Source of the DNA: Nostoc carneum NIES-2107
GTDB taxonomy: Bacteria > Cyanobacteriota > Cyanobacteriia > Cyanobacteriales > Nostocaceae
Direction of reading: 5' to 3'
Assembly: GCA_002368155.1 (NCBI GenBank)
Contig: AP018180.1
Location: 7,806,561 to 7,870,560 of the forward strand
Length of the DNA: 64,000 bases
Part shown: positions 1 through 64,000 of the stretch, piece by piece
Layout of the letters: each line of letters begins with the position of its first letter
Position numbering within the stretch: position 1 is the stretch's first letter
Made by a program: the position numbers and the translations under genes
The notes under the pieces: model-generated
The model's input: the letters and a program-made list of their open reading frames with translations, nothing else
The model's database searches: none
What the model was told of the DNA's origin: nothing

Positions 1-283
1 TGTTTATGGTGCAGATCCGAATTGGGGAAGAGTAGCAATGGCTATAGGTAAATGTGAAGATGAACTGACAATAAATCCAGAAAATGTTGTGATTAGGTTT
101 GATAATATTCAAGTCTATCCGAATGTTTTAAATGAGGATAATTTGGAAGCATTGCGACAAGTTATGTCCCAAGATAAAGTAAATATCCATGTGAGCTTGA
201 ATATTGGCGAAGCTATTGCAACTGTTTGGGGTTGTGATTTGTCAGAAGGTTATGTAGAAATTAATGGTAAATACTCAACTTAA
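1..283 (+). CDS. argJ: ArgJ, C-terminal part (glutamate N-acetyltransferase)
   Basis: This is the 3' end of a gene that begins before the window; the open frame runs from base 2 to the TAA at 281-283. The peptide begins with VYGADPNWGR, matching the conserved YGxDPNWGR of the bifunctional ornithine acetyltransferase/N-acetylglutamate synthase ArgJ. It ends with WGCDLSEGYVEINGKY, matching the family's C-terminus (WGCDLTYDYVKINADY type). ArgJ transfers acetyl from N-acetylornithine to glutamate in the cyclic arginine pathway. The autocleavage Thr and N-terminal half lie outside the window. The next gene follows after 14 bp on the same strand, so the two may be co-transcribed. Confidence 0.9.
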   Translation, partial: VYGADPNWGRVAMAIGKCEDELTINPENVVIRFDNIQVYPNVLNEDNLEALRQVMSQDKVNIHVSLNIGEAIATVWGCDLSEGYVEINGKYST

Positions 284-297
284 TTATTATTTTTGTA

Positions 298-1260
298 ATG
301 TCAACAAATATAGATTCTGAATTAAATGAATGGTTGGAAATGTTGCGATCGCCTGATGTCAGCGATCGCTTAGTTGCGGTGAAAACCCTGCAACACTTGG
401 GGGATGAGGCGGCTATTGATGCGCTAATTGTAGCACTGCAAGACGAAAGCACCGCCGTACAAAAAATCGCTGTCACCGCACTATGGGAAATTGCCAATCC
501 TGTGGCTGTCCCCGCCTTATTACCATGTTTAGCTTCACCAGATGCAGAGGTTCGCAGTGAGGCGCTTTCAGCTTTAGGTGAGTTGGTATCTTCAGAAGAT
601 TTGCTGCTGTTGCTAGATGCGTTACAGCAACCAGATATTAACCTGCAACTAAATGTGTTAATTCTGTTGCGAAAGATACATGATGCTCAGTCACTCCCGG
701 CGGTGCTATCCTTTTTTAATTCAGAACATCCCCAGCTAAGAGAAGCGGCTGTGACTACTCTTAGCTATCTCAATCAAGTGCAGATATGCCCCCCAGCCTT
801 ATCTTTAATCCGCGATCGCGATGAAAATGTGCGTCGTGCAGCGGCGCTGACGTTGGGGCATTTGGCAGATGCAGAGATAGTAGATTTACTTGGTAATGCA
901 TTAACTAATGATACCGATTGGCAAGTACGGCGCAATGCTGCCAAATCTCTAGCCCTTCATGGGGATGCCAAAGTTATTCCTAATGTATTAATTGCCTTAA
1001 AAGATGCACATTGGCAGGTGAGAAAATTTGCTATCCAAGTATTACAGAAAATACCTGATGTACAGTCTTTACCTGCACTAATTGAAGCGCTAACAGATGA
1101 ATATTCAGATGTGAGAAAAGAAGCTGCGATCGCTCTGGGTAATTTGGGTAAAACTGAAGCTATCAACGCCCTACAACAAGCACTAGATGATCCTGATCGG
1201 GAAGTTAGTATTTACGCACAAAAGGCAATTCATAAAATTGGAGAGGGCACGAGAACATAA
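298..1260 (+). CDS. HEAT-repeat (PBS lyase HEAT-like) protein
   Basis: This 320-residue protein consists almost wholly of about nine to ten HEAT-like repeats of roughly 31 residues (residues 7-315). The pattern is a proline/aspartate turn, then VRxxAAxALGxLG. HEAT repeats form a right-handed solenoid for protein binding. In cyanobacteria related PBS-lyase HEAT proteins include phycobilin lyases (CpcE/F type) and many scaffolds. I see no feature that makes this one a lyase, so a specific function is not assigned. It starts 14 bp after argJ. The sequence carries several HIP1 sites, showing resident cyanobacterial DNA. Confidence 0.8.
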   Translation: MSTNIDSELNEWLEMLRSPDVSDRLVAVKTLQHLGDEAAIDALIVALQDESTAVQKIAVTALWEIANPVAVPALLPCLASPDAEVRSEALSALGELVSSEDLLLLLDALQQPDINLQLNVLILLRKIHDAQSLPAVLSFFNSEHPQLREAAVTTLSYLNQVQICPPALSLIRDRDENVRRAAALTLGHLADAEIVDLLGNALTNDTDWQVRRNAAKSLALHGDAKVIPNVLIALKDAHWQVRKFAIQVLQKIPDVQSLPALIEALTDEYSDVRKEAAIALGNLGKTEAINALQQALDDPDREVSIYAQKAIHKIGEGTRT

Positions 1261-1273
1261 TGCGAATACAGCC

Positions 1274-1822
1274 TTATAATTCCTCTGAAGGTAAAGCAAT
1301 AAATCCAGTTTTTACACCGCGCTTGAATCCTGTTTGCTCATAAAAATGCAAAGTTTCCTCGCGTTTTGAACTGGTTAAAAGCATAACCTTATAACACTTT
1401 TGCTGCCAAGCAATATTTAAAGCATAACGTAGCACCTGTGTACCTAATCCCTGTTTTCGATAATCGGCATGAGTAACAACATTTTCAATAATGCCGTATG
1501 GTCGTGCGCCGCGTGTTAGGTTGGGAACGATCGCTAAATTACACGTCGATACCAACTTACCAGCAATGTCAGCAACAATATAAAAAATACGTGGAGCACT
1601 TAGAATCTCATCCCACATCGACTGCAACACATTATCAGCAGGTAAAGGCGCATCGTCTGGGTTCAAATGTTGATATAAACTCAGAAGTTTTGGAAGTTCA
1701 TCGCGTGCAATTAAACGAATAGTGATGGTTGTATCCGGCAAATCAGCAATATTAATTACCTGCGGTTTTGCTATAGACATGAATTGATAATTCGTCATTA
1801 AATTAAGGTAGTGGCGTGGCAA
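1274..1822 (-). CDS. GNAT family N-acetyltransferase
   Basis: This 182-residue protein has the GNAT acetyl-CoA binding motif A late in the fold: HADYRKQGLGTQVLRYAL, about residues 118-135 (Q/RxxGxG/A pyrophosphate loop). It is followed by the motif B stretch ending FYEQTGFKRG. The first 20 residues look like non-family sequence. A later in-frame Met (MSIAKPQV, residue 15) is an equally good start. It is convergent with the HEAT gene (13 bp between stops). The substrate is unknown; GNATs acetylate amines of small molecules or proteins. Confidence 0.75.
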   Translation of the reverse strand: MPRHYLNLMTNYQFMSIAKPQVINIADLPDTTITIRLIARDELPKLLSLYQHLNPDDAPLPADNVLQSMWDEILSAPRIFYIVADIAGKLVSTCNLAIVPNLTRGARPYGIIENVVTHADYRKQGLGTQVLRYALNIAWQQKCYKVMLLTSSKREETLHFYEQTGFKRGVKTGFIALPSEEL

Positions 1823-1925
1823 GGCTAAAATATTGCGTTAGATTAGAAAAAATTAACCGCCGATAAACACAGATAAATGCGGATAAAATTAATCTCTAAT
1901 GCAACATTTAGGGCTTGCCACGCTA

Positions 1926-2032
1926 GTAGGGTGTGTTATGCCGTAGGCTAACGCACCTTGAATTTTTGGACGTGCGGTGCTTCTCTCCAGAGTTTTTGAC
2001 GGTGCGTTGCGCTGCGCGACAACACACCCTAC
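1926..2032. repeat. MITE-like palindromic repeat, copy 1
   Basis: A 107-bp element is bounded by perfect 12-bp inverted termini, GTAGGGTGTGTT at 1926-1937 and AACACACCCTAC at 2021-2032. It has inner inverted segments around GCTAACGCACC and GGTGCGTTGCGC. A second, shorter copy with the same ends is at 45243-45327 and a remnant is at 15935-15966. It lies between two convergent or unidirectional gene ends, where it may also act as a transcription stop. Confidence 0.75.
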
Positions 2033-2036
2033 ATTT

Positions 2037-2840
2037 TTAAGCTGAAGGTGTTAATAAATCAATTGTACTTGCTGGCTGATTTTGTGATTGAGATTTCCGC
2101 AATGTGACAAATGCTAGGATACCAACTACTGTTAAATAAATACGTTGTAACCAGACATTGCTCAATTTAAGAGTTAAACGTCCGCCAATTATGCCGCCTA
2201 TAAACATTGTAGTGCCAAGAATTATTCCTAAATCGTAATCGACTATTCCTTGCTGCAAAAAAATTATAGTGGCGATTAAAGAAGAAAATATATTGATAAA
2301 TTTAGTAGTTGCGATCGCTTCTACAAATGTCATGCGAAATAGCATAACATAAGCTGCAGTAAGGAGAGTGACATAACCACCACTGAAAAAGCCTCCATAA
2401 ATACCAAGAATAAACGTCACTACATAGCCAGCAATTTCTGCAATCCGTGGTGGTATAAGTTGAGATGGGCTAACTCCAGCATGACGATTAATTACTGATA
2501 AGATAGCTACTATTATCATTGAAACAGAAATTATCAATGGCATTGATTTAGAGGGCAAAATCAGTACCAATAATGCTCCTAAAAATGAACCGACTATAGT
2601 TAATAAGGTTAGTAATGGTAAGCGTTTAGGGTTAATAACTTTCTTACCAATAAAAGGTAATGTTCCGCCTATACTCATTAAAGTCAGTGCAAACATATTG
2701 GTAGCGATCGCAGTTCGGGGTTCTATGCCAAATTCCAGCATTACAGGCACAGTAATCAGCGATGTGCTACCAGCAATCACGCTAAGAATGCTGGCAAAGA
2801 AAAAGATTACAGCCAGCAGAATTATCTGCAAAATATCCAC
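2037..2840 (-). CDS. TauE/SafE family sulfite exporter-like permease
   Basis: This 267-residue hydrophobic protein has about eight predicted membrane segments. It carries the family signatures near the N-terminus (AGSTSLITVPVMLEFG, then TAIATNMFALT) and a mirrored second half (GIYGGFFSGGYVTLLTAAYV). TauE/SafE proteins are proposed to move sulfite, sulfoacetate or related anions across the inner membrane, often beside sulfonate catabolism genes. A second homologue is at 7519-8295. Here it stands alone on the minus strand, so a sulfur role is inferred only from family and general context. Confidence 0.8.
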   Translation of the reverse strand: MDILQIILLAVIFFFASILSVIAGSTSLITVPVMLEFGIEPRTAIATNMFALTLMSIGGTLPFIGKKVINPKRLPLLTLLTIVGSFLGALLVLILPSKSMPLIISVSMIIVAILSVINRHAGVSPSQLIPPRIAEIAGYVVTFILGIYGGFFSGGYVTLLTAAYVMLFRMTFVEAIATTKFINIFSSLIATIIFLQQGIVDYDLGIILGTTMFIGGIIGGRLTLKLSNVWLQRIYLTVVGILAFVTLRKSQSQNQPASTIDLLTPSA

Positions 2841-2973
2841 AATTTAATTTTTAAAAGACTGATATTTAGTATTTTATGAGTTGATTTATTAATTATTTTC
2901 TTACTTATTAATTCTTAAAAATAGCAACATTTTATACCAATATTTTTAGTAAAATTTTAGATAATGCTGGTAA

Positions 2974-3056
2974 CAAATAAGTTGGTAATATCGGTGTCAA
3001 GATCCCTGACTTCTTTGAGAAGTCGGGGATCTAATTTTTCAAATAAGTTGGTAATA
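2974..3056. repeat. Hairpin repeat flanked by a 17-bp direct duplication
   Basis: The 309-bp gene-free stretch 2841-3149 contains a near-perfect hairpin at 3000-3032 (arms GATCCCTGACTTCT and AGAAGTCGGGGATC). It is flanked by a 17-bp direct repeat, CAAATAAGTTGGTAATA, at 2974-2990 and 3040-3056. The same hairpin occurs at 45182-45210. The flanking duplication looks like the trace of an insertion. The rest of the stretch is AT-rich with no visible gene. Confidence 0.7.
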
Positions 3057-3149
3057 AAGCTAAGAATACAGTGTTTTAAAACACATATTTTTCTAAATTT
3101 AATTGCCGAAAAAATTGTGAAATAATTGACTAATTTAAGATTAGAGACT

Positions 3150-3848
3150 TTACAATTGGGCAATTATCTTTTGAATAATTTTTCGACGTGTATCTTGGCG
3201 ATTTTGGCTAGCAGCTTTGACGCTGTTAATCACAGCCTCCGGCGCAGTTTGCGGAGAACCACTATTAAAGGGAGGCTGGGGATTGTATTCTATTCCTAGT
3301 TGAATTGATTGGGCTATTACCTCACCGAATAATTCCCCTGCTATCACTAATGCAAAGTCAATTCCTGAGGTGACACCACCGCCTGTAATGCGATCGCGAT
3401 CGATGACAACTCGCTGTGGTACTACCTCAACCCCAAACAACCCCAATAAATCGAGGGATAACCAGTGAGTAGTGGCGCGATAGCCTTGGAGTAACCCAGC
3501 CGCACCTAGCAGCAGAGAACCAGTGCAAACAGATGTTATGTAGCGGGCTGTTTGTGCTTGAGTTTTCAGGAAATCGAGAAAATTCTTATCTTCTAGTTTG
3601 GCATCAATACCTGGCCCTCCGGGGACAAACAACACATCCAAGGGTGGAGATTGAACAAAAGTGGTGTCAGGTAAAAAAGTCAAACCGCGATCGCTCTTGA
3701 TAGGTTCTAGAGTTTCCGCTAGCAGATATAAACTTGTATTGGGTAATTTAGCAAAAACTTCGTATGGCCCTGTAAAATCTAACTGCGTCACATTAGGGAA
3801 CAATACAATTCCTATTGAGATAAGAGGATTTGTTTCAATAGCACTCAT
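3150..3848 (-). CDS. DJ-1/PfpI family protein, isonitrile hydratase-like
   Basis: This 232-residue protein has a DJ-1/PfpI (class I glutamine amidotransferase-like) fold. The nucleophile elbow is SVCTGS with Cys108-Thr109. An early Asp24 sits in TQLDFTGPYE, and a C-terminal TSGIDFALVIAGELFG segment is present. This arrangement (Asp, Cys, Thr) matches isonitrile hydratase InhA, which hydrates isonitriles to N-substituted formamides. The same N-terminal domain occurs in GlxA-type AraC regulators, but no helix-turn-helix domain follows here, so it is an enzyme-like stand-alone domain. The closest-substrate assignment is inference. Confidence 0.75.
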   Translation of the reverse strand: MSAIETNPLISIGIVLFPNVTQLDFTGPYEVFAKLPNTSLYLLAETLEPIKSDRGLTFLPDTTFVQSPPLDVLFVPGGPGIDAKLEDKNFLDFLKTQAQTARYITSVCTGSLLLGAAGLLQGYRATTHWLSLDLLGLFGVEVVPQRVVIDRDRITGGGVTSGIDFALVIAGELFGEVIAQSIQLGIEYNPQPPFNSGSPQTAPEAVINSVKAASQNRQDTRRKIIQKIIAQL

Positions 3849-3951
3849 GACTTATTTAAGATTTAAAATAAATAAAATATCAGAGCTAATATCTTAATTT
3901 TTAATCATCAGAGGTGGGTATTGCCCAGACTACAAAAATTACCGATTTAAT

Positions 3952-4767
3952 TTAAGCCCAATTGCGTACTACAACAATCTTAAATTGACGTTCTTCGGGC
4001 AAAATATAATCAAATGAACCATAGCGTTCTAAAGCCCAGTTTCGCAAATCCTGAATAGCACGAGGAAAGATATCATCTGGGATACTCCAAGCTGCACTTT
4101 GGATTTTATTTTCTTGGTTTTCTATTAATTTACCTACAGTATCTTCAACTCGCCATTGAGCAGCAATTTCAGTTTCTAAAGTTGCACCTTGTTGTTCTAA
4201 CTCAGCTAAAACCTCTTCTTCAGTCGCACCATAACGCGGTAAAGGATGACCATAGCCATCTAAAATACCTCTCCAATGCTCAGTAAATTCTCCTCTCAAC
4301 GCATTTGCTTCTAAAGCAGGACTAGCAGAGTTAGCCTGACCATGAGTATAAAGCAAAATACCACCTGGTTTCAGCACGCGACGGATTTCTGCTAACGCTT
4401 GTTTCCAAGCAGCAATTAGATGAAAAACATGAACAACCAAAGCTACATCAAAAGAGTCACTATCAAAAGGTAAAGCTGTAGCATCTCCTGTAATTGCAGT
4501 TAGTTTATGAGATACACCCTCTAATTTTTGGTGCAGTTCAGCCAACATCTTTTCTGAGACATCTATACCAGTGTAAGAATAGCCTTTTTTAGCAATTGGG
4601 ACAGCAATTCTGCCAGTACCAATACCCGTTTCATAAAATTTGGTATCTGCGGTTGGGGAAACCAAATTGAGGATAAAATCGGTGACTTGTTCAGAGATTC
4701 CGGGGGGAAATCCTCTGGTAGCATCGTAAATATTAGAAACTCGATCAAAAGAAACAGTTGTAGTCAT
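3952..4767 (-). CDS. Class I SAM-dependent methyltransferase
   Basis: This 271-residue protein has a Rossmann methyltransferase core. Motif I is YETGIGTGRIAVPIAKKG (about residues 45-62), an acidic Asp follows after the second strand (YTGIDVSEKML), and motif II/III is ITGDATALPFDSDSFDVALV followed by the RRVLKPGG loop. This is the UbiE/Methyltransf_11 pattern. The glycine-rich loop has Thr-Gly-Ile in place of the usual Leu-Gly-Cys. The substrate is unknown. Another methyltransferase lies directly upstream (4875-5642), separated by a 20-bp perfect palindrome. Confidence 0.8.
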   Translation of the reverse strand: MTTTVSFDRVSNIYDATRGFPPGISEQVTDFILNLVSPTADTKFYETGIGTGRIAVPIAKKGYSYTGIDVSEKMLAELHQKLEGVSHKLTAITGDATALPFDSDSFDVALVVHVFHLIAAWKQALAEIRRVLKPGGILLYTHGQANSASPALEANALRGEFTEHWRGILDGYGHPLPRYGATEEEVLAELEQQGATLETEIAAQWRVEDTVGKLIENQENKIQSAAWSIPDDIFPRAIQDLRNWALERYGSFDYILPEERQFKIVVVRNWA

Positions 4768-4785
4768 ATATTCTTCCTTTGTTAG

Positions 4786-4805
4786 AGACGCGATTAATCG
4801 CGTCT
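4786..4805. repeat. 20-bp perfect palindrome
   Basis: AGACGCGATTAATCGCGTCT is fully self-complementary. It lies between two minus-strand methyltransferase genes and is followed by a T-rich run on the plus strand. This is a common Nostoc-type intergenic palindrome and could act as a terminator. Confidence 0.6.
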
Positions 4806-4874
4806 GTACAATTTTTATTTGTCTTTGCTCAATACAAATGACTGATGAGTGTTAGAGATAAATAGGGAATGTCA

Positions 4875-5642
4875 TCACGGATTAAGTCCCCAAATTAAAA
4901 TTCGCTTGTAGGGGAAAAAGAATGGACGCTCATCGGGTAAAATGTTGAATAATTTTTGTTGATACCTGGCTACAAATCGCTCATAAGTTTGGGTATCTAG
5001 CTGTGTTTCATAGGCGGTGAGTAACGTTCCTCGATACCATTCCACTACAGCTTCTCGCGATGGTAATAAATGCCCGTAAATTTGCAACTTTACTTGTTGC
5101 TTAACAAAGCCTAACTTATAAAGTAGTTTAGCATAAGCTACCGGAGAAAGTACTTCTAAGCGTCGCACATATCCCTTTAATTCTTGATTAAATTCTTGTG
5201 CTGTCTCTACAGCTAACTGATGCACTGGCTCATCATCCATTGCAGGAATTTGTATTGCTAATTGTCCGCCTGGTTGCAGTTTGTCTCGTAATTTAGCAAA
5301 TAATGTTTCGTGTTCTGTTAACCACTGTAAAGCAGCGTTAGAAAATATAACATCAAATTTACCGTCTCCTGGGTTATCTTCAATTCTTCCTTGCTCAAAC
5401 TCCAATCCATTACCTGCAAATTGACTCGCTACAGATAACATTTTTTCAGAAGCATCGATTCCCAGGGTTTCTTTAGCTGCTAATTTTTCATGGAGATACT
5501 TGGTTAACTTTCCGGTTCCACATCCTAAATCTAAAACTCGTAAATTTTCTTGGGGATTTACCAAATCTACTAAATCGTAAAAAGGGCGACTTCTTTCGGC
5601 TTGAAATCGTTCATATTGCTCTGGGTTCCATTTATCTGGCAT
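4875..5642 (-). CDS. Trans-aconitate 2-methyltransferase-like SAM methyltransferase
   Basis: This 255-residue protein begins with a WNPEQYERFQAERSRPFYDL segment, typical of Tam-like enzymes. It is followed by motif I VLDLGCGTGKLTKYL (about residues 34-48), the acidic loop LGIDASEKML, and DVIFSNAALQWL. The length agrees with E. coli Tam (about 250 residues), which methylates trans-aconitate to relieve aconitase inhibition. The family call is firm; the substrate is inferred. A Nudix gene lies 51 bp upstream, transcribed in the same direction. Confidence 0.75.
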   Translation of the reverse strand: MPDKWNPEQYERFQAERSRPFYDLVDLVNPQENLRVLDLGCGTGKLTKYLHEKLAAKETLGIDASEKMLSVASQFAGNGLEFEQGRIEDNPGDGKFDVIFSNAALQWLTEHETLFAKLRDKLQPGGQLAIQIPAMDDEPVHQLAVETAQEFNQELKGYVRRLEVLSPVAYAKLLYKLGFVKQQVKLQIYGHLLPSREAVVEWYRGTLLTAYETQLDTQTYERFVARYQQKLFNILPDERPFFFPYKRILIWGLNP

Positions 5643-5693
5643 TTTGATAACCTATTGTTGATGTAGGTGTAAGGAATTTGAGTTTTATATTTA

Positions 5694-6254
5694 TTAAATA
5701 AAGTGCAGTTTACTTAGTTTCTTTAAAGCGAAAAATAATGAACTGATATGAAATGATTGCAGCAATATACCGCTATCAATGTTTTGGATTAAATCATCTA
5801 ATGGCAATAGTTTTACATTGATGATTTCGGTTGTATCTAACTTTAAATCGGCTACAAGCTCTACATTTGTTGCCAAAAAGCAATGGATCAAGTTATTATG
5901 AGTTGCGGAATTGGGTGAGATTACTCCTGTCTCAATAAAATTTTCACTTGAATATCCTGATTCCTCTAATAATTCGCGTTTTGCTGCTTCTAGTGGTGAA
6001 ATATCTTCTGGTTCCATACAACCACCAGGTAATTCTAAAACTGTTTGTTGAATACCGTAGCGATATTGTTCAACTAACACAACTTCCTGATTTTTGGTTA
6101 ACGCGACAATATTCACCCATGTTGAATATTCAAAAACATAAAAAGGCTCGACTATTTGTCCATCTGGCGTTTGACAAGTGTCAGCACGGAATGCAAGCCA
6201 TTTATCTTTGACTAAATATTGAGACTTTAATATCTTCCAATTTAAAGAATTCAC
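5694..6254 (-). CDS. Nudix hydrolase (ADP-ribose pyrophosphatase-like)
   Basis: This 186-residue protein carries a Nudix box at about residues 76-100, with the REL-x-EESG core and preceding GG plus acidic residues. The interval between the first Glu and the REL element is two residues longer (EDISPLEAAKRE) than the classical seven. The overall shape (YRYGIQQTVLELPGG just before the box) resembles ADP-sugar/ADP-ribose pyrophosphatases (NudF type), which hydrolyse nucleoside diphosphates linked to another moiety with Mg2+. It ends the tight minus-strand run 7392-5694, with only 2 bp between it and the MBL gene. Confidence 0.8.
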   Translation of the reverse strand: MNSLNWKILKSQYLVKDKWLAFRADTCQTPDGQIVEPFYVFEYSTWVNIVALTKNQEVVLVEQYRYGIQQTVLELPGGCMEPEDISPLEAAKRELLEESGYSSENFIETGVISPNSATHNNLIHCFLATNVELVADLKLDTTEIINVKLLPLDDLIQNIDSGILLQSFHISSLFFALKKLSKLHFI

Positions 6255-6256
6255 AT

Positions 6257-6994
6257 TTAAACCTTCTTTTGCTTTGTGACTAACTCTTCATGGAGTACTG
6301 TTGCTAAATCCTGTAATGCGCGTTCACCATTACCTACAAATGTGGAACCATGCATTGTTGCTAAAGTTCGAGGTTTGAGTGCTGCTAATTCTTTCAGAAT
6401 CCTATCAGTATGCGTTGTATAGGGTATGTAATTAGGAAAAGGACTAACTTCATAATTGGCGATGGTTTGGCGGAAACGCTCAATTACATCAGACTCAGTT
6501 ATTGCTTCTACATCTCCAAACTGATGAAATAAGTCTGAACATAATAGGGTTTTATTCGTAGTTTCAAAAAACAATCCTGCATCCCAACCATGTGGAAGTT
6601 GTGGTGTATGTTGAAACTGAAAGCTGTATTTCCCGGTGTGCAAAACTTCATTGTGTTGCAAAGTTTTGGATGGACGAATGGCAAAATCATCTACACTCAC
6701 AAAAGCTGCGACTGGCGTACAAACTGTTTGAGCATTTGGTGCAATAGAAAGCCATTCATTGAGCGCTCCACATTCATCTGCTTCAAAATGGCTAAAGCTA
6801 ATCCAGCGAATTTTTGATGAGTCAATAATCTGATTTACTGCATCACGCACCTGGGGAAACAGTTTCTTCAAACCTGTATGAAATAATAATGGTTCTTCGT
6901 CTTTGACTAAAAATTGAATGAATTGTAAATCTATATTTGAGTCATAAGTAGAGATGCGATAGATATCCGGCGCAATTTCGGTAATGTTAGTCAT
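6257..6994 (-). CDS. Metallo-beta-lactamase fold protein, flavodiiron-type (ODP) domain
   Basis: This 245-residue protein has the diiron-binding signature of flavodiiron oxygen reductase domains rather than the zinc HxHxDH motif: H69-x-E71-x-D73, then H135, D154 (CSDLF) and H215 (TMHGS). Flavodiiron proteins reduce O2 or NO using FMN in a separate flavodoxin domain. No flavodoxin or flavin reductase domain is present here, so this is a stand-alone ODP-type protein that would need an outside electron source. It sits between an AtzH-like gene (11 bp) and a Nudix gene (2 bp), probably one operon. Confidence 0.75.
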
Positions 6995-7005
6995 AGTGGT
7001 TCAAT

Positions 7006-7392
7006 TTATATCGGTAACAACGAAACATGAGCAGAAACTACCTTCCATCCATCTGGAAATCTGTACCATGTTTGGCTTTGTCTGCCAAAACGCTCTACAT
7101 CATTAATAATGCGGTGAAATTCTAGAGTTACAGTTGCTGTATCCTTGCCAAAAGTCACTACTTTAAGATGAGAAATTTCTCGCTCAATTTTTGGGTTCGG
7201 CCGAGAGGCGCGAAAATTACGAATCTCTTCACTACCGTAGAGGTTTTCTGTTACACCAAAGCGCACTACTTCAGGTGCATCCCAAAATAAACTATCCATT
7301 ACCTCTAAATTGTTATTAGCCAAAGCTTCTTCGTATTTAAGGTATAAATCAGTTACTTCAGCTACAACAGCAGGGTCATTTACTGTATTCAT
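7006..7392 (-). CDS. AtzH-like / HpxZ family (SnoaL-fold) protein
   Basis: This 128-residue cystatin/SnoaL-like domain (formerly DUF3225) matches the HpxZ/AtzH family. It has an N-terminal helix (EVTDLYLKYEEALANN), then LFWDAPEVVRFGVTENLYG, and RQSQTWYRFPDGWKVVSAHVS at the end. HpxZ is encoded with oxalurate amidohydrolase in purine breakdown, and AtzH lies in atrazine-degradation loci; neither pathway is visible nearby. It is probably the first gene of the AtzH-MBL-Nudix run. No direct function can be assigned. Confidence 0.75.
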   Translation of the reverse strand: MNTVNDPAVVAEVTDLYLKYEEALANNNLEVMDSLFWDAPEVVRFGVTENLYGSEEIRNFRASRPNPKIEREISHLKVVTFGKDTATVTLEFHRIINDVERFGRQSQTWYRFPDGWKVVSAHVSLLPI

Positions 7393-7518
7393 TGTTGTTA
7401 ATAATTTACGAACTCTGAATTATTTTGTCACAAAATGACCTATGTAGAAATGGCGAAAATTTATAGCATAAAAAACACGAATCATAGATTTTTTGATGTC
7501 TGTCGCCATACATCACTG

Positions 7519-8295
7519 CTAGCCGTTAATAAAAAAGTAGATAGTCATTCCAAAGGCAACAAATATGACAAATTTCCGAATTAATTGGGGTTTTAATTTA
7601 CGTGCATAATGGGCGCTGAGATATCCGCCTAAAGAACCACCCACAGCCATTAAAATAGCTTGTTTCCAAGCAATTACACCTGCAAAAATAAAGGGAATAA
7701 TGGCAATTCCATTAATACAACTACCTAAAAATGCTTTAAAGGCATTAATTGTATGAATATTTTTGATACCTAAAAACGATAGGGTTGCTAACATTAAAAT
7801 TCCTAAACCTGCGCCGAAAAAACCGCCGTAAATAGCTATAGCTAATTGTGCCAAGGCAAGGTTAAATATAGGTACAGACTCCGGCGTTGACTTCTGACTC
7901 TGAAGCTGGAACCATCCTCTGATAGCATCACCAAAGGTAAATACGAGGGTTGCTGATAGTAATAGATAGGGTATGAGCTTTTTAAATACATCAGCCGAGG
8001 TATAGAGTAAAGCTAAAGAGCCAATAATTCCACCTAAGAAGCTGATGCCACATAACAGCAAAAAAACCTGCCGTTTAATACCCAAATCTTTACGATAAGC
8101 CCCAGCACTAGCAAGTGCAGCCACCCAAATGGCGGTATTATTTGTAGCATTCGCAATAATTGGTGGTACGCCTGTAAAAATTAGCGCCGGAAATGTAATA
8201 AAACTTCCACCACCTGCAACAGCATTCAGTCCACCTGCAATAAAAGCGGTGCTGAATAAAAGTAAGCTATGGAGAATAGTTAAAGATGGTGGCAT
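7519..8295 (-). CDS. TauE/SafE family permease
   Basis: This 258-residue membrane protein has about eight hydrophobic segments and the paired TauE/SafE repeats: AGGLNAVAGGGSFITFPAL near the N-terminus and GGFFGAGLGILMLATLSF in the second half. It is a putative exporter of sulfite or organosulfonates by family. It lies 9 bp downstream of the phosphatase gene (8305-8955) on the same strand, so they are probably co-transcribed. It is only distantly similar to the TauE protein at 2037-2840. Confidence 0.8.
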   Translation of the reverse strand: MPPSLTILHSLLLFSTAFIAGGLNAVAGGGSFITFPALIFTGVPPIIANATNNTAIWVAALASAGAYRKDLGIKRQVFLLLCGISFLGGIIGSLALLYTSADVFKKLIPYLLLSATLVFTFGDAIRGWFQLQSQKSTPESVPIFNLALAQLAIAIYGGFFGAGLGILMLATLSFLGIKNIHTINAFKAFLGSCINGIAIIPFIFAGVIAWKQAILMAVGGSLGGYLSAHYARKLKPQLIRKFVIFVAFGMTIYFFING

Positions 8296-8304
8296 GATTT
8301 TAAG

Positions 8305-8955
8305 TCACAAATTAGGAATTATCAATTTGGGAATATCTTCTGGAGAATGAGCAATCCAATCAGCACCGTGAGTTGTTAATTCTTCCTCGCTTCCGTAGCC
8401 ATAGGTAACGCCAATGCTTGCAACTTGATTTTTCTTGGCTCCGATCATGTCGTGTTTGCGATCGCCTACCATGAAAACTGTAGAGGGTGCTAAATTTTCC
8501 TTCAGTAATATATGCCCAATTAAGTCGCCTTTAACACTGCGGGTTCCATCCAGTTCGCTACCATAAATCCCATCAAATAGAGGTGATAAGCCAAAATGTT
8601 CAATAATGCGGATGGTATAAATATAGGGTTTAGAAGTAGCGATAAAGGTTTTATAACCATAGGCGCGCAGAGTTTTGAGGGTTTCGGGAATTTGGGGATA
8701 AAGAATATTTTCAAATAATCCAATTGTGGAAAAGCGATCGCGGTAAAGTGAAATAGCCTGTGTCAGTAACTTTTCATCTGTAGTTTTCAATAACAGCGAA
8801 AACGTCTCCTGAATTGGCGGGCCGATATACCAACCCAATTCATCAACATCTGGTGGAGTGTAACCAAGTTCCGAAAGAGCATACTGAATGCTACGAGTAA
8901 TACCAGGCTTGGCATCAGTTAAAGTTCCATCTAAATCAAATAGGATGTTGGGCAT
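8305..8955 (-). CDS. HAD hydrolase, phosphoglycolate phosphatase-like
   Basis: This 216-residue HAD phosphatase has motif I FDLDGTLTD (nucleophile D7, acid D9) and a helical cap of subclass I. Motif II is TSKP, and motif III/IV is VGDRKHDMIGAKKN. The fold and length fit the Gph/PpaX group, which dephosphorylates 2-phosphoglycolate or similar small phosphates. In a photosynthetic host phosphoglycolate is a plausible substrate, but several paralogues usually exist. Other HAD proteins are at 58263 and 63829. Confidence 0.75.
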   Translation of the reverse strand: MPNILFDLDGTLTDAKPGITRSIQYALSELGYTPPDVDELGWYIGPPIQETFSLLLKTTDEKLLTQAISLYRDRFSTIGLFENILYPQIPETLKTLRAYGYKTFIATSKPYIYTIRIIEHFGLSPLFDGIYGSELDGTRSVKGDLIGHILLKENLAPSTVFMVGDRKHDMIGAKKNQVASIGVTYGYGSEEELTTHGADWIAHSPEDIPKLIIPNL

Positions 8956-8998
8956 AGGGCATGGGGTATTGGTAGTTGCTATTCTCGCATTATCTCCC

Positions 8999-9958
8999 TC
9001 ATCCCCTAATTCGCTTACCTATAAACTTCTCTCGGCTCAACAAAGCAATTCCCAAGGTGACGATACCAATCCCCACGCATTGAATCAGGTTTAAAGTTTC
9101 GCTAATTGTTGCCCATGCAACTAAGGCTGTCATGGCTGGACTACTAGCGCCAATAATAGAGGCGGTAGTTGCGCCAATTGTGCGAATTCCTAAATTATTG
9201 AGAGTATGACCGAGAAAACTGACTAAACCGGAAAAAATACTGCCAATCCACATAGGTGTCCAGTCAAGCTGGGCGCTGGGAAGGGGAAATAAGAGTAAAC
9301 TCAATCCAGAAAGCACTAGAGTTGAGGCAAAACTAATCCAGGTAAAGGGAACTGGATGGAATTTTTGTAAACATTTTTGGGCAAGGACGTTATAGAAGGC
9401 GTTAAAAATCCCAGCAATCAGGCTGGCGCAAATGCCGATCGCAATGGTATTACTGCTGTTGGTAGCAGAAGATTGGGGAACTGTGAGAACGCTGCCTACG
9501 AGAATAATACCCATAACTAGCCAACTAAAGGATGTGGGGCGATCGCCAAAAAATTTCCAAGATAGCAGGGCTGTAAACACCGGGTAGGTAAAAAATATGG
9601 TGAGTGCAATTCCTGTGGGTATCAAGCCAATGCCAATGTACAGCGAGGTAATGTACAAAAACATGAGTACTCCACAGCCCAAGGCTTGCAGCATCACATC
9701 TCGGCGTTCCCGTCTGAATAAGCTGAGGAATTCTTGAGGAGCAGATGGATATAGCTTGAATGATACAGATGCCATTAGTGGAACCACTAGCAGCATCCGC
9801 ATAAACATTAGTAAAAATGAACTTTGTAAATCAGGTTTAACGTAACCACCAAGTAAAAATAAACTCAGTACAAGATGTTCTGAAAATAAAACTCGGACGG
9901 TAACGTTGTGAAATGACAAAAAAAAGGAGGATAGAAGAACTGTCAGGATGCCCAACAA
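8999..9958 (-). CDS. EamA/DMT family transporter
   Basis: This 319-residue integral membrane protein has ten predicted helices formed by two EamA repeats. The second repeat starts near GICASLIAGIFNAFYNVLAQ, and the pattern GIGLIPTGIALTIFFTYPVF ends the first. The drug/metabolite transporter superfamily exports amino acids, metabolites or drugs; the substrate cannot be read from sequence. It stands 43 bp upstream of the HAD gene on the same strand. The 180 bp before its start contain no gene. Confidence 0.8.
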   Translation of the reverse strand: MLGILTVLLSSFFLSFHNVTVRVLFSEHLVLSLFLLGGYVKPDLQSSFLLMFMRMLLVVPLMASVSFKLYPSAPQEFLSLFRRERRDVMLQALGCGVLMFLYITSLYIGIGLIPTGIALTIFFTYPVFTALLSWKFFGDRPTSFSWLVMGIILVGSVLTVPQSSATNSSNTIAIGICASLIAGIFNAFYNVLAQKCLQKFHPVPFTWISFASTLVLSGLSLLLFPLPSAQLDWTPMWIGSIFSGLVSFLGHTLNNLGIRTIGATTASIIGASSPAMTALVAWATISETLNLIQCVGIGIVTLGIALLSREKFIGKRIRG

Positions 9959-10138
9959 GGTAAAAAAGTCTTTGTCAGACCTGCTTGTATTGCTAAAATC
10001 ACTGAAATAACAGACCAGACATTTGAGGGGATCATATCCCTAACGCTAAGTCATCGCTATTCAGACTCTATACCCTAAAATTTTGCATGAGTTGATGTCA
10101 AGTTAATTCACAATCGCATAGCAAAATAGGTGGGTTAA

Positions 10139-10735
10139 TTAGGAATCTGGTTTTGTCACTTGCAGAGATGGTCGCTCGGAAAATTCATCATACCAACGAG
10201 CAAGTTGGGGATAGTTCTGTCGCCATTGCAGTTCCGGAAGGCGAATTTCTAGTCCCAACGCAGATGCGAGGGTGATATGAGCCAGCTTAGGAGTTTGGTC
10301 GAGTTTATCCGAAATCTTCTCGAAGTAGCCCAAAATTCTCAACGCCCGCGATCGCTCTAATTCGATTACTTTTGGCGATTGTTCACCTTCTGAGCGAAAT
10401 AATCGCTCTCTTGTCCAGGTACTAATACCATCTATAAACGCGGTTGTTATACCTTCAAGCTGCTGAGAAAATCCGTCAGCATTGTCAGCAACAATTTTGA
10501 TTTCAGGATTTAAGTGATTGAGATAACTGACGATAATGCGCGTTTCACTCAAGATGAATCCGTCATCAGTTGCTAAACTTGGCACTTTACCTGTGGGGTT
10601 GTAATTGAGTAATTCACTATTGCGATCGCGCACAGTAACTTGTTGCAGTTCGACCCGATCCGCTAAATTTAGCTCAATAATTGCCACCCGTACTATGCGT
10701 GCATATTGAGATTTTTCTGTGTAGAAGAGTTTCAT
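10139..10735 (-). CDS. Glutathione S-transferase family protein
   Basis: This 198-residue protein has an N-terminal thioredoxin-like domain (residues 1-75; MKLFYTEKSQYARIVRVAI, GKVPSL cis-Pro, ETRIIVSYL glutathione-contact region). An all-helical C-terminal domain follows. The active site region has Ser9 rather than a Cys, so a conjugating rather than reductase-type GST is likely. It is the last gene of the minus-strand block SDR-TauD-LLM-LLM-GST (15473 to 10139), 58 bp after an LLM monooxygenase. A role in removing reactive products of that pathway is inference. Confidence 0.8.
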   Translation of the reverse strand: MKLFYTEKSQYARIVRVAIIELNLADRVELQQVTVRDRNSELLNYNPTGKVPSLATDDGFILSETRIIVSYLNHLNPEIKIVADNADGFSQQLEGITTAFIDGISTWTRERLFRSEGEQSPKVIELERSRALRILGYFEKISDKLDQTPKLAHITLASALGLEIRLPELQWRQNYPQLARWYDEFSERPSLQVTKPDS

Positions 10736-10793
10736 AAAAAAGTGCGACTTTTTTTGATACAGCTAGACTCTTGCAGAAGTTAAATCAGTAAAA

Positions 10794-12164
10794 TCACGTA
10801 GTAGCACCAGCTAATTCAGGTGATGCAAGTTTGGTGAACTGATTTACTGGACGGGGTAAACCGAGATTTTCCCGCAGAGTTCCCCCTTCATACTCAGTGC
10901 GGAATAAACCTCGGCGTTGCAATTCGGGGATGACAAAATCAACAAATTCATCTAAACCGCCAGGTAACCAAGGCGGCATAATATTGAAGCCATCAGCACC
11001 ATCATTTAAAAACCATTCTTCTAATTGGTCAGCAATTTGCTCTGGTGTTCCTAAAATTGTCCGATGTCCCCTTGCGCCCGCAATCCATAAATATAGTTGG
11101 CGGATGGTTAAATTCTCTCGCTGTGCCAGGTCTTTAATTAGCTGCAAACGGCTTTTACCGCCGTTAGTATCTAGTAAATCTGGTAACGGCCCGTCTAGGG
11201 GATATGACGATAAATCATGGCCAGTTAGTCCGGAAAGCAGACCTACTCCCACAGAGGGATGAATTAAATCTTGTAGTTGTTGATATTTTTCCTTCGCTTC
11301 TTGCTCAGTGCTACCGATGATTGGAAAGACACCAGGCATAATCTTGAGATGTTCGGGAGAACGTCCGTATTTTGCCAATCTTCCCTTGACACTTGCATAG
11401 AAAGCTTGTGCTTCTTTGAGAGTTTGCTGGGCAGTAAATATTACTTCTGCGGTGCGTGCAGCCAGTTCTTGCCCAGCTTCCGAAGAACCAGCTTGCACAA
11501 TTACTGGATATCCTTGCACCGGACGGGCGACATTCAACGGGCCGCGCACTGAGAAATGTTTACCTTTATGGTTGGGGATGTGTAGTTTATCAGGATGGAA
11601 ATAAAGTCCTGATTTTTTGTCACGAATTAAAGCATCATCTTCCCAACTATCCCACAGCTTGGTGACAACCTCTAAAAATTCTGTGGCTCTTTCATAGCGC
11701 AGTGCGTGTTGTAAATGTTCTTCCTGGCTAAAGTTCTTGGCTGCGGCTTCGGCGGAGGAGGTAACGACATTCCACCCAGCACGCCCACCACTGAGATAAT
11801 CTAGCGATGCGAACTTACGGGCGAGGTGAAAAGGTTCTTCATAGGTAGTTGATGCCGTTGCTACCAACCCGATTTTCTTTGTCACCACAGACAAAGCCGA
11901 CAATAAAGTTAGCGGTTCAAAGTGGACGCTAAATTGTCCCGAACGGCTAAAAGCTTCTTTTCCCTGTCCTCGATCCCAGACGGCTAAACCATCTGCGAGG
12001 AAGACCATATCAAATTTACCCCGTTCTGCTGTCTGTGCTAGCTGGGTGTAATGCTGAATATTCAGCCCTCCATCTGCTTGAGCTTGGGGATGTCGCCAAG
12101 CTGCGACGTGATGGCCTGCGTCTGGTAAGAATGCACCTAATCTCAGTTGTTTTTTCTGACTCAT
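10794..12164 (-). CDS. LLM flavin-dependent monooxygenase, NtaA/SnaA/DszA group (copy 1)
   Basis: This 456-residue luciferase-like TIM-barrel protein belongs to the long NtaA/SnaA/DszA/SoxA group. It begins LRLGAFLPDAGHHVAAWRHP, has TAERGKFDMVFLAD and ASLDYLSGGRAGWNVVTS (flavin/phosphate region), and ends with a family C-terminus (RGLFRTEYEGGTLRENLGL). These enzymes use FMNH2 supplied by a separate reductase and O2 to attack C-S or C-N bonds (DszA: dibenzothiophene sulfone; NtaA: nitrilotriacetate). It lies 8 bp downstream of a close paralogue (12173-13549), indicating tandem duplication. A third relative is at 17085. The substrate is not known. Confidence 0.85.
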   Translation of the reverse strand: MSQKKQLRLGAFLPDAGHHVAAWRHPQAQADGGLNIQHYTQLAQTAERGKFDMVFLADGLAVWDRGQGKEAFSRSGQFSVHFEPLTLLSALSVVTKKIGLVATASTTYEEPFHLARKFASLDYLSGGRAGWNVVTSSAEAAAKNFSQEEHLQHALRYERATEFLEVVTKLWDSWEDDALIRDKKSGLYFHPDKLHIPNHKGKHFSVRGPLNVARPVQGYPVIVQAGSSEAGQELAARTAEVIFTAQQTLKEAQAFYASVKGRLAKYGRSPEHLKIMPGVFPIIGSTEQEAKEKYQQLQDLIHPSVGVGLLSGLTGHDLSSYPLDGPLPDLLDTNGGKSRLQLIKDLAQRENLTIRQLYLWIAGARGHRTILGTPEQIADQLEEWFLNDGADGFNIMPPWLPGGLDEFVDFVIPELQRRGLFRTEYEGGTLRENLGLPRPVNQFTKLASPELAGATT

Positions 12165-12172
12165 ATTCTTCT

Positions 12173-13549
12173 CTATACAGATACACCTGCTAATTCAGCA
12201 GAGTTAGCAATATTGTTAAACTGGTTTACTGGCCTTGGTAGTCCCAAATTCTCCCGTAGGGTTTGCCCTGCGTATTCTGTGCGGAATAAACCTCGGCGTT
12301 GTAATTCAGGAATCACCAAATCAACAAACTCTTCTAAACCGCCAGGTAAATAAGGCGGCATAATATTGAAACCATCAGCCCCATCATTGACAAACCATTC
12401 TTCCAACTGGTCAGCAATCTGTTGTGGTGTACCCCAGATAGTTCTATGACCTCTTGCACCTGCGATCGCCAAGTATAATTCTCTGAGTGTCAAGTTCTCT
12501 CTATTGGACAAATCAGATACCAGCTTCAAGCGGCTCTTACTACCGTTGGTATCATCAGGAAATTCTGGTGCTGGGCCATCTAAAGGATATCCGGATAAAT
12601 CTTTACCACCATATACCCATCCTAGTAATCCCAAACCTACTAACGGATGAACTAATTCCTGAAGTTGGTCGTATTTTTCTTTGGCTTCTTGCTCAGTACT
12701 ACCAATTACCGGGAATATCCCTGGCATAATTTTGAGATGCTCAGGAGAACGTCCATATTTAGCCAATCTGCCCTTGACGCTGGCATAAAATTCCTGTGCT
12801 TCTTTGAGAGTTTGTTGGGCGGTGAATATCACCTCTGCGGTTTGGGCGGCGAGTTCTTGACCAGCTTCCGAAGAACCAGCTTGCACAATCACAGGATACC
12901 CTTGGACAGGACGGGCGACGTTGAGAGGGCCTTTGACTGAGAAATGTTTGCCTTTGTGGTGAGGAATATGCAGCTTGTCAGCCTCAAAATAAATCCCAGA
13001 ATCGCGATCGCGGATAAAAGCATCATCTTCCCAACTGTCCCACAGTTTGGTAACTACTTCGACAAACTCTTGGGCGCGTTCGTAGCGTGTGGCGTGTTCT
13101 AAATGCTTTTCTCTGTTGAAGTTCTTAGCTTCAGCTTCCGTTCCAGAAGTAACCACATTCCAGCCCGCCCGACCGCCACTTAAATAATCTAAGGAAGCAA
13201 ACTTGCGGGCTATGTGAAAAGGTTCATTGTAAGTTGTGGAGGCTGTCGCCACTAAGCCAATATTGTCTGTCACCGCAGACAAAGCCGACAGCAGCGTCAG
13301 AGGTTCAAAATGTACTAGCTTCCCGTTACGGCTCCAACCTTCCACATCAGTATTGTGATCCCGCACAGCGACCCCATCTGCCAGGAAAATCATATCAAAT
13401 TTTCCCCGTTCGGCTATCTGTGCCAACTGCTTATAATGCTTGAAGTTCAGAGGATTAGCCTGTGCTTGGGGATGTCGCCAAGCTGCAATATGATGTCCAG
13501 TCGGATGTAAAAATGCACCCAGTCTCAGTTGTTTCTTTTTCGTATTCAT
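12173..13549 (-). CDS. LLM flavin-dependent monooxygenase, NtaA/SnaA/DszA group (copy 2)
   Basis: This 458-residue paralogue of the downstream gene shares almost every motif: LRLGAFLHPTGHHIAAWRHP, ASLDYLSGGRAGWNVVTS, RGPLNVARP-type and PGGLEEFVDLVIPELQRR blocks. Differences concentrate around residues 50-65 and 300-330, so the two probably differ in substrate range. The mechanism by family is FMNH2- and O2-dependent oxygenation next to sulfur or nitrogen. Upstream, after 87 bp containing heptamer repeats, lies the AtsK-like dioxygenase gene, so the operon contains two chemically distinct desulfurising enzyme types. Confidence 0.85.
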   Translation of the reverse strand: MNTKKKQLRLGAFLHPTGHHIAAWRHPQAQANPLNFKHYKQLAQIAERGKFDMIFLADGVAVRDHNTDVEGWSRNGKLVHFEPLTLLSALSAVTDNIGLVATASTTYNEPFHIARKFASLDYLSGGRAGWNVVTSGTEAEAKNFNREKHLEHATRYERAQEFVEVVTKLWDSWEDDAFIRDRDSGIYFEADKLHIPHHKGKHFSVKGPLNVARPVQGYPVIVQAGSSEAGQELAAQTAEVIFTAQQTLKEAQEFYASVKGRLAKYGRSPEHLKIMPGIFPVIGSTEQEAKEKYDQLQELVHPLVGLGLLGWVYGGKDLSGYPLDGPAPEFPDDTNGSKSRLKLVSDLSNRENLTLRELYLAIAGARGHRTIWGTPQQIADQLEEWFVNDGADGFNIMPPYLPGGLEEFVDLVIPELQRRGLFRTEYAGQTLRENLGLPRPVNQFNNIANSAELAGVSV

Positions 13550-13609
13550 TATTATCTATTGAAATGCGTTTCCCCTGATTGGGGACTGGGAACGTAGAGG
13601 GGGAATTTC

Positions 13610-13640
13610 CATGCCCAATGCCCAATGCCCCATGCCCTAT
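13610..13640. repeat. CCCAATG-type heptamer repeats
   Basis: Four tandem degenerate heptamers (units CCCAATG, CCCCATG, CCCTAT) run right up to the stop codon of the dioxygenase gene. They are short tandem repeats typical of filamentous cyanobacteria, without coding meaning. Confidence 0.7.
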
Positions 13641-14551
13641 ACCAGCACTGCTTCGCGGCGGTTATATACTGAAGAATCACCTTTGATGGCTTCGCTTTGT
13701 TTACCATCAATACCAACTGGGATATCGCCAACGATAGTGATTCGCTGAACGTGGCGGGGTTGATCGCCGTAATCTGCGATCGCATAATGTTGAGTAGCGC
13801 GATTATCCCAGAAAGCTACGTCACCTACTCGCCAACGCCAACGCACTGTATTTTCTGGGCGAGTCACATAAGCTTGCAATAATTTGATGATTTCGTCGGA
13901 TTCATTTTGTGATAAACCCCGAAGGCGGCGCACAAAACCACCAATAAATAATCCCCGTTCCCCAGATTCCGGATGGACGCGTACAACTGGGTGCAAGGTT
14001 TCATATACAGTTGAAGTGAACACATCGCGATAGGCTCTGACTGCTTCTGGAAGATCCACTACAGCTGCTGCATAGTCGTAGGCGTTGCTATGTACTGCCC
14101 AAAGTTGATCTGCAAGGTCACGCAATGGAGTTGGTAAATCTTGGTAAGCTGTAACAGAGTTTGCCCAAATCGTATCACCACCCGATGGAGGAATAACCAA
14201 CGCCCGCAATACAGAACCAAGCGGGGGACGGTCTACAAATGTCACATCTGTATGCCAGTTATTGGCGCGTGCTACAGTTTTGCTGTAGTTCAGGTCAAGA
14301 ATTTCTGGGTTATCTGGAAGTGAGGGTACAGTGGGATGAGCTGTAGTCAATTCCCCAAACCGACGAGCAAAAGCTATTTGTTGATTAGCATCAATATTCT
14401 GTTCCCGGAAAAAGATAACTTTGTATTTAACTAACGCTTTGCGAATATCGCTGATAATTTCATCGCTGAGATGACTACTCAGGTCTACACCGATAATTTT
14501 TGCACCGATACGTCCGGCGATTGGTTTGATATCAAAGTATTGTGAAGTCAT
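13637..14551 (-). CDS. TauD/TfdA dioxygenase, alkylsulfatase AtsK-like
   Basis: This 304-residue Fe(II)/2-oxoglutarate dioxygenase has the iron-binding facial triad H100-x-D102 (WHTDVTFVDRPP) and H255 (NRATQHYAI). A downstream Arg near residue 266-270 would bind 2-oxoglutarate. The block HTDVTF..RPP..SVLRAL, SGGDTIWAN and LWAVHSNAYDYA resembles the alkylsulfatase AtsK, which oxidises the alpha-carbon of alkyl sulfate esters to release sulfate and aldehyde, more than taurine-specific TauD. It lies between the SDR gene and the LLM pair. A dyad operator candidate (15577-15608) precedes this operon. Confidence 0.8.
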   Translation of the reverse strand: MTSQYFDIKPIAGRIGAKIIGVDLSSHLSDEIISDIRKALVKYKVIFFREQNIDANQQIAFARRFGELTTAHPTVPSLPDNPEILDLNYSKTVARANNWHTDVTFVDRPPLGSVLRALVIPPSGGDTIWANSVTAYQDLPTPLRDLADQLWAVHSNAYDYAAAVVDLPEAVRAYRDVFTSTVYETLHPVVRVHPESGERGLFIGGFVRRLRGLSQNESDEIIKLLQAYVTRPENTVRWRWRVGDVAFWDNRATQHYAIADYGDQPRHVQRITIVGDIPVGIDGKQSEAIKGDSSVYNRREAVLV

Positions 14552-14571
14552 TGTTTTTATCTTTGTATTAG

Positions 14572-14625
14572 GGACTGGGGACTGGGGACTGGGGACTAGG
14601 GACTGGGGATTGGGGACTAGGGGAG
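14572..14625. repeat. GGGGACT heptamer tandem repeat
   Basis: About seven consecutive units of GGGGACT with variants GGGACTA and GGGGATT sit in the 121-bp gap between the SDR and dioxygenase genes. This is a cyanobacterial short tandem repeat. Confidence 0.8.
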
Positions 14626-14672
14626 AAATTCAATTACCAATGCCCTATGCCCAATGCCCCATGCCCAATTCA

Positions 14673-15473
14673 CTACACACCCGGCGTACTTCCACCATCA
14701 ACAATAATCTCTGCACCTGTAATCGAAGCAGCAAGGTCTGAGACTAAAAATAGTGTCAATGAAGCAATTTCTTCTGGTTGGGCGATTCTCTTGAGGGGAA
14801 TAGCTTGCAAAGATTCGGCTTTTGCTTGCTCAACTGTAATCCCTCGCGCTTGGGCGTTCTGTTCTGCCAAGCGTTCAGCGCGTTCGGTAGCAGTAGCACC
14901 AGGCGAAATGGCATTAATCCGAATGTTGTACTCGGCTAATTCTTTAGAAATTCCCTTTGTGAAGTTGAGCAAGGCGGCGTTGGTTGTACCACCTGGAAGG
15001 AAGTTGGGGCGAGGTGTGCGTCCTGCACCGCCGATGATATTGACGATTCTTCCATCGCCTCGGCTCTTTTGATGAGGAACAACGGCTTTAACTAGGCGAA
15101 TGTAGCCCAACAATTTTAAGTTCCAAGCATCTAGAAATACATCATCGCTGAGGTCGAGGAATGACCCAGCACGGGCTGACCCAGCATTATTGACTAAGAT
15201 ATCAATCTGACCAAACTGTGCCAGTGTGGTGGAGACAACTTTATCGACGCTTTCCGCCTGAGTCAAATCTGCACTGATAGATATGACTTTCGCCCCTGGT
15301 GTAGGTAGAGACTGGATTGCACTCACTGCATTCTCTAATCGTTCGGGGTTACGAGCTGCAATGACCACATTCACACCTTCACTATAAAGGGCTTTGGCGA
15401 TCGCTAATCCAATACCCGCACTACCACCTGTGACAATTGCTGTTTTACCTGCTAGCTTGAGTTCTAAGCTCAT
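14673..15473 (-). CDS. SDR-family protein lacking the catalytic Tyr and Lys
   Basis: This 266-residue Rossmann protein has an intact SDR cofactor motif TGGSAGIG (about residues 15-22), NNAG (95-98) and the PG-motif ISPGATATERAE. Its catalytic region is atypical. Where classical SDRs have a Ser and YxxxK, this one reads GGAGRTPRPN then LPGGTTNAALLNF, so the Tyr position is Gly161 and the Lys position is Asn165. It may therefore bind NAD(P) without classical reductase chemistry. It is the first gene of the minus-strand block ending with the GST and has the dyad 15577-15608 about 105 bp upstream. Confidence 0.8.
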   Translation of the reverse strand: MSLELKLAGKTAIVTGGSAGIGLAIAKALYSEGVNVVIAARNPERLENAVSAIQSLPTPGAKVISISADLTQAESVDKVVSTTLAQFGQIDILVNNAGSARAGSFLDLSDDVFLDAWNLKLLGYIRLVKAVVPHQKSRGDGRIVNIIGGAGRTPRPNFLPGGTTNAALLNFTKGISKELAEYNIRINAISPGATATERAERLAEQNAQARGITVEQAKAESLQAIPLKRIAQPEEIASLTLFLVSDLAASITGAEIIVDGGSTPGV

Positions 15474-15576
15474 GAGATGAATTCCTAGATTTGCTGGTCT
15501 GGCTATGTACTGTCTGCAACAGATAACCTAGTTATTCTCAACTTTACATAGCTGTAGCTAGGTTAATGATTTACTT

Positions 15577-15608
15577 AAATACGGTAAGCCAGTAGAGTTA
15601 ATGTATTT
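15577..15608. promoter_or_regulatory. Dyad operator candidate, site A
   Basis: AAATACGGTAA, a 10-bp spacer (15588-15597), then TTAATGTATTT. It lies about 105 bp upstream of the SDR start on the minus strand, the first gene of the SDR/AtsK/LLM/LLM/GST operon. It is one of seven such sites in the window, all with an exact 10-bp spacer. The rest of the 756-bp gene-free stretch 15474-16229 is AT-rich, with a repeat remnant and a hairpin. Confidence 0.65.
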
Positions 15609-15934
15609 TATAGCTGTAGAAGAAATTATCATAGACAATCTGAATAATCAAGCACCGTGTAAACCTACTTTTTTAAGCATAAATTTACACATTTAGCTTT
15701 TCTAATTATTTGCTAAATGTCTGGGAAAAGTTCAATTTTACTCTCTAAATGTAGGTATTTTTTATTAAAAATAAAGATTATTTTTGAGTATGATGCGTGC
15801 ATTTTTTTGATAAAAATACACAGGTTAATATTTATATTTTAATTAGTGCCAACCAAAAATTAATTAATAAATTAATGAAAAACTTATACCTAAAATATCA
15901 GCTTGGTTAACTATATTTACACAATATGAATAAT

Positions 15935-15966
15935 GTAGGGTGCGTTGTCGCCTAGTGCAACACACC
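15935..15966. repeat. Remnant of the GTAGGGTG palindromic repeat
   Basis: GTAGGGTGCGTTGTCGCC followed by GTGCAACACACC resembles the two ends of the element at 1926-2032, brought together with most of the interior deleted. It lies in the long gap 15474-16229. Confidence 0.45.
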
Positions 15967-16166
15967 AAAGCAATATGAATATGTATTTGCAGCTAATAAT
16001 CCTTAGCAAGATAACTTGATTAGTTGTAGAAGAAGCCAAGACCAACCTCCAGGAAATTTAATAAGCGATCGCTCCGGGGCTTATTACAATATTTTATCGG
16101 TTCATCATGAATCAAATTGAGCAATAATCCGTTATAATTCACACTTATTCCTTGTCCTCAATCAAT

Positions 16167-16195
16167 TTCTGAGTGATGTTTTCCATCGCTCAGAA
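16167..16195 (-). terminator. Hairpin downstream of the deaminase gene
   Basis: Arms TTCTGAGTGATG (16167-16178) and CATCGCTCAGAA (16184-16195) form a 12-bp stem with one wobble pair and a 5-base loop. It sits 35 bp past the stop of the minus-strand deaminase gene. It lacks a strong U-tract, so termination is probable rather than certain. Confidence 0.5.
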
Positions 16196-16229
16196 TTATT
16201 TATTATTTGGCAAAGATTACAAAATTCTG

Positions 16230-16670
16230 TTACAGTTTCAAACCCTTTAATAGATATTTTTCTAGAAAATGATTCACTTCCTCAGCACATAACCCGACAT
16301 GAACTATTTTCCCTGCTGCTTGGAGAATATCTAATCCTTTACCGTGATTGCGCGGATCTGGATCGACTAGCGAGACATATATTTCTTGAATGCGTGGATC
16401 TTTGGCGATCGCCAAAGCACAAGAGGGTGTGCGTCCTTGAAAAGAACAAGGTTCAAGAGTGACGTACATTTGCAAAAACGGTAAATCTTGACCTTGAATG
16501 TAGGTGAGTGCATCAGCCTCAGCGTGGTGTTTTCCTGGTGAATGCGTATATCCTAGTGCTACTATCTGGCCAGCATGGACTATGACACAACCCACTGGTG
16601 GATTAGGTAAGCATTCTGGTAAAGCTTTTTTGCTGTGCGCTAGAGCAGCCAGCATATATTTATCGTTCAT
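16230..16670 (-). CDS. RibD-type deaminase domain, stand-alone
   Basis: This 146-residue cytidine deaminase-fold protein has the zinc signature H49-A-E51 and C75...C84 in LEPCSFQGRTPSC. That is the pattern of the N-terminal half of RibD, which deaminates diaminohydroxyphosphoribosylaminopyrimidine in riboflavin synthesis. The C-terminal reductase half is absent; the protein ends at residue 146. Either the reductase is encoded elsewhere or this is a repurposed deaminase. It sits alone between the two organosulfur gene blocks. A link to the heavy flavin demand of the nearby monooxygenases is tempting but unproven. Confidence 0.8.
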   Translation of the reverse strand: MNDKYMLAALAHSKKALPECLPNPPVGCVIVHAGQIVALGYTHSPGKHHAEADALTYIQGQDLPFLQMYVTLEPCSFQGRTPSCALAIAKDPRIQEIYVSLVDPDPRNHGKGLDILQAAGKIVHVGLCAEEVNHFLEKYLLKGLKL

Positions 16671-17084
16671 TTCTTGAATATCTGTGTAAACAACTGATAA
16701 CCCTCTAATCCCTGCTCCCAGATACTTTGCAATATTTAATGTTTGACAACCTAATTATTCGTATATCATATACTTGTGTTTGCCAGCACATATTTTTTTG
16801 GATGTATTGTGTAAGCTTTATGTTTAATGTCTGGTAATTAGGTGAATACCTGAACGCCTGACACAACTAACTCAAAGCTTTACAGTAAAAGGATTTTATA
16901 AATCTGCTATCCAAATACAAGTATTTTTTGGGCATATATCATGCTATCAAGCCAATAGATGAGTTTTGAGCAGTTAAGAATTAGCCAAACTTTTGTAGCA
17001 GCAGTCAAAGACTGATGTTACTGAAAAAGTGATTTGCTACGCGCTGTATAAGCGATAGCACCATTTAAGAATAGAGAAAAGCGG
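16671..17084. other. Gene-free upstream region of the third long LLM gene
   Basis: This 414-bp AT-rich stretch separates the deaminase gene from the plus-strand LLM cluster. It should hold the promoter of 17085-18449. I found no copy of the 32-bp dyad in it. A 14-bp palindrome AAATACAAGTATTT at 16913-16926 shares the half-site core but has the wrong spacing. No RNA gene or ORF was seen. Confidence 0.5.
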
Positions 17085-18449
17085 ATGAGCAAAAAACGTC
17101 AGTTTCGTTTAGGTGCATTTATTCAAGCCACTGGACATCATGTCTCTGCATGGCGACATCCTGATACACAAATAGATGCTGGGTTGAATTTCGAGCATTA
17201 CAAGGAAATTACCCAGACAGCCCAACGCGGCTTATTTGATGCAGTTTTTCTTGCAGATAGTCCAGGAGTTTGGGGTAGCGCTCCCGAACATCAGAGTCGT
17301 AATGGCAAAATTGTCCATTTCGAGCCTGTGACTCTCTTCTCTGCTTTGTCTTCCGTAACTCAAAACATCGGCTTTATCGCTACCGCCTCCACTACATACG
17401 AAGAACCCTACACCCTTGCACGTAAGTTTGCCTCTTTAGATTACTTGAGTAACGGACGCGCCGGTTGGAATGTAGTTACCACAGGTAACGATAACGCCGC
17501 AGCTAATTTTGGACTTGAGCATCACCCAGACCACAGCTTGCGTTATGAACGTGCTGAAGAGTTTGTGGAAGTCGTCAAAGGACTGTGGGATAGTTGGGAT
17601 GATGATGCCTTTATTCGCGACAGAGAATCAGGTATTTATTTCGATACAGATAAGCTGCATATACTCAACCATAAAGGCAAACATTTCTCTGTTAAAGGCC
17701 CCTTAAACGTTGGTCGTCCCCCCCAAGGCTACCCGGTGATTGTGCAAGCTGGAGCCTCGGAAGCTGGGCGAGATTTAGCTGCGCGTACTGCGGAAGTTAT
17801 CTTCACCGCCAATCAAACCCTCGCCGATGCACAGGAATTTTATGCCGATGTCAAAGGTAGATTGGCGAAATATGGACGCTCCCCCGATGACCTGAAAATT
17901 ATGCCTGGTGCTTTCCCCATCATTGGGCGCACAGAGGAAGAAGCTCAAGAGAAATACGAGTTTCTGCAATCATTGATCCATCCTGATGTCGCTTGGGGCA
18001 TTCTCAAGAATTATTACAAAGGCGTAGATCTATCGAAATATTCTTTAGATGATATAGCTCCAGAACTACCCACCGACACCAACACTAATAAGAGCCGTCT
18101 GAAACTAGTTAAAGATTTGGCTACTCGTGGGAGTCTGACACTGCGTCAGTTGTACCTCTCTCTCGCTACTGCAAGAGGCCATCGCACCATACTGGGTACT
18201 CCCGAAACTATTGCCGATCAACTAGAAGAATGGTTTAACAACGGTGCAGCAGATGGCTTTAATATCATGCCCCCAATTCTGCCTACAGGATTAGATGAGT
18301 TTGTGAATTTAGTTGTCCCCGTTCTGCAAAAACGCGGACTGTTCCGCACTGAATACGAGGGTACTACCTTGCGTGAAAATCTAGGATTGCGTCGTCCTGG
18401 TAATCGTTTTGCTGGTCAAAAAGCAAATGAGCGATTGGTATCGGCCTGA
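17085..18449 (+). CDS. LLM flavin-dependent monooxygenase, NtaA/SnaA/DszA group (copy 3)
   Basis: This 454-residue protein is the third member of the long luciferase-like group in the window. It has FRLGAFIQATGHHVSAWRHP at the start, ASLDYLSNGRAGWNVVTT, GPLNVGRPPQGYPVIVQAG, and RGLFRTEYEGTTLRENLGL at the end. It is clearly related to the genes at 10794 and 12173, but more distant from each than they are from each other. It uses FMNH2 and O2 by family. It opens a plus-strand cluster with an amidohydrolase (196 bp downstream), an FAD oxidoreductase and an aldo-keto reductase. Confidence 0.85.
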   Translation: MSKKRQFRLGAFIQATGHHVSAWRHPDTQIDAGLNFEHYKEITQTAQRGLFDAVFLADSPGVWGSAPEHQSRNGKIVHFEPVTLFSALSSVTQNIGFIATASTTYEEPYTLARKFASLDYLSNGRAGWNVVTTGNDNAAANFGLEHHPDHSLRYERAEEFVEVVKGLWDSWDDDAFIRDRESGIYFDTDKLHILNHKGKHFSVKGPLNVGRPPQGYPVIVQAGASEAGRDLAARTAEVIFTANQTLADAQEFYADVKGRLAKYGRSPDDLKIMPGAFPIIGRTEEEAQEKYEFLQSLIHPDVAWGILKNYYKGVDLSKYSLDDIAPELPTDTNTNKSRLKLVKDLATRGSLTLRQLYLSLATARGHRTILGTPETIADQLEEWFNNGAADGFNIMPPILPTGLDEFVNLVVPVLQKRGLFRTEYEGTTLRENLGLRRPGNRFAGQKANERLVSA

Positions 18450-18645
18450 ATATTAGTAGTGGACTGATCTACCTAACTTCCATGATTGTGATGGGCAATT
18501 TGCCTACTCTATAAGATTTATAAACATTTGATCAATGCTTAAGCTCAACTGCTTCAAGCCCTCTGTTTGCAGACCGCCACCATTTTGAGGTGCGCCTCAT
18601 GCTCTGCATACCCTGAAAACCTTAGCTAAAAATAAGGAAAGAAAA

Positions 18646-20184
18646 ATGACTGAATATAGCAGACTGAAAACCTCACCTTCCGCAGCAATTAGAGCCACTC
18701 TAGATTATCCAATAATTGATACTGACGTTCATACTAATGATTTCACACCAGCGCTGGAAGATTACATTGCTAAATATGGTGGTGCAAAGCTGGTAGACGA
18801 ATTACGCAAGGCGGAATCCTCTCGTCTGAACTCCAAAGCAGATGGTAAAGACTGGTATCAACAAACACCAGAAGAACGTCAATACAATCGCACAATTCGC
18901 TCGCCTTGGTGGGCGAGAGTAACTAAAAATACTCTCGATTTAGCTACATACATCCTGCCAGAGTTGCTGTATGAACGTCAGGCGGAACAAGGTTCAGATT
19001 ATTCTGTACTGTTTCCCAATAACGTCCTTGCACCTGCTGGAGCTAGCCCAGAGAATCGCCAAGCCCTGCAAAGAGCCGTTAACCACTATCATGCTGATTT
19101 ATATCGCAAATATAGCGATCGCCTGACGGTGGTAGCTGGTATTCCCATGACTACTCCTCAAGAAGCCATTGAAGAATTAGAATTTGCAGTAAATACACTA
19201 GGTTTAAAAGTAGCAAATATTCCTGGTGGTGTAAAACGACCAATTAAAGCGATCGCAGATAAATATCCCGCCGATAAATTCCCAGAAGTTGCTAGATATG
19301 CCTCATATATTGACTTCTTCGGTCTAGATAGCGAATATGACTACGATCCATTCTGGGCTAAAGCTGTAGAGTTGGGTGTGCCCATTACTACTCACTACGG
19401 CAGCCAAGGTTGGACTGGTCGCTCTTCTATCAGTAACTACATGAACAACCATATCGGTCACTTTGCCGATGGTTCCCAAGCATTTGCGAAGGCGTTGTTC
19501 TTTGGTGGTGTAACTAAACGCTTCCCGCAATTGCGCGTGGGAATGCTCGAAGGTGGTGCAGATTGGGGCGCTCATGTCTACATTCATTTAGTAGATCGTT
19601 ACTCCAAGCGTAATCTTCAGGGGCTACAAAACTACAACCCAGACTTGACCAATGCTGATGAGTTGTTCGAGTTATTTGAGCGCTTCGGTAGCGAAATTAC
19701 TGAAGGGTATTCCTTCACCAAAGAAGAATTAGCCAAGATTGTGTTGGGTTCTTCCTTTGCGCGTCATAGCCGTCAACCAGTTGGTAAGGAATTAGAAGAC
19801 TTTGCCGCAGCTGGAATTGAAAGCATTGAAGATATTCGCGATCGCTGGGTGAATAGCTTCTTCTTTGGTTCCGAATCTGACGATCGCACCATCGGCGCAG
19901 CATTCAACGATAAAGCCAATCCCTTAAACGTGAAGATTAACGCCATCTATTCCTCAGATGTTGGTCACTGGGATGTACCCGATTTGACAGATCCTCTCGC
20001 AGAAAGCTGGGAATTGGTGAAAGAAGGCGTAATTACCGAAGCTGACTTCAAAGCTTATGTATTCGCTAATCCTTACAAGTTCTACACTGAAGCTAACGCC
20101 AACTTCTTCAAGGGTACAGCGATTGAATCCCAGGTAGCTCAAATCGAATCACCACAAGTAGATAAAAGCTTTGCTAGGGCATAG
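18646..20184 (+). CDS. Amidohydrolase-2 family metal-dependent hydrolase
   Basis: This 512-residue TIM-barrel amidohydrolase has the first metal motif D27-x-H29 in IIDTDVHTNDF. Further histidines lie in VPITTHYGSQG and GADWGAHVYIHLVDR, and the late catalytic Asp is in YSSDVGHWDVPD. Family members (PF04909) act as decarboxylases or hydrolases of ring or amide compounds. The start has a good Shine-Dalgarno (AAGGAAAG) and the protein is probably cytoplasmic. It follows the copy-3 LLM gene and precedes the FAD oxidoreductase. This suggests stepwise breakdown of a larger organosulfur or organonitrogen molecule, which is inference. Confidence 0.8.
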   Translation: MTEYSRLKTSPSAAIRATLDYPIIDTDVHTNDFTPALEDYIAKYGGAKLVDELRKAESSRLNSKADGKDWYQQTPEERQYNRTIRSPWWARVTKNTLDLATYILPELLYERQAEQGSDYSVLFPNNVLAPAGASPENRQALQRAVNHYHADLYRKYSDRLTVVAGIPMTTPQEAIEELEFAVNTLGLKVANIPGGVKRPIKAIADKYPADKFPEVARYASYIDFFGLDSEYDYDPFWAKAVELGVPITTHYGSQGWTGRSSISNYMNNHIGHFADGSQAFAKALFFGGVTKRFPQLRVGMLEGGADWGAHVYIHLVDRYSKRNLQGLQNYNPDLTNADELFELFERFGSEITEGYSFTKEELAKIVLGSSFARHSRQPVGKELEDFAAAGIESIEDIRDRWVNSFFFGSESDDRTIGAAFNDKANPLNVKINAIYSSDVGHWDVPDLTDPLAESWELVKEGVITEADFKAYVFANPYKFYTEANANFFKGTAIESQVAQIESPQVDKSFARA

Positions 20185-20193
20185 GGCAATGGG

Positions 20194-20298
20194 CATGGGG
20201 CATGGGGCATAGGTAATTGGTAATGGGAATTTCTCCCCTTGTCCCCTAATCTCCAGTCCCCAGTCCCCAGTCCCCAGTCCCCAATCCCCAGTCCCCCA
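20194..20298. repeat. Mixed heptamer repeats between two genes
   Basis: GGGCAATG/GGGCATG units (20194-20215) and then five CCCCAGT units (about 20250-20298) fill the 124-bp gap between the amidohydrolase and the FAD oxidoreductase. Confidence 0.75.
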
Positions 20299-20308
20299 AA
20301 CTATCGAC

Positions 20309-21751
20309 ATGACAACAACAACTGACCTCGATTTTCGCGCTCGTGAGGCACTACGTCTCATTGGCCCCGATCCGGAAAACTGGGTGAGCGATCGCCCAGG
20401 TATTGACCATAATGTCACAATTGTTGGTGGTAGTGGTAGCGGTAGTGTCTTTGCGTTTGCGCTGCGGCGTGCAGGTATCGGTCGCGTGACAGTAATTGAT
20501 GCCGCCGAGGATGAAAGCCTTGCTGGCGTGTGGTTGACACGAGCAAGAATGAAAAAGCTCCGCACGCCAAAGAACCTACCAGGCCCGGAATTAGGTATTC
20601 CGGAATTGTCATTTCAAGCTTGGTATGAAGCGCGACATGGTGCTGAAGCTTACGCAGCAATTGACCGGATTCCCAGAGTACTCTGGGCTGAATATCTTAG
20701 CTGGTATCGGCAGTTTCTCAGTATTTCAGTACGTTACCGGACGAAGTTAGTAAGAGTTGAGCCTGCTGAAGGCTTTTTGCGCCTACACCTTGAGGTAAAC
20801 GGTGTATCGCAAATAGAAACTACCCGCAAAATTATCTTCGCTAACGGTGTGGCTGGTACTGGTGGCGCGTATATACCGCCTGTATTAGCTGATTTACCAC
20901 GCAATTTATATGCACATACCTCCGAGTTGATTAACTTTGAAGCATTGCGCGGTAAAACTGTAGCGGTGTTGGGTGCGGCGGCTTCAGCTTTCGATGCTGC
21001 TGGGGTAGCGCTGGAATCGGGAGCCAAGGAAGTACATTTATTTGCCCGCAGAGAAGCGATCGCATCTTTACCCATAAATCGCGTGCGTGGTTATCCTGGC
21101 GCTTACTTCAACTATCCAGAACTACCTGATGCAGCTCGCTGGTTTCAAGCTTGGCGATTTCGGCAAGTAGGTTCCACACCACCACCTGATGCAATTGAAA
21201 GGGTAATCGCCTTTCCTAATTTTTACCTGCATTTATCTGCACCTTGGAAATCAGCCCAGGAAAAAGGCGATCGCATTGTTGCTCAGGTAAACGATGATGT
21301 TTTCGAGTTTGATTTTGCGATCGCTGGTACTGGTTACTTTGTCGATCCCACAAAGCGCCCCGAACTAGCCGATTTTTCCCAGCATATTGCTTTGTGGCGC
21401 GATCACTATCAGCCACCAGCTGAACAGCGCGATGAAGATTTAGGAACACACCCTTACCTTGGCAAAGCCCACGAATATTTAGAGAAAGTACCTGGTACTG
21501 CACCCTACCTGAAAGACATTCATGTCTTCAACCCGGCTGGTTTTGTCAGCTTTGGCTTGCCAATTGGTGATGTACCCAGCATTCGCCGTGACATCCCTGC
21601 AATAGTCTCCCGCATCAGCGAGGATTTATTCTTCGCCGATTGGGAACAGCATGAAGCACGCATTACTGGTAATAACATCGCCCCCGACTTTGAAGACTCA
21701 CTGTACGCCGCCGCAGTTTGGAAACAGCCAGCGAAGGTTGCGATTAGTTAG
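20309..21751 (+). CDS. FAD/NAD(P)-dependent oxidoreductase (flavin monooxygenase-like)
   Basis: This 480-residue two-dinucleotide-domain flavoprotein has a first FAD motif VTIVGGSGSGSVFAF (about residues 36-50). Its acidic strand end is TVIDAAEDESLAGVW. A second motif VAVLGAAASAFDAAG (about residues 215-229) is for NAD(P)H. The layout resembles class B monooxygenases or ornithine/lysine N-hydroxylases (SidA/IucD). The exact reaction is not known. It sits between the amidohydrolase and aldo-keto reductase genes on the same strand. Confidence 0.75.
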   Translation: MTTTTDLDFRAREALRLIGPDPENWVSDRPGIDHNVTIVGGSGSGSVFAFALRRAGIGRVTVIDAAEDESLAGVWLTRARMKKLRTPKNLPGPELGIPELSFQAWYEARHGAEAYAAIDRIPRVLWAEYLSWYRQFLSISVRYRTKLVRVEPAEGFLRLHLEVNGVSQIETTRKIIFANGVAGTGGAYIPPVLADLPRNLYAHTSELINFEALRGKTVAVLGAAASAFDAAGVALESGAKEVHLFARREAIASLPINRVRGYPGAYFNYPELPDAARWFQAWRFRQVGSTPPPDAIERVIAFPNFYLHLSAPWKSAQEKGDRIVAQVNDDVFEFDFAIAGTGYFVDPTKRPELADFSQHIALWRDHYQPPAEQRDEDLGTHPYLGKAHEYLEKVPGTAPYLKDIHVFNPAGFVSFGLPIGDVPSIRRDIPAIVSRISEDLFFADWEQHEARITGNNIAPDFEDSLYAAAVWKQPAKVAIS

Positions 21752-21800
21752 TAAAGCAAGGGGGAAGGGAGACAAGGGAGACAAAGAAAATTGTGAACTA

Positions 21801-21841
21801 TGCCCAATGCCCAATGCCCAATGCCCCATGCCCAATGCCCA
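21801..21841. repeat. CCCAATG heptamer tandem repeat
   Basis: About six units of CCCAATG/CCCCATG lie just after the FAD oxidoreductase gene. Confidence 0.8.
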
Positions 21842-21869
21842 AAATTTAAAATTCATAACTGTCACCACC

Positions 21870-22007
21870 TTGGGTCAAGTCAAAGGTCAAGTAGATTTTA
21901 CTCTACTGCCTGATGGCGATCATTTTATTGCCGATGAAGTCTACAGCAACCCACAATTGCAACAATGGCTAATTTCACAAAGCCGTCGCGCATCTGTAGC
22001 TGTGTAA
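21870..22007 (+). pseudogene. Possible small gene or gene remnant
   Basis: A coding-like stretch reads GQVKGQVDFTLLPDGDHF and continues to SRRASVAV before a TAA. It lies between two heptamer-repeat arrays. The only in-frame start past the repeats is a TTG at 21870, with no clear ribosome binding site. The frame stays open upstream through the repeats. It may be the 3' remnant of a small gene or a real 45-residue protein. I do not recognise it. Confidence 0.25.
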
Positions 22008-22013
22008 GCTGGG

Positions 22014-22181
22014 GACTAGGGACTAGGGACTAGGGACTGGGTACTGGGGAAGGAATTTTATGTTAATCTCTACACCCAATCCCTAATCCTCGATCCCTAA
22101 TCCCTAATCCCTAATCCCTAATCCCTAATCCCTAATCCCTAATCCCCAATCCCCAATCCCTAATCCCCAATCCCCAATCCC
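22014..22181. repeat. Long heptamer repeat tract (GGGACTA then CCCTAAT)
   Basis: Five GGGACTA/GGGACTG units (22014-22048) are followed by about fourteen CCCTAAT/CCCCAAT units (22078-22181) ending at the ATG of the aldo-keto reductase. This is the longest array in the window. The downstream gene's 5' untranslated region is made of it. Confidence 0.85.
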
Positions 22182-23180
22182 ATGACATTACCTACCACAA
22201 ATCTCGGTAAAACTGGCTTGACAGTTTCACGCCTTGTTTTAGGCACAATGACCTTTGGATTGCAGACTGATGAAGAAACTTCCAGGGTTATTCTCGATAA
22301 AGCCGCCGATGCTGGTATCAACTTTTTAGATACAGCCGATGTTTATCCATTAGGCGGTGGAGTTGCTACAGCCGGACGCACTGAAGAAATCATTGGGCGC
22401 TGGCTCAAAGGTAAACGCGAACATTTTATACTTGCTACCAAAGCTGTAGGCAAGGTAGGCCCTGCACCTTGGGATCAGGGTGCTTCACGCAAACATCTTT
22501 TAGATGCGATTGATGCTTCCCTCAAACGCTTGGGAACTGATTACGTTGATTTGTATCAATTACACTCTGATGATACGTCAACTCCCTTAGATGAAACTCT
22601 TGAAGCCCTAGATATCATAGTTCGTTCTGGTAAAGCACGTTATATTGGGGTTTCTAATTTCTTAGCTTACCGACTTAGCCGCGCTTTAGGTCGGGCTGAT
22701 GTGCGGAATTTAACTCGCTTTGTCTCAATTCAGCCCCGCTATAATTTGTTGTTTCGCGAAATTGAGCGCGAACTTTTACCCCTAGCGCAAGAGGAAGGAT
22801 TGGGTGTAATTCCTTACAATCCATTGGCAGGGGGTTTACTGAGTGGTAAACATAATCTTGCTCAAGGCCCCACCCAAGGAACTCGTTTTACGTTGGGTTT
22901 AGCCGCAGAACGTTATCAAGATCGTTATTGGCGCGATCGCGAGTTTAACACAGTTGAAGAATTACGCACAGTCGCCGATTTAGCGGGATTATCCCTCACT
23001 ACTCTATCATTAGCTTGGGTTTTGGCTAATCCGATAATCACTGCTCCCATTATTGGCGCTAGTCGTCCAGAACAATTGAATGACACTCTCAAAGCAATTG
23101 AAGTTAAACTCGATGACAATTTAAAACAAAAGTTAGACGATATCACCGCCGAATATCGCAAAGGTGATGCTGTGCGTTAG
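22182..23180 (+). CDS. Aldo-keto reductase
   Basis: This 332-residue AKR barrel has the catalytic tetrad in place: D50 and Y55 (LDTADVYPLGG), K87 (ATKAVG), H128 (YQLHSDD). The cofactor-binding end is IIGASRPEQLNDT. It would reduce aldehydes or ketones with NADPH, or oxidise alcohols. After the LLM, amidohydrolase and FAD oxidoreductase genes, a role in processing the aldehyde left by desulfonation is plausible but inferred. No normal Shine-Dalgarno is visible because the heptamer tract abuts the start codon. Confidence 0.85.
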   Translation: MTLPTTNLGKTGLTVSRLVLGTMTFGLQTDEETSRVILDKAADAGINFLDTADVYPLGGGVATAGRTEEIIGRWLKGKREHFILATKAVGKVGPAPWDQGASRKHLLDAIDASLKRLGTDYVDLYQLHSDDTSTPLDETLEALDIIVRSGKARYIGVSNFLAYRLSRALGRADVRNLTRFVSIQPRYNLLFREIERELLPLAQEEGLGVIPYNPLAGGLLSGKHNLAQGPTQGTRFTLGLAAERYQDRYWRDREFNTVEELRTVADLAGLSLTTLSLAWVLANPIITAPIIGASRPEQLNDTLKAIEVKLDDNLKQKLDDITAEYRKGDAVR

Positions 23181-23203
23181 TTAGAAATTGAAGTAATATC
23201 AGC

Positions 23204-23232
23204 AGACGGTTTGTTCAGCCGTCTATTTTTTT
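23204..23232 (+). terminator. Rho-independent terminator after the aldo-keto reductase
   Basis: A hairpin with arms AGACGG (23204-23209) and CCGTCT (23219-23224) is followed directly by a T-run (TATTTTTTTC). It lies 24 bp past the aldo-keto reductase stop codon and closes the 17-23 kb cluster. Confidence 0.7.
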
Positions 23233-23264
23233 CTTTTTGTCACCCTTGAGCTACTGTAGCAAGA

Positions 23265-23774
23265 ATGTTTTCCATAGAAACAAAACGCTTAATTCTGCGA
23301 GAATTTCAGCCACAAGATTTACATCAACTTGCGCCAATACTTGCAAATCCCCAAGTAATGAAATTTTCTCTTACAGGAATTCTCTCATCTGTGCAAACGC
23401 AAGAGAAAATAAATAGTTTCATAACTTCTTACAAAACATTTGGATTTGGAAAATGGGCTGTCATTTATAAAGAAAGTAACCAATTGATTGGTTATTGTGG
23501 AATCGCCATTGAGCAAATTGATAATGTAACCGAACGAGAGATTGGATATAGACTAGACCCAAATTTTTGGGGTAAAGGTTTAGCAACCGAAGCCGCATCA
23601 GCAACAATTCAATATGGATTTAAGCAATTCAAATTTCCTGATATTATTGGCATTGTTAACCCAGCAAATACAGCATCAGTTAGAGTAATAGAGAAAATAG
23701 GTATGAGATATGAAAAGTCTACGATATTTCATGGACGTGAAATATATATTTATAGGTTAAATTTTACTATTTAA
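23265..23774 (+). CDS. GNAT N-acetyltransferase, RimJ/RimL type
   Basis: This 169-residue protein has the start typical of RimJ/RimL-type GNATs (TKRLILREFQPQDLHQL). The acetyl-CoA loop is GYRLDPNFWGKGLATEAA, followed by NTASVRVIEKIGMRYE. It would acetylate the N-terminal amine of a protein or a small molecule. It is a single gene between a terminator and the ABC transporter, with AT-rich flanks. The substrate is not readable. Confidence 0.8.
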   Translation: MFSIETKRLILREFQPQDLHQLAPILANPQVMKFSLTGILSSVQTQEKINSFITSYKTFGFGKWAVIYKESNQLIGYCGIAIEQIDNVTEREIGYRLDPNFWGKGLATEAASATIQYGFKQFKFPDIIGIVNPANTASVRVIEKIGMRYEKSTIFHGREIYIYRLNFTI

Positions 23775-23874
23775 TAAAACTGATTTAACTAAAATTATAA
23801 TTTTATATTATTTTGTGAATTATTAGTTGTGCTAACAGCAAAAAGTTTGAAGTAAAGCGAGAAAATAGATTTTC

Positions 23875-25725
23875 ATGACAAAAAAGTCCAGACATTTTAA
23901 ATCCTTTCAACGTGCTGCTGAAGCACCCAATTTACCGCCGAATTCATTCCAGTTTATTTGCTATTTTGTCAATCAATTTCGCTGGTGGTATATAGCAACT
24001 GTCATTTTAGAAATCATCCACGCGACTTGTGGCATTATGTTACCCTATGCCATTGGTGAAATTATCCGCAGTGTCACCAAATCAACGGTTAACAGCAGTG
24101 AGATTTTTGCAACCATCAGTCAACCCTTAATGCTGTTCACTGCTTTAAGTATAGGTGAAGTCGTATTTGGGCGTTCTTCGGGACTGTTATTAACTATTCT
24201 TCATCCTATCCACCGCCAGCATATTATTCGCTCACTTTATGCTTATTTACAGCAACATTCCCATCGGTATTTAAGTAGTAGTTTTGCTGGTGCTTTAGCA
24301 CAGCGGATTAACGAAACTGCTTACGGCGTTACCCAGACGATGCAAATGCTGATTTCTGAATTTATGTCAGTCATCATTGTCTATATCGTCGCCATCATTT
24401 TACTGTATCGTGCCTATCCGCCTCTAGCTGCATTGGTAGGGATATGGGCAGTTTTATTTATCAGTATTTCCTTTTGGTTAGCTACTCGCTGTCGAATTCA
24501 TTCCCGTAAAGCCGCAGCCGCTAGAAGTGAAACAGCTGGTATTATTGTCGATGCAGTAACCAATCTTACTAGTAGTCGGCTGTTTGCGCGTTTGGGTTTT
24601 GAACGACGCTATTTAAATGAGCGATTTAGACGCGAAATCATAGAGGTGAGAAAGGCTAATTGGTACTCAGAACGCATTCGCTGGTTTCAGTTTATCTCTG
24701 CTGCGATTTTGAAAATTGCCACTTTGTATTACTCGCTTTCTTTGTGGAGTCAAGGAAAAATTGCAACTGCTGATTTTGTAGTTGCAACTAGCTTATCACT
24801 ATTAATTATTAGCGAAGCCCGCAATTTAAGTAGAAGATTTTTGGATTTATTTGAACATATTGGTAATATCGCCAATGGTGTTTTAACTATTGTGCAACCT
24901 CACGAGTTAGTCGATCGAGAAAATGCGATCGCACATTCCATCACTACCGGAAAAATTGAGTTTCGGCGCGTTAATTTCAGCTATTCGGCGGAAAAACAAG
25001 TATTTCACGACCTTTCTGTAACTATCCAACCAGGAGAGCGTGTGGGTTTGGTAGGCTTTTCCGGTTCAGGAAAATCGACTTTTGTTAATTTAATTTTGCG
25101 TCTGTTCGATCCCCAAACTGGACAAATTCTCATCGATGGGGTGGATATTCGCGATATGACTCAAGATGCGCTACACGCGCAAATTAGCTTGATTCCCCAA
25201 GATCCGTCTCTATTTCATCGCACCTTACTAGAAAATATTCGTTACGGACGACTTGAAGCTACTGATGAGGAAGTAATTCAAGCAGCACGCAAAGCTTACG
25301 CTCATGATTTTATTGTTCAGATGAGTGAGGGTTATGATTCTCTCGTGGGTGAACGGGGGGTGAAACTTTCAGGGGGACAGAGACAAAGAATTGCGATCGC
25401 GCGCGTTATCCTCAAAGATGCGCCCATCCTAATTTTAGATGAAGCCACATCTAGCCTCGATTCCATCACCGAAAAAGCGATTCAAGATACCCTAGATTTA
25501 GCAATGAATGGCAAAACCGTCATTGTCGTCGCTCATCGCTTATCTACCATCGCCCATCTCGACCGTATTTTAGTCTTCGATCAAGGCCGCATTGTTGAAG
25601 ATGGTACTCACAGTAAACTACTAGCAAAAGGTGGTGCTTATTATAGATTATGGCAAATGCAAGCAGGTGGATTTTTACCGGAAAAAGCCAGCGATAATAA
25701 TTTATCTGAGCTACAAACCGGATAG
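23875..25725 (+). CDS. ABC transporter half-molecule, permease fused to ATPase (exporter type)
   Basis: This 616-residue type IV exporter has a six-helix membrane domain (about residues 30-330). The nucleotide-binding domain carries Walker A GFSGSGKST (about 394-402), signature LSGGQRQRIAIAR (about 499), Walker B ILILDEATSSLD (about 518-529) and the H-loop VIVVAHRLST. Such half-transporters dimerise and export lipids, peptides or drugs. It is not an importer and so is not the missing sulfonate permease. It is convergent with the O-methyltransferase gene (14 bp). Confidence 0.85.
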   Translation: MTKKSRHFKSFQRAAEAPNLPPNSFQFICYFVNQFRWWYIATVILEIIHATCGIMLPYAIGEIIRSVTKSTVNSSEIFATISQPLMLFTALSIGEVVFGRSSGLLLTILHPIHRQHIIRSLYAYLQQHSHRYLSSSFAGALAQRINETAYGVTQTMQMLISEFMSVIIVYIVAIILLYRAYPPLAALVGIWAVLFISISFWLATRCRIHSRKAAAARSETAGIIVDAVTNLTSSRLFARLGFERRYLNERFRREIIEVRKANWYSERIRWFQFISAAILKIATLYYSLSLWSQGKIATADFVVATSLSLLIISEARNLSRRFLDLFEHIGNIANGVLTIVQPHELVDRENAIAHSITTGKIEFRRVNFSYSAEKQVFHDLSVTIQPGERVGLVGFSGSGKSTFVNLILRLFDPQTGQILIDGVDIRDMTQDALHAQISLIPQDPSLFHRTLLENIRYGRLEATDEEVIQAARKAYAHDFIVQMSEGYDSLVGERGVKLSGGQRQRIAIARVILKDAPILILDEATSSLDSITEKAIQDTLDLAMNGKTVIVVAHRLSTIAHLDRILVFDQGRIVEDGTHSKLLAKGGAYYRLWQMQAGGFLPEKASDNNLSELQTG

Positions 25726-25739
25726 TTAGCCACCAAAAT

Positions 25740-26411
25740 TCAAATATCGCCAGTGACAACCGCGATCGCAAAGCCGTCATACCCTTTACTACCTACAGTC
25801 TGAATTTCGGTAGCACTGATACGGGCTTCTGCTGCAAGTAATTGATTGAAGCGGCGTATACCCTGTACGTTAGGATCGTCACTTGCAGCATCAATTACTG
25901 CCCCATTGCGGACAACATTATCGGCAATAATTAAAGTACCACGATGGGAAAGCTTGAGTGCCCAAGCAAAATAATCAGGATTGCTTGGTTTATCTGCATC
26001 AATAAATATCAAGTCAAATACGCGCCCTTCAGCAGCGATTTGTGGAAGTGTATCTAGCGCCCGTCCGAGGCGAATTTCTACGATATCCGATAAACCAGCG
26101 CGAGCGATATTACTACGGGCGACTTCGGCGTGCTTTGGGTTAGCCTCCAAGGAAATCAGGTAACCATCAGCCGGAAGCGATCGCGCTAACCAAATCGTAC
26201 TGTAACCGCCTAGTGTACCAATCTCTAAGATGGTACGCACTTTCTGAATCTGCGCTAACAGCAACAGCAACTTACCTTGATTGGGTGAAACATTATGCGG
26301 CGGTAACCCCGCTTCAGCTGCAGTTTGCAATGCTGCATCTAAAGCAAAGTCAGGCTGCACAAATAAGTCGGTGATATAGCGATCAACAGCAGTCCAATGT
26401 TCTTGGCTCAT
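25740..26411 (-). CDS. O-methyltransferase, caffeoyl-CoA OMT family
   Basis: This 223-residue class I SAM methyltransferase of the cation-dependent OMT family has the SAM motif LEIGTLGGYSTIWLARSLP, the acidic E in ISLEANPKHAEVA, and the metal-binding block FIDADKPSNPDYFAWAL with IADNVVRNGAV. Family members methylate catechol-like hydroxyls. It is a single gene on the minus strand. The substrate is not known. Confidence 0.85.
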   Translation of the reverse strand: MSQEHWTAVDRYITDLFVQPDFALDAALQTAAEAGLPPHNVSPNQGKLLLLLAQIQKVRTILEIGTLGGYSTIWLARSLPADGYLISLEANPKHAEVARSNIARAGLSDIVEIRLGRALDTLPQIAAEGRVFDLIFIDADKPSNPDYFAWALKLSHRGTLIIADNVVRNGAVIDAASDDPNVQGIRRFNQLLAAEARISATEIQTVGSKGYDGFAIAVVTGDI

Positions 26412-26600
26412 CAGATATTGAGTTTAATTTGCAAAAATCTGTGACATATATCTGTTAACAGTCAACTTTTGACAAAAAGCGGTGATCGCTGTTCCAAAAG
26501 TAGAAGCAAAACTGGCTGCAAAAAACAGTAATCTTCGGCGCGTAGATGAAAACGGAAACTTCAAGTTATTACCTCTTTAGTTAAGGAATTTCTAGGCAAA

Positions 26601-26654
26601 TAATTCGTAATTGGTAATTCGTAATTTTTATTATGAATTATCAATTACGAATTA
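26601..26654 (-). terminator. Long AT-rich hairpin after the GST gene
   Basis: Two 25-base arms (26601-26625 and 26630-26654) pair over their full length apart from two G-U wobbles, with a 4-base loop. It begins 7 bp beyond the stop of the minus-strand GST. It is a Nostoc-type palindromic repeat that probably terminates or stabilises the transcript. Confidence 0.65.
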
Positions 26655-26661
26655 TTAACTA

Positions 26662-27333
26662 CTAGGCAGCAACAGGAGTAGGTTTAGCAAACCTTGCATA
26701 TCGCTCAATATAGAACTCTTTAGAATGAGCGATCGCCTTCACAGATGGACGTTCTTTCAGCGCGTGTTTCCACTGTTTTACACGAGTAAATTCTGCAGGG
26801 ATACCAAAACCACGATATTCTTTCAGCGCAGGCCAGCGTTCAAACCAAGGGAAAAATGTGAAATCAACCAAACTGATAGATTCACCAAACCAATAGGGGC
26901 CATTTTGAGAGAGTTTCCCTAAAGCTTCAGTCTCAATAAATTCTAGATGTTTGTAGAGTTCTTGTTTAGCTTCTTCTTGTTTTTGAGTATCTGTACTGCG
27001 TAAGAGAGTAGAAAAAGCAGGTACTAATCTTGTATTAGCAAAATCAATCCAAATCCGAGCTTGAGCTTTAGCGATTGGATTATTAGGTAAAAGTGGCGGA
27101 TTTGGGAATACCTCATCTAAATACTCATTAATTACCGCAGATTCCCAAACGCGACTTTCACCATGTGTAATTGCAGGTACTTTGCCATAGGGAGAAACAT
27201 TTGTAAAACCTTCTGGCTTATTCTGCAAGTCAATTTCAATTAAATCAAAATCAATGCCTTTTTCTTGCAAAACTAGGCGCGTGCGGTGAGCATAAGGACA
27301 AACAACTGCACTATAAATCTTAATGTCAGCCAT
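26662..27333 (-). CDS. Glutathione S-transferase, omega-like
   Basis: This 223-residue protein has a thioredoxin-fold N-terminus with the catalytic Cys12 in CPYAHRTRL, followed by GKVPAI (cis-Pro) and ESAVINEYL. A helical C-terminal domain follows. The cysteine-type site suggests thiol-transferase, reductive deglutathionylation or dehydroascorbate reductase chemistry rather than conjugation. It lies near a nitroreductase gene (113 bp upstream of its start, same strand). It is not closely similar to the GST at 10139. Confidence 0.85.
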   Translation of the reverse strand: MADIKIYSAVVCPYAHRTRLVLQEKGIDFDLIEIDLQNKPEGFTNVSPYGKVPAITHGESRVWESAVINEYLDEVFPNPPLLPNNPIAKAQARIWIDFANTRLVPAFSTLLRSTDTQKQEEAKQELYKHLEFIETEALGKLSQNGPYWFGESISLVDFTFFPWFERWPALKEYRGFGIPAEFTRVKQWKHALKERPSVKAIAHSKEFYIERYARFAKPTPVAA

Positions 27334-27445
27334 GTTGAAATTCCTCTATGAATATGTTTGATTGCTGGGCATTGTGATAGAGATTTTCTATTTAAAAAAT
27401 CTCAACTTTTTTGGATTAATTATTAATTCAAAATCCAAAATTTTC

Positions 27446-28051
27446 TTAGCCCTTTAATAAGGGTGAAGTATGTCCCCACTGCCCCGTAAACACAAATTCG
27501 GTTAAAGGCTTGCGGGTACGAGGTGCTAATTCGCGATCGCGTAGTCCATCGGGAAGGTTTTGCGGATCGCCAGGATAACCAACTGTCACCACGGTTGCAG
27601 GCTCATAGTCTTCAGGAATCTGGTATGTTTCTCTGGCGATATCTGGATTAAATCCCCCGATTTGATGGGCAAATAAACCCAGAGCAGTCGCCTGAAGAAT
27701 TAGGTTTTCTAACGCCAGTCCTACGTCATGAAATGCGTGTCTGTTTGTCTTCCCATCGTCAGTGCGAATTTTGGCGATCGCCAGGATCAATACGGGAGAA
27801 TTTTTCGCCCATCCTTGATTAAATTCCACCAAGGTACTAAGTAGACGGTTGTATTCTGTTGCATCCTCTTTAGTTGCAACAATAAAACTCCAAGGCTGAT
27901 GATTATAGGAAGAAGGTGCCCAACGTGCTGCTTCTAGCAAAGATAGTAGTTTCTCTGGTTCAACAGCGCGATCGCTAAAAGCTCTAGGACTCCAACGACT
28001 GCGAATGAAGTCATGAACAGGGTATTCCGTAGGAGCAAGTTTCTGCGTCAT
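27446..28051 (-). CDS. Nitroreductase family protein
   Basis: This 201-residue FMN-binding nitroreductase has the N-terminal RSRWSPRAFSDRAVEPE segment and ARWAPSSYNHQPWSF for FMN phosphate binding. The C-terminal GYPGDPQNLPDGLR is typical of the family. These dimeric enzymes reduce nitro groups, quinones or flavins using NAD(P)H. It is the only FMN reductase candidate in the window, so it could supply FMNH2 to the LLM enzymes; there is no direct evidence for that. Confidence 0.85.
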   Translation of the reverse strand: MTQKLAPTEYPVHDFIRSRWSPRAFSDRAVEPEKLLSLLEAARWAPSSYNHQPWSFIVATKEDATEYNRLLSTLVEFNQGWAKNSPVLILAIAKIRTDDGKTNRHAFHDVGLALENLILQATALGLFAHQIGGFNPDIARETYQIPEDYEPATVVTVGYPGDPQNLPDGLRDRELAPRTRKPLTEFVFTGQWGHTSPLLKG

Positions 28052-28130
28052 CTGAGTGAATTTCCTTGGGTGAGAACTGACTAGATTTACATCACCGATT
28101 TATATTTGATTGCTGCTTGCCAAAGGCTTA

Positions 28131-29259
28131 TATAGCAATCCTAAATCATTTGTGAAAAATCACAGTTGTTGATATGGTGAACATTAGAAGTCATTGATAG
28201 GGTGCATGGCAGCACAAATGGAAGAGTTGATAGAGTTCATTCAGGCTACCTCAGACTCCAGAGAACTAAAACGGGCACTGGCAGTACAAATGGTGATGCA
28301 AAACTATAAACATTCAAAGATTGGAAATATTCTCGGAGTGTCTGTTGGTTTTGTAAACAAATGGAAATATATATTTATAGAACAGGGTATAACCGGATTG
28401 AGGCTAAAATACAAAGGGTCAAAAAGTTATCTTGACTCTGCACAAAGACAAGTAGTATTAAACTGGCTTCAACAGAAAAACTATTGGCATTTATCAGAAT
28501 TAAAGGAGTACGTAGAAGATAATTTTGATGTTGTATTTGAGTCAAATCAAAGCTATTACGATCTCTTTAAAGACGCTAATATAAGTTGGAAAAAAACACA
28601 AAAAAAGAATCCTAAAAAAGACGCAGAACTAGTAGCTAAAAAAAAACTAGAAATAACCGCATGGCTGACGGCACATGAGCGTGAGATAGTATCTGGGGAA
28701 CTCATAGTTTTTTTTGAAGATGAATGTCACCTATTATGGGGAGATATTTGTGGTTATATTTGGGGAAATACGAAAGAACGGATTGAAGTTCCAGTGATCA
28801 ATGAACGACAAAGACAAACCTATTTTGGCGCTCTAAATTATTACACACAAGAGTTTCTAATTAAGCCTTGTAAAAAAGGTGATTCTAGCAACGCGATTGC
28901 TTTTGTACAATATTTAATTTCCCAGTATCCAAAAAGCCGTATTGCTTTAATTTGGGATGGAGCTAGTTATCATCGTTCTGCTGAATTTAAAGCTTACTTA
29001 GATAATCTGAATCAAGGATTAAGTGAAGATGAATGGAAAGTTACTTGTATGAGATTTGCACCCAATGACCCAACGCAAAATCCTGTAGAAGACATCTGGT
29101 TGTACGCTAAAAAATTTATTCGAGAGTTTTACCACTTATGTAAATCCTTTTCTCAGGTCAAGAGATTATTTGAACTCGTTACTAATCATCAAGTTTTTAA
29201 TTTTCCCAAAATATTTATGTATGGTTCATTTTTTTCACAACTCATTTAGGATTGCTATA
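28131..29259 (+). mobile_element. IS630-family insertion sequence, complete
   Basis: Terminal inverted repeats TAGCAATCCTAAAT (from 28133) and ATTTAGGATTGCTA (to 29257) continue inwards with TTGTGAAAAA, about 27 bp with few mismatches. A TA dinucleotide is at each end (28131-28132 and 29258-29259), as expected for IS630/Tc1-like target choice. The element is about 1.13 kb and carries a single uninterrupted transposase whose stop codon lies within the right repeat. It separates the nitroreductase from the 29.6-31 kb genes. Confidence 0.9.
28206..29249 (+). CDS. IS630-family transposase
   Basis: This transposase has an N-terminal helix-turn-helix region (QNYKHSKIGNILGVSVGF) and a DDE catalytic domain. 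The first Asp is in FFEDECHLLWGD, the second in LIWDGASYHRS, and the Glu in NPTQNPVEDIWLYAKK. The ATG at 28206 (MAAQMEEL) is preferred; an in-frame TTG at 28194 would add four residues. With no frameshift and intact repeats, it is probably functional. Confidence 0.88.
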   Translation: MAAQMEELIEFIQATSDSRELKRALAVQMVMQNYKHSKIGNILGVSVGFVNKWKYIFIEQGITGLRLKYKGSKSYLDSAQRQVVLNWLQQKNYWHLSELKEYVEDNFDVVFESNQSYYDLFKDANISWKKTQKKNPKKDAELVAKKKLEITAWLTAHEREIVSGELIVFFEDECHLLWGDICGYIWGNTKERIEVPVINERQRQTYFGALNYYTQEFLIKPCKKGDSSNAIAFVQYLISQYPKSRIALIWDGASYHRSAEFKAYLDNLNQGLSEDEWKVTCMRFAPNDPTQNPVEDIWLYAKKFIREFYHLCKSFSQVKRLFELVTNHQVFNFPKIFMYGSFFSQLI

Positions 29260-29416
29260 GCAGTTAAAAAACTTGTTTAGAGAAGAAATACTCAATACTA
29301 CGGCAAGTACGTGTAAAAACCGATTTTTAATTATCCTACTGCATTCATCAGCAGTTAATCAAGTCTCAGGGAATCAAAAACCGAGAAGTTACGGAATATT
29401 GTAATTAATTGCAACT

Positions 29417-29566
29417 ATGAAACATTTATTCAAGAATTTTGATTTGGAGAGCGATCGCTTTTTGCAGGAGATTGTCAAAATGCTCTCAGAAATAGGTGTA
29501 AAAATCAAAGTAGATCAATGCTTTAGGGAACTATTTTCTCCCATCTCTATTATGCGATCGCGCTAA
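29417..29566 (+). CDS. Possible 49-residue small protein
   Basis: An open frame from ATG 29417 to TAA 29566 begins MKHLFKNFDLESDRFLQE and continues as an amphipathic, charged sequence. It contains one HIP1 site. There is no clear Shine-Dalgarno. It occupies the 408-bp stretch between the IS element and the next gene. It may be a true small protein, a remnant cut by past rearrangement, or chance. Confidence 0.2.
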   Translation: MKHLFKNFDLESDRFLQEIVKMLSEIGVKIKVDQCFRELFSPISIMRSR

Positions 29567-29657
29567 TGTTACTGGTGTTTATTCTGGAACTGACACATCA
29601 AAACCTGTATGAACCAGTATGTTTAGCTATGATTCGCATACATAAACGGAAGGTAAT

Positions 29658-29945
29658 ATGGCAAATCCTCTTTCTTCATTGTTGAGAAAGATAATGAAGC
29701 ATAGTCTGCTGCAATCATCAGCAAATCGGGTGATCCTGACGCTCCTGCTTATTTTTGCTATTATCATCGTTTTATTTGTGTACGGTGGTTACCGAAAGAA
29801 CGCTCTCATTACAGCTTGTCAAGAACAAGGTGGTACTCCCGTTTACCGTACACAAGTTCAAGAATTTTTAGACGACGGACGGGGTAGTGGAGGTATTAGC
29901 CAAAAATATCAGGTTTTTGATTATTGTAAATTTGGTTCTAAATAA
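29658..29945 (+). CDS. Small single-pass membrane protein, unknown
   Basis: This 95-residue protein has one strong membrane segment (VILTLLLIFAIIIVLFVYGG, about residues 25-44). An outside domain follows with two cysteines (ACQEQGG and DYCKFGSK) that could form a disulfide. A Shine-Dalgarno-like GGAAGG lies 7 bp before the ATG. I do not recognise the family. It is flanked by the IS element and a methyltransferase-like gene, with AT-rich gaps on both sides. Confidence 0.55.
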   Translation: MANPLSSLLRKIMKHSLLQSSANRVILTLLLIFAIIIVLFVYGGYRKNALITACQEQGGTPVYRTQVQEFLDDGRGSGGISQKYQVFDYCKFGSK

Positions 29946-30276
29946 TCTTCCCGATACTCACACCTGTCTAGGAGAAAAAGTCAATTTCAAGCAAGGAATT
30001 TTCGCTGCATTAACTAACTCAATGCTTGACTAAAAGTGATTTATAGCTTTTATTGAAAAGCTATTTCTTACCGGATTTTCTTACTAAGTCTCCTGACCAA
30101 GATAAATACTCTCACGGAACAGTATTGTCAGCAGACTTGATTTTGCATCTATTTCTGTGATACTGTGCGTTCATTGCAAAATACTGTTAATCGATAGATT
30201 TTTAGTAGTTAATTATTGTACAGCGTGCTCGTCACACTGCAAAGCCACAGTTTGCAAGGAATGGGAATCACCCCTT

Positions 30277-30933
30277 ATGCCCAAAGATTGGTTTGAATGG
30301 CACGATCTCTATAATACGGAACCAAAATTACAACAACGCCTAGAAATCGTGCGGGAATACATCACCTACAGCTTAGATGCGTCTCCAGCAGGAAGAATCC
30401 GTGTAGTTAGTGTTTGCGCTGGTGATGGTAGAGATTTACTTGGAACCTTAGCAAATCACCCCCGCGCTCAAGATGTCTATGCAAGACTGGTGGAATTAAA
30501 CCCCAACTTAGTTGAACGTGGAAAAGCAACTATAGAATCATTGGGTTTGGCAAAGCAAATAGAATTTATCAATGGTGATGCAACTATCTCCGCTAATTAT
30601 GTAGGAGCAGTACCCGCAGATATTGTGATTGTCTGTGGTGTGTTTGGTAATTTAGCTGATGAAGCTGAACTCAAACGCTTGCTAGATAATTTGAGTTTTC
30701 TAAGTAAAAAAGGTGCTTTTGTTCTTTGGACTCGCGGACATTCTAACGGTACTGCTTACTCTGACACTGTGCGGCAAGTTTTACAAGCATCTCAATTTGA
30801 AGAAGTTAAGTTTAAACTCACCGCTACGGGAGACATGGGTGTAGGTATTAATCGTTATATTGGTGAAAATTTACCTGCGCCAAAAGAGCAACAATTATTT
30901 GTATTTTCTGGTGTTCCCCATAAAGCCAGGTAA
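30277..30933 (+). CDS. SAM-dependent methyltransferase-like protein
   Basis: The ATG at 30277 (MPKDWFEWHDLYNTEP) gives 218 residues; an in-frame ATG at 30157 would add 40 residues that look unlike the family. The Rossmann motif is RVVSVCAGDGRDLLGTL, followed by ARLVELNPNLVERGKATIESLGL and FINGDATISANYVGAVPADIVIVCG with separating residues, as in class I methyltransferases. The glycine loop CAGDGRD is typical of a family of uncharacterised bacterial methyltransferases. The substrate is unknown. Confidence 0.7.
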   Translation: MPKDWFEWHDLYNTEPKLQQRLEIVREYITYSLDASPAGRIRVVSVCAGDGRDLLGTLANHPRAQDVYARLVELNPNLVERGKATIESLGLAKQIEFINGDATISANYVGAVPADIVIVCGVFGNLADEAELKRLLDNLSFLSKKGAFVLWTRGHSNGTAYSDTVRQVLQASQFEEVKFKLTATGDMGVGINRYIGENLPAPKEQQLFVFSGVPHKAR

Positions 30934-31114
30934 TTCAAAATAATTACTAATTCGTAATTAAATTGAGGATTAGAGTCCTCAGTTGAAATCACCATTGATA
31001 ACGTAATTACGACTTGTTAATTCTTTTTCCCCTTCACCTTTCTCCTTTCCCCAATCCAATAGGATTGCTCTAATTTTCAAGGTCGTCCGACATATTTTTA
31101 AATAGGTGTCAAAA

Positions 31115-32341
31115 ATGGCTATTCAAGACGCTTTATCTAATTGGGAACAACTCTTAGAAACTGCTCGAAAAAATACCCCAGCGCGACGGGTAAAGAGACC
31201 AGGACAGTCTCCATCTACTGCACCTATCCCCAGCAGTTTGCATAAACTTTCCCCAGACACTCAACCACCAGTTTTGTTATATCGAGATACTAATTCTTGG
31301 TGTCCTTTTTGTGAGAGAGTTTGGTTTGCTTTAGAAGAAAAAGAAATTCCTTTTGAGACAGAGTTTATTGATTTAAGTAATAAGCCAAAATGGTATACTG
31401 ATTTAGTACCGACTACCCTTGTGCCTGGTGCAAAAATTGAAGGCAAGTTAGTCTATGAATCTAAAGATATTCTCTTAGCTTTAGAAGAAAGATTTCCTAC
31501 GCCAGCATTATTTCCAGAAGATGCTGAAGAAAATGCTGTTGCTAGACAATGGGTAGAAGAATCAGAAACGAATGGTTTTAGAGATATTGCTTACAAATTC
31601 CTCAGAGAAAAAGTTACTGATGCTGATGAATTAGCTAAGTTACAAGCAGAATTTGAAGCTAAATTAGATGAACTTGAACAAACTTTAGGTAAATATCCCG
31701 GCCCCTATTTTCTGAGCAGTTTTAGCTTGGTAGACATCCTCTACAGTCCCCATCTCGATCGCTTGGCGGCTAACTTACCAGTTTATCGACAGTATCATAT
31801 CAAAGGTAATCCCCGGTACCCCCGAATCAACGCTTGGTTTGATGCACTCAATCAACGCCCAGCTTATCATCGGGTGAAATCGGATAATATCACCAACAAT
31901 TTACTTTTACGCCGCAGATGGGGTGTAGAACCGATTGGAAATCCTTTACCCTTAGATCCAGCAGAAAGCGAAGCCATCCAGTTTCGTGCAGAAGCAGCGG
32001 AGAGATTGAGCGATAATCGAGAAGCAGCTATTGGTGATATTTTGAGAAACTCAGGCGTACAAGCCTTAGCTGTAGATGGCGATGTTTCTGCAGTTCAAGA
32101 GGTGGTTGATTTTCACCTGAGATTGCTTGCTGATTACCTCATCAACGGTAACGGTGAACCTCTACCAGGTGGACGCACAGGTGGTAAAGATGGTAATACT
32201 ATCGATCCCAAGATAGCTGCAATTGGCGCAATTACACTCGCCTATTTGCGAAATCGCATCTGTGCGCCACGAGATATGAGTGCTGGTGCGGCAACTGCAT
32301 TCCGCGCTGCTGCTGATAAGGTTTTGGCTTCTCTTTATTAA
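31115..32341 (+). CDS. Extended glutathione S-transferase family protein
   Basis: The product is about 408 residues from ATG 31115; a GTG at 31106 would add three. A 45-residue leader precedes a GST N-domain with a CPFC site (C63/C66) in TNSWCPFCERVWFALEEK. A GST C-domain follows to about residue 250 and then a 150-residue extension without recognised motifs (ending MSAGAATAFRAAADKVLASL). Its length is almost twice that of a usual GST. The CPFC motif suggests redox rather than conjugation activity. It lies 57 bp upstream of an SsuA-like binding protein gene, so the two may be linked. Confidence 0.75.
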   Translation: MAIQDALSNWEQLLETARKNTPARRVKRPGQSPSTAPIPSSLHKLSPDTQPPVLLYRDTNSWCPFCERVWFALEEKEIPFETEFIDLSNKPKWYTDLVPTTLVPGAKIEGKLVYESKDILLALEERFPTPALFPEDAEENAVARQWVEESETNGFRDIAYKFLREKVTDADELAKLQAEFEAKLDELEQTLGKYPGPYFLSSFSLVDILYSPHLDRLAANLPVYRQYHIKGNPRYPRINAWFDALNQRPAYHRVKSDNITNNLLLRRRWGVEPIGNPLPLDPAESEAIQFRAEAAERLSDNREAAIGDILRNSGVQALAVDGDVSAVQEVVDFHLRLLADYLINGNGEPLPGGRTGGKDGNTIDPKIAAIGAITLAYLRNRICAPRDMSAGAATAFRAAADKVLASLY

Positions 32342-32359
32342 TTTTCCTCAATTTTCATC

Positions 32360-32383
32360 GGTGACAGGTATCAATCTGTCACC
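32360..32383 (+). promoter_or_regulatory. Hairpin between GST and binding-protein genes
   Basis: Arms GGTGACAG (32360-32367) and CTGTCACC (32376-32383) form an 8-bp perfect stem with an 8-base loop. It starts 18 bp after the GST stop and ends 15 bp before the next ATG. It could be a weak terminator, a processing site or an attenuator. Confidence 0.45.
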
Positions 32384-32398
32384 TTTCCAACTGCAAAT

Positions 32399-33406
32399 AT
32401 GAAAACCCGTCGCTATTTTTTAGTTGCGATCGCCACTTGTGTATTAACCTGGCTTTTAGCCTTGCCTGGCTGTAGTTCGCAAAATACCTCACAAAGTAAC
32501 GTTTCTCCCGTTGCACAACCCTCTCCTAGTTCTTCACAGGTAAAGGTGATTAATATCGGTCACCAAAGCGGTACACCTGGGCTGAATTTGCTGAAGGCGC
32601 AGGGATTATTAGAAAAAAGACTTGCGCCAGAAGGTATTCAAGTTAAATGGATATCTTTCCAAGGAGGGCCTCCGATGATGGAAGCAATGGCTGCTGGTAG
32701 TGTTGATATTGGAAACGTAGGAAATCTACCGCCTGTATTTGCACAAGCTGGTGGTAATCCCATCCTCTATGTGGCGGCGACGGGTTCAAATGCAGGGGCT
32801 CAAGCTATTATTGTCCCTAAAGATTCTCCTATTAAAACCCTTGCCGATTTAAAAGGAAAAAAATTAGCAATTCAAAAAGGGACAGCCCTACAATACTTTG
32901 TACTCAAAGCTTTAGAGAGTGCAAAACTGACGCTAAATGATATTCAACCTGTTTACTTAAAAATTCCCGATAGTACCACAGCGTTTGAAGGTGGTAATGT
33001 CGATGCATTACCTATTGGCGATCCTTATCTCGCTTCTAAAGAATTAAATGGTAGTGTACGCGTGTTAGTTAGAGGTTCCGATGTCGCACCTCAACGCGCT
33101 TTTTACATCGCTACAGAAAATTTTGCCAAAAATCACCCCGATTTAGTCAAAATAGTTTTGGAAGAACAAACCAAAGTAGAAGATTGGGCGAAAGCTAATC
33201 CTACTGAAGTTGCCAAACTTTTGGCAGTAGAAACTAAATATAAACCAGAAGTTTTGGAATATTCTTTAAAAAATCGTCCCTATTTTGGTGTTTTTGAAAT
33301 GAAGGATGAATATATTGCTGAACAACAGCAAGTAGTTGATTTGTTTTACAGTCAAAAGCTAATTCCTAAAACTTTTCAAGTTAAAGATGCTATCTGGAAA
33401 CCTTAG
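32399..33406 (+). CDS. SsuA-like aliphatic sulfonate ABC substrate-binding lipoprotein (1)
   Basis: This 335-residue periplasmic binding protein has a lipoprotein signal peptide with lipobox ALPGC, Cys25 being the lipid anchor. The NMT1/SsuA family core follows: NIGHQSGTPGLNLLKAQG, LADLKGKKLAIQKGTALQYF and VDALPIGDPYLASKELNG. SsuA proteins deliver alkanesulfonates, taurine or sulfate esters to an SsuBC importer. No SsuB or SsuC gene lies in the window. Two other SsuA-type proteins are at 43958 and 52097. Confidence 0.85.
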   Translation: MKTRRYFLVAIATCVLTWLLALPGCSSQNTSQSNVSPVAQPSPSSSQVKVINIGHQSGTPGLNLLKAQGLLEKRLAPEGIQVKWISFQGGPPMMEAMAAGSVDIGNVGNLPPVFAQAGGNPILYVAATGSNAGAQAIIVPKDSPIKTLADLKGKKLAIQKGTALQYFVLKALESAKLTLNDIQPVYLKIPDSTTAFEGGNVDALPIGDPYLASKELNGSVRVLVRGSDVAPQRAFYIATENFAKNHPDLVKIVLEEQTKVEDWAKANPTEVAKLLAVETKYKPEVLEYSLKNRPYFGVFEMKDEYIAEQQQVVDLFYSQKLIPKTFQVKDAIWKP

Positions 33407-33454
33407 TTATCTGATGACAGCTTATCTCTCTAATAAACAAAACCTTACCAATAA

Positions 33455-33889
33455 TTACAAACGTTTACCCATACTAATAACATCATCTATTTTAAATCCT
33501 AAATGCTTGTAAAATTGAATAACATCTATATTTGAATTACGTATTTGTATATTGATTTTTGGACAATTTAGGGACTTCAGTTTAATAGTTGCTTGCTCAA
33601 CCATATACTTACCAATGCCTTGTCGTTGATACTCTGGTGTTACAGCTAAATAGTTGAACCAACCACGATGTCCTTCATACCCTGCCATTATAGTGGCAAT
33701 AACTTCATCTTCAATTAAACCAACAAGAAACAATTCTGGTTGGACTTGCAATTTAAGTTGAATGTCTTGTTTAGGGTCATTCCACGGTACTACTAAATTA
33801 CATCGATACCATAAATTAATTACTTGTTCTTCATCTTGCTCTTGACAGGGGCGCAGCAATAATTTTAGGTTTTGCATTTTATAGTACAA
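33455..33889 (-). CDS. GNAT family N-acetyltransferase (YpeA-like)
   Basis: This 144-residue single-domain GNAT has the block YLAVTPEYQRQGIGKYMVEQ, with the acetyl-CoA loop QRQGIG, and ends FYKHLGFKIDDVISMGKRL. The layout matches the YpeA subgroup. It is divergent from cutA with only 9 bp between start codons (or 21 bp if the second Met, residue 5, is used), so its promoter must lie inside the cutA frame. The substrate is unknown. Confidence 0.8.
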   Translation of the reverse strand: MYYKMQNLKLLLRPCQEQDEEQVINLWYRCNLVVPWNDPKQDIQLKLQVQPELFLVGLIEDEVIATIMAGYEGHRGWFNYLAVTPEYQRQGIGKYMVEQATIKLKSLNCPKINIQIRNSNIDVIQFYKHLGFKIDDVISMGKRL

Positions 33890-33898
33890 TATTTTTCT

Positions 33899-34216
33899 AT
33901 GAAACTATATTACATCACCTTAAATAATACAGATGAAGCTCGTCAGATTGGTCGGGACTTGTTAGAACAGAAACTAGCTGTTTGCGTCAATTGGTTCCCG
34001 ATTACCTGTGCTTATATATGGCAAGGGGAAATTACAGAAGAGCCAGAAGTAGTGCTAATTGTCAAAACTCAAGCAGGTTATCGCCATGAGATTGAAAAAT
34101 TAATTAGCGAGCACATTAGTTACACTAACTTCATGGCGGAGATATCACCTACTAACATTAATGCTAAATTTTTAGCATGGTTGAATGCTGAGGTTCCCAT
34201 AGGTTATTTAGAGTAA
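33899..34216 (+). CDS. cutA: CutA-like divalent cation tolerance protein
   Basis: The start at ATG 33899 gives 105 residues, the usual CutA length. The family blocks LYYITLNNTDEARQIGRDLL, AYIWQGEI and EVVLIVKTQAGYRHEIEKLI are present. CutA forms stable trimers and was linked to copper tolerance in E. coli; its function in cyanobacteria is not settled. The usual Cys-Val-Asn (LAVCVNWFPIT) is kept. It is divergent from the GNAT gene, with its promoter necessarily overlapping that gene. Confidence 0.85.
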   Translation: MKLYYITLNNTDEARQIGRDLLEQKLAVCVNWFPITCAYIWQGEITEEPEVVLIVKTQAGYRHEIEKLISEHISYTNFMAEISPTNINAKFLAWLNAEVPIGYLE

Positions 34217-34279
34217 AGATTGGGGATTATCAGAGGGTAAAGGAGTTAAAAATTCATTCAAAATTCACGCCTTATGCCT

Positions 34280-35008
34280 TTAAAATTTCAGAGCGTCGCT
34301 ATTGATGTAAGCATTTTCATTAAAGAAAGGTACGCAATCACTAACATTAAAAGCTGCTGCTAAATCAACATCTGACTCATAACCTTTAGCAATTAATTCT
34401 TTCCCAGAACTGCATTTTTTTAAGTACGCTGGCAAATGATTTTTCAAAGCATGAAATGTGGTTAAAGCAGTTTCTGCTTCCGGAGATAAGCTACCATCCA
34501 AAAAACTCAGAATTGCTCCAGCACCAATTAAATCTTCAAAAGCTGGTCGCAGTGTCCCATCTTCCCATTTTTCACCTGCAGGAATTACTGCAATTCTTGA
34601 ACCATATTTTTGAGCAAATTTTGCTACTGATTCAGGATTACGCAAGCAGCCAGCTATTGTGGGAGTCTTACCAGTTAGCAATGTTAGGGTTGAACCATTT
34701 GGAGAAGGTATAACTAACTTAGTCCCCGCAGGGATTTTAGTTAAAGATGCAGGGGAAAGTGAATAACCTTCTTTTGACATCCGACCTTTTGATAATTCTG
34801 CTTGTACAGACTTGGCATAATCAATTGCAGAATCATCTCTCCATTGATAGGGATAAATGATTGCGTGATTGTTTGTTGCAATTTCTGTCGAAGTAGAGAA
34901 AGAGAGAACATCGACAATAATAATTACATTACTAATCGGTGCAAGTTGATTAACTCCTTGTACTCCCCACTCACAGCGTAGATCAAATTCTGCTTGGTCA
35001 TAAATCAT
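34280..35008 (-). CDS. comB: 2-phosphosulfolactate phosphatase family (ComB-like)
   Basis: This 242-residue protein matches ComB: VDVLSFSTSTEIATNN near the N-terminus, KLVIPSPNGSTLTLLTG, VIPAGEKWEDGTLRPAFEDLIGA with its catalytic acidic residues, and a C-terminal FNVSDCVPFF. ComB hydrolyses 2-phosphosulfolactate to sulfolactate in archaeal coenzyme M synthesis. Homologues are common in cyanobacteria, which do not make coenzyme M, so its substrate here is open. Its start codon abuts the MFS stop codon (zero-base gap), so it is probably translated with the upstream transporter. It is one of the few sulfonate-metabolism-named genes with a known product class. Confidence 0.85.
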   Translation of the reverse strand: MIYDQAEFDLRCEWGVQGVNQLAPISNVIIIVDVLSFSTSTEIATNNHAIIYPYQWRDDSAIDYAKSVQAELSKGRMSKEGYSLSPASLTKIPAGTKLVIPSPNGSTLTLLTGKTPTIAGCLRNPESVAKFAQKYGSRIAVIPAGEKWEDGTLRPAFEDLIGAGAILSFLDGSLSPEAETALTTFHALKNHLPAYLKKCSSGKELIAKGYESDVDLAAAFNVSDCVPFFNENAYINSDALKF

Positions 35009-36424
35009 TTACGTAAACCTCAAAACTGAAGTAGCCGCAGCAATACACAGAATTAGCGCTGCAAACCGAAAGGTAGCTTGGAAGCCTACAACAATCGCAT
35101 CCGGAGGAGCGACAGATACATCTGCACCTGCTGCTACACTGGCGATTAAGCCGCCAAATACTGCACCTATCAAGGAAACGCCGACAGTATTACCAGATGT
35201 GCGTGATAAAGAGAGTAATCCCGAAGCAATCCCCAGGCGATCGCGAGATACTGAACCCATAACAGTGGTATTATTGGGCGATTGAAATAAACCTAACCCA
35301 ATACCGTAAATAAAATAACGTGATATATAATCCAACTCAGTAATTTGAGCATCAAAGGTGCTGATACCCAAACAGCCACCAATCATCAATCCCAGCCCAA
35401 GAGAACTAATTAATTTCGCACCAAAGCGGTCTGCAAGTATACCAGCGAGTGGGGCAACTAATCCGCTAAGTACAGGCGAAAAAGCTAAGAGTAACCCAAC
35501 TTTTACTGTTGGGTAGTTCTTCACTCGCTCTAAAAAGAACGGGGTAATGAGTAGAGAACCACCAATAACTGTGAACGCTAACCAACCACTCAGCAAACTC
35601 ATACTCAGCTGAAGATTGCGGAATAGGTGCAGTTCTAGTAATGGCTGGTCGAGAATAGCTTCTACTACCAGAAAAGTTAAAAAGCTGAGAGTGGCGATCG
35701 CAAGTAATACGATGGTGTTAATACTGCTAAAGCCTTCACTTTGCCCAAAGGTCATACCTAACCCAAAACTACCCAAAGTCCATAAAGCTAACAAGGCTCC
35801 TAAAGGGTCAAATTTTTGTTTACTTTCACTAGGGGTAGATGGTGGTACTAACCGCGCCACAAGGAAACTAGCTATGATGCCCAAGGGTACATTGATCAGA
35901 AATATACTATGCCAACCTGACAAGTTCAATAACAACCCGCCCGCAGAAGGGCCAAAAGCAATTCCCAGTGACACGACACTCCCAATAATGCCTACCGCCC
36001 GACCTCGTTCGGAAGTTGGGAAGACTTCTGTGATAATTGCCAAACCAAGGCCAGAGATGAACACAGAACCAAGTCCCTGAAGTGCCCGAAAACCAATCAA
36101 CCACTCAATAGTAGGCGCAAAACTACATAACAGTGAACTCAAGGTAAATATAATCAGCCCTGCTTGATATAGGGGTTTTTTGCCCCACATATCCCCTAGA
36201 CGAGTTGCGCCTAAAACTAAACCAGAACTGACTAACTGATAACTCAATACAGCCCACTGGGCCATAGGAAAACTAGTATGAAAGCTTTGCACCAAAGTGG
36301 GTAATGCCACATTGATGATGCCCACATCTAGGGTAGACATGAATACACCTAATCCCACACCTAACAAAACCCAAGATTTTTGAGAGGTGGATAAAGTCAG
36401 AGATTGTATTGGCAGTTGGGACAA
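35009..36424 (-). CDS. MFS transporter, DHA2 (EmrB/QacA-like)
   Basis: This 471-residue membrane protein has about fourteen hydrophobic segments. The DHA2 signature in helix 1 is present (STLDVGIINVALPTLVQSF), with motif A in the 2-3 loop (GDMWGKKPLYQAGL) and motif C in helix 5 (GFRALQGLGSVFISGLGLA region). It would export small molecules by proton exchange. The downstream comB gene follows with no gap, suggesting a joint role, for example export of a sulfolactate-type product; that is inference. The promoter lies in the long gap 36425-37183. Confidence 0.85.
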   Translation of the reverse strand: MSQLPIQSLTLSTSQKSWVLLGVGLGVFMSTLDVGIINVALPTLVQSFHTSFPMAQWAVLSYQLVSSGLVLGATRLGDMWGKKPLYQAGLIIFTLSSLLCSFAPTIEWLIGFRALQGLGSVFISGLGLAIITEVFPTSERGRAVGIIGSVVSLGIAFGPSAGGLLLNLSGWHSIFLINVPLGIIASFLVARLVPPSTPSESKQKFDPLGALLALWTLGSFGLGMTFGQSEGFSSINTIVLLAIATLSFLTFLVVEAILDQPLLELHLFRNLQLSMSLLSGWLAFTVIGGSLLITPFFLERVKNYPTVKVGLLLAFSPVLSGLVAPLAGILADRFGAKLISSLGLGLMIGGCLGISTFDAQITELDYISRYFIYGIGLGLFQSPNNTTVMGSVSRDRLGIASGLLSLSRTSGNTVGVSLIGAVFGGLIASVAAGADVSVAPPDAIVVGFQATFRFAALILCIAAATSVLRFT

Positions 36425-37183
36425 TATTTAGTCTCCTCTGTTTAGTTGAGTGTTGCGAATATTTGGATTTGGGATTGATACCATAAAGATAAAATTAACT
36501 CTTAAAGAATGTTTTAAAAGTCTTAATTGATGTATCAAATATTTTTTTACCCCACCCTAACCCTCTCTCAAGGGTAGGTATTTTGTATTTGGCCATTTTT
36601 TGGCTATTTCAGCCGATGCTTAAATCCTGAAACGACCAAACCATGTTAAAAAATTGAGAATTTTCTCAACTATTTTGGAGATTCTGAAAACCCTACCCTT
36701 ATAAAGGCTACGGTGTACACACAAGTATAGGCGGCAAAGGTTTCAACCCTTTTAGTCCCATAAATACCCAATTTTGAGGTGACTTGAAACTTCATTTCTC
36801 ATCCTAATTTGAGGATTAAGGCAACGAAATCAAGTTTCAGGTAGGATTTCAAGACTTCTGTGTACACCGTAGCCTTATAAAGGGGAGGGAACCGAATTTT
36901 TCTTATTTCCCCTCAATATATCGAGGGGATTAAGGGGGGTAATAATGAAGATGAAGATACAGCAAACCACTTTTAAAACAACCTCTTAAAGAATGGTGCG
37001 TTAAGGCTTCACCTAACACACCCTAAGTAGCTGGTGGGAATTAAATATAAGATGGACGTAGGTTGGTTTGAGGAACGAAACCCAACACCCGCATGGGTTA
37101 CGCTATCGCTAACCCATCCTACAAATAATTATGCCTCCCTACTTACTAGATATTCAAAATCACTAATCTCCTCACTATATAAT
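36425..37183. other. Gene-free 759-bp region with an imperfect inverted-repeat element
   Basis: This stretch separates the MFS gene from an LLM gene. It contains an imperfect inverted repeat pair (36699-36726 and 36854-36880; core GGCTACGGTGTACAC), a fragment of a CCCTACC/CCCACCCTAACC repeat near 36550, a GTGCGTTA...TAACACACCCTA repeat near 36996-37025, and a GGTTGGTTTGAGGAACGAAA..CCCAAC repeat near 37062-37092. No ORF or RNA gene was seen. Confidence 0.55.
36699..36880. repeat. 182-bp element with ~27-bp inverted ends
   Basis: The left end is TTATAAAGGCTACGGTGTAC followed by ACACAAGT (to 36726). The right end is its inverted copy (36854-36880), differing by one missing base and one mismatch. 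The inside is AT-rich with further internal half-palindromes (CTTGAAAC..TTTCAAG). It looks like a non-autonomous MITE. No second copy was seen in the window. Confidence 0.6.
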
Positions 37184-38203
37184 TCAGGAAACTGAAGACA
37201 GAACTGCCTCAGTTGGTTGTGAATGTTGCACTTTGGGAGTAACTTCCTGGGCAAATAATTTCATTGTTCGCTGCACAACTTCGTGGGGAAGTCCTGGTAG
37301 GTGAATTTTGACTCCCAGGCGGTCTACTTTAGTATCAACAATATATTCGTTAAGTTTTGCAGCAACAGTTGCAGGCGAACCCACAATGTAGTTAATGCGA
37401 CTAAGCATATCTGCTAAATCTTTTGGCGGCCCAGGGGGGATACGCCCCTGACGCTGCGCTTCAATATATATGGGCAATTTTTCCCTCACACTAAAGAATA
37501 CTTCGGCAGCTTGGGCAACTGTCTGTTGAGCTTCGGCATCAGTTTCACCGACGTATACCAATCGAAACCCTCGCACCGCTCCAGTTCCACCGGCTTGTCT
37601 ATAAATATCGCTATAAATGTTTTGAGCAGTTGCGCCTTCGCCTTGTCCAACTAGTAAATTTAACCCACGTTGAGCAGCCAGAACAATGGTATCGCGATCG
37701 CGCACTCCTAACCAAAACAATTGCTCTAATCCTGTACGCGGTGGTGGGGTAATTTGGTCACCTTGGTGTTGTGGCGAGAGATAATCCAATACCTCTATCA
37801 GTTGTTGGCGAAATAATTGATATTTTTCAGTTTGCTGAAAGTTTTTATGCTTGGTATCACCAGCACTACCGTGACCTAATCCAAATATCACCCGACCACC
37901 GGACAATAAATCGAGTAATGACACAACTTCAGCAAATCGTAGTGGATTTTCTAAGGTGAGAATTTTGATTGCGGTTCCCAGTTTAATTTTTGTCGTTTCC
38001 GCTGCTAACCTAGCGATGAATACTTCTGGTACTGGTAATCGACCATAGAAAGCTTGTTCTCTGACAAAATGATGTTCTCCAAAAGAGCAGGAATCAAAAC
38101 CTAGTGTTTCTGCCAATTGCACATCAGCAATTGTTTGAGCAAAAAATTCCCGGTCTTCAACTTTGGAGCTAGCCCACATTTGGTGGAACAATCCAATTGT
38201 CAT
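37184..38203 (-). CDS. LLM flavin-dependent oxidoreductase, luciferase-like group
   Basis: This 339-residue luciferase-like barrel is of the shorter group. It begins TIGLFHQMWASSKVEDREFF, continues GFDSCSFGEHHFVREQAF, and has LLDLLSGGRVIFGLGHGSAG as the flavin-phosphate region. It resembles bacterial luciferase alpha/beta-like monooxygenases more than SsuD. A dyad operator candidate (38432-38463) lies about 230 bp before its start. Another LLM gene (38643-39707) lies upstream on the same strand. FMNH2- and O2-dependence are from family. The substrate is unknown. Confidence 0.85.
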   Translation of the reverse strand: MTIGLFHQMWASSKVEDREFFAQTIADVQLAETLGFDSCSFGEHHFVREQAFYGRLPVPEVFIARLAAETTKIKLGTAIKILTLENPLRFAEVVSLLDLLSGGRVIFGLGHGSAGDTKHKNFQQTEKYQLFRQQLIEVLDYLSPQHQGDQITPPPRTGLEQLFWLGVRDRDTIVLAAQRGLNLLVGQGEGATAQNIYSDIYRQAGGTGAVRGFRLVYVGETDAEAQQTVAQAAEVFFSVREKLPIYIEAQRQGRIPPGPPKDLADMLSRINYIVGSPATVAAKLNEYIVDTKVDRLGVKIHLPGLPHEVVQRTMKLFAQEVTPKVQHSQPTEAVLSSVS

Positions 38204-38431
38204 ATCACTACCCTCTGGAAATACTGAAGTTTGCCTGACTGGTCTTTTTCAATTGGAGAGGTTGTTTAGGTTTCTATGATGGATGAGAGTATGCAGTTCA
38301 TCAATTTTTACTACTTTGTAGCTGATTCTCATCTAGTGCGATCGCAATAAATATTCAACCCATACAAAATTTATGGGTTACTGTTCCTCGAATCCCAATT
38401 ACTGGGACTATATGAATAATATTTCTCAAAT

Positions 38432-38463
38432 AAATACGGTAAACTGATAAATTTACTGTACTT
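38432..38463. promoter_or_regulatory. Dyad operator candidate, site B
   Basis: AAATACGGTAA, 10-bp spacer, TTACTGTACTT. It lies in the 439-bp gap between two minus-strand LLM genes, about 230 bp upstream of the start of the gene at 37184-38203. The rest of the gap is AT-rich upstream and a purine/pyrimidine-rich repeat near 38520-38640. Confidence 0.6.
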
Positions 38464-38642
38464 TTTCTAGTTAAAAAATTATCATAGACAAGGCAAACAA
38501 GCAAGCAAGCTTTGCTGGGTATTGGGTATAAGGGTATTGGGAAGATGAGGAAGCAGGGGCGTAGAGGAAGAAAACTACACTAATACTCTCCCTCTGCCCC
38601 TCTGCCTCTCTTCCCCCTCTGCTTACTTACTTGCCCCATACC

Positions 38643-39707
38643 CTACACAGGCTGTAAATGTCGGACGCGGGGGATAACTTCTTCAGCAAAGCGGGTCATT
38701 TCGCGGACAAAGGGATTGAATTGCAGCATAAATGTATCGATACCTGCATCAGAAAAAGCGGCAATTCTGGTAGCAACTGTGTCGTAGCTGCCAACTAAAC
38801 CTGCGGCTGTGCCACCATTACCACCAACGGCAGGATTTTTAGCGAAGAGTCGGAACATAACTGCATCTGGATCGACACCTTTCGCCACGCTTAATTTTAA
38901 ATGTTCTTCTTTGCTCTGAAGTTCTGTAAGTCGCTGTAGTTCCTCTTGCGCTTCTGCATCGGTAGGTCTAGCAATGACGAAGGCTGATAAACCAAAACGC
39001 ACGGGTTGAGGTAGCGATCGCGGACGGCTCAATACTTGCTTAATTACCTGACGTACATCTTCGATTGGCTGACCGTTGATAAAGTAGATATCTGCTTGTT
39101 CCGCCGCTAAAATCTGGGCGGGATCAGATGCACCTCCTAAGTAGATTGGGGGATGGGGCTTGGCGATGGAGGTAGGACGTAAGCTTAAATCTGTGATTTT
39201 GAAATATTCTCCCTCAAAGTTAACCTTTTCCCCACTCCACAAAGCTCTGACCACTTTTAACCATTCACCAGAATACCGGTAGCGTTCATCATGGGGAGGA
39301 AAGGGAATATTTGTGCGTTCCATTTCTGGACGGAACCAAGCGCTAATCAAATTGATGGCAAACCGTCCGCGACTAATTGTATCAATCCCTAAAGCCATCT
39401 TCGCTAAAACAGCTGGATGGAATAGTAAAGGCTTAATGGCGGCGATAATCTCAATTTTTTCTGTCGCCTCAGCTAAAGCCGCAGAAGCTGTCCAAGTTTC
39501 TAACTGCTCTAACTCTAAACTGCGTGGGTTGGCGAGATGCTGTGCCACCAAGGTTGTAGCGTATCCCAAGCGTTCAGCTTCTAAAATCAGCGATCGCGAT
39601 CGCTCATAACTCGCATCGATGGGTTCATCTTGAGTATCTAGAGGGCCAAAGTTACCACCAACAGGTGCCCAAATACCATAACGTGGTTTTGACATGGTGA
39701 ACTCCAA
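38643..39707 (-). CDS. LLM flavin-dependent monooxygenase, SfnG/SsuD-like
   Basis: This 354-residue protein carries the sulfone/sulfonate monooxygenase pattern: KIEIIAAIKPLLFHPAVLAK, then GIDTISRGRFAINLISAW and a C-terminal FNPFVREMTRFAEEVIPR. It resembles dimethylsulfone monooxygenase SfnG and alkanesulfonate monooxygenase SsuD, which use FMNH2 to cleave C-S bonds and release sulfite or methanesulfinate. An ATG five codons in (MSKPRYG) is an alternative start. It is divergent from the TauD gene at 39894, with dyad site C (39763-39794) between them. Confidence 0.85.
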   Translation of the reverse strand: MEFTMSKPRYGIWAPVGGNFGPLDTQDEPIDASYERSRSLILEAERLGYATTLVAQHLANPRSLELEQLETWTASAALAEATEKIEIIAAIKPLLFHPAVLAKMALGIDTISRGRFAINLISAWFRPEMERTNIPFPPHDERYRYSGEWLKVVRALWSGEKVNFEGEYFKITDLSLRPTSIAKPHPPIYLGGASDPAQILAAEQADIYFINGQPIEDVRQVIKQVLSRPRSLPQPVRFGLSAFVIARPTDAEAQEELQRLTELQSKEEHLKLSVAKGVDPDAVMFRLFAKNPAVGGNGGTAAGLVGSYDTVATRIAAFSDAGIDTFMLQFNPFVREMTRFAEEVIPRVRHLQPV

Positions 39708-39762
39708 GTTAATTGGGGAATGAGGAGATGAGGTAGGGGAAATACTGTGTTGGATTATTTTA

Positions 39763-39794
39763 TAATACGGTAAATTTATCGAGTTAGTGTATTA
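39763..39794. promoter_or_regulatory. Dyad operator candidate, site C (divergent promoters)
   Basis: TAATACGGTAA, 10-bp spacer, TTAGTGTATTA. It is centred between the SfnG-like LLM gene (start 39707, minus) and the TauD-like gene (start 39894, plus), 56 and 100 bp from the two starts. It could control both. Confidence 0.7.
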
Positions 39795-39893
39795 TATTTA
39801 GAGTTGCGATCGCTTCCTGATGATCTCTTGCACTTGATAGCAACAGAAATAGACGAGTGCAAACAAACCCAGGTAAACCTCTGGAGAATTTTT

Positions 39894-40856
39894 ATGAGCA
39901 ACAAGCATATTGAAGTCAAACCAGTAGCTGGTCACATCGGTGCAGAAATCGGTGGTGTAGACCTTTCTCGTCCTCTTGCGGATGAAGCAGTAGCCGAAAT
40001 TCGCCAAGCATTATTGAAGTGGAAAGTCATATTCTTTCGCAATCAGAACATTGACCACGCAGCACAGATTGCTTTCACATCTCGTTTTGGCGAAGTAACC
40101 TATGCACATCCCCACGAGGATGAACCAATCGAAGGTTTTGCCGAAATCTTACCAATCGATCGCAGCCGCTACGAACGGAAAAATGGTCTGCGTCGTTCCA
40201 GCTACGAAAACCGTTGGCATACCGATGTGACAGCAGTTGTTAACCCACCTGCGGGGTCTATTTTGCGTGCAGTTAACGTTCCTAGCTTTGGTGGTGACAC
40301 ACAGTGGACTAATTTAGTTGCTGCTTACGAGGGACTATCAGCACCCGTGAAGGCGCTAGCAGACACATTAAAAGCACAACATCACTTCAATGCACGCTTG
40401 CGTTTATCCAGCAATAGTAAGCTTGCACAACGCATCGCCGCCAATCCCCAGGTTTCCATTCACCCAGTCGTGCGAGTTCATCCAGAAACAGGCGAACGTG
40501 CATTATTTGTGAATCCTGGTTTTACCTCCCACATTTTAGACGTATCGCCACAAGAAAGCGATTTACTACTAGAATTGTTCTTCAATCAAATCACCAAACC
40601 TGCTTATACCACCCGATTCCGGTGGAACAATGGAGACATTGCTTTCTGGGATAACCGTGCCACCGCACATTTAGCACCGCAAGATCTAGATCATATAGAA
40701 GTTGAGCGCGTACTTTATCGCACCACCATTACTGGTGATATCCCCGTCGGCCCCGATGGCTTTAGATCGCAAATAGTAGAAGGTGAGCCTTTAACTAGCG
40801 AATTACCAACTGTATTGAAAAATAAAGCCGAACAGCGACAACCCGTGCTTTCATAA
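39894..40856 (+). CDS. TauD/TfdA family dioxygenase
   Basis: The start at ATG 39894 (MSNKHIEVKPVAGHIGAEIG) is favoured by a GGAG upstream and by homology with the other TauD gene; an upstream in-frame start would add 30 unlikely residues. The 320-residue Fe(II)/2-oxoglutarate dioxygenase has H109-x-D111 (RWHTDVTAV) and H259 (NRATAHLAP). An Arg around 272-276 would bind 2-oxoglutarate. It differs from the AtsK-like gene at 13637 by a longer insert before the HxD loop (residues 75-105), which probably changes substrate choice. It is followed by a D-2-hydroxyacid dehydrogenase gene. Confidence 0.8.
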   Translation: MSNKHIEVKPVAGHIGAEIGGVDLSRPLADEAVAEIRQALLKWKVIFFRNQNIDHAAQIAFTSRFGEVTYAHPHEDEPIEGFAEILPIDRSRYERKNGLRRSSYENRWHTDVTAVVNPPAGSILRAVNVPSFGGDTQWTNLVAAYEGLSAPVKALADTLKAQHHFNARLRLSSNSKLAQRIAANPQVSIHPVVRVHPETGERALFVNPGFTSHILDVSPQESDLLLELFFNQITKPAYTTRFRWNNGDIAFWDNRATAHLAPQDLDHIEVERVLYRTTITGDIPVGPDGFRSQIVEGEPLTSELPTVLKNKAEQRQPVLS

Positions 40857-40936
40857 GCCATATAGTTTTCAACTAGGCTGTGAAATATATCAGCAGCCTA
40901 GTTGAGCTGATAGCAACAGCAAGTGACAAATGACCA

Positions 40937-41890
40937 ATGACAAAACTAATTTTACCGATAGAGCTAACTGCTGAAATTGAGCCAAATCTACCATCAGATA
41001 CAAAATTTGTCCGGGTAGATAGTGATGGTAATTTTGATGGCGATCCCAGTGATGCTGAAGTTTATCTCAATGGGTTTAAATTAAAGCCCACGACTCTACA
41101 TAAAGTCCTAGAAACTGCACCGAGAATACGTTGGCAACAAACTCCTAGTGCGGGTGTCAATCATATTCTCACGCCCACTTTTTTAGAACACGATATTATC
41201 TTGACTAATGGTGCAGGGGTTCATGCAATTCCCATTTCCGAATTTGTCTTGAGTTTGATTTTCTATCACGCCAAGCAGTTACGAGAATTGCAAGCGGCTC
41301 ACGATCAACAGCATTGGCGCAAAAGCTGGTTAGTACTACCAGAGTTAGCAAATTCCACTGTGTTAATTCTCGGTACTGGCAATATAGGTCAAGCGATCGC
41401 ATCTCGTCTAAAAGCATTCGGAACGCGAGTTTGGGGTGGTCGTCGTCGTCCTGATGCGCTACCAAATTTTGATAAAATCGTCGGTCAAAATGAATGGCAC
41501 GCCTTGTTACCAGAAGTTGACTATTTAGTTGTCGCCACACCTCTGACACCAGAAACCAAAGCTTTAATTGATGAAGAAGTACTGCGATCGCTTCCCAGTC
41601 ATGGTTATTTAATTAATGTGGGTCGTGGTGCGGTTGTGGATGAATCAGCATTAACTAAAGCGCTAACTGAAGGCTGGATTGGAGGTGCTGCATTAGACAC
41701 CGTTTCTATTGAACCTTTACCGCCAGAAAGCCCTCTGTGGTCGTTACCCAACCTCTTAATTACACCTCATACTTCCGCAATTTCCCCAGCATTAAAAGAG
41801 CGCATCGCCGCCCTATTTCTCGATAATTTACAGCGTTTCCGAAATGGTCAACCTTTACGGAATGTAGTCAATAAACAAGCAGGATACTAA
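40937..41890 (+). CDS. D-2-hydroxyacid dehydrogenase
   Basis: This 317-residue NAD(P)-dependent dehydrogenase has an intact Rossmann motif (LILGTGNIGQAIASRL, about residues 143-158). The family catalytic triad is present: R230 (INVGRGAVVD), E259 (SIEPLP), H278 (ITPHTSA). It interconverts 2-hydroxyacids and 2-oxoacids. It lies 80 bp after the TauD gene and is probably co-transcribed. Since TauD-type reactions release aldehydes and 2-oxo acids, a role in handling the leftover skeleton is reasonable inference. It is convergent with the alpha/beta hydrolase gene. Confidence 0.85.
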   Translation: MTKLILPIELTAEIEPNLPSDTKFVRVDSDGNFDGDPSDAEVYLNGFKLKPTTLHKVLETAPRIRWQQTPSAGVNHILTPTFLEHDIILTNGAGVHAIPISEFVLSLIFYHAKQLRELQAAHDQQHWRKSWLVLPELANSTVLILGTGNIGQAIASRLKAFGTRVWGGRRRPDALPNFDKIVGQNEWHALLPEVDYLVVATPLTPETKALIDEEVLRSLPSHGYLINVGRGAVVDESALTKALTEGWIGGAALDTVSIEPLPPESPLWSLPNLLITPHTSAISPALKERIAALFLDNLQRFRNGQPLRNVVNKQAGY

Positions 41891-41922
41891 TACCAATTTC
41901 AAAAAAGAATGCGACAGATTGT

Positions 41923-41946
41923 AGGGGTACAGCAATGCTGTGCCCT
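41923..41946. terminator. Hairpin between convergent genes
   Basis: AGGGGTACAGCA and TGCTGTGCCCT form a 10-11 bp stem with a single-base loop. It lies between the convergent stops at 41890 and 41956 and is a known kind of Nostoc intergenic palindrome. It can serve either strand as a terminator. Confidence 0.6.
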
Positions 41947-41955
41947 CTAATTTAT

Positions 41956-42768
41956 TTATAGACCTTTACTCTTTAACCAATTGATAAATAAGTTAGCAAT
42001 AGCTAAATTACCCTGTTCTAGCATGGGTAAATGACCGTGACCAGGAAGTCCAACTTCCGGAAGCCAAATAAAATCACCCCGAAAGTATTTTGCTGTTTCT
42101 GCGTCTACTTCATAAGGATGGCGTGTGTCTTGGTCGCCTGTAATCACACAGATGGGTATATTAAATAGTATCTGCGGGTCGCCAATATAAAGCCCTTGTC
42201 CTTCAACATTTCTGCGTTCGTTACTCATCCGCGCACTCTCAGCGACCAAACTGCGAAAATAATCTTCAAATGTTTCTTTGGGAAAAGTATCTGAGTTGGT
42301 GAAGTACTTCTTAGTATCTTCACGTGACTGGATACGTGGACGATCTTCAGGACAAGCCTCGTCAGAGTCTTTGGCGATCGCGGGTAATAAATCTGCTGGT
42401 GGTACTGGTGCAATGCCTATGATAGCTTTAACAAGTTGGGGATGAGTTTTTCCTATCTGCCAACCAATCACACCAGACATACTGTGAGTCAGAATCACAG
42501 ATGGGCCAATCTGTTCCAGAAGTGCAACAGTAGCATTGATTACCGTCTGATATGGCATTACGGAAAAGTTTGGTACAAAACCCGACCGACCATGACCTGG
42601 TAAGTCAACAATATAGGTTTTCCAGCCTTGTTCTGCTAGATACACTCCCCAACCTGGTCGGTGATCAGGTGTTTGGACAAAGCAAGCACCTGTATGAAAG
42701 CCGCCATGTAAAAGCAGAATAGGAATCGGATTTTGGTTATGTGTTGGGTCGTAATACTGAACGTACAT
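41956..42768 (-). CDS. Alpha/beta hydrolase
   Basis: This 270-residue alpha/beta hydrolase has the oxyanion loop LLLHGGFHTGACF (about residues 18-30). The nucleophile elbow is THSMSG with Ser96 (Gly replaced by Thr at the first position of GxSxG), and a late His in PGHGHLP completes the triad. A cap region spans about 110-190. The family includes esterases, lipases and haloalkane hydrolases; the substrate is not readable. No signal peptide is apparent, so it is cytoplasmic. Confidence 0.8.
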   Translation of the reverse strand: MYVQYYDPTHNQNPIPILLLHGGFHTGACFVQTPDHRPGWGVYLAEQGWKTYIVDLPGHGRSGFVPNFSVMPYQTVINATVALLEQIGPSVILTHSMSGVIGWQIGKTHPQLVKAIIGIAPVPPADLLPAIAKDSDEACPEDRPRIQSREDTKKYFTNSDTFPKETFEDYFRSLVAESARMSNERRNVEGQGLYIGDPQILFNIPICVITGDQDTRHPYEVDAETAKYFRGDFIWLPEVGLPGHGHLPMLEQGNLAIANLFINWLKSKGL

Positions 42769-42949
42769 TTGGTACGGAATATCGCCAACAAAAAATTCAG
42801 TTTTGTTGTATAAATTTATTCTTTTTATATCCTTTTGATGAGGGTAGATATGATTTGAATGCCGACTAAAATCTTCCTCTCCTACAGAATGTTATACGTA
42901 AATTACTTTCTCAAAAGAGTAAGTTTTGCAGGTATATCTGATAGTAAAA

Positions 42950-43531
42950 CTACTGGACTTGACCAACTTTTGTGGCTTCAGGTACTTCAATTAATTGCCC
43001 AGTTTTCACATCGTAAATATAGCCATAAATAGGAATTTCTGGGGGAACTAATGGATGCAAATGAATCCTTTGCACATCTGCATAGACGCTTTTAGCCAGA
43101 TCATCAATAGTCAGCCAATTGATAAACTTACCTTCGTTTGATCCCGATCCAGATCCAATATCAGACCAACCAGTTTCATCTAGTTTGGCTGTTTTGAGAC
43201 TACTTGCAAGTAAATTACTCATGATTTGATTCGTGAAGGTTTCCATCCCACAATTAGTATGATGAATGACAAACCATTCACGAGTCCCAAGTAGTTTGTA
43301 AGAAATCACCAAAGAGCGAATTGCATCATCGCTAGCACGTCCACCTGCATTGCGAATTACATGAGCATCTCCTTCTGCTAGTCCAGCAAATTTAGCTGGG
43401 TCAAGTCTCGCATCCATGCAAGTGAGAATTGCAAACCGACGAGCTGGGGGTATGGTGAGATTACCCTTATCGCCGAAGTTTTGAGTGTAAGTAAGATTAG
43501 CTGCGAGAACTTCTTCTACAATTTGGCTCAT
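42950..43531 (-). CDS. Beta-class carbonic anhydrase
   Basis: This 193-residue protein has zinc ligands and the catalytic dyad of beta carbonic anhydrases: C38-x-D40-x-R42 (TCMDARLDP) and H91..C94 (HHTNCGMET), with [12 protein letters not shown] between. It interconverts CO2 and bicarbonate. It is shorter than carboxysomal CcaA and lacks its C-terminal tail, so it is a separate cytosolic form. It lies within the organosulfur block, but no direct link is seen. It is the first gene of its strand before the repeat-rich gap 43532-43957. Confidence 0.85.
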
Positions 43532-43585
43532 TTTTAATTTGTATAAGTCAGCATTTGATTCACAAAAAAAGCTTGACTACCATCT

Positions 43586-43730
43586 CAGGACTTACGCAAC
43601 TGGTACACCAATCTTCTGGTTTAAGAGTCAACAGTCAAGGGTCAAGGGTCAAAAATTCAAGTTTTTTGGACTTTTGACTCTTGATTCTGGACAGCCTCAA
43701 CGAAAAAAATGTGACACTTGCGTAAGTCCT
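43586..43730. mobile_element. 145-bp MITE with 13-bp inverted ends and 7-bp target duplication
   Basis: The ends AGGACTTACGCAA (43587-43599) and TTGCGTAAGTCCT (43718-43730) are perfect inverted copies. ACCATCT occurs directly outside both ends (43579-43585 and 43731-43737), the signature of a target duplication. The inside contains GGTCAAG direct repeats but no gene. It is a typical small non-autonomous Nostoc element in the 426-bp gap 43532-43957. Confidence 0.75.
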
Positions 43731-43880
43731 ACCATCTATTAACCCTAGTTTTGATAAAATCATTCATTAAACTACAGTAACTTGATAGGTATTAGCCATT
43801 TTATCAAGAGTAATTTGCCACAAATTCGTATAAAAAGCAAGTTAGAGGACTCGAAAAAATAAATTATTCTGCTGAAAGTT

Positions 43881-43920
43881 GTTGACGGTTGACTGTTCAA
43901 TTTACAAGGTCAACCGTCAA
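43881..43920 (-). terminator. Hairpin after the SsuA-like gene (2)
   Basis: GTTGACGGTTGAC (43881-43893) and GTCAACCGTCAA (43909-43920) pair perfectly over 12 bp. It lies about 40 bp past the stop of the minus-strand binding-protein gene. Nearly the same hairpin is at 58190-58223. Confidence 0.6.
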
Positions 43921-43957
43921 AAATAGCGATGTAATATTTTTTTACTTCAGAAAAGCT

Positions 43958-45052
43958 TTACCATTTCTGGTCAGGAACCCAGTTGTAATTTTTATCTTTG
44001 ACATCAATTTTCTTGGGAATAACTTTGAGTTCATAGAAGCTATCTGCCATATTTTGTAAGCCTGAGAGAACTTCATCAGTTACAGGTAATACTTTGCGAT
44101 CGCCTCCGCGCTCCTCTACGATGTTCATTGTTGCTAAGTCAACTTTGTAGAGTTTGGAAAGTAGTTTGGCTGAGTCTTTGTAGTTGTTTTTTGCCCAACT
44201 ACCTGCTTTTTCCAGTTCTTGCAAAATTATTTTCACAATATCTGGATGATCGCGGACAAAATCGGGTGCAGCGTAATAAAATCCTGGGCTTTCTACAGCA
44301 GCTTTTTCGCCAAATACTGTAGTATTATCTGCCAAAAGACGAGTCCGCAGCTTACGTTCAGCTTCTGCAGTATAAGGGTCCCAGATGACCCATGCGTCAA
44401 AATCACCAAGCTCAAAGGCTGGTAAGGCTTCAGCTGGAGTGAGATATACAGGTTGAATATCTGTGTATTTCAAACCAACTTTTTCTAAAGCACGCACGAT
44501 CATATATTGCGAACTTGCACCTTTAGCAAAAGCGACTTTCTTACCTTTTAAATCAGCAAGAGTTTTAATAGGTGAATTTTCTTTCACCAGGATGGCGGAA
44601 CTTCTAGTACTACTTGTACTTGCAGCTACTCGCACAAAAGGTTTATCAGCAGCTTGAGCAAAGACGCTTCCTGTACCACCACCACCACCAAAAACGATCG
44701 CACCTACACCCATCCCTTCAAGTAAAGGTGCAGTTGAGGAAAATTCATTCCAGGTGACAGAAATACCTTGAGGTTGCAAACGCTTCTCTAGGCTACCTTG
44801 GGCTTTAAGGATATTCAGCAGCGCCATCCCTTTTTGATGCCCCATTTTCAACACTGTTAACTTGCTGGCTTGGGGTTTTTCTGCTGGTGCGTTCGCTGAA
44901 TTACTGGGGGCGCAAGATGCGATCGCAACACTCAAGCCCAAACCGATGACAAATAATAATGCGAATGAGCGAATTCCCGGTTGCTGAAAAGATTTAAACA
45001 ACCTCCTCTGATTTATCCAACTTGAAAACTGATTTATCAGCCGCTTGAACAT
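43958..45052 (-). CDS. SsuA-like sulfonate ABC substrate-binding lipoprotein (2)
   Basis: The start at 45052 (MFKRLINQF, preceded by AAAGGA) gives 364 residues; an ATG eleven codons earlier lacks a ribosome site. A long signal region ends in a lipobox around VAIASC with Cys47. The SsuA core then shows KMGHQKGMALLNILKAQG, LADLKGKKVAFAKGASSQYM and AWVIWDPYTAEAERKL. By family it binds aliphatic sulfonates. Transport partners SsuB/SsuC are absent here. It stands alone, with a repeat-rich gap upstream (45053-45367) and a hairpin terminator downstream. Confidence 0.85.
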   Translation of the reverse strand: MFKRLINQFSSWINQRRLFKSFQQPGIRSFALLFVIGLGLSVAIASCAPSNSANAPAEKPQASKLTVLKMGHQKGMALLNILKAQGSLEKRLQPQGISVTWNEFSSTAPLLEGMGVGAIVFGGGGGTGSVFAQAADKPFVRVAASTSSTRSSAILVKENSPIKTLADLKGKKVAFAKGASSQYMIVRALEKVGLKYTDIQPVYLTPAEALPAFELGDFDAWVIWDPYTAEAERKLRTRLLADNTTVFGEKAAVESPGFYYAAPDFVRDHPDIVKIILQELEKAGSWAKNNYKDSAKLLSKLYKVDLATMNIVEERGGDRKVLPVTDEVLSGLQNMADSFYELKVIPKKIDVKDKNYNWVPDQKW

Positions 45053-45181
45053 ATTTATTCCTTTGCCTTTTGGCAATATTTGCATATTGATTTTTGTTTT
45101 TTATGCATATTAAAAAATTTTAATTTTAAGCATTGAATGTAGGGTGAAATATCACTTAATTAAGCAAAAGTTACTGCCCAT

Positions 45182-45210
45182 ATCCCCGACTTCTTCAAGA
45201 AGTCGGGGAT
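45182..45210. repeat. Hairpin repeat, copy 2
   Basis: ATCCCCGACTTCTT and AAGAAGTCGGGGAT are perfect inverted 14-mers around a single base. It is the same repeat as at 3000-3032. It lies just upstream of the second GTAGGGTG element in the gap 45053-45367. Confidence 0.7.
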
Positions 45211-45242
45211 CTAAATCTCGCTTAAGTAAATGACATTCAAGT

Positions 45243-45327
45243 GTAGGGTGTGTTATGCCGGAGGCTAACGCACCATAAATATTTGATAGTAAGTCGGTGC
45301 GTTGCGCTGCGCGACAACACACCCTAC
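45243..45327. repeat. MITE-like palindromic repeat, copy 2
   Basis: This element has the same ends as 1926-2032: GTAGGGTGTGTT (45243-45254) and AACACACCCTAC (45316-45327). The 85-bp element shares GAGGCTAACGCACC and GGTGCGTTGCGCTGCGCGAC with copy 1 but lacks about 22 bp of its middle. Confidence 0.75.
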
Positions 45328-45367
45328 TATTTGATTTGTCTTGGTTGAAGCTGGGAATAATATCAAC

Positions 45368-46171
45368 TCACTGATTAATAGAAGTAAGTTGAGGATGAGG
45401 AATATCTAGCAAGTAAGAAAGTACTTCTTTGCGCCAAGCATCATATATTGGTTCAATACCTTGGCTATTAGAACCATTAAAATTTTCTGCATCTTGCCAG
45501 CGTTGTTTGATATAAGCAGCACGCCGCTTTTGAATTTCTTCATCTAATTCTAATAATTGTGCAGCTAGTTCAGCGCGTTCATTAGGTGCAGCTTGCTCAA
45601 ATTTCTTGCGCCACCAATTAGCAATTGTCACTCGATGAATTGCTTCATCATCGCTAAATCTTTCGCTACTTTGTTGGGCTAATACTGCATCGCCAATTGT
45701 TGATGTCAGTTTATTAAACCAAACTTGGGGCAAAATATGATGTTCATAGTGCAGTTCCCAAGCAATAAATCCTAGCCAGTTACGATAGGGTATATCTTCG
45801 AGAAATTCCCAATGGCGTTCGGCTTCTTTACGAATATCGTCAATCGGATCGCGTCCAGTCAGCGCAATGACTCTTTCACGAAAAGCGATCGCATGTGCGC
45901 CGTCATCGCCAATTTGTCTACTCAAAATTAAATGCAAATCTGGGTCGGGAATCAATAAGATTGCCTTACTCGCAGCTTGCACAATAGACAAATCGTGACC
46001 ACCAGTAGCAGCCCAATATTGATAAAAATGCTCTTTTTCTGCTTCTGTAATTGGCGGACGGCTGGGATGTTCGCGAGTTAATGGTACGTGTGGCGCGTGC
46101 TGGCTAAAGAGTTTTTCCAGGTTTTCTTTTTCAAACTCTACACTCCAGCTTCGAGTTAAAGTTACAGCCAT
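45368..46171 (-). CDS. Ferritin-like diiron protein, paralogue B
   Basis: This 267-residue all-helical protein has ferritin-type metal motifs. D90-x-x-H93 lies in RQIGDDGAH, an acidic/His helix is ELHYEHHILP (E139, E143), and E176-x-x-H179 lies in FSDDEAIHR. These resemble the E/DxxH pairs of diiron oxygenases and oxidases. It is a paralogue of the gene just upstream (46204-47019; 32 bp gap), sharing HAPH near the start, the diiron motifs and the ending SYLLDIP. I do not know a characterised member. Its place in the sulfonate block and the dyad upstream of the pair suggest an O2-using or iron-handling step. Confidence 0.65.
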   Translation of the reverse strand: MAVTLTRSWSVEFEKENLEKLFSQHAPHVPLTREHPSRPPITEAEKEHFYQYWAATGGHDLSIVQAASKAILLIPDPDLHLILSRQIGDDGAHAIAFRERVIALTGRDPIDDIRKEAERHWEFLEDIPYRNWLGFIAWELHYEHHILPQVWFNKLTSTIGDAVLAQQSSERFSDDEAIHRVTIANWWRKKFEQAAPNERAELAAQLLELDEEIQKRRAAYIKQRWQDAENFNGSNSQGIEPIYDAWRKEVLSYLLDIPHPQLTSINQ

Positions 46172-46203
46172 AATAGGTTCCTTGAGGTACTGTAGATTGC
46201 GTC

Positions 46204-47019
46204 CTAATCGTCAATGCTGACAAGTTTGGGTAACTGAGAAACTGGAATATCGAAGAAGTAAGACAATACCTCTTGTCGCCAAGTATCGTAAATTACACCT
46301 GTTCCTTCAACTTCAATACCCAGCGCCCGACGGCTAACTTTTTCATGCTCTTTTAAATAGGGATTGCGACGGCGTTGGACTTCTTCGTCTGCTTCTATAA
46401 CCTGGGCGGCTAACTCAGCTTTTTCTGTTAGCGAAGCTTTATCAAATTTACGTAACCACCACTCTGCAACACCTGCACGGTGAAATGTTTCATCTGGGAT
46501 AATTCTCGCTGTCGCAAAGCTGGAGGATTCTGGATCGTACAGCCTTGATAACCGCCGATTTAATGAGCCAATGGCAACAATATGATGTTCATAGTGCAGC
46601 TCGAAGGCTAAAAAGCCTAACCAACCACGTCGGGGTATATCTCCCATAAAGTCCCAATGCTTTTGCACCTGCTTTTGAATATCATCAATGGGATCGTGAC
46701 CAAATAATGTTTCTACACGCCGACGAGTATTTTCTGCGTGTGCGCCATCATCACCTAATTGGCGACTTAAAAATAACTGCAATTCTGGATCGGGAATTTT
46801 ATCAATAACGTTGGCGACAACTTGCACAATAAATAGGTCATGGGCTGCACCACCAACACGAAAATGATAAAAATTTTCTAGTTCTTCAGCTGTGGCGATC
46901 GCTTTTGGCTCTTGCAAGCGCTTTTTCGGAATATGGGGTGCGTGTTTATCAATTAACCTATCAATTGTTTCATTTTCAAATTCAATTGTCCAAGCTGGAC
47001 GAGTGATAATAACAGTCAT
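46204..47019 (-). CDS. Ferritin-like diiron protein, paralogue A
   Basis: This 271-residue protein is built like its downstream paralogue: D91-x-x-H94 (LGDDGAHAEN), FELHYEHHIV (E140, E144, H145) and E177-x-x-H180 (IPDETFHRAG). The N-terminal 60 residues share PAWTIEFENE and KHAPHIPKK type sequence with the copy. The motif order D/ExxH, then E, then ExxH fits a four-helix diiron carboxylate fold such as the oxygenases of the ferritin-like superfamily. The exact family is not recognised. The dyad at 47359-47390 lies 340 bp before the start. Confidence 0.65.
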   Translation of the reverse strand: MTVIITRPAWTIEFENETIDRLIDKHAPHIPKKRLQEPKAIATAEELENFYHFRVGGAAHDLFIVQVVANVIDKIPDPELQLFLSRQLGDDGAHAENTRRRVETLFGHDPIDDIQKQVQKHWDFMGDIPRRGWLGFLAFELHYEHHIVAIGSLNRRLSRLYDPESSSFATARIIPDETFHRAGVAEWWLRKFDKASLTEKAELAAQVIEADEEVQRRRNPYLKEHEKVSRRALGIEVEGTGVIYDTWRQEVLSYFFDIPVSQLPKLVSIDD

Positions 47020-47358
47020 ATTTTGCTCCTGTGTGTGAGTTGTTCACTGATTTGGAACAGAGCCGAGTTAATCTGCCAATCTTGAATTTTTGTAACGCGA
47101 ATTTATATGTTGTAATCTCGCGTCTGTTCTTTGTCTGTTCGTAAAATTTAATGATGTGTTGCGCTATCTAAAATTTGTTGTCATCCACACATTTTCTGCA
47201 ACTATGGGATGGTCTTTGGCTCATAATTAACTAGGGTTAAAGAAAAAGGTGAGCCTAGTTGCTGGAATTGGCAATTTAATTCCTATAGCTAGGCTCAGAC
47301 AAATTGAGAACCTTGGTAACCAGTCTGTGACAGTTAATCTTGAATTTTTCCAGTCATA

Positions 47359-47390
47359 AAATACGGTAAGTTGACCAATAAACCGTATTT
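47359..47390. promoter_or_regulatory. Dyad operator candidate, site D
   Basis: AAATACGGTAA, 10-bp spacer, AAACCGTATTT; apart from two bases it is a perfect inverted repeat. It sits in the 749-bp divergent gap 47020-47768 and probably serves the minus-strand ferritin-like pair (340 bp away). Confidence 0.7.
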
Positions 47391-47487
47391 TATAAATATG
47401 AGATTTGCATATATGGCGATAAAAAACAAGGGGTACTATTCTTAAGCTTGCTTCTTGAGGTGAACTATGGTAGGTTCATATTGCATA

Positions 47488-47519
47488 AAATACAGTAGCT
47501 CGACTGGTTTGCCGTAGTT
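47488..47519. promoter_or_regulatory. Dyad operator candidate, site E
   Basis: AAATACAGTAG, 10-bp spacer, TTGCCGTAGTT. It lies 129 bp from site D in the same divergent gap and 250 bp before the class II aldolase-like gene on the plus strand, suggesting one site per direction. Confidence 0.6.
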
Positions 47520-47768
47520 TAATAAAAAATGTTACTAACCTAGTTTAAAGAGTTGCTGTGCTAGATAATTTCCCACATAACTTTGGGTAAATAGTGATGA
47601 GCCGGAAGATTTTATTAACTCTGTGCGATCGCGTCTGTTAAAACATCTCACCAAATAATTCTGCTACTAGTTTGACGGTGTAGTCATCTGAATTGTCACG
47701 CCTAATATATCAGGCTGTTTCATGGCTGTATTTATTAAATAATCTTCTATTCATAGGAATCGAGAATC

Positions 47769-48548
47769 ATGGTGCAAACTTCCATCGTCCGCAATGGTAC
47801 TCTCGTTAAACCACCAACCTTTACCTCCACAGAAACAGAGCGTCGTCATCGCAAGGAACGATTAGCAGCAGCTTTACGCATTTTTGCCCGCTTAGGTTTT
47901 GCTCAAGGATTAGGAGGACACATCACAGCCCGTGATCCGGAACTCACCGATCATTTTTGGGTAAATCCTTTTGGGATTCATTTCAGTCGCGTGCGTGTTT
48001 CTGACTTAATCTTGGTGAATGCTGAAGGTGAAGTTGTTCAAGGTAACGGCGCACTCAATCAAGCAGCATACGCTATTCACTCCCAAATTCACGAAGCCCG
48101 TCCTGATGTAGTAGCGGCGGCTCATGCTCATTCCTTCTATGGCAAAACTTGGTCAGCACTAGGTCGGTTAATTGATCCGATTACCCAAGATTCTGCGGTT
48201 TTCTACCAAGATCATGCTTTATTTGATGATTACAAAGGTATTGTGTTAGATACCAGCGAAGGCAAACGCATTGCTGAAGGATTAGGTAATAAAAAAGCGG
48301 CAATCCTCCGCAATCATGGATTATTAACTGTAGGACACACTGTAGACGAGGCGGCTTGGTGGTTCATTCGTCTAGAAGATGCGACTAAATCCCAGTTGCT
48401 AGCAGAATCCGTAGGTAAACCCATTCCTATTGAGCATGATCTCGCTTTGAGTATTCAACAACGTAATGGTACTCATGAAGCAGGTTGGCGCGCATTCCAA
48501 TATTTATGGGATGAAATTACCCGCGATCAACCAGATTTGTTGGATTGA
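47769..48548 (+). CDS. Class II aldolase/adducin-family protein
   Basis: This 259-residue class II aldolase fold has the glycine loop GLGGHITARDPELTDHFWVN and zinc ligands H119 and H121 (AAHAHSFYGKTW) with H183 (RNHGLLTVG). The catalytic Glu of FucA (which precedes a His in E-x3-H) is replaced by Ala near residue 100 (NQAAYAIHSQ). It may therefore be an adducin-like or non-aldolase member rather than a true aldolase. It opens the plus-strand run aldolase, SsuD-like LLM, GlcG-like, LLM, with site E upstream. Confidence 0.8.
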   Translation: MVQTSIVRNGTLVKPPTFTSTETERRHRKERLAAALRIFARLGFAQGLGGHITARDPELTDHFWVNPFGIHFSRVRVSDLILVNAEGEVVQGNGALNQAAYAIHSQIHEARPDVVAAAHAHSFYGKTWSALGRLIDPITQDSAVFYQDHALFDDYKGIVLDTSEGKRIAEGLGNKKAAILRNHGLLTVGHTVDEAAWWFIRLEDATKSQLLAESVGKPIPIEHDLALSIQQRNGTHEAGWRAFQYLWDEITRDQPDLLD

Positions 48549-48691
48549 TTGGTAATACTACAAGTTTGGTTTGGGGGAAAAGGTCAAAGGTTAAGGGTTA
48601 AAGGTTTTTTCCCTTTCCCATTTCCCCTTCACCGAAAGTATTGGGATTAATGGCGATTGAGAATTAGGGGCGCATTTTCAGGAGAATTATC

Positions 48692-49792
48692 ATGCCAGTT
48701 GAGTTCATCGGGTTAATCCGCACCAAACCTGCTTCGGAATTAAACAGTGTCCCAGGTAGTCTGGCGGATGACATTATTGACCCCGCCTATGTGCGTGAGT
48801 TCGCTCAAGCCCATGAGAAAGGGGATTTTGATAAAGTACTAATTGGCTATAGCTCTAGTAGCCCTGATGGTTTTACCGTTGCTACCCATGCAGCTGCATT
48901 TACTGAGCGCTTAGGCTTTTTGATTGCTCATCGTCCAGGCTTTGTCGCACCAACTTTAGCAGCACGCAAAGCGGCTACCCTCGACCATTTCACCAATGGT
49001 CGGATTGCGGTACATATTATTACTGGCGGTAGTGACGCTGACCAGCAAAGAGATGGTGACTGGCTTGATCATGACAATCGCTATCGTCGTACAGATGAGT
49101 ATTTAGAAATAGTCCGTCGTGTTTGGACAAGCGATACACCCTTCGATTACGAAGGAGAATTCTATCGTGTTAAAGATGCTTTCTCTGCTATCAAACCACT
49201 GCAAAAGCCTCATATTCCCCTTTACTTTGGCGGTGCATCCGGCCCAGCCGTAGAAGTAGGAGCCAAGCATAGTAATGTTTATGCATTGTGGGGTGAGCCT
49301 ATAGCCGCAGTGAAAGAACGGATTGCTCAAGTTAAAGCTGCTTTACCTCCCGATCGCTCTATTCGCTTTAGTGTATCTCTGCGTCCTATTTTGGGTGTGA
49401 CAGAAGAACAAGCTTGGGAAAAAGCCAGAAATATTTTAGGGCGGATTCAAGAACAACGGGGAGGTGCAAAAGTCGCTCCCCCAGCTAGACCACAGGCGAT
49501 AGGTTCACAACGGTTACTGGATTTCGCAGCTAAAAGCGAGATTTACGATAAGCGTTTATGGACACCGATCGCAGCTGCTACTGGTGCGGCAGGTAACACA
49601 ACTGCGCTAGTAGGAACACCAGAACAAGTTGCAGAAGCTTTAGTTGATTACTATGACGCAGGTGTCACTACATTACTAATTCGGGGCTTCGATCCGCTAC
49701 AAGATGCTATTGATTACGGGCGGGAAGTCATTCCTTTAGTACGTGCAGAAGTAGCAAAACGAGAACGTCAAGCTGTTGGAGTTGGGAGATAA
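48692..49792 (+). CDS. LLM flavin-dependent monooxygenase, SsuD-like
   Basis: This 366-residue protein is the best SsuD-type candidate in the window. It shows KVLIGYSSSSPDGFTVA, LGFLIAHRPGFVAPTLAARK, TLDHFTNGRIAVHIITGGSD, and RDGDWLDHDNRYRRTDEYLE. SsuD uses FMNH2 and O2 to turn alkanesulfonates into aldehydes and sulfite. A good Shine-Dalgarno (CAGGAG) lies before the ATG. The GlcG-like gene follows after 5 bp, so they are surely co-transcribed. The substrate range is not known. Confidence 0.85.
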   Translation: MPVEFIGLIRTKPASELNSVPGSLADDIIDPAYVREFAQAHEKGDFDKVLIGYSSSSPDGFTVATHAAAFTERLGFLIAHRPGFVAPTLAARKAATLDHFTNGRIAVHIITGGSDADQQRDGDWLDHDNRYRRTDEYLEIVRRVWTSDTPFDYEGEFYRVKDAFSAIKPLQKPHIPLYFGGASGPAVEVGAKHSNVYALWGEPIAAVKERIAQVKAALPPDRSIRFSVSLRPILGVTEEQAWEKARNILGRIQEQRGGAKVAPPARPQAIGSQRLLDFAAKSEIYDKRLWTPIAAATGAAGNTTALVGTPEQVAEALVDYYDAGVTTLLIRGFDPLQDAIDYGREVIPLVRAEVAKRERQAVGVGR

Positions 49793-49797
49793 AAATT

Positions 49798-50232
49798 ATG
49801 GTACAAACATCTACATCTACAAGAACTATTGAATTAATTACAGCTGATACTGCATTAGCCGCAGTCAAAGCAGGTTTAAAAGAAAGCCAAAATCTAGGCG
49901 CTAATGTATCGATAGCTGTTTACAACTCACTTTTAACTTTGGTAGCCTTTGCACATGGTGATGGCGCACCGCCTCACAGCGTAGAGACTAGCAAACGCAA
50001 AGCCCAAACAGCAGCTTCGATTCGTCGCCCTACAGGAAACTTTGCCGATCATCTGGCTGTGGCGTTACCTCTAGCTTCGGGGAATTTATTAACAAATCTC
50101 GGTGGAGGTTTACCTATTCGCTTTGGTGGTGTCCATGTAGGAGCCATTGGTGTTGGTGGCGGTACTGTTGAGCAGGATATTGCGATCGCCAAAGCCGCGT
50201 TAAGTGCGATCGGTGCAGAACCAATAGATTAA
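49798..50232 (+). CDS. GlcG/HbpS family protein
   Basis: This 144-residue protein has the whole GlcG/HbpS domain: an N-terminal helix (ITADTALAAVKAGLKESQ), the VAFAHGDGAPPHSVETSKRK segment, and a glycine-rich loop (LGGGLPIRFGGVHVGAIGVG). HbpS binds haem in Streptomyces; GlcG is of unknown role in the glycolate operon. Five bases separate it from the SsuD-like gene. GlcG-like proteins often accompany flavin or oxygenase genes, so a helper role is possible. No signal peptide is seen. Confidence 0.85.
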   Translation: MVQTSTSTRTIELITADTALAAVKAGLKESQNLGANVSIAVYNSLLTLVAFAHGDGAPPHSVETSKRKAQTAASIRRPTGNFADHLAVALPLASGNLLTNLGGGLPIRFGGVHVGAIGVGGGTVEQDIAIAKAALSAIGAEPID

Positions 50233-50310
50233 ATGGGCATTGGGCATTGGGCATTGGGGAGGCAGTGCGTTTCGCGGGTTTCCCGCGTTGTAGCAACTGC
50301 CGTCGTGGGA
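50233..50310. repeat. Heptamer tract and GGCAGTGCG palindromic repeat, copy 1
   Basis: TGGGCAT/GGGCATT units (50233-50258) lead into a 54-bp repeat (GGGGAGGCAGTGCG ... CGCGGG-TT-TCCCGCG ... AACTGCCGTC, about 50257-50310). A similar copy is at 56024-56080. The inner parts can form a stem. It lies just after the GlcG-like gene stop. Confidence 0.7.
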
Positions 50311-50427
50311 AATGGGAAGATTGATTTTTATTGTTCTTTGTAAGCCTTTCACACGCATACTCAACAACGCCCAAATCGCCCAAATATTTATGCAAGAAGT
50401 CTATTAGTTATCTACCCAATTTGAGCG

Positions 50428-51612
50428 ATGATTCTTAGCCATTACCCTGGTTCAATTGTCGGAAGCGATCGCTTTTTGGCTCCGACAGATTTCCCCGACA
50501 GTCCGCTCTCCCAAGCATTGCAACAGCCTGTATTGTTGGGGTTATTTCTCCCCATCCAAGCAGGCGGTTGGAGTGCTTCTACATTACCACGCACTACCGA
50601 TTGGAGCTTTGAATACAACAAGGATTTGGTGCTAAAAACTGAGGCGCTGGGCTTTGATTTAATATTTGCACTGTCACAGTGGCTACCCAAAGGTGGCTAT
50701 GGTGGCGTGTTCAATGGTCAAGCACTTGACTCTTTTGTGACTACAGCTGCACTCACCAGCGTGACACAAAAGATTATGCTCATCTCTACAATCCATGTGT
50801 TGTACGGGCCGATTCATCCCTTGCACTTAGCTAAATATGGCGCAACACTCGACCATATATCAGGGGGGCGCTGGGGTATTAACGTGGTGACTGGACACCG
50901 CGCTGTTGAACATGAAATGTTTGGTTGGAATCGTATTGAGCATGATCATCGTTATGAACTTGCAGCTGAGTTTATCGAAGTACTGCAACGTTTATGGGGT
51001 GATAATGAAAACTTCTCATTTGAGGGTAAGTCTTCGTGGAAACTCAATGGTGCTTATGTAACGCCTAAGCCTAAATATGGCCGTCCGGTGCTAGTCAATG
51101 CTACAGGCTCAGATGCAGGTATTTCCTTTGCTGCACGCTATTCTGACATTGTGTTTATTACTAGCCCAGCAGGTTCAGATTTCCAGAGTGCCATTGAAGC
51201 GTTACCCCCACATACTAAAAGAGTAAAGCAAGCTGCACGGGATATTGGGCGGGAAGTACGGACACTCCTCAACCCAATGGTAATTAGCCGCGAAACTGAG
51301 CGCGAAACGTGGGAATATCACGATGCGATCGTTGCTCATGCTGACCCAGCTGCGCCTTCAGGCTTTAGCAGATTTGATAGTGACGCACATGCTTGGAAAG
51401 GTCGCGTCGGTAGAGATGAACCAAAGCGGCGGGCTATTGGTGGTAACATCGAGGTCATCGGTACGCCTGAGCAGGTAGTCGAGCAGTTTGTCCAGTTGAA
51501 AGAGGCGGGTATTGATGGCTTGCAGTTGAGCTTTTATGACTTTAAGCCTGATTTGGAATTTTTTGGCGATCGCATTCTCCCACTCATGAAACAGGCAGGT
51601 CTCAGGTTATAA
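50428..51612 (+). CDS. LLM flavin-dependent monooxygenase, SfnG-like
   Basis: This 394-residue protein has an N-terminal QPVLLGLFLPIQAGGWSAS, then TTDWSFEYNKDLVLKTEALG, GATLDHISGGRWGINVVTG, and GFSRFDSDAHAWKGRVG in the later barrel. The pattern (FLP..GGW, then LPRTTDWS.EYN) resembles the SfnG/RutA-type group of FMNH2-dependent monooxygenases; SfnG cleaves dimethylsulfone. It follows the GlcG-like gene after 195 bp with a palindromic repeat between. It is the last of seven LLM genes in the window. Confidence 0.8.
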   Translation: MILSHYPGSIVGSDRFLAPTDFPDSPLSQALQQPVLLGLFLPIQAGGWSASTLPRTTDWSFEYNKDLVLKTEALGFDLIFALSQWLPKGGYGGVFNGQALDSFVTTAALTSVTQKIMLISTIHVLYGPIHPLHLAKYGATLDHISGGRWGINVVTGHRAVEHEMFGWNRIEHDHRYELAAEFIEVLQRLWGDNENFSFEGKSSWKLNGAYVTPKPKYGRPVLVNATGSDAGISFAARYSDIVFITSPAGSDFQSAIEALPPHTKRVKQAARDIGREVRTLLNPMVISRETERETWEYHDAIVAHADPAAPSGFSRFDSDAHAWKGRVGRDEPKRRAIGGNIEVIGTPEQVVEQFVQLKEAGIDGLQLSFYDFKPDLEFFGDRILPLMKQAGLRL

Positions 51613-52096
51613 ATGGACATTTGCAACTGAAAATTTTACTGGGATTATCCACATAGAAGTTAGTACTTTCATAGTGAAACAATCAGGATTTTAACTGATT
51701 AATTATTTTTCTATTTAATTTTTATAGAAAAATAATTATCAAATTTTTGCCATGTTCCCCAATGTTTGATAGAGGTAAATATTCAATCAAAAATCTCTTG
51801 ATTTTGGTGATTATATATGCAATTATAATTTTCAATACCATTAAATCTACTCGCTTATGGTAGTTAAATTGGAAAGAAATTTAACTACCATCTTATTTAA
51901 TGAATTGCATACAAACTTAATTTATAGATAATTAATCTGGCGTAAAGCACAGCTTTTTATGGCTCATCTGTAATGCAATATTTGCAATGTATTTTAGCCA
52001 AATAAAATAATTTACTTAATATTACTTTACTACTAGATAATTATTTTTTAAAATTTGTTCCCTATTCCCTTTTCAATCTGTGAGGAGAGTAACCAT
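51613..52096. other. Gene-free 484-bp AT-rich gap
   Basis: This gap between the LLM gene and the SsuA-like gene (3) is very AT-rich. Its only marked feature is the perfect hairpin at 51857-51891. No dyad copy or ORF was seen. Confidence 0.5.
51857..51891. terminator. Perfect 14-bp inverted repeat
   Basis: ATGGTAGTTAAATT (51857-51870), 7-base loop, AATTTAACTACCAT (51878-51891). It lies 245 bp after the LLM stop. It may be a terminator for the upstream operon, although there is only a weak T run (CTTATTT), or a separate protein-binding site. Confidence 0.5.
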
Positions 52097-53107
52097 ATGA
52101 GGCTAAAACGCCGTGAATTGCTGGGTTTGGGTATATCAACAGCAGCTTTAGCAGCTTGCGGTAAATTGGCTAATTCTCCATCCAATACATCTACTAATGC
52201 TACCCCTGTAGCTGCTAACACTGATGTGAGTTCCACCAAACTACGTCTAGGCTTTCAACCACCATATGTTGCTGTATATGCATTAAGAGAACAAAAGTTA
52301 TTAGAGAAAGCCTTAGCAGAAAAATCAACTACTGTTGAGTTTCGCCGGATGTTATCACTCAAACCAGTGACGGAAGCTTTATCTGCTAGCGCTATAGATT
52401 TGGGTTTGGGTGGTACACCAGTAGCCGCAATTGCTGCGGGTCAACCTATTAAGATAATTGCTTTAGTTGAACGTAGTCCTAAAACCCATGCTTTGTTAGT
52501 TCTACCTAATTCACCTATCAAAAAAATTGCTGATTTAAAAGGTAAAAAGCTTGGGAATCCATCAGGGAAAAGCTACTATTTTGCGATTAGAGTATTAGAA
52601 CGTGCCGGACTCAAAGATACTGATGTAGAGTGGGTGCAAATTGAGAATGACGCAGGTAGATCTGCATTATTATCAGGTGCGATTGATGTCTGGGGAACAT
52701 GGGACCCTTTTTATGCCAGTGCTGAAGTTGCAAAAGAAGTAGTACCCTTAGTTGATGGTGAAGGTTATCTGTTAAATTATGTAGCTTTATTTGGGCGAAC
52801 AGATTATATAGAAAAGAATCCAGAGACTATACAAAAGTTTTTACAAGCCTATAAACAAGCAATATCTTGGGCAAAAGATAACCGTCAAGCAGCAGTAGAT
52901 ATTTTGGTCAAAGAAAATAAGTTATCACCACAGGCGGCTGATTTAACTTTAGGCCGTCGGAACCTGATATTTGAAGTTCCAAATGATGAGTATCGCCAAG
53001 AATTAATCAATCAATCTCAATTACTCACTCGTCTAGGACTGATCAAACAGCAACCAAATTGGGATAGCGCAATTGATACAACAGTAGCTAAAGCTGTTGT
53101 ATCCTGA
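52097..53107 (+). CDS. SsuA-like sulfonate ABC substrate-binding protein (3)
   Basis: The ATG at 52097 is chosen because GAGGAGA lies just before it and the resulting N-terminus MRLKRRELLGLGIS-type has a twin-arginine-like RRxLL and a lipobox LAAC (Cys21). This gives 336 residues. The binding domain has LRLGFQPPYVAVYALREQ, IADLKGKKLGNPSGKSYYFA and DVWGTWDPFYASAEVAKE. It would be exported and lipid-anchored to bind sulfonates or related anions. As with the other two SsuA-like proteins, no SsuBC importer is encoded nearby. A strong terminator follows. Confidence 0.85.
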   Translation: MRLKRRELLGLGISTAALAACGKLANSPSNTSTNATPVAANTDVSSTKLRLGFQPPYVAVYALREQKLLEKALAEKSTTVEFRRMLSLKPVTEALSASAIDLGLGGTPVAAIAAGQPIKIIALVERSPKTHALLVLPNSPIKKIADLKGKKLGNPSGKSYYFAIRVLERAGLKDTDVEWVQIENDAGRSALLSGAIDVWGTWDPFYASAEVAKEVVPLVDGEGYLLNYVALFGRTDYIEKNPETIQKFLQAYKQAISWAKDNRQAAVDILVKENKLSPQAADLTLGRRNLIFEVPNDEYRQELINQSQLLTRLGLIKQQPNWDSAIDTTVAKAVVS

Positions 53108-53171
53108 ATCAGCCTGATGAGCATCCCAAATTGACAAAATTCACAGTAACAACTTTTAATACCACCTCTAC

Positions 53172-53205
53172 ACCCAGAAATTATCAATAATTGCTGGGTT
53201 TTTCC
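53172..53205 (+). terminator. Rho-independent terminator after the SsuA-like gene (3)
   Basis: ACCCAGAAATTAT and ATAATTGCTGGGT (one mismatch) form a 13-bp stem, followed by a T5 run (GGGTTTTTCC). It lies about 65 bp past the binding-protein stop and insulates it from groES. Confidence 0.75.
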
Positions 53206-53326
53206 TATTTTTTAGGCTAATATCAAAATTTAAATTTTACCAATCTTGTATCGCTGCACCTAAATTCAGTAGATTTGGACTACTTGCTTTTTTTAAAAGC
53301 TTATGACATGATACTTAATATAAGTA

Positions 53327-53358
53327 AACTACGTTAATTCGATAGACTTAATGTAGTT
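53327..53358. promoter_or_regulatory. Dyad operator candidate, site F (upstream of groESL)
   Basis: AACTACGTTAA, 10-bp spacer (53338-53347), TTAATGTAGTT; with flanking bases the arms extend to 13 bp with one mismatch. It lies 209 bp before the groES start in the 459-bp gap 53108-53566. No CIRCE element (TTAGCACTC-N9-GAGTGCTAA) is present in that gap. Confidence 0.65.
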
Positions 53359-53566
53359 TATCCTCCACGACTAGCAATTCCTAATTTTGCTCACTATTCG
53401 TTGGATTGGTTTAATTAAAAAACCTTTCATGCCTAATGTTTGGTTTGAGAAACAATAGGCATGATCAATTACCCTTGTCCAATTGAGCAAAAATTCCCTG
53501 ACATTAGTTCATCACTTAATTACACCTATTTGTTGACCTTCAAAAAGTTAGTTTGGAGAATCTTGT

Positions 53567-53878
53567 ATGGCAGCTATAGCATTAAGCGTATCTACTGTTA
53601 AACCTCTAGGCGATCGCGTTTTCATCAAGGTTAGTGAATCTGAAGAGAAAACAACGGGAGGTATTTTCTTGCCTGATAGCGCTAAAGAAAAGCCACAGGT
53701 GGGTGAAATTGTTGCAGTTGGCCCTGGTAAACGTCACGATAACGGCACCATTCACACTATAGATGTTGCCATTGGCGATAAGGTTCTTTACTCCAAGTAT
53801 GCAGGTACCGACATTAAGCTAGGTACAGAAGAGTATGTCCTCTTATCTGAAAAGGACATCTTGGCAATTGTTTCCTAG
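53567..53878 (+). CDS. groES: Co-chaperonin GroES
   Basis: This 103-residue protein is a textbook Gro[20 protein letters not shown], the mobile loop [16 protein letters not shown], and [18 protein letters not shown], ending [12 protein letters not shown]. GroES caps the GroEL ring and closes the folding chamber. A GGAG lies before the ATG. groEL starts 118 bp downstream. The upstream region carries the sulfur-block dyad rather than a CIRCE heat-shock operator, suggesting specialised control of this operon. Confidence 0.95.
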
Positions 53879-53882
53879 TTGA

Positions 53883-55637
<1,755 letters not shown>

Positions 55638-55915
55638 TCCTGAATTGGTTGTAAAACAATAGGTTTTGGTTTTCTAATGGGTCTTGTTCAAGAGGCGATT
55701 GTCAAATATTGCGATCGCCTCTTTACTTACAATTTCTCTCTGTCCTCTCTTCCTTAGTGTACTTCGCGCCTTTGCGGTTCGTTTTCTTATCCATCAAATT
55801 AATTTGCAATATTTAATTTTGAAAACCTAATAATTAGGGTATCATATTATCTGAAATCATATATTTATCAATACTCTTTGAACTTGCTTGCCGACTTACG
55901 CAACCAAACAATATG

Positions 55916-56002
55916 AAAAACTCCACCCACAAGGTTTCCGCCGTGAGCGTCAGCGTTCGACTGAGCGCTCACGCCGAAGTACCGAACGGGGATGGAGTTT
56001 TT
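55916..56002. repeat. Large imperfect hairpin (87 bp)
   Basis: AAAAACTCCACCC (55916-55928) pairs with GGGATGGAGTTTTT (55989-56002). Inner arms CCGTGAGCG and CGCTCACG extend it, and a T-run follows. It sits between groEL and the AprA-like gene and could act as the groESL terminator or be a palindromic repeat element. Confidence 0.6.
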
Positions 56003-56023
56003 GGGCATAGGGAATCGAGCATG

Positions 56024-56143
56024 GGGGAGGCAGTGCGTTGCTGGTTTCCAGTGTTGTGCAAACTGCCGTCATGGGAAAGAACATACCAATGCCCAATGCC
56101 CAATGCCCAATGCCCAATGCCCAATGCCCAATGCCCAATGCCC
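56024..56143. repeat. GGCAGTGCG repeat copy 2 and CCCAATG heptamer array
   Basis: 56024-56080 is a relative of the repeat at 50257-50310 (GAGGCAGTGCGTTG ... AACTGCCGTCATGGGAAA). It is followed by seven to eight tandem CCCAATG units (56088-56143). Together they occupy the leader of the AprA-like gene. Confidence 0.75.
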
Positions 56144-56180
56144 CAAACAGGGTGCAACTACCAACAAGGAGGAAAAAGAA

Positions 56181-57845
56181 TTGCTCACAGTCGATAGCGA
56201 AACAGAACTCCAACTAACCGCCGATGTGCTGGTAATTGGTGGTGGGCCCGCCGCAGCATGGGCCGCATCAGCAGCAGCCGCCCAAGGTGTGAAAGTCATC
56301 ATTGCAGATAAAGGTTTTCTAGGTACAAGCGGTGCAGCAGCAGCCAGTGGAAATGGCATCATGGCTCCTTCTCCAGAACATTGGGAGAAAGTTGTATCAG
56401 AACGTTACCGCATTGGAAAAAATCTCGCTAACTTACGTTGGATTGAACGTGTCATTGAAAAAACTTGGCTAAGTTTGCCCCTAGTAGAAGATTGGGGCTA
56501 TCGTTTCCCTAAAGAAAATGGGGAATCCGTGCGCCAAAGTTATTATGGCCCGGAATATATGCGGGTACTTCGCAAACACCTGTTGCGTGTGGGCGTGCAA
56601 ATTCTCGACCAAAGCCCCGCTCTAGAACTGTTATTAGCTGAAGATGGTTCTGTGGCTGGCGCTAGAGGTGTACAAAGGCAAAATCATCGCACCTATACCA
56701 TTCGCGCTGGTGCAGTAGTCCTAGCAAATGGCGGTTGTGCATACTTGAGTAAAGCTTTAGGTTGCAATACCAATACAGGTGATGGATTGCTGATGGCTGT
56801 GGAAGCTGGCGGCGAACTCTCCAGTATGGAAGCTTCTAATCACTATGCCATCTCGACCGCTTTTAATGCCACAGTTACAAGGGGAGTTCCCTTTGGCTGG
56901 GCTAGTTACAGCGATGAAGCAGGTAACGATTTAGGCGGTTATATCAATGGTCGTCGCGATCCCGCATTTCTTCCCAATGCTCTCTTAAAAGGCCCTGTTT
57001 ATGCTCGTTTGGATCGAGCCACTCCTGAAGTTAAAGCAGTAATTGAAAAGTCGCACTTCATCGCGTATTTACCTTATAAAAAAGCTGGCATTGACCCCTA
57101 TACAGAACGAGTACCTGTAACTTTGGTTCTAGAAGGTACAGTCAGGGGTACAGGTGGAATTCGGATTATCAATGATAGTTGCGGGACAAAAGTACCCGGA
57201 CTTTACGCCGCAGGTGATGCAGCATCACGAGAATTTTTAGCTGGTTTAGCTTCTGGCGGTGGTGGCCCTAATGCTGCTTGGGCAATATCTACAGGACAAT
57301 GGGCAGGAGAAGGTGCAGCCGCCTTTGCGAAAAGTTTGGGCGATCGCGCTCATGAAAGAGTTGTCTATCCTGCTGGACAAGCGGGAATGCGTTCGCCGAA
57401 GGCGGAGCGTAGCGCCTCGCAATCTCCCACATCTGAAACATTCGATAGTCAGGCGATCGTGCGTGGTGTTCAAGCTGAGGTATTCCCCTTAGAGAAGAAT
57501 TACTTGCGTTCTGAGCAGAAACTTTTAGATTCTCTCGCCAAATTAGAAACTTTGTGGCAGCAAGTACAAGGAAATCCAAAACAAGATACCGTGCGCGATA
57601 TCGAATTTTCTCGACGAGCTGCTGCTTTGACTGCTGTAGCAAGATGGGGATATTTTAGCGCTTTGCATCGCAAAGAAACCCGCAGCGAACATATTCGCAT
57701 AGATTATCCCGAAACCGATCCCAATCAGCGTTATTACCAAGCCACAGGTGGTTTAAATAAGCTGTGGGTAAGACGGGATTGGATTACAGATGAGACTACG
57801 ACATCACCAGTATTAACAACTCAAACTACAGCCTCAGTATCATGA
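56181..57845 (+). CDS. AprA-like FAD-dependent oxidoreductase
   Basis: The start is taken as TTG 56181 because a full AAGGAGGA lies 7 bp before it. The frame is also open to an ATG at 55992, but that would translate the heptamer repeats. The 554-residue flavoprotein has FAD motif VLVIGGGPAAAWAAS (about residues 17-31). Fumarate reductase/AprA-like blocks follow: SGAAAASGNGIMAPS, NANTGDGLLMAVEAGGEL-type, and GLYAAGDAASREFLAGLASG. It overlaps the ferredoxin gene by 4 bp (ATGA), the arrangement of AprA-AprB (adenylylsulfate reductase). Function as an APS reductase is not proven. A 30-bp repeat lies in frame near residues 404-413. Confidence 0.75.
   Translation: MLTVDSETELQLTADVLVIGGGPAAAWAASAAAAQGVKVIIADKGFLGTSGAAAASGNGIMAPSPEHWEKVVSERYRIGKNLANLRWIERVIEKTWLSLPLVEDWGYRFPKENGESVRQSYYGPEYMRVLRKHLLRVGVQILDQSPALELLLAEDGSVAGARGVQRQNHRTYTIRAGAVVLANGGCAYLSKALGCNTNTGDGLLMAVEAGGELSSMEASNHYAISTAFNATVTRGVPFGWASYSDEAGNDLGGYINGRRDPAFLPNALLKGPVYARLDRATPEVKAVIEKSHFIAYLPYKKAGIDPYTERVPVTLVLEGTVRGTGGIRIINDSCGTKVPGLYAAGDAASREFLAGLASGGGGPNAAWAISTGQWAGEGAAAFAKSLGDRAHERVVYPAGQAGMRSPKAERSASQSPTSETFDSQAIVRGVQAEVFPLEKNYLRSEQKLLDSLAKLETLWQQVQGNPKQDTVRDIEFSRRAAALTAVARWGYFSALHRKETRSEHIRIDYPETDPNQRYYQATGGLNKLWVRRDWITDETTTSPVLTTQTTASVS
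57389..57418. repeat. In-frame palindromic repeat inside the AprA-like gene
   Basis: GCGTTCGCCGAAGGCGGAGC followed by GTAGCGCCTCGC resembles Nostoc REP-type palindromes (GCGTTCGC..GCGTAGCGC). It encodes MRSPKAERSASQ within the AprA-like protein, in a region just after the FAD-domain ending. It has kept the frame open. Confidence 0.5.
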
Positions 57846-58183
57846 TCGAGCTTGTCAGCCATCAACTGTGCATTAATTGCAATGTCTGCGTTCAAGTTTG
57901 CCCTACCAATGTCTTTGACGCAGTTCCTAACCAACCACCTGCGATCGCACGCCAGGAAGACTGTCAAACTTGCTTTATGTGTGAAGCATACTGTCCAGCA
58001 GATGCACTCTATGTTGCACCCCAATCTCATACCAATGTTGCAGTCAAAGAGGATGATTTAATTGATAGTGGGATTATGGGTGAATATCGCCGCATCTTAG
58101 GTTGGGGATATGGCAGAAAAAACAACAGTGAATTAGATACTGCTCATAAATTGCGCCAACTACCACGACCTTATCAAAGTTAG
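57842..58183 (+). CDS. AprB-like 2x[4Fe-4S] ferredoxin
   Basis: This 113-residue ferredoxin has two classical cluster motifs: C10-x2-C13-x2-C16-x3-C20-P (CINCNVCVQVCP) and C41-x2-C44-x2-C47-x3-C51-P (CQTCFMCEAYCP). The first codons overlap the stop of the AprA-like gene (ATGA), so translation is coupled. The tail (residues 60-113) lacks the long C-terminal extension of true AprB (about 150 residues) that wraps AprA. It is likely to pass electrons to or from the flavoprotein. The pair may be a short relative of the APS reductase or fumarate reductase type. Confidence 0.8.
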   Translation: MIELVSHQLCINCNVCVQVCPTNVFDAVPNQPPAIARQEDCQTCFMCEAYCPADALYVAPQSHTNVAVKEDDLIDSGIMGEYRRILGWGYGRKNNSELDTAHKLRQLPRPYQS

Positions 58184-58189
58184 TTCACT

Positions 58190-58223
58190 GTTGACGGTTG
58201 ACTGTTAACTGTTAACCGTCAAC
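58190..58223 (+). terminator. Hairpin after the AprB-like gene
   Basis: GTTGACGGTTGAC and GTTAACCGTCAAC pair with one mismatch. It starts just 7 bp past the stop and closely resembles the hairpin at 43881-43920, so the two are copies of one repeat used as terminator. Confidence 0.55.
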
Positions 58224-58262
58224 AATTTGAAACGGAATAATTTCTTTTATTATTTTTCATAA

Positions 58263-58910
58263 ATGAAGCATCTTTGTATCATTTTTGATTTGGATGGAAC
58301 ATTAGTTGATAGTGAAAAGCTTTGTAACCAAGCATTTATCGATTTGCTACCTTTTATTAATGAATCGGTTGACAGTCTGATTTGTCGATATCGTGGCAGA
58401 AAGTTGGCTTTAATTTTAGCGGATATAGAAATAAGATATGGCATAAATTTACCTATTGATTTTGAGGTCAAATATCGTCAAAGGGTGAATGAATTATTTG
58501 AATTTTCCTTACAGCCAATTCCAGGCGTTCCAGAGATGCTCAAAACGCTAGAATATCCTGTTTGTATTGCCTCAAGTGCGCCTATCGCTAAAATTCGCCA
58601 GGCTTTAAATGTCACAAATCTATCGCATTATTTTGGCGCTCGCTTATTTAGCTCTTATGAGGTAGGCTCTTGGAAACCTGACCCAGGTTTATTTTTATAC
58701 GCAGCTAATAAAATGGGATTTCCGCCAGAATCTTGTGTGGTGATTGAGGATAGCGATGTCGGAATTCAAGCTGCACATTCAGCCGGAATCTATGCTTTGA
58801 AATATTCAATAGAGGAAGAAGCAGAAGAAAAAACTAATGTATTTTCTAATATGAAATATCTGGTAAAACGGCTTGAAAATATTTACGCGCTGAAATGCGA
58901 TCGCTCATAA
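58263..58910 (+). CDS. HAD hydrolase, beta-phosphoglucomutase-like
   Basis: This 215-residue HAD phosphatase has motif I IIFDLDGTLVDSE (D9, D11), CIASSAP (motif II), KPDPGLFLYAANKMG (motif III Lys) and VIEDSDVGIQAAHSAG (motif IV). This pattern is typical of the beta-phosphoglucomutase/sugar phosphatase (YjjG/YcjU-like) branch. The substrate is unknown. It is separated from the AprB-like gene by a hairpin and from the FGE gene by 330 bp. Confidence 0.8.
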   Translation: MKHLCIIFDLDGTLVDSEKLCNQAFIDLLPFINESVDSLICRYRGRKLALILADIEIRYGINLPIDFEVKYRQRVNELFEFSLQPIPGVPEMLKTLEYPVCIASSAPIAKIRQALNVTNLSHYFGARLFSSYEVGSWKPDPGLFLYAANKMGFPPESCVVIEDSDVGIQAAHSAGIYALKYSIEEEAEEKTNVFSNMKYLVKRLENIYALKCDRS

Positions 58911-59240
58911 TAATAGCCCAGGATATGTAATAAGTTAATAACTTTTGGTGACAGGGCATATCGAGAATCGTTGCCTGAATCAGGAATCCTTCTATTGCAA
59001 TAGTCGATGAGTTGTCAGGCTATATCAATGCCAGCGAACAAAGTTCTTGACTTATTTTTGCTTAAGAGGTAGGTTATCAATATTGTCTTAAATACGGTAA
59101 CTACATCAATATATAGTATGATGCAAATTTAAAACAAGATAAACTTTTTTAAAATAGCGCAAATTCATGGCAATTTTCAATAAATGAAAAATTGCTAATT
59201 TTTTGCATATTAATAGACTGATGAATATTTATCAGCAATA
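58911..59240. other. Promoter region of the FGE-sulfatase operon
   Basis: This 330-bp stretch holds dyad site G and AT-rich sequence before the FGE start. No ORF or repeat was seen apart from the dyad. Confidence 0.5.
59090..59121. promoter_or_regulatory. Dyad operator candidate, site G
   Basis: AAATACGGTAA, 10-bp spacer, ATATAGTATGA; the left half is perfect and the right half is weaker (GTAT kept). It lies 120-165 bp before the FGE start, depending on which start codon is used. The right half also contains a TATAGT that could serve as a -10 box. Confidence 0.6.
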
Positions 59241-60290
59241 TTGAGTCTGAATTTTGATTTCTTTTTGTTAACAGTCAAAACCACTGTGTTCAGGAAAAGT
59301 TTTTTAGCGCTGTTATTGGTTATAGGAGTAGCAATGTCTACGGCGATTCCTCCCGCTTTTGCTGCTACCGCTAATCCCTGTCCTCCAGAAATGGTAATGA
59401 TTCCCGGCGGGACATTTACGATGGGATCGGATAATTCCGGTTATATAGAAGAACTCTCAGCACAAGAAGTAAGAGTTAGTTCATTTTGTATCGATAAATA
59501 CGAGGTCACAAACTCCCAATTTGCAGAGTTTGTCAAAGCGACGGGGTATTTAACAGTTGCAGAGCGTCCTTTATCAAAAGAACAGTTTCCCGACTTACCA
59601 GATGAGCAGAGATTACCCGGTTCTTTAGTGTTTGCAATAGTACAACCAGAAGCAAAACCACTGAGTTGGTGGCATTGGCAGACTGGAGCGAATTGGCGAC
59701 ATCCATTTGGCAAAGAAAGTGCTATCGCCCATCAAGATAACTATCCAGTTGTTCATATTGCTTACGAAGATGCTGTAGCTTACGCCCAATGGGTAGGAAA
59801 ATCACTACCGACAGAAGCCCAATGGGAATACGCCGCCCGTGGTGGGTTAGATGCTGCAACTTATGCTTGGGGCGATCAATATTCGGAGAAAAAAGCCAAT
59901 ACTTGGCAAGGAATCTTTCCCTTTTTCAATACTCAAAAAGATGGTTACGCAAATATTGCCCCCGTTGGTTCATTTCCAGCCAATGGTTATGGGCTTTATG
60001 ACATGACTGGTAATGTTTGGGAATTAACATCTGATTGGTTTATGCCAGGACATAACCACAAAACCCACAGTGTTAATCCTACAGGCCCGGAACAAAGTTT
60101 TGACCCCAATAAACCTACAGAAAACGCCCTACATGTTATTAAAGGTGGCTCTTATCTGTGTGCCCCTAACTATTGCAGCCGTTTCCGTCCTGCAGCGAGA
60201 GAATCTCAAGCGCCGGATACGGGAACAACTCATATCGGATTTCGCTTAGTAAAGAACCTGACTACAGAAAGGATGAAGAATGAAGTTTAA
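59241..60290 (+). CDS. Formylglycine-generating enzyme (sulfatase modifier)
   Basis: This protein of about 349 residues starts at a TTG (59241); a GTG at 59286 is an alternative and would give a cleaner signal peptide ending IPPAFA-A. The FGE domain starts [19 protein letters not shown], has [20 protein letters not shown] and ends GFRLVKNLT. The active-site cysteine pair is present: C307-x4-C312 in [12 protein letters not shown]. These cysteines mark the aerobic copper-dependent FGE that oxidises the sulfatase Cys to formylglycine. A secretion signal fits action on an exported sulfatase. The sulfatase gene overlaps it by 11 bp. Confidence 0.85.
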
Positions 60291-62640
60291 ATCTAAGCCC
60301 TGGAATTTATTTCCAAGAATAGCAAAGGCGATCGCTTTATCATTATTGATAGTTTTGTTAACGATCAATGGCCCCGCCCTAGCCGCTACATCTCAGGTTT
60401 TACCTGTGCCCTTACCAGAGTTTAAGGGGAAAATCGGCCTCACCTACAAAGAATCACAACCAGACTTTCCCCAACCAATCACCGCCCCCGCCAACGCCCC
60501 CAACGTCTTGCTAGTAATTCTAGATGATGTGGGCTTTGGACAAGCCAGTACCTTTGGCGGCCCTGTAGATACTCCCAACTTAACGCGCCTAGCCGAAACA
60601 GGATTACGCTACAACCAGTTTCACACCACCGCCCTGTGTTCGCCTACGAGGGCAGCTTTGTTAACTGGACGCAATCACCATTCAGTGAATACAGGAGTAG
60701 TTGAAGAATTAGCTACAGGTTATCCTGGCTACACAACAGTTTTGCCTAAGAGTGCTGCTACTGTTGCCGAAATCCTGCGACAAAATGGCTATAACACAGC
60801 CGCTTTTGGTAAATGGCATAATACACCAGACTTTGAAACCAGCGCCGCCGGGCCTTTTGATCGCTGGCCTACAGGGTTAGGATTTGAGTATTATTACGGC
60901 TTCCTTGGTGGTGATACTAATCAGTGGAGTCCGGCTTTAGTGGAAAATACTAAGCGTATAGACAAACCCAACAAGCCAGATTATCACCTGACACCTGACT
61001 TAGTAGATCATGCGATCGCCTGGATTCGCAACCAACAATCCATTGCACCAGAAAAACCCTTTTTCGCCTATCTTGCCACAGGCGCTACCCACGCACCTCA
61101 CCACGCCCCCAAAGAGTGGATTGACAAATATAAAGGTAAATTTGACCAAGGTTGGGATAAATTACGCGAAGAAACCTTTGCCCGACAAAAGCAACTAGGT
61201 GTCATTCCAGCTAATGCCCAACTCACCCCCCGCCCCCAAGAATTACCAGCTTGGGATTCCCTCTCAGCCGAACAGCAAAAACTCTATGCCCACATGGCCG
61301 AGGTATTTGCTGGATTTTTAGGTCATACAGATTATGAAGTCGGTAGGTTAATTAATGCCGTTGACCAACTCGGAGAACTGGATAACACCTTAGTCATATA
61401 TGTTGTGGGAGATAACGGTGCTAGTGCCGAAGGTGGATTAACAGGTAGCGTCAACGAACTGCAAGTTTTCAATGGTGTACCCGAAAATCTCCAACAACTG
61501 CTAGCTGCCTATGATGACTTGGGTAGCCCCAAAACCTTCAACCATTTTCCGGCTGCTTGGGCATGGGCAGTCAATACTCCCTTTCAATGGACAAAGCAAA
61601 TCGCCTCTCACTTTGGCGGTACTCGTAACCCCTTAGTAATCTCCTGGGGCGCAAATATCAAAGACCAAGGCAGCATTCGCAGCCAATTTCACCATGTAAT
61701 TGATATTACACCCACAATTTTAGAAGTTGCGGGAATTACTGCTCCCAAAGAAGTAAATGGTGTCAAGCAACAACCAATAGAAGGTACTAGCCTCGCATAT
61801 ACATTTAATAATCCTAATGCCTCTTCTCATCGGGAAACACAGTATTTTGAGATGCTGGGTAACCGAGCCATTTACGATGAAGGTTGGGTAGCGGCGGCGC
61901 GTCACGGTCGCTTACCTTGGGAACGAACTGTTAAAGGTAGCTTTGAGACAGATGAGTGGGAACTGTACAACATTGCCGAAGATTTCAGCGAGGCGAATAA
62001 TCTAGCTAAGAAAAACCCAGAAAAGCTAGAAAAACTGCAAAAATTGTTTTTAAAAGAAGCCAAGAAGCATAAAGTATTACCGCTAGACGATCGCATTGCT
62101 GAAAGATTTGATGTTAAAATTCGTCCCAGCTTCACCAGAGGACGCACAACATTCACCTACTATCCAGGTACAGTGGGCATTCCCGAAGGTAGCGCCCCAA
62201 ATTTGAAAAATCGCTCCTTCACTATTACAGCTAATGTAGAAATTCCGGAAAATGGGGCAGAAGGTGTAATTTTAACCCAAGGTGGTCGCTTTGCTGGCTG
62301 GAGCTTTTTCCTAGAGGATGGTAAGCCCACATATATCTACAACTATGCCAATACCGCCCGCTACACCATTCAATCACCAGAAAAATTACCCTCTGGTAAA
62401 TCTACAATCCGGTTCAACTTTGATTATGACGGTGGTGTAGGTGCAGGTGGCATCGGTAAATTATTCATCAACAATCAACTCTTAGCTGAAGGTCGAGTAG
62501 ATAAAACCATCGCTTACCGTTTAGCCCTAGACGAAACCTTTGATGTCGGCAGAGATACAGGTACTCCTGTGGTTGACACTTACCAAGTACCGTTTAACTT
62601 CACTGGTAACTTACAACAAGTCAGCCTGGAGTTGAAGTAA
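60280..62640 (+). CDS. Secreted arylsulfatase, Cys-type
   Basis: This protein of about 786 residues has a signal peptide ([16 protein letters not shown]). The catalytic motif is C120[11 protein letters not shown], a cysteine form that needs FGE, whose gene overlaps by 11 bp. Metal ligands are DD near residues 88-89 ([10 protein letters not shown]) and DN in [12 protein letters not shown]. Other sulfatase blocks are [22 protein letters not shown] and [11 protein letters not shown], with a C-terminal beta domain ([12 protein letters not shown]). It releases sulfate from sulfate esters outside the cell. A Shine-Dalgarno AAAGGA lies inside the FGE gene. Confidence 0.88.
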
Positions 62641-62723
62641 TCAATATTGGGGCATGGAAATGAGGAAGCAGCGCCTCGACTCCGCTCGGCGACAGGAAGC
62701 AGAGGGGCAAAGGATAAATAACA

Positions 62724-62758
62724 ATGCCCAATGCCCCATGCCCCATTCCCCATTCCCT
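62724..62758. repeat. CCCAATG/CCCCATT heptamer repeats
   Basis: About five degenerate heptamer units fill much of the 125-bp gap between the sulfatase and the following transporter gene. Confidence 0.7.
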
Positions 62759-62765
62759 ATAAATC

Positions 62766-63644
62766 ATGAATGAAATATTAGTAATAATCGACAAAATTGC
62801 ACTATTCACATTTATTGTGTTTACTATGTTAGGTGCAGGTTTAGGTTTAACTATCAAACAAATTTGGGAACCACTCCGTAGCCCTAGACTTGTGATTTTA
62901 TCGTTGCTGACAAATTTTATATTGGTGCCAAGTTTTGTTTATCTGCTCGTACAAATAGTACCTCTCAGTGAAGCATTAAAAGATGGTTTATTAATCATGG
63001 CATTAGCATCAGGCCCCCCAGCTTTGCCTAAACTTGCTCAAATAGTGAAGGGCAATATAGCCTTTTCTGTGGGATTAATGATGTTACTGATGGTTGGTAC
63101 TATTTTTTATATGCCATTAGTACTACCTTTAGTCGTGCAAGGTGTGCAAATAAATTCTTGGGATATTGGCAAACCTTTGTTATTGATGATGATTAGCCCG
63201 TTAGTAATTGGACTATTTATCAAAGCCAAATTTGCTGCGATCGCTCCTGTTCTCCAGCCTATTTTCTTTAAATTATCTAGTAATGGATTATTGTTAGGTT
63301 TAGTAGTTAGATTAATAATTCACACAAACGATATTATCGGCTTATTAAAAACAGGTGCAATCTTTGTTTGTGCAGTATTTATTATCTTTTCTTTTAGCGT
63401 TGGTTATCTTTTAGGCGGGCCTGGTATTGATACTCAAAGAGTGTTAGGAGTAGGAACAGCACAACGCAATTTTGCCGCAGCATTATTAGTAGGAACAAGT
63501 AATTTTGACGACCCCAACGTGGTGAGCATCATCATGGTGACAAGTTTATTAATGATGGTGACAGTTTTGATTATCGGGCCAAGGTTTATAGAATTAGACC
63601 TGCCAAAGGATGGAGATATCAAACAATTAGAGATATCAGGGTAA
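62766..63644 (+). CDS. Bile acid:sodium symporter (BASS) family transporter
   Basis: This 292-residue membrane protein has about nine hydrophobic segments. BASS signatures are present: an early GAGLGLTIKQIWEPLR and the late GVGTAQRNFAAALLVGTSNF, where the crossing helix carries the Q-R-N sodium-site motif. BASS proteins carry organic anions (bile acids, pyruvate, sulfated steroids) with sodium. Just after a sulfatase, uptake of an organic anion released by desulfation is plausible but inferred. Confidence 0.8.
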   Translation: MNEILVIIDKIALFTFIVFTMLGAGLGLTIKQIWEPLRSPRLVILSLLTNFILVPSFVYLLVQIVPLSEALKDGLLIMALASGPPALPKLAQIVKGNIAFSVGLMMLLMVGTIFYMPLVLPLVVQGVQINSWDIGKPLLLMMISPLVIGLFIKAKFAAIAPVLQPIFFKLSSNGLLLGLVVRLIIHTNDIIGLLKTGAIFVCAVFIIFSFSVGYLLGGPGIDTQRVLGVGTAQRNFAAALLVGTSNFDDPNVVSIIMVTSLLMMVTVLIIGPRFIELDLPKDGDIKQLEISG

Positions 63645-63828
63645 ATGCCTTTACAAGCAAAAATCAATAATATGCCAATACAATCTCACTTTGAAAATAA
63701 ATTTTTAATAAAAGTAATTAACAAAAACGGTCTTATCTTTTAGAAATATCTTTGGCAATTCATCCTCAAAAGCAAAGGATAAATAATTATCAATCTTATG
63801 ATAAAATCCTAAAGTTGAGGCAAAAACA

Positions 63829-64000
63829 TGGGTCAAAATCAATTCGAGCTTGTGATTTTTGATTGTGATGGAGTTTTGGTTGATAGCGAACCAATTATTA
63901 ATCGCGTTTTTGCAGAAACGCTCACTGAAGCTGGCTTTCCTATCACCTATGCAGAAGTAACTCAAAAATTTATTGGCAAGTCGTTAAAAACCTGTTTAGA
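63829..64000 (+). CDS. HAD hydrolase, N-terminal part (cut by window end)
   Basis: The gene runs off the window; only about 57 residues are seen. It begins MGQNQFELVIFDCDGVLVDS with motif I FDCDGVLVDSEP (nucleophile and acid Asp), typical of the beta-phosphoglucomutase/phosphatase branch (the YieH/YbiV-like start). Translation starts at ATG 63829. It is similar in type to the HAD protein at 58263. The rest of the gene is needed for a firm call. Confidence 0.75.

Follow-up and report, generated by a model that had tools for sequence, protein, structure and literature searches.

A palindromic operator upstream of organosulfur genes in Nostoc carneum NIES-2107 and its candidate regulators

A 32-bp dyad recurs within 64,000 nucleotides of Nostoc carneum NIES-2107 (C1:7806561-7870560 of the 9.36-Mb genome; this whole stretch is here called the window), and its repeated occurrence raises the question of whether it is the operator of a regulon and, if so, which protein reads it. 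The original prediction, made from the letters of the window, described seven copies serving a local organosulfur regulon under a regulator encoded elsewhere.

The dyad and its extent

The predicted pattern, AAATACGGTAA-N10-TTAMYGTATTT, allowed three mismatches on at least one strand, recovered six of the seven sites (nine strand-matches, against a mean of 0.01 in shuffled sequences), and the seventh, the weaker site at 59090, was recovered by a symmetric matrix at a score of 24.1; all seven are thus found where they had been placed. The set was incomplete, since the matrix revealed an eighth copy at 30179-30210 with a score of 36.0, higher than six of the seven, and the left half is identical in four copies (15577, 38432, 47359, and 59090) rather than in five as first described. 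With a threshold of 22 the matrix, which was refined on sites of the N. carneum genome including the one at cysR, finds eight sites in the window, compared with a mean of 0.003 and a maximum of 1 for 300 column-permuted symmetric matrices. All eight lie outside the genes called by our simple caller, in agreement with their predicted location in gene-free DNA.

The refined consensus, AAnTACnGTAAnTCGATCGAnTTACnGTAnTT, is symmetric and holds no free spacer. Its centre is TCGATCGA, positions 13, 16, 17, and 20 carrying about 1 bit, and the constant 10-bp gap of the original prediction consequently stands as a half-site spacing but falls as a spacer, the middle 10 bp being conserved and part of the operator. 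Among 44 oriented sites the conserved stretch covers about 36 bp, from about -18 to +17, with background level beyond, and within the palindrome of 32-36 bp the conserved positions cluster at about ±1-4, ±6-9, and ±11-13. The inner triplets of the refined consensus are GTA-N12-TAC, placed inside TAC-N20-GTA, whereas NtcA sites have the spacing GTA-N8-TAC; the original prediction, too, had not recognized the motif as an NtcA operator. A LysR T-N11-A box and a TetR-type site were also weighed as readings of the dyad. No -10 element was found at a fixed distance downstream of the 44 oriented sites, where enriched hexamers occurred only inside or overlapping the palindrome.

Sites in the window and across the genome

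The sites of the window and the genes around them are listed in Table 1. Family matches of the neighbouring genes bear out the claim that the operator lies chiefly upstream of organosulfur genes, and only the label of a "ferritin-like pair" was left without any family match at the limits used. The start of the methyltransferase-like gene at 30277 comes from the simple gene caller; the longest open reading frame there (30157-30933) would contain the site at 30179. The two operators between the divergent genes at 47 kb are 129 bp apart, and a pair with this distance recurs in the relatives G002, G003, G004, and G007.

Table 1. Operator copies and neighbouring genes in the window (positions within the window).
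Feature	Position	Strand	Context and basis
Operator	15577..15608	.	About 100 bp upstream of SDR/TauD pair; matrix 31.4; exact pattern match
Operator	30179..30210	.	67 bp upstream of methyltransferase-like gene; matrix 36.0; HMM E 6.4e-4
Operator	38432..38463	.	Upstream of LLM monooxygenase 37184-38203; matrix 36.1
Operator	39763..39794	.	Between divergent SfnG-like and TauD-like genes; matrix 31.9
Operator, first of pair	47359..47390	.	Between divergent 46204-47019 (-) and aldolase (+); matrix 35.8
Operator, second of pair	47488..47519	.	Matrix 27.8
Operator	53327..53358	.	Upstream of groES; matrix 35.6
Operator, weaker	59090..59121	.	Upstream of FGE-like gene; matrix 24.1
TauD-like dioxygenase	13637..14551	-	Second gene past first operator; NF007104 278.5 bits, below cut-off
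SDR oxidoreductase	14673..15473	-	First gene past first operator; family search
Methyltransferase-like gene	30277-30933	+	PF12147
LLM-class monooxygenase	37184..38203	-	Family search
SfnG-like LLM monooxygenase	38643..39695	-	TIGR04021 239.3 bits, below cut-off; ORF 38643-39707 searched
TauD-like dioxygenase	39894..40856	+	Family search with longer ORF 39804-40856
Class II aldolase	47769..48548	+	Heads SsuD-like/SfnG-like run; NF004855 above cut-off
SsuD-like alkanesulfonate monooxygenase	48692..49792	+	Family match below cut-off
SfnG/RutA-like LLM monooxygenase	50428..51612	+	Family match below cut-off
SsuA-family sulfonate-binding protein	52055..53107	+	TIGR01728 above cut-off
GroES	53567..53878	+	PF00166 (Cpn10)
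FGE/SUMF-like protein (label of the original prediction)	59241..60290	+	GldK, SenA, and EgtB models below cut-off

Whole-genome scans with the pattern and with an HMM built from 20 sites, a check that the original prediction had proposed, yielded many further sites, the HMM giving 106 strand-matches at E <= 10. The matrix, applied to the stretches around the stronger HMM matches, gave 53 hits scoring at least 14, of which 47 reached at least 20 and are here called good sites. None of the 53 falls in a gene as bounded by our own simple caller, and permuted matrices give close to zero; the dyad is thus not found at equal density in random or coding DNA, and its nature as a genuine operator of a regulon is well supported. 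One 184-kb organosulfur island around the window holds 25 of the 47 good sites and the other 22 lie beyond it, so that "local" was too narrow a description.

Genes adjacent to the sites encode sulfonate-type binding proteins, ABC ATPases, TauD and LLM oxygenases, GroES, 2-phosphosulfolactate phosphatase, and an OprB porin, and the core sulfur-control genes with sites are cysR, an rrf2 gene between cysE and cysK, a NIL-domain gene, and the genes of a TauE-type exporter and two rhodanese proteins. At the metabolic genes the site mostly lies 50-400 bp upstream. Glycyl-tRNA synthetase and KDPG aldolase may be bystanders across the intergenic region, and several of the scanned neighbours gave no family match. 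Among the site-flanking genes of this genome that were scanned, some flanking genes lying outside the scan, the Crp protein was the sole family match to a DNA-binding regulator. A large protein of sensor-kinase type (L017:10379-15511) is also encoded next to a site.

Candidate regulators CysR and Rrf2

Two candidate regulators emerged, both encoded outside the window, as action in trans had been predicted, and each with a copy of the operator near its own start. The first is a CysR-like protein of 195 amino acids belonging to the Crp family (C1:3153935-3154519), with a site at 3154529, 9-10 bp ahead of the start codon. Its Crp-type helix-turn-helix matches PF13545 and PF00325, NtcA and CRP chains are among its solved relatives, and the AlphaFold model (mean pLDDT 61.5) has a beta-roll/HTH layout with a low-confidence tail at residues 179-195. 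Across 80 named cysR loci (the best 80 of 207, mostly from Nostoc relatives and not independent, 15 of them shorter than 9 kb), the best upstream match ends 2-18 bp before cysR and scores at least 15 in 60 and at least 10 in 77. The remaining three are L126 (9.9), L183 (9.7), and L174 (-7.0), and one of 2149 windows of reversed sequence reached 15. Neighbours of cysR in these loci include cysE (49/80) and the NIL gene (46/80), and in G026 cysR follows an ABC ATPase gene, read as CysA by eye.

The second candidate is the protein beside cysE and cysK, which contains an Rrf2 domain (PF02082, G000:C1:4590774-4591154); CymR (2y75) is among the PDB matches of an ortholog. Relative to a nominal rrf2 start, set by alignment to one TTG-initiated ORF, the site ends 2 bp before the gene in nine of the 12 loci of the cysE/cysR-adjacent type outside the named set, and in the named rrf2 loci it lies 0-9 bp from the start in 32 of 52 and scores at least 15 in 40 of 52. 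All five genes, in the arrangement cysK-rrf2 / cysE-cysR / NIL, occur together in 35 of the 80 named loci, and cysR is the only one of them in 19. The locus is split in N. carneum, with cysE, rrf2, and cysK at 4.59 Mb next to a weak site (15.6) and the other half, cysR and NIL, at 3.15 Mb with sites of 29.1 and 31.0.

The proteins of this locus share an isoleucine end. The ending is W[YH]Y[EQ]I for CysR in all 92 loci (the 80 named and 12 others); of 55 Rrf2 matches 54 end in MYYI, and all 51 copies of the neighbouring CysE close with DGAGI. Passages of PMC4961446 state that a C-terminal isoleucine is usual for partners of CysK and describe a complex of CymR with this enzyme, on which passages of PMC2869319 also report. 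Since both regulators carry the C-terminal residue by which known partners dock into cysteine synthase, CysK may dock both of them, and this analogy suggests that it could sense sulfur for CysR and Rrf2 alike.

Identity of the binding protein

Sites and CysR tend to occur in the same genomes. Pattern matches were found in 15 of 39 relatives (N. carneum counted), and 14 of the 15 have a CysR with the full C-terminus, the exception being G009. Eight relatives have CysR and no pattern match; among these the matrix places a site at the usual position in four (G008, G010, G015, and G037) and further off in two (G023 and G033), and finds none in G020 and G029. A survey of 120 genomes of the order, made with stricter filters by which weak sites are lost, gave 16 genomes with sites at E <= 0.001, namely 14 of the 44 with CysR and two of the 76 without (p 1.1e-5), a genome being counted as CysR-bearing if the match reached residue 195. 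When counted by genus, strong sites are present in 12 of 31 with CysR and 0 of 39 without (p 1.3e-5). The 44 genomes and 31 genera were counted by hand, and all p values except that of the genus count ignore kinship. Of the two genomes with sites but no such CysR, G071 shows a partial CysR match confined to residues 11-110, the tail lying outside it, and has a site of 32.8 upstream of this match; recounting G071 as CysR-bearing gives 15 of 45 versus 1 of 75 (p 8.5e-7).

The matrix also recognizes the sulfur plasmid pANL of Synechococcus elongatus PCC 7942. Its four best hits there (16.8, 11.4, 10.4, and 10.2) are all intergenic in the sulfur cluster, the intergenic DNA of which makes up 4.7% of pANL, and the fifth (7.9) lies inside a gene. 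The sites are located in the gap between ANL43 and an Rrf2 gene, between cysK-epsC-srpI and a divergent gene, before a DUF4242/ABC transporter run, and before a carbonic anhydrase-catalase run. None of 500 permuted matrices gave four hits of at least 10 on pANL, and of 20 mononucleotide shuffles of the plasmid one reached 13.2 and the others at most 5.3. According to passages of an eLife article (among PMC12016511 and PMC8049743), srpI is induced by sulfur starvation. The operator is thus present at pANL genes reported as CysR-controlled, this control of the srp plasmid genes being given in the title of Nicholson & Laudenbach (1995).

On balance, Nostoc-type cyanobacteria probably have a sulfur-limitation regulon that extends across the genome, with the dyad as its operator and the CysR-like protein as the most likely binder. 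Under sulfur shortage CysR would bind the operator and the scavenging genes would be switched on, and the copy at the cysR start would limit CysR synthesis; autorepression would suit the sites at regulator starts, as these extend into the ribosome-binding region. The CymR-like Rrf2 between cysE and cysK, with a like copy, could form a second layer of the circuit, and the isoleucine tails might let CysK signal the sulfur supply to each of the two regulators. Tentatively, and with some doubt, we propose a two-regulator circuit in which tailed CysR and CymR-like Rrf2 are both read by CysK, O-acetylserine decides which of them is free, and a shared 32-36-bp operator governs dozens of organosulfur-scavenging sites. 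Several observations fit CysR as the binder poorly. G009 (seven sites) and G057 (one site) have tail-less paralogs only, whereas G020 has a CysR of 72% identity with no pattern match anywhere in the genome and no site at cysR. The recognition helix is NtcA-like, yet the triplets have the spacing N12 rather than N8, and the layout of the palindrome is closer to that of Rrf2 operators than to what a single Crp dimer would read; IscR-type Rrf2 operators resemble the dyad in length and in their three-cluster layout.

This resemblance bears on a somewhat unlikely alternative, that the binder is not CysR but the CymR-like Rrf2 repressor ending in MYYI, in the manner of CymR with CysK in Bacillus, and that CysR is only one of its targets. 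The kinship with CymR and the position of the site just before the nominal rrf2 start speak for it, although the N. carneum copy is weak, as do the Rrf2 gene adjoining a pANL site and a 51% relative in G015 with a site 35 bp upstream. Rrf2 matches reaching the tail are present in 35 of 39 relatives, G009 included, and in G020, which lacks the cysR site, the Rrf2 match neighbouring cysR has five in-frame stops. Against Rrf2 as binder, the cysE/cysR-adjacent type is absent in seven of the 16 site-bearing genomes (G026, G044, G054, G057, G065, G071, and G120), and this type is therefore not needed for persistence of the operator; in G065 nothing but a remnant of this rrf2 is left, yet the operators at cysR and ahead of cysK are strong. 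Other Rrf2 proteins were present in nine of nine genomes checked. The general Rrf2 type, which may itself be the binder, is near-universal and adjoins a cysK in L230, L234, and L237, but no site of at least 14 was found in the four loci examined (these three and L239).

It is improbable that both proteins read the same DNA through overlapping contacts, CysR activating and Rrf2 repressing, with either sufficient to preserve the operator. A palindrome with three clusters per side has space for two kinds of contact, and copies stand near the starts of both genes, which share one locus in the 35 named loci mentioned above, but many genomes retain sites with just one of the two proteins. A dispersed repeat or a chance AT-rich palindrome without regulatory meaning is a hardly credible reading of the dyad despite its multiple copies in one genome, because the flanks of the sites are unrelated, and the sharp end of conservation, the lack of copies in called genes, the near-zero permuted matrices, and a position conserved in other genera also speak against it.

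A nutrient regulon with a palindromic operator is of a known kind, the two-regulator layout is unusual, and CysR remains the probable binder. Among solved structures NtcA is nearest to CysR; the match covers the HTH half, the recognition helices are nearly the same, and NtcA differs in the site as described above. In Bacillus and Staphylococcus CymR/CysK, as here, an Rrf2 protein is encoded beside cysK and a C-terminal isoleucine is involved; here, in contrast, Rrf2 is paired with an isoleucine-ending Crp-family protein and the same operator stands at both genes. To our knowledge, sensing through CysK has been proposed for no other member of the Crp family, and docking of two unrelated regulators by CysK is a concrete sensor hypothesis. 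The CysR of S. elongatus PCC 7942 likewise belongs to the Crp family and is tied to sulfur genes, the likeness resting on family, context, and the operator on pANL, whereas the regulon described here comprises 47 good sites and numerous genes for organosulfur scavenging. The words "motif" and "binding site" are absent from the main text of a paper on S. elongatus CysR, and no CysR binding code appeared in the passages and listings of the literature examined. If CysR is the binder, it gains a clear target code, and the sharp operator predicts the organosulfur regulon genome-wide and joins a chromosomal regulator to the sulfur plasmid pANL, within a starvation pathway of which much is still unknown in cyanobacteria according to passages of an eLife article (among PMC12016511 and PMC8049743). 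As a minor observation, an ORF in G012 (L058:4053-4640) appears TetR-like by eye and may encode a third regulator, a weak site (18.0) being 340 bp away.

Operators and regulators in related genomes

Six operators scoring at least 26 are carried by a 25-kb contig of the relative G009 (G009:C36, fetched as L056), the genome of which contains neither a tailed CysR, the Crp-family protein with a full C-terminus ending in isoleucine, nor the Rrf2 type found beside cysE. This contig and the other G009 stretch examined have the same G+C content. In G020, a second relative, an intact CysR adjoins an Rrf2 match with five in-frame TAG codons (G020:C1:1048833-1050215), and the operator is absent at the cysR gene. 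The broken Rrf2 gene together with the missing cysR operator possibly reflects decay of the sulfur circuit.

Site-flanking genes without a family match

The original prediction described the gene pair beside the double operator (window 45368-46171 and 46204-47019) as ferritin-like; in family searches at the limits used, neither of these adjoining genes gave a match. At the same limits, no family match was obtained for four other genes, each flanking a site in a fetched stretch (L042:10320-11162, L039:10269-10913, L044:10089-10571, and L033:13549-14370), three of which lie far from the organosulfur island.

Further genes beside the sites

The features recognized next to other sites are summarized in the table. 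A site in the relative G007 (L069:12932) has a flank resembling that of the window groES operator.

Genes and reading frames beside sites in N. carneum and G012
Feature	Location	Remarks
NifE-like protein	own genome C1:7931805-7933217 (called part L034:1395-2657)	TIGR01283 over cut-off
groES, then 584-aa ORF	window 53327-55637, including operator	inside organosulfur island, under this operator
TetR-like ORF (by eye) and divergent TauE-like ORF	L058:4053-5224 (G012)	flank weak site at 4980, score 18.0

Two operators (7930969 and 7931198) are located within the organosulfur island, 0.6-0.8 kb upstream of the NifE-like gene start; a divergent gene, by eye an aldo/keto reductase, lies closer.
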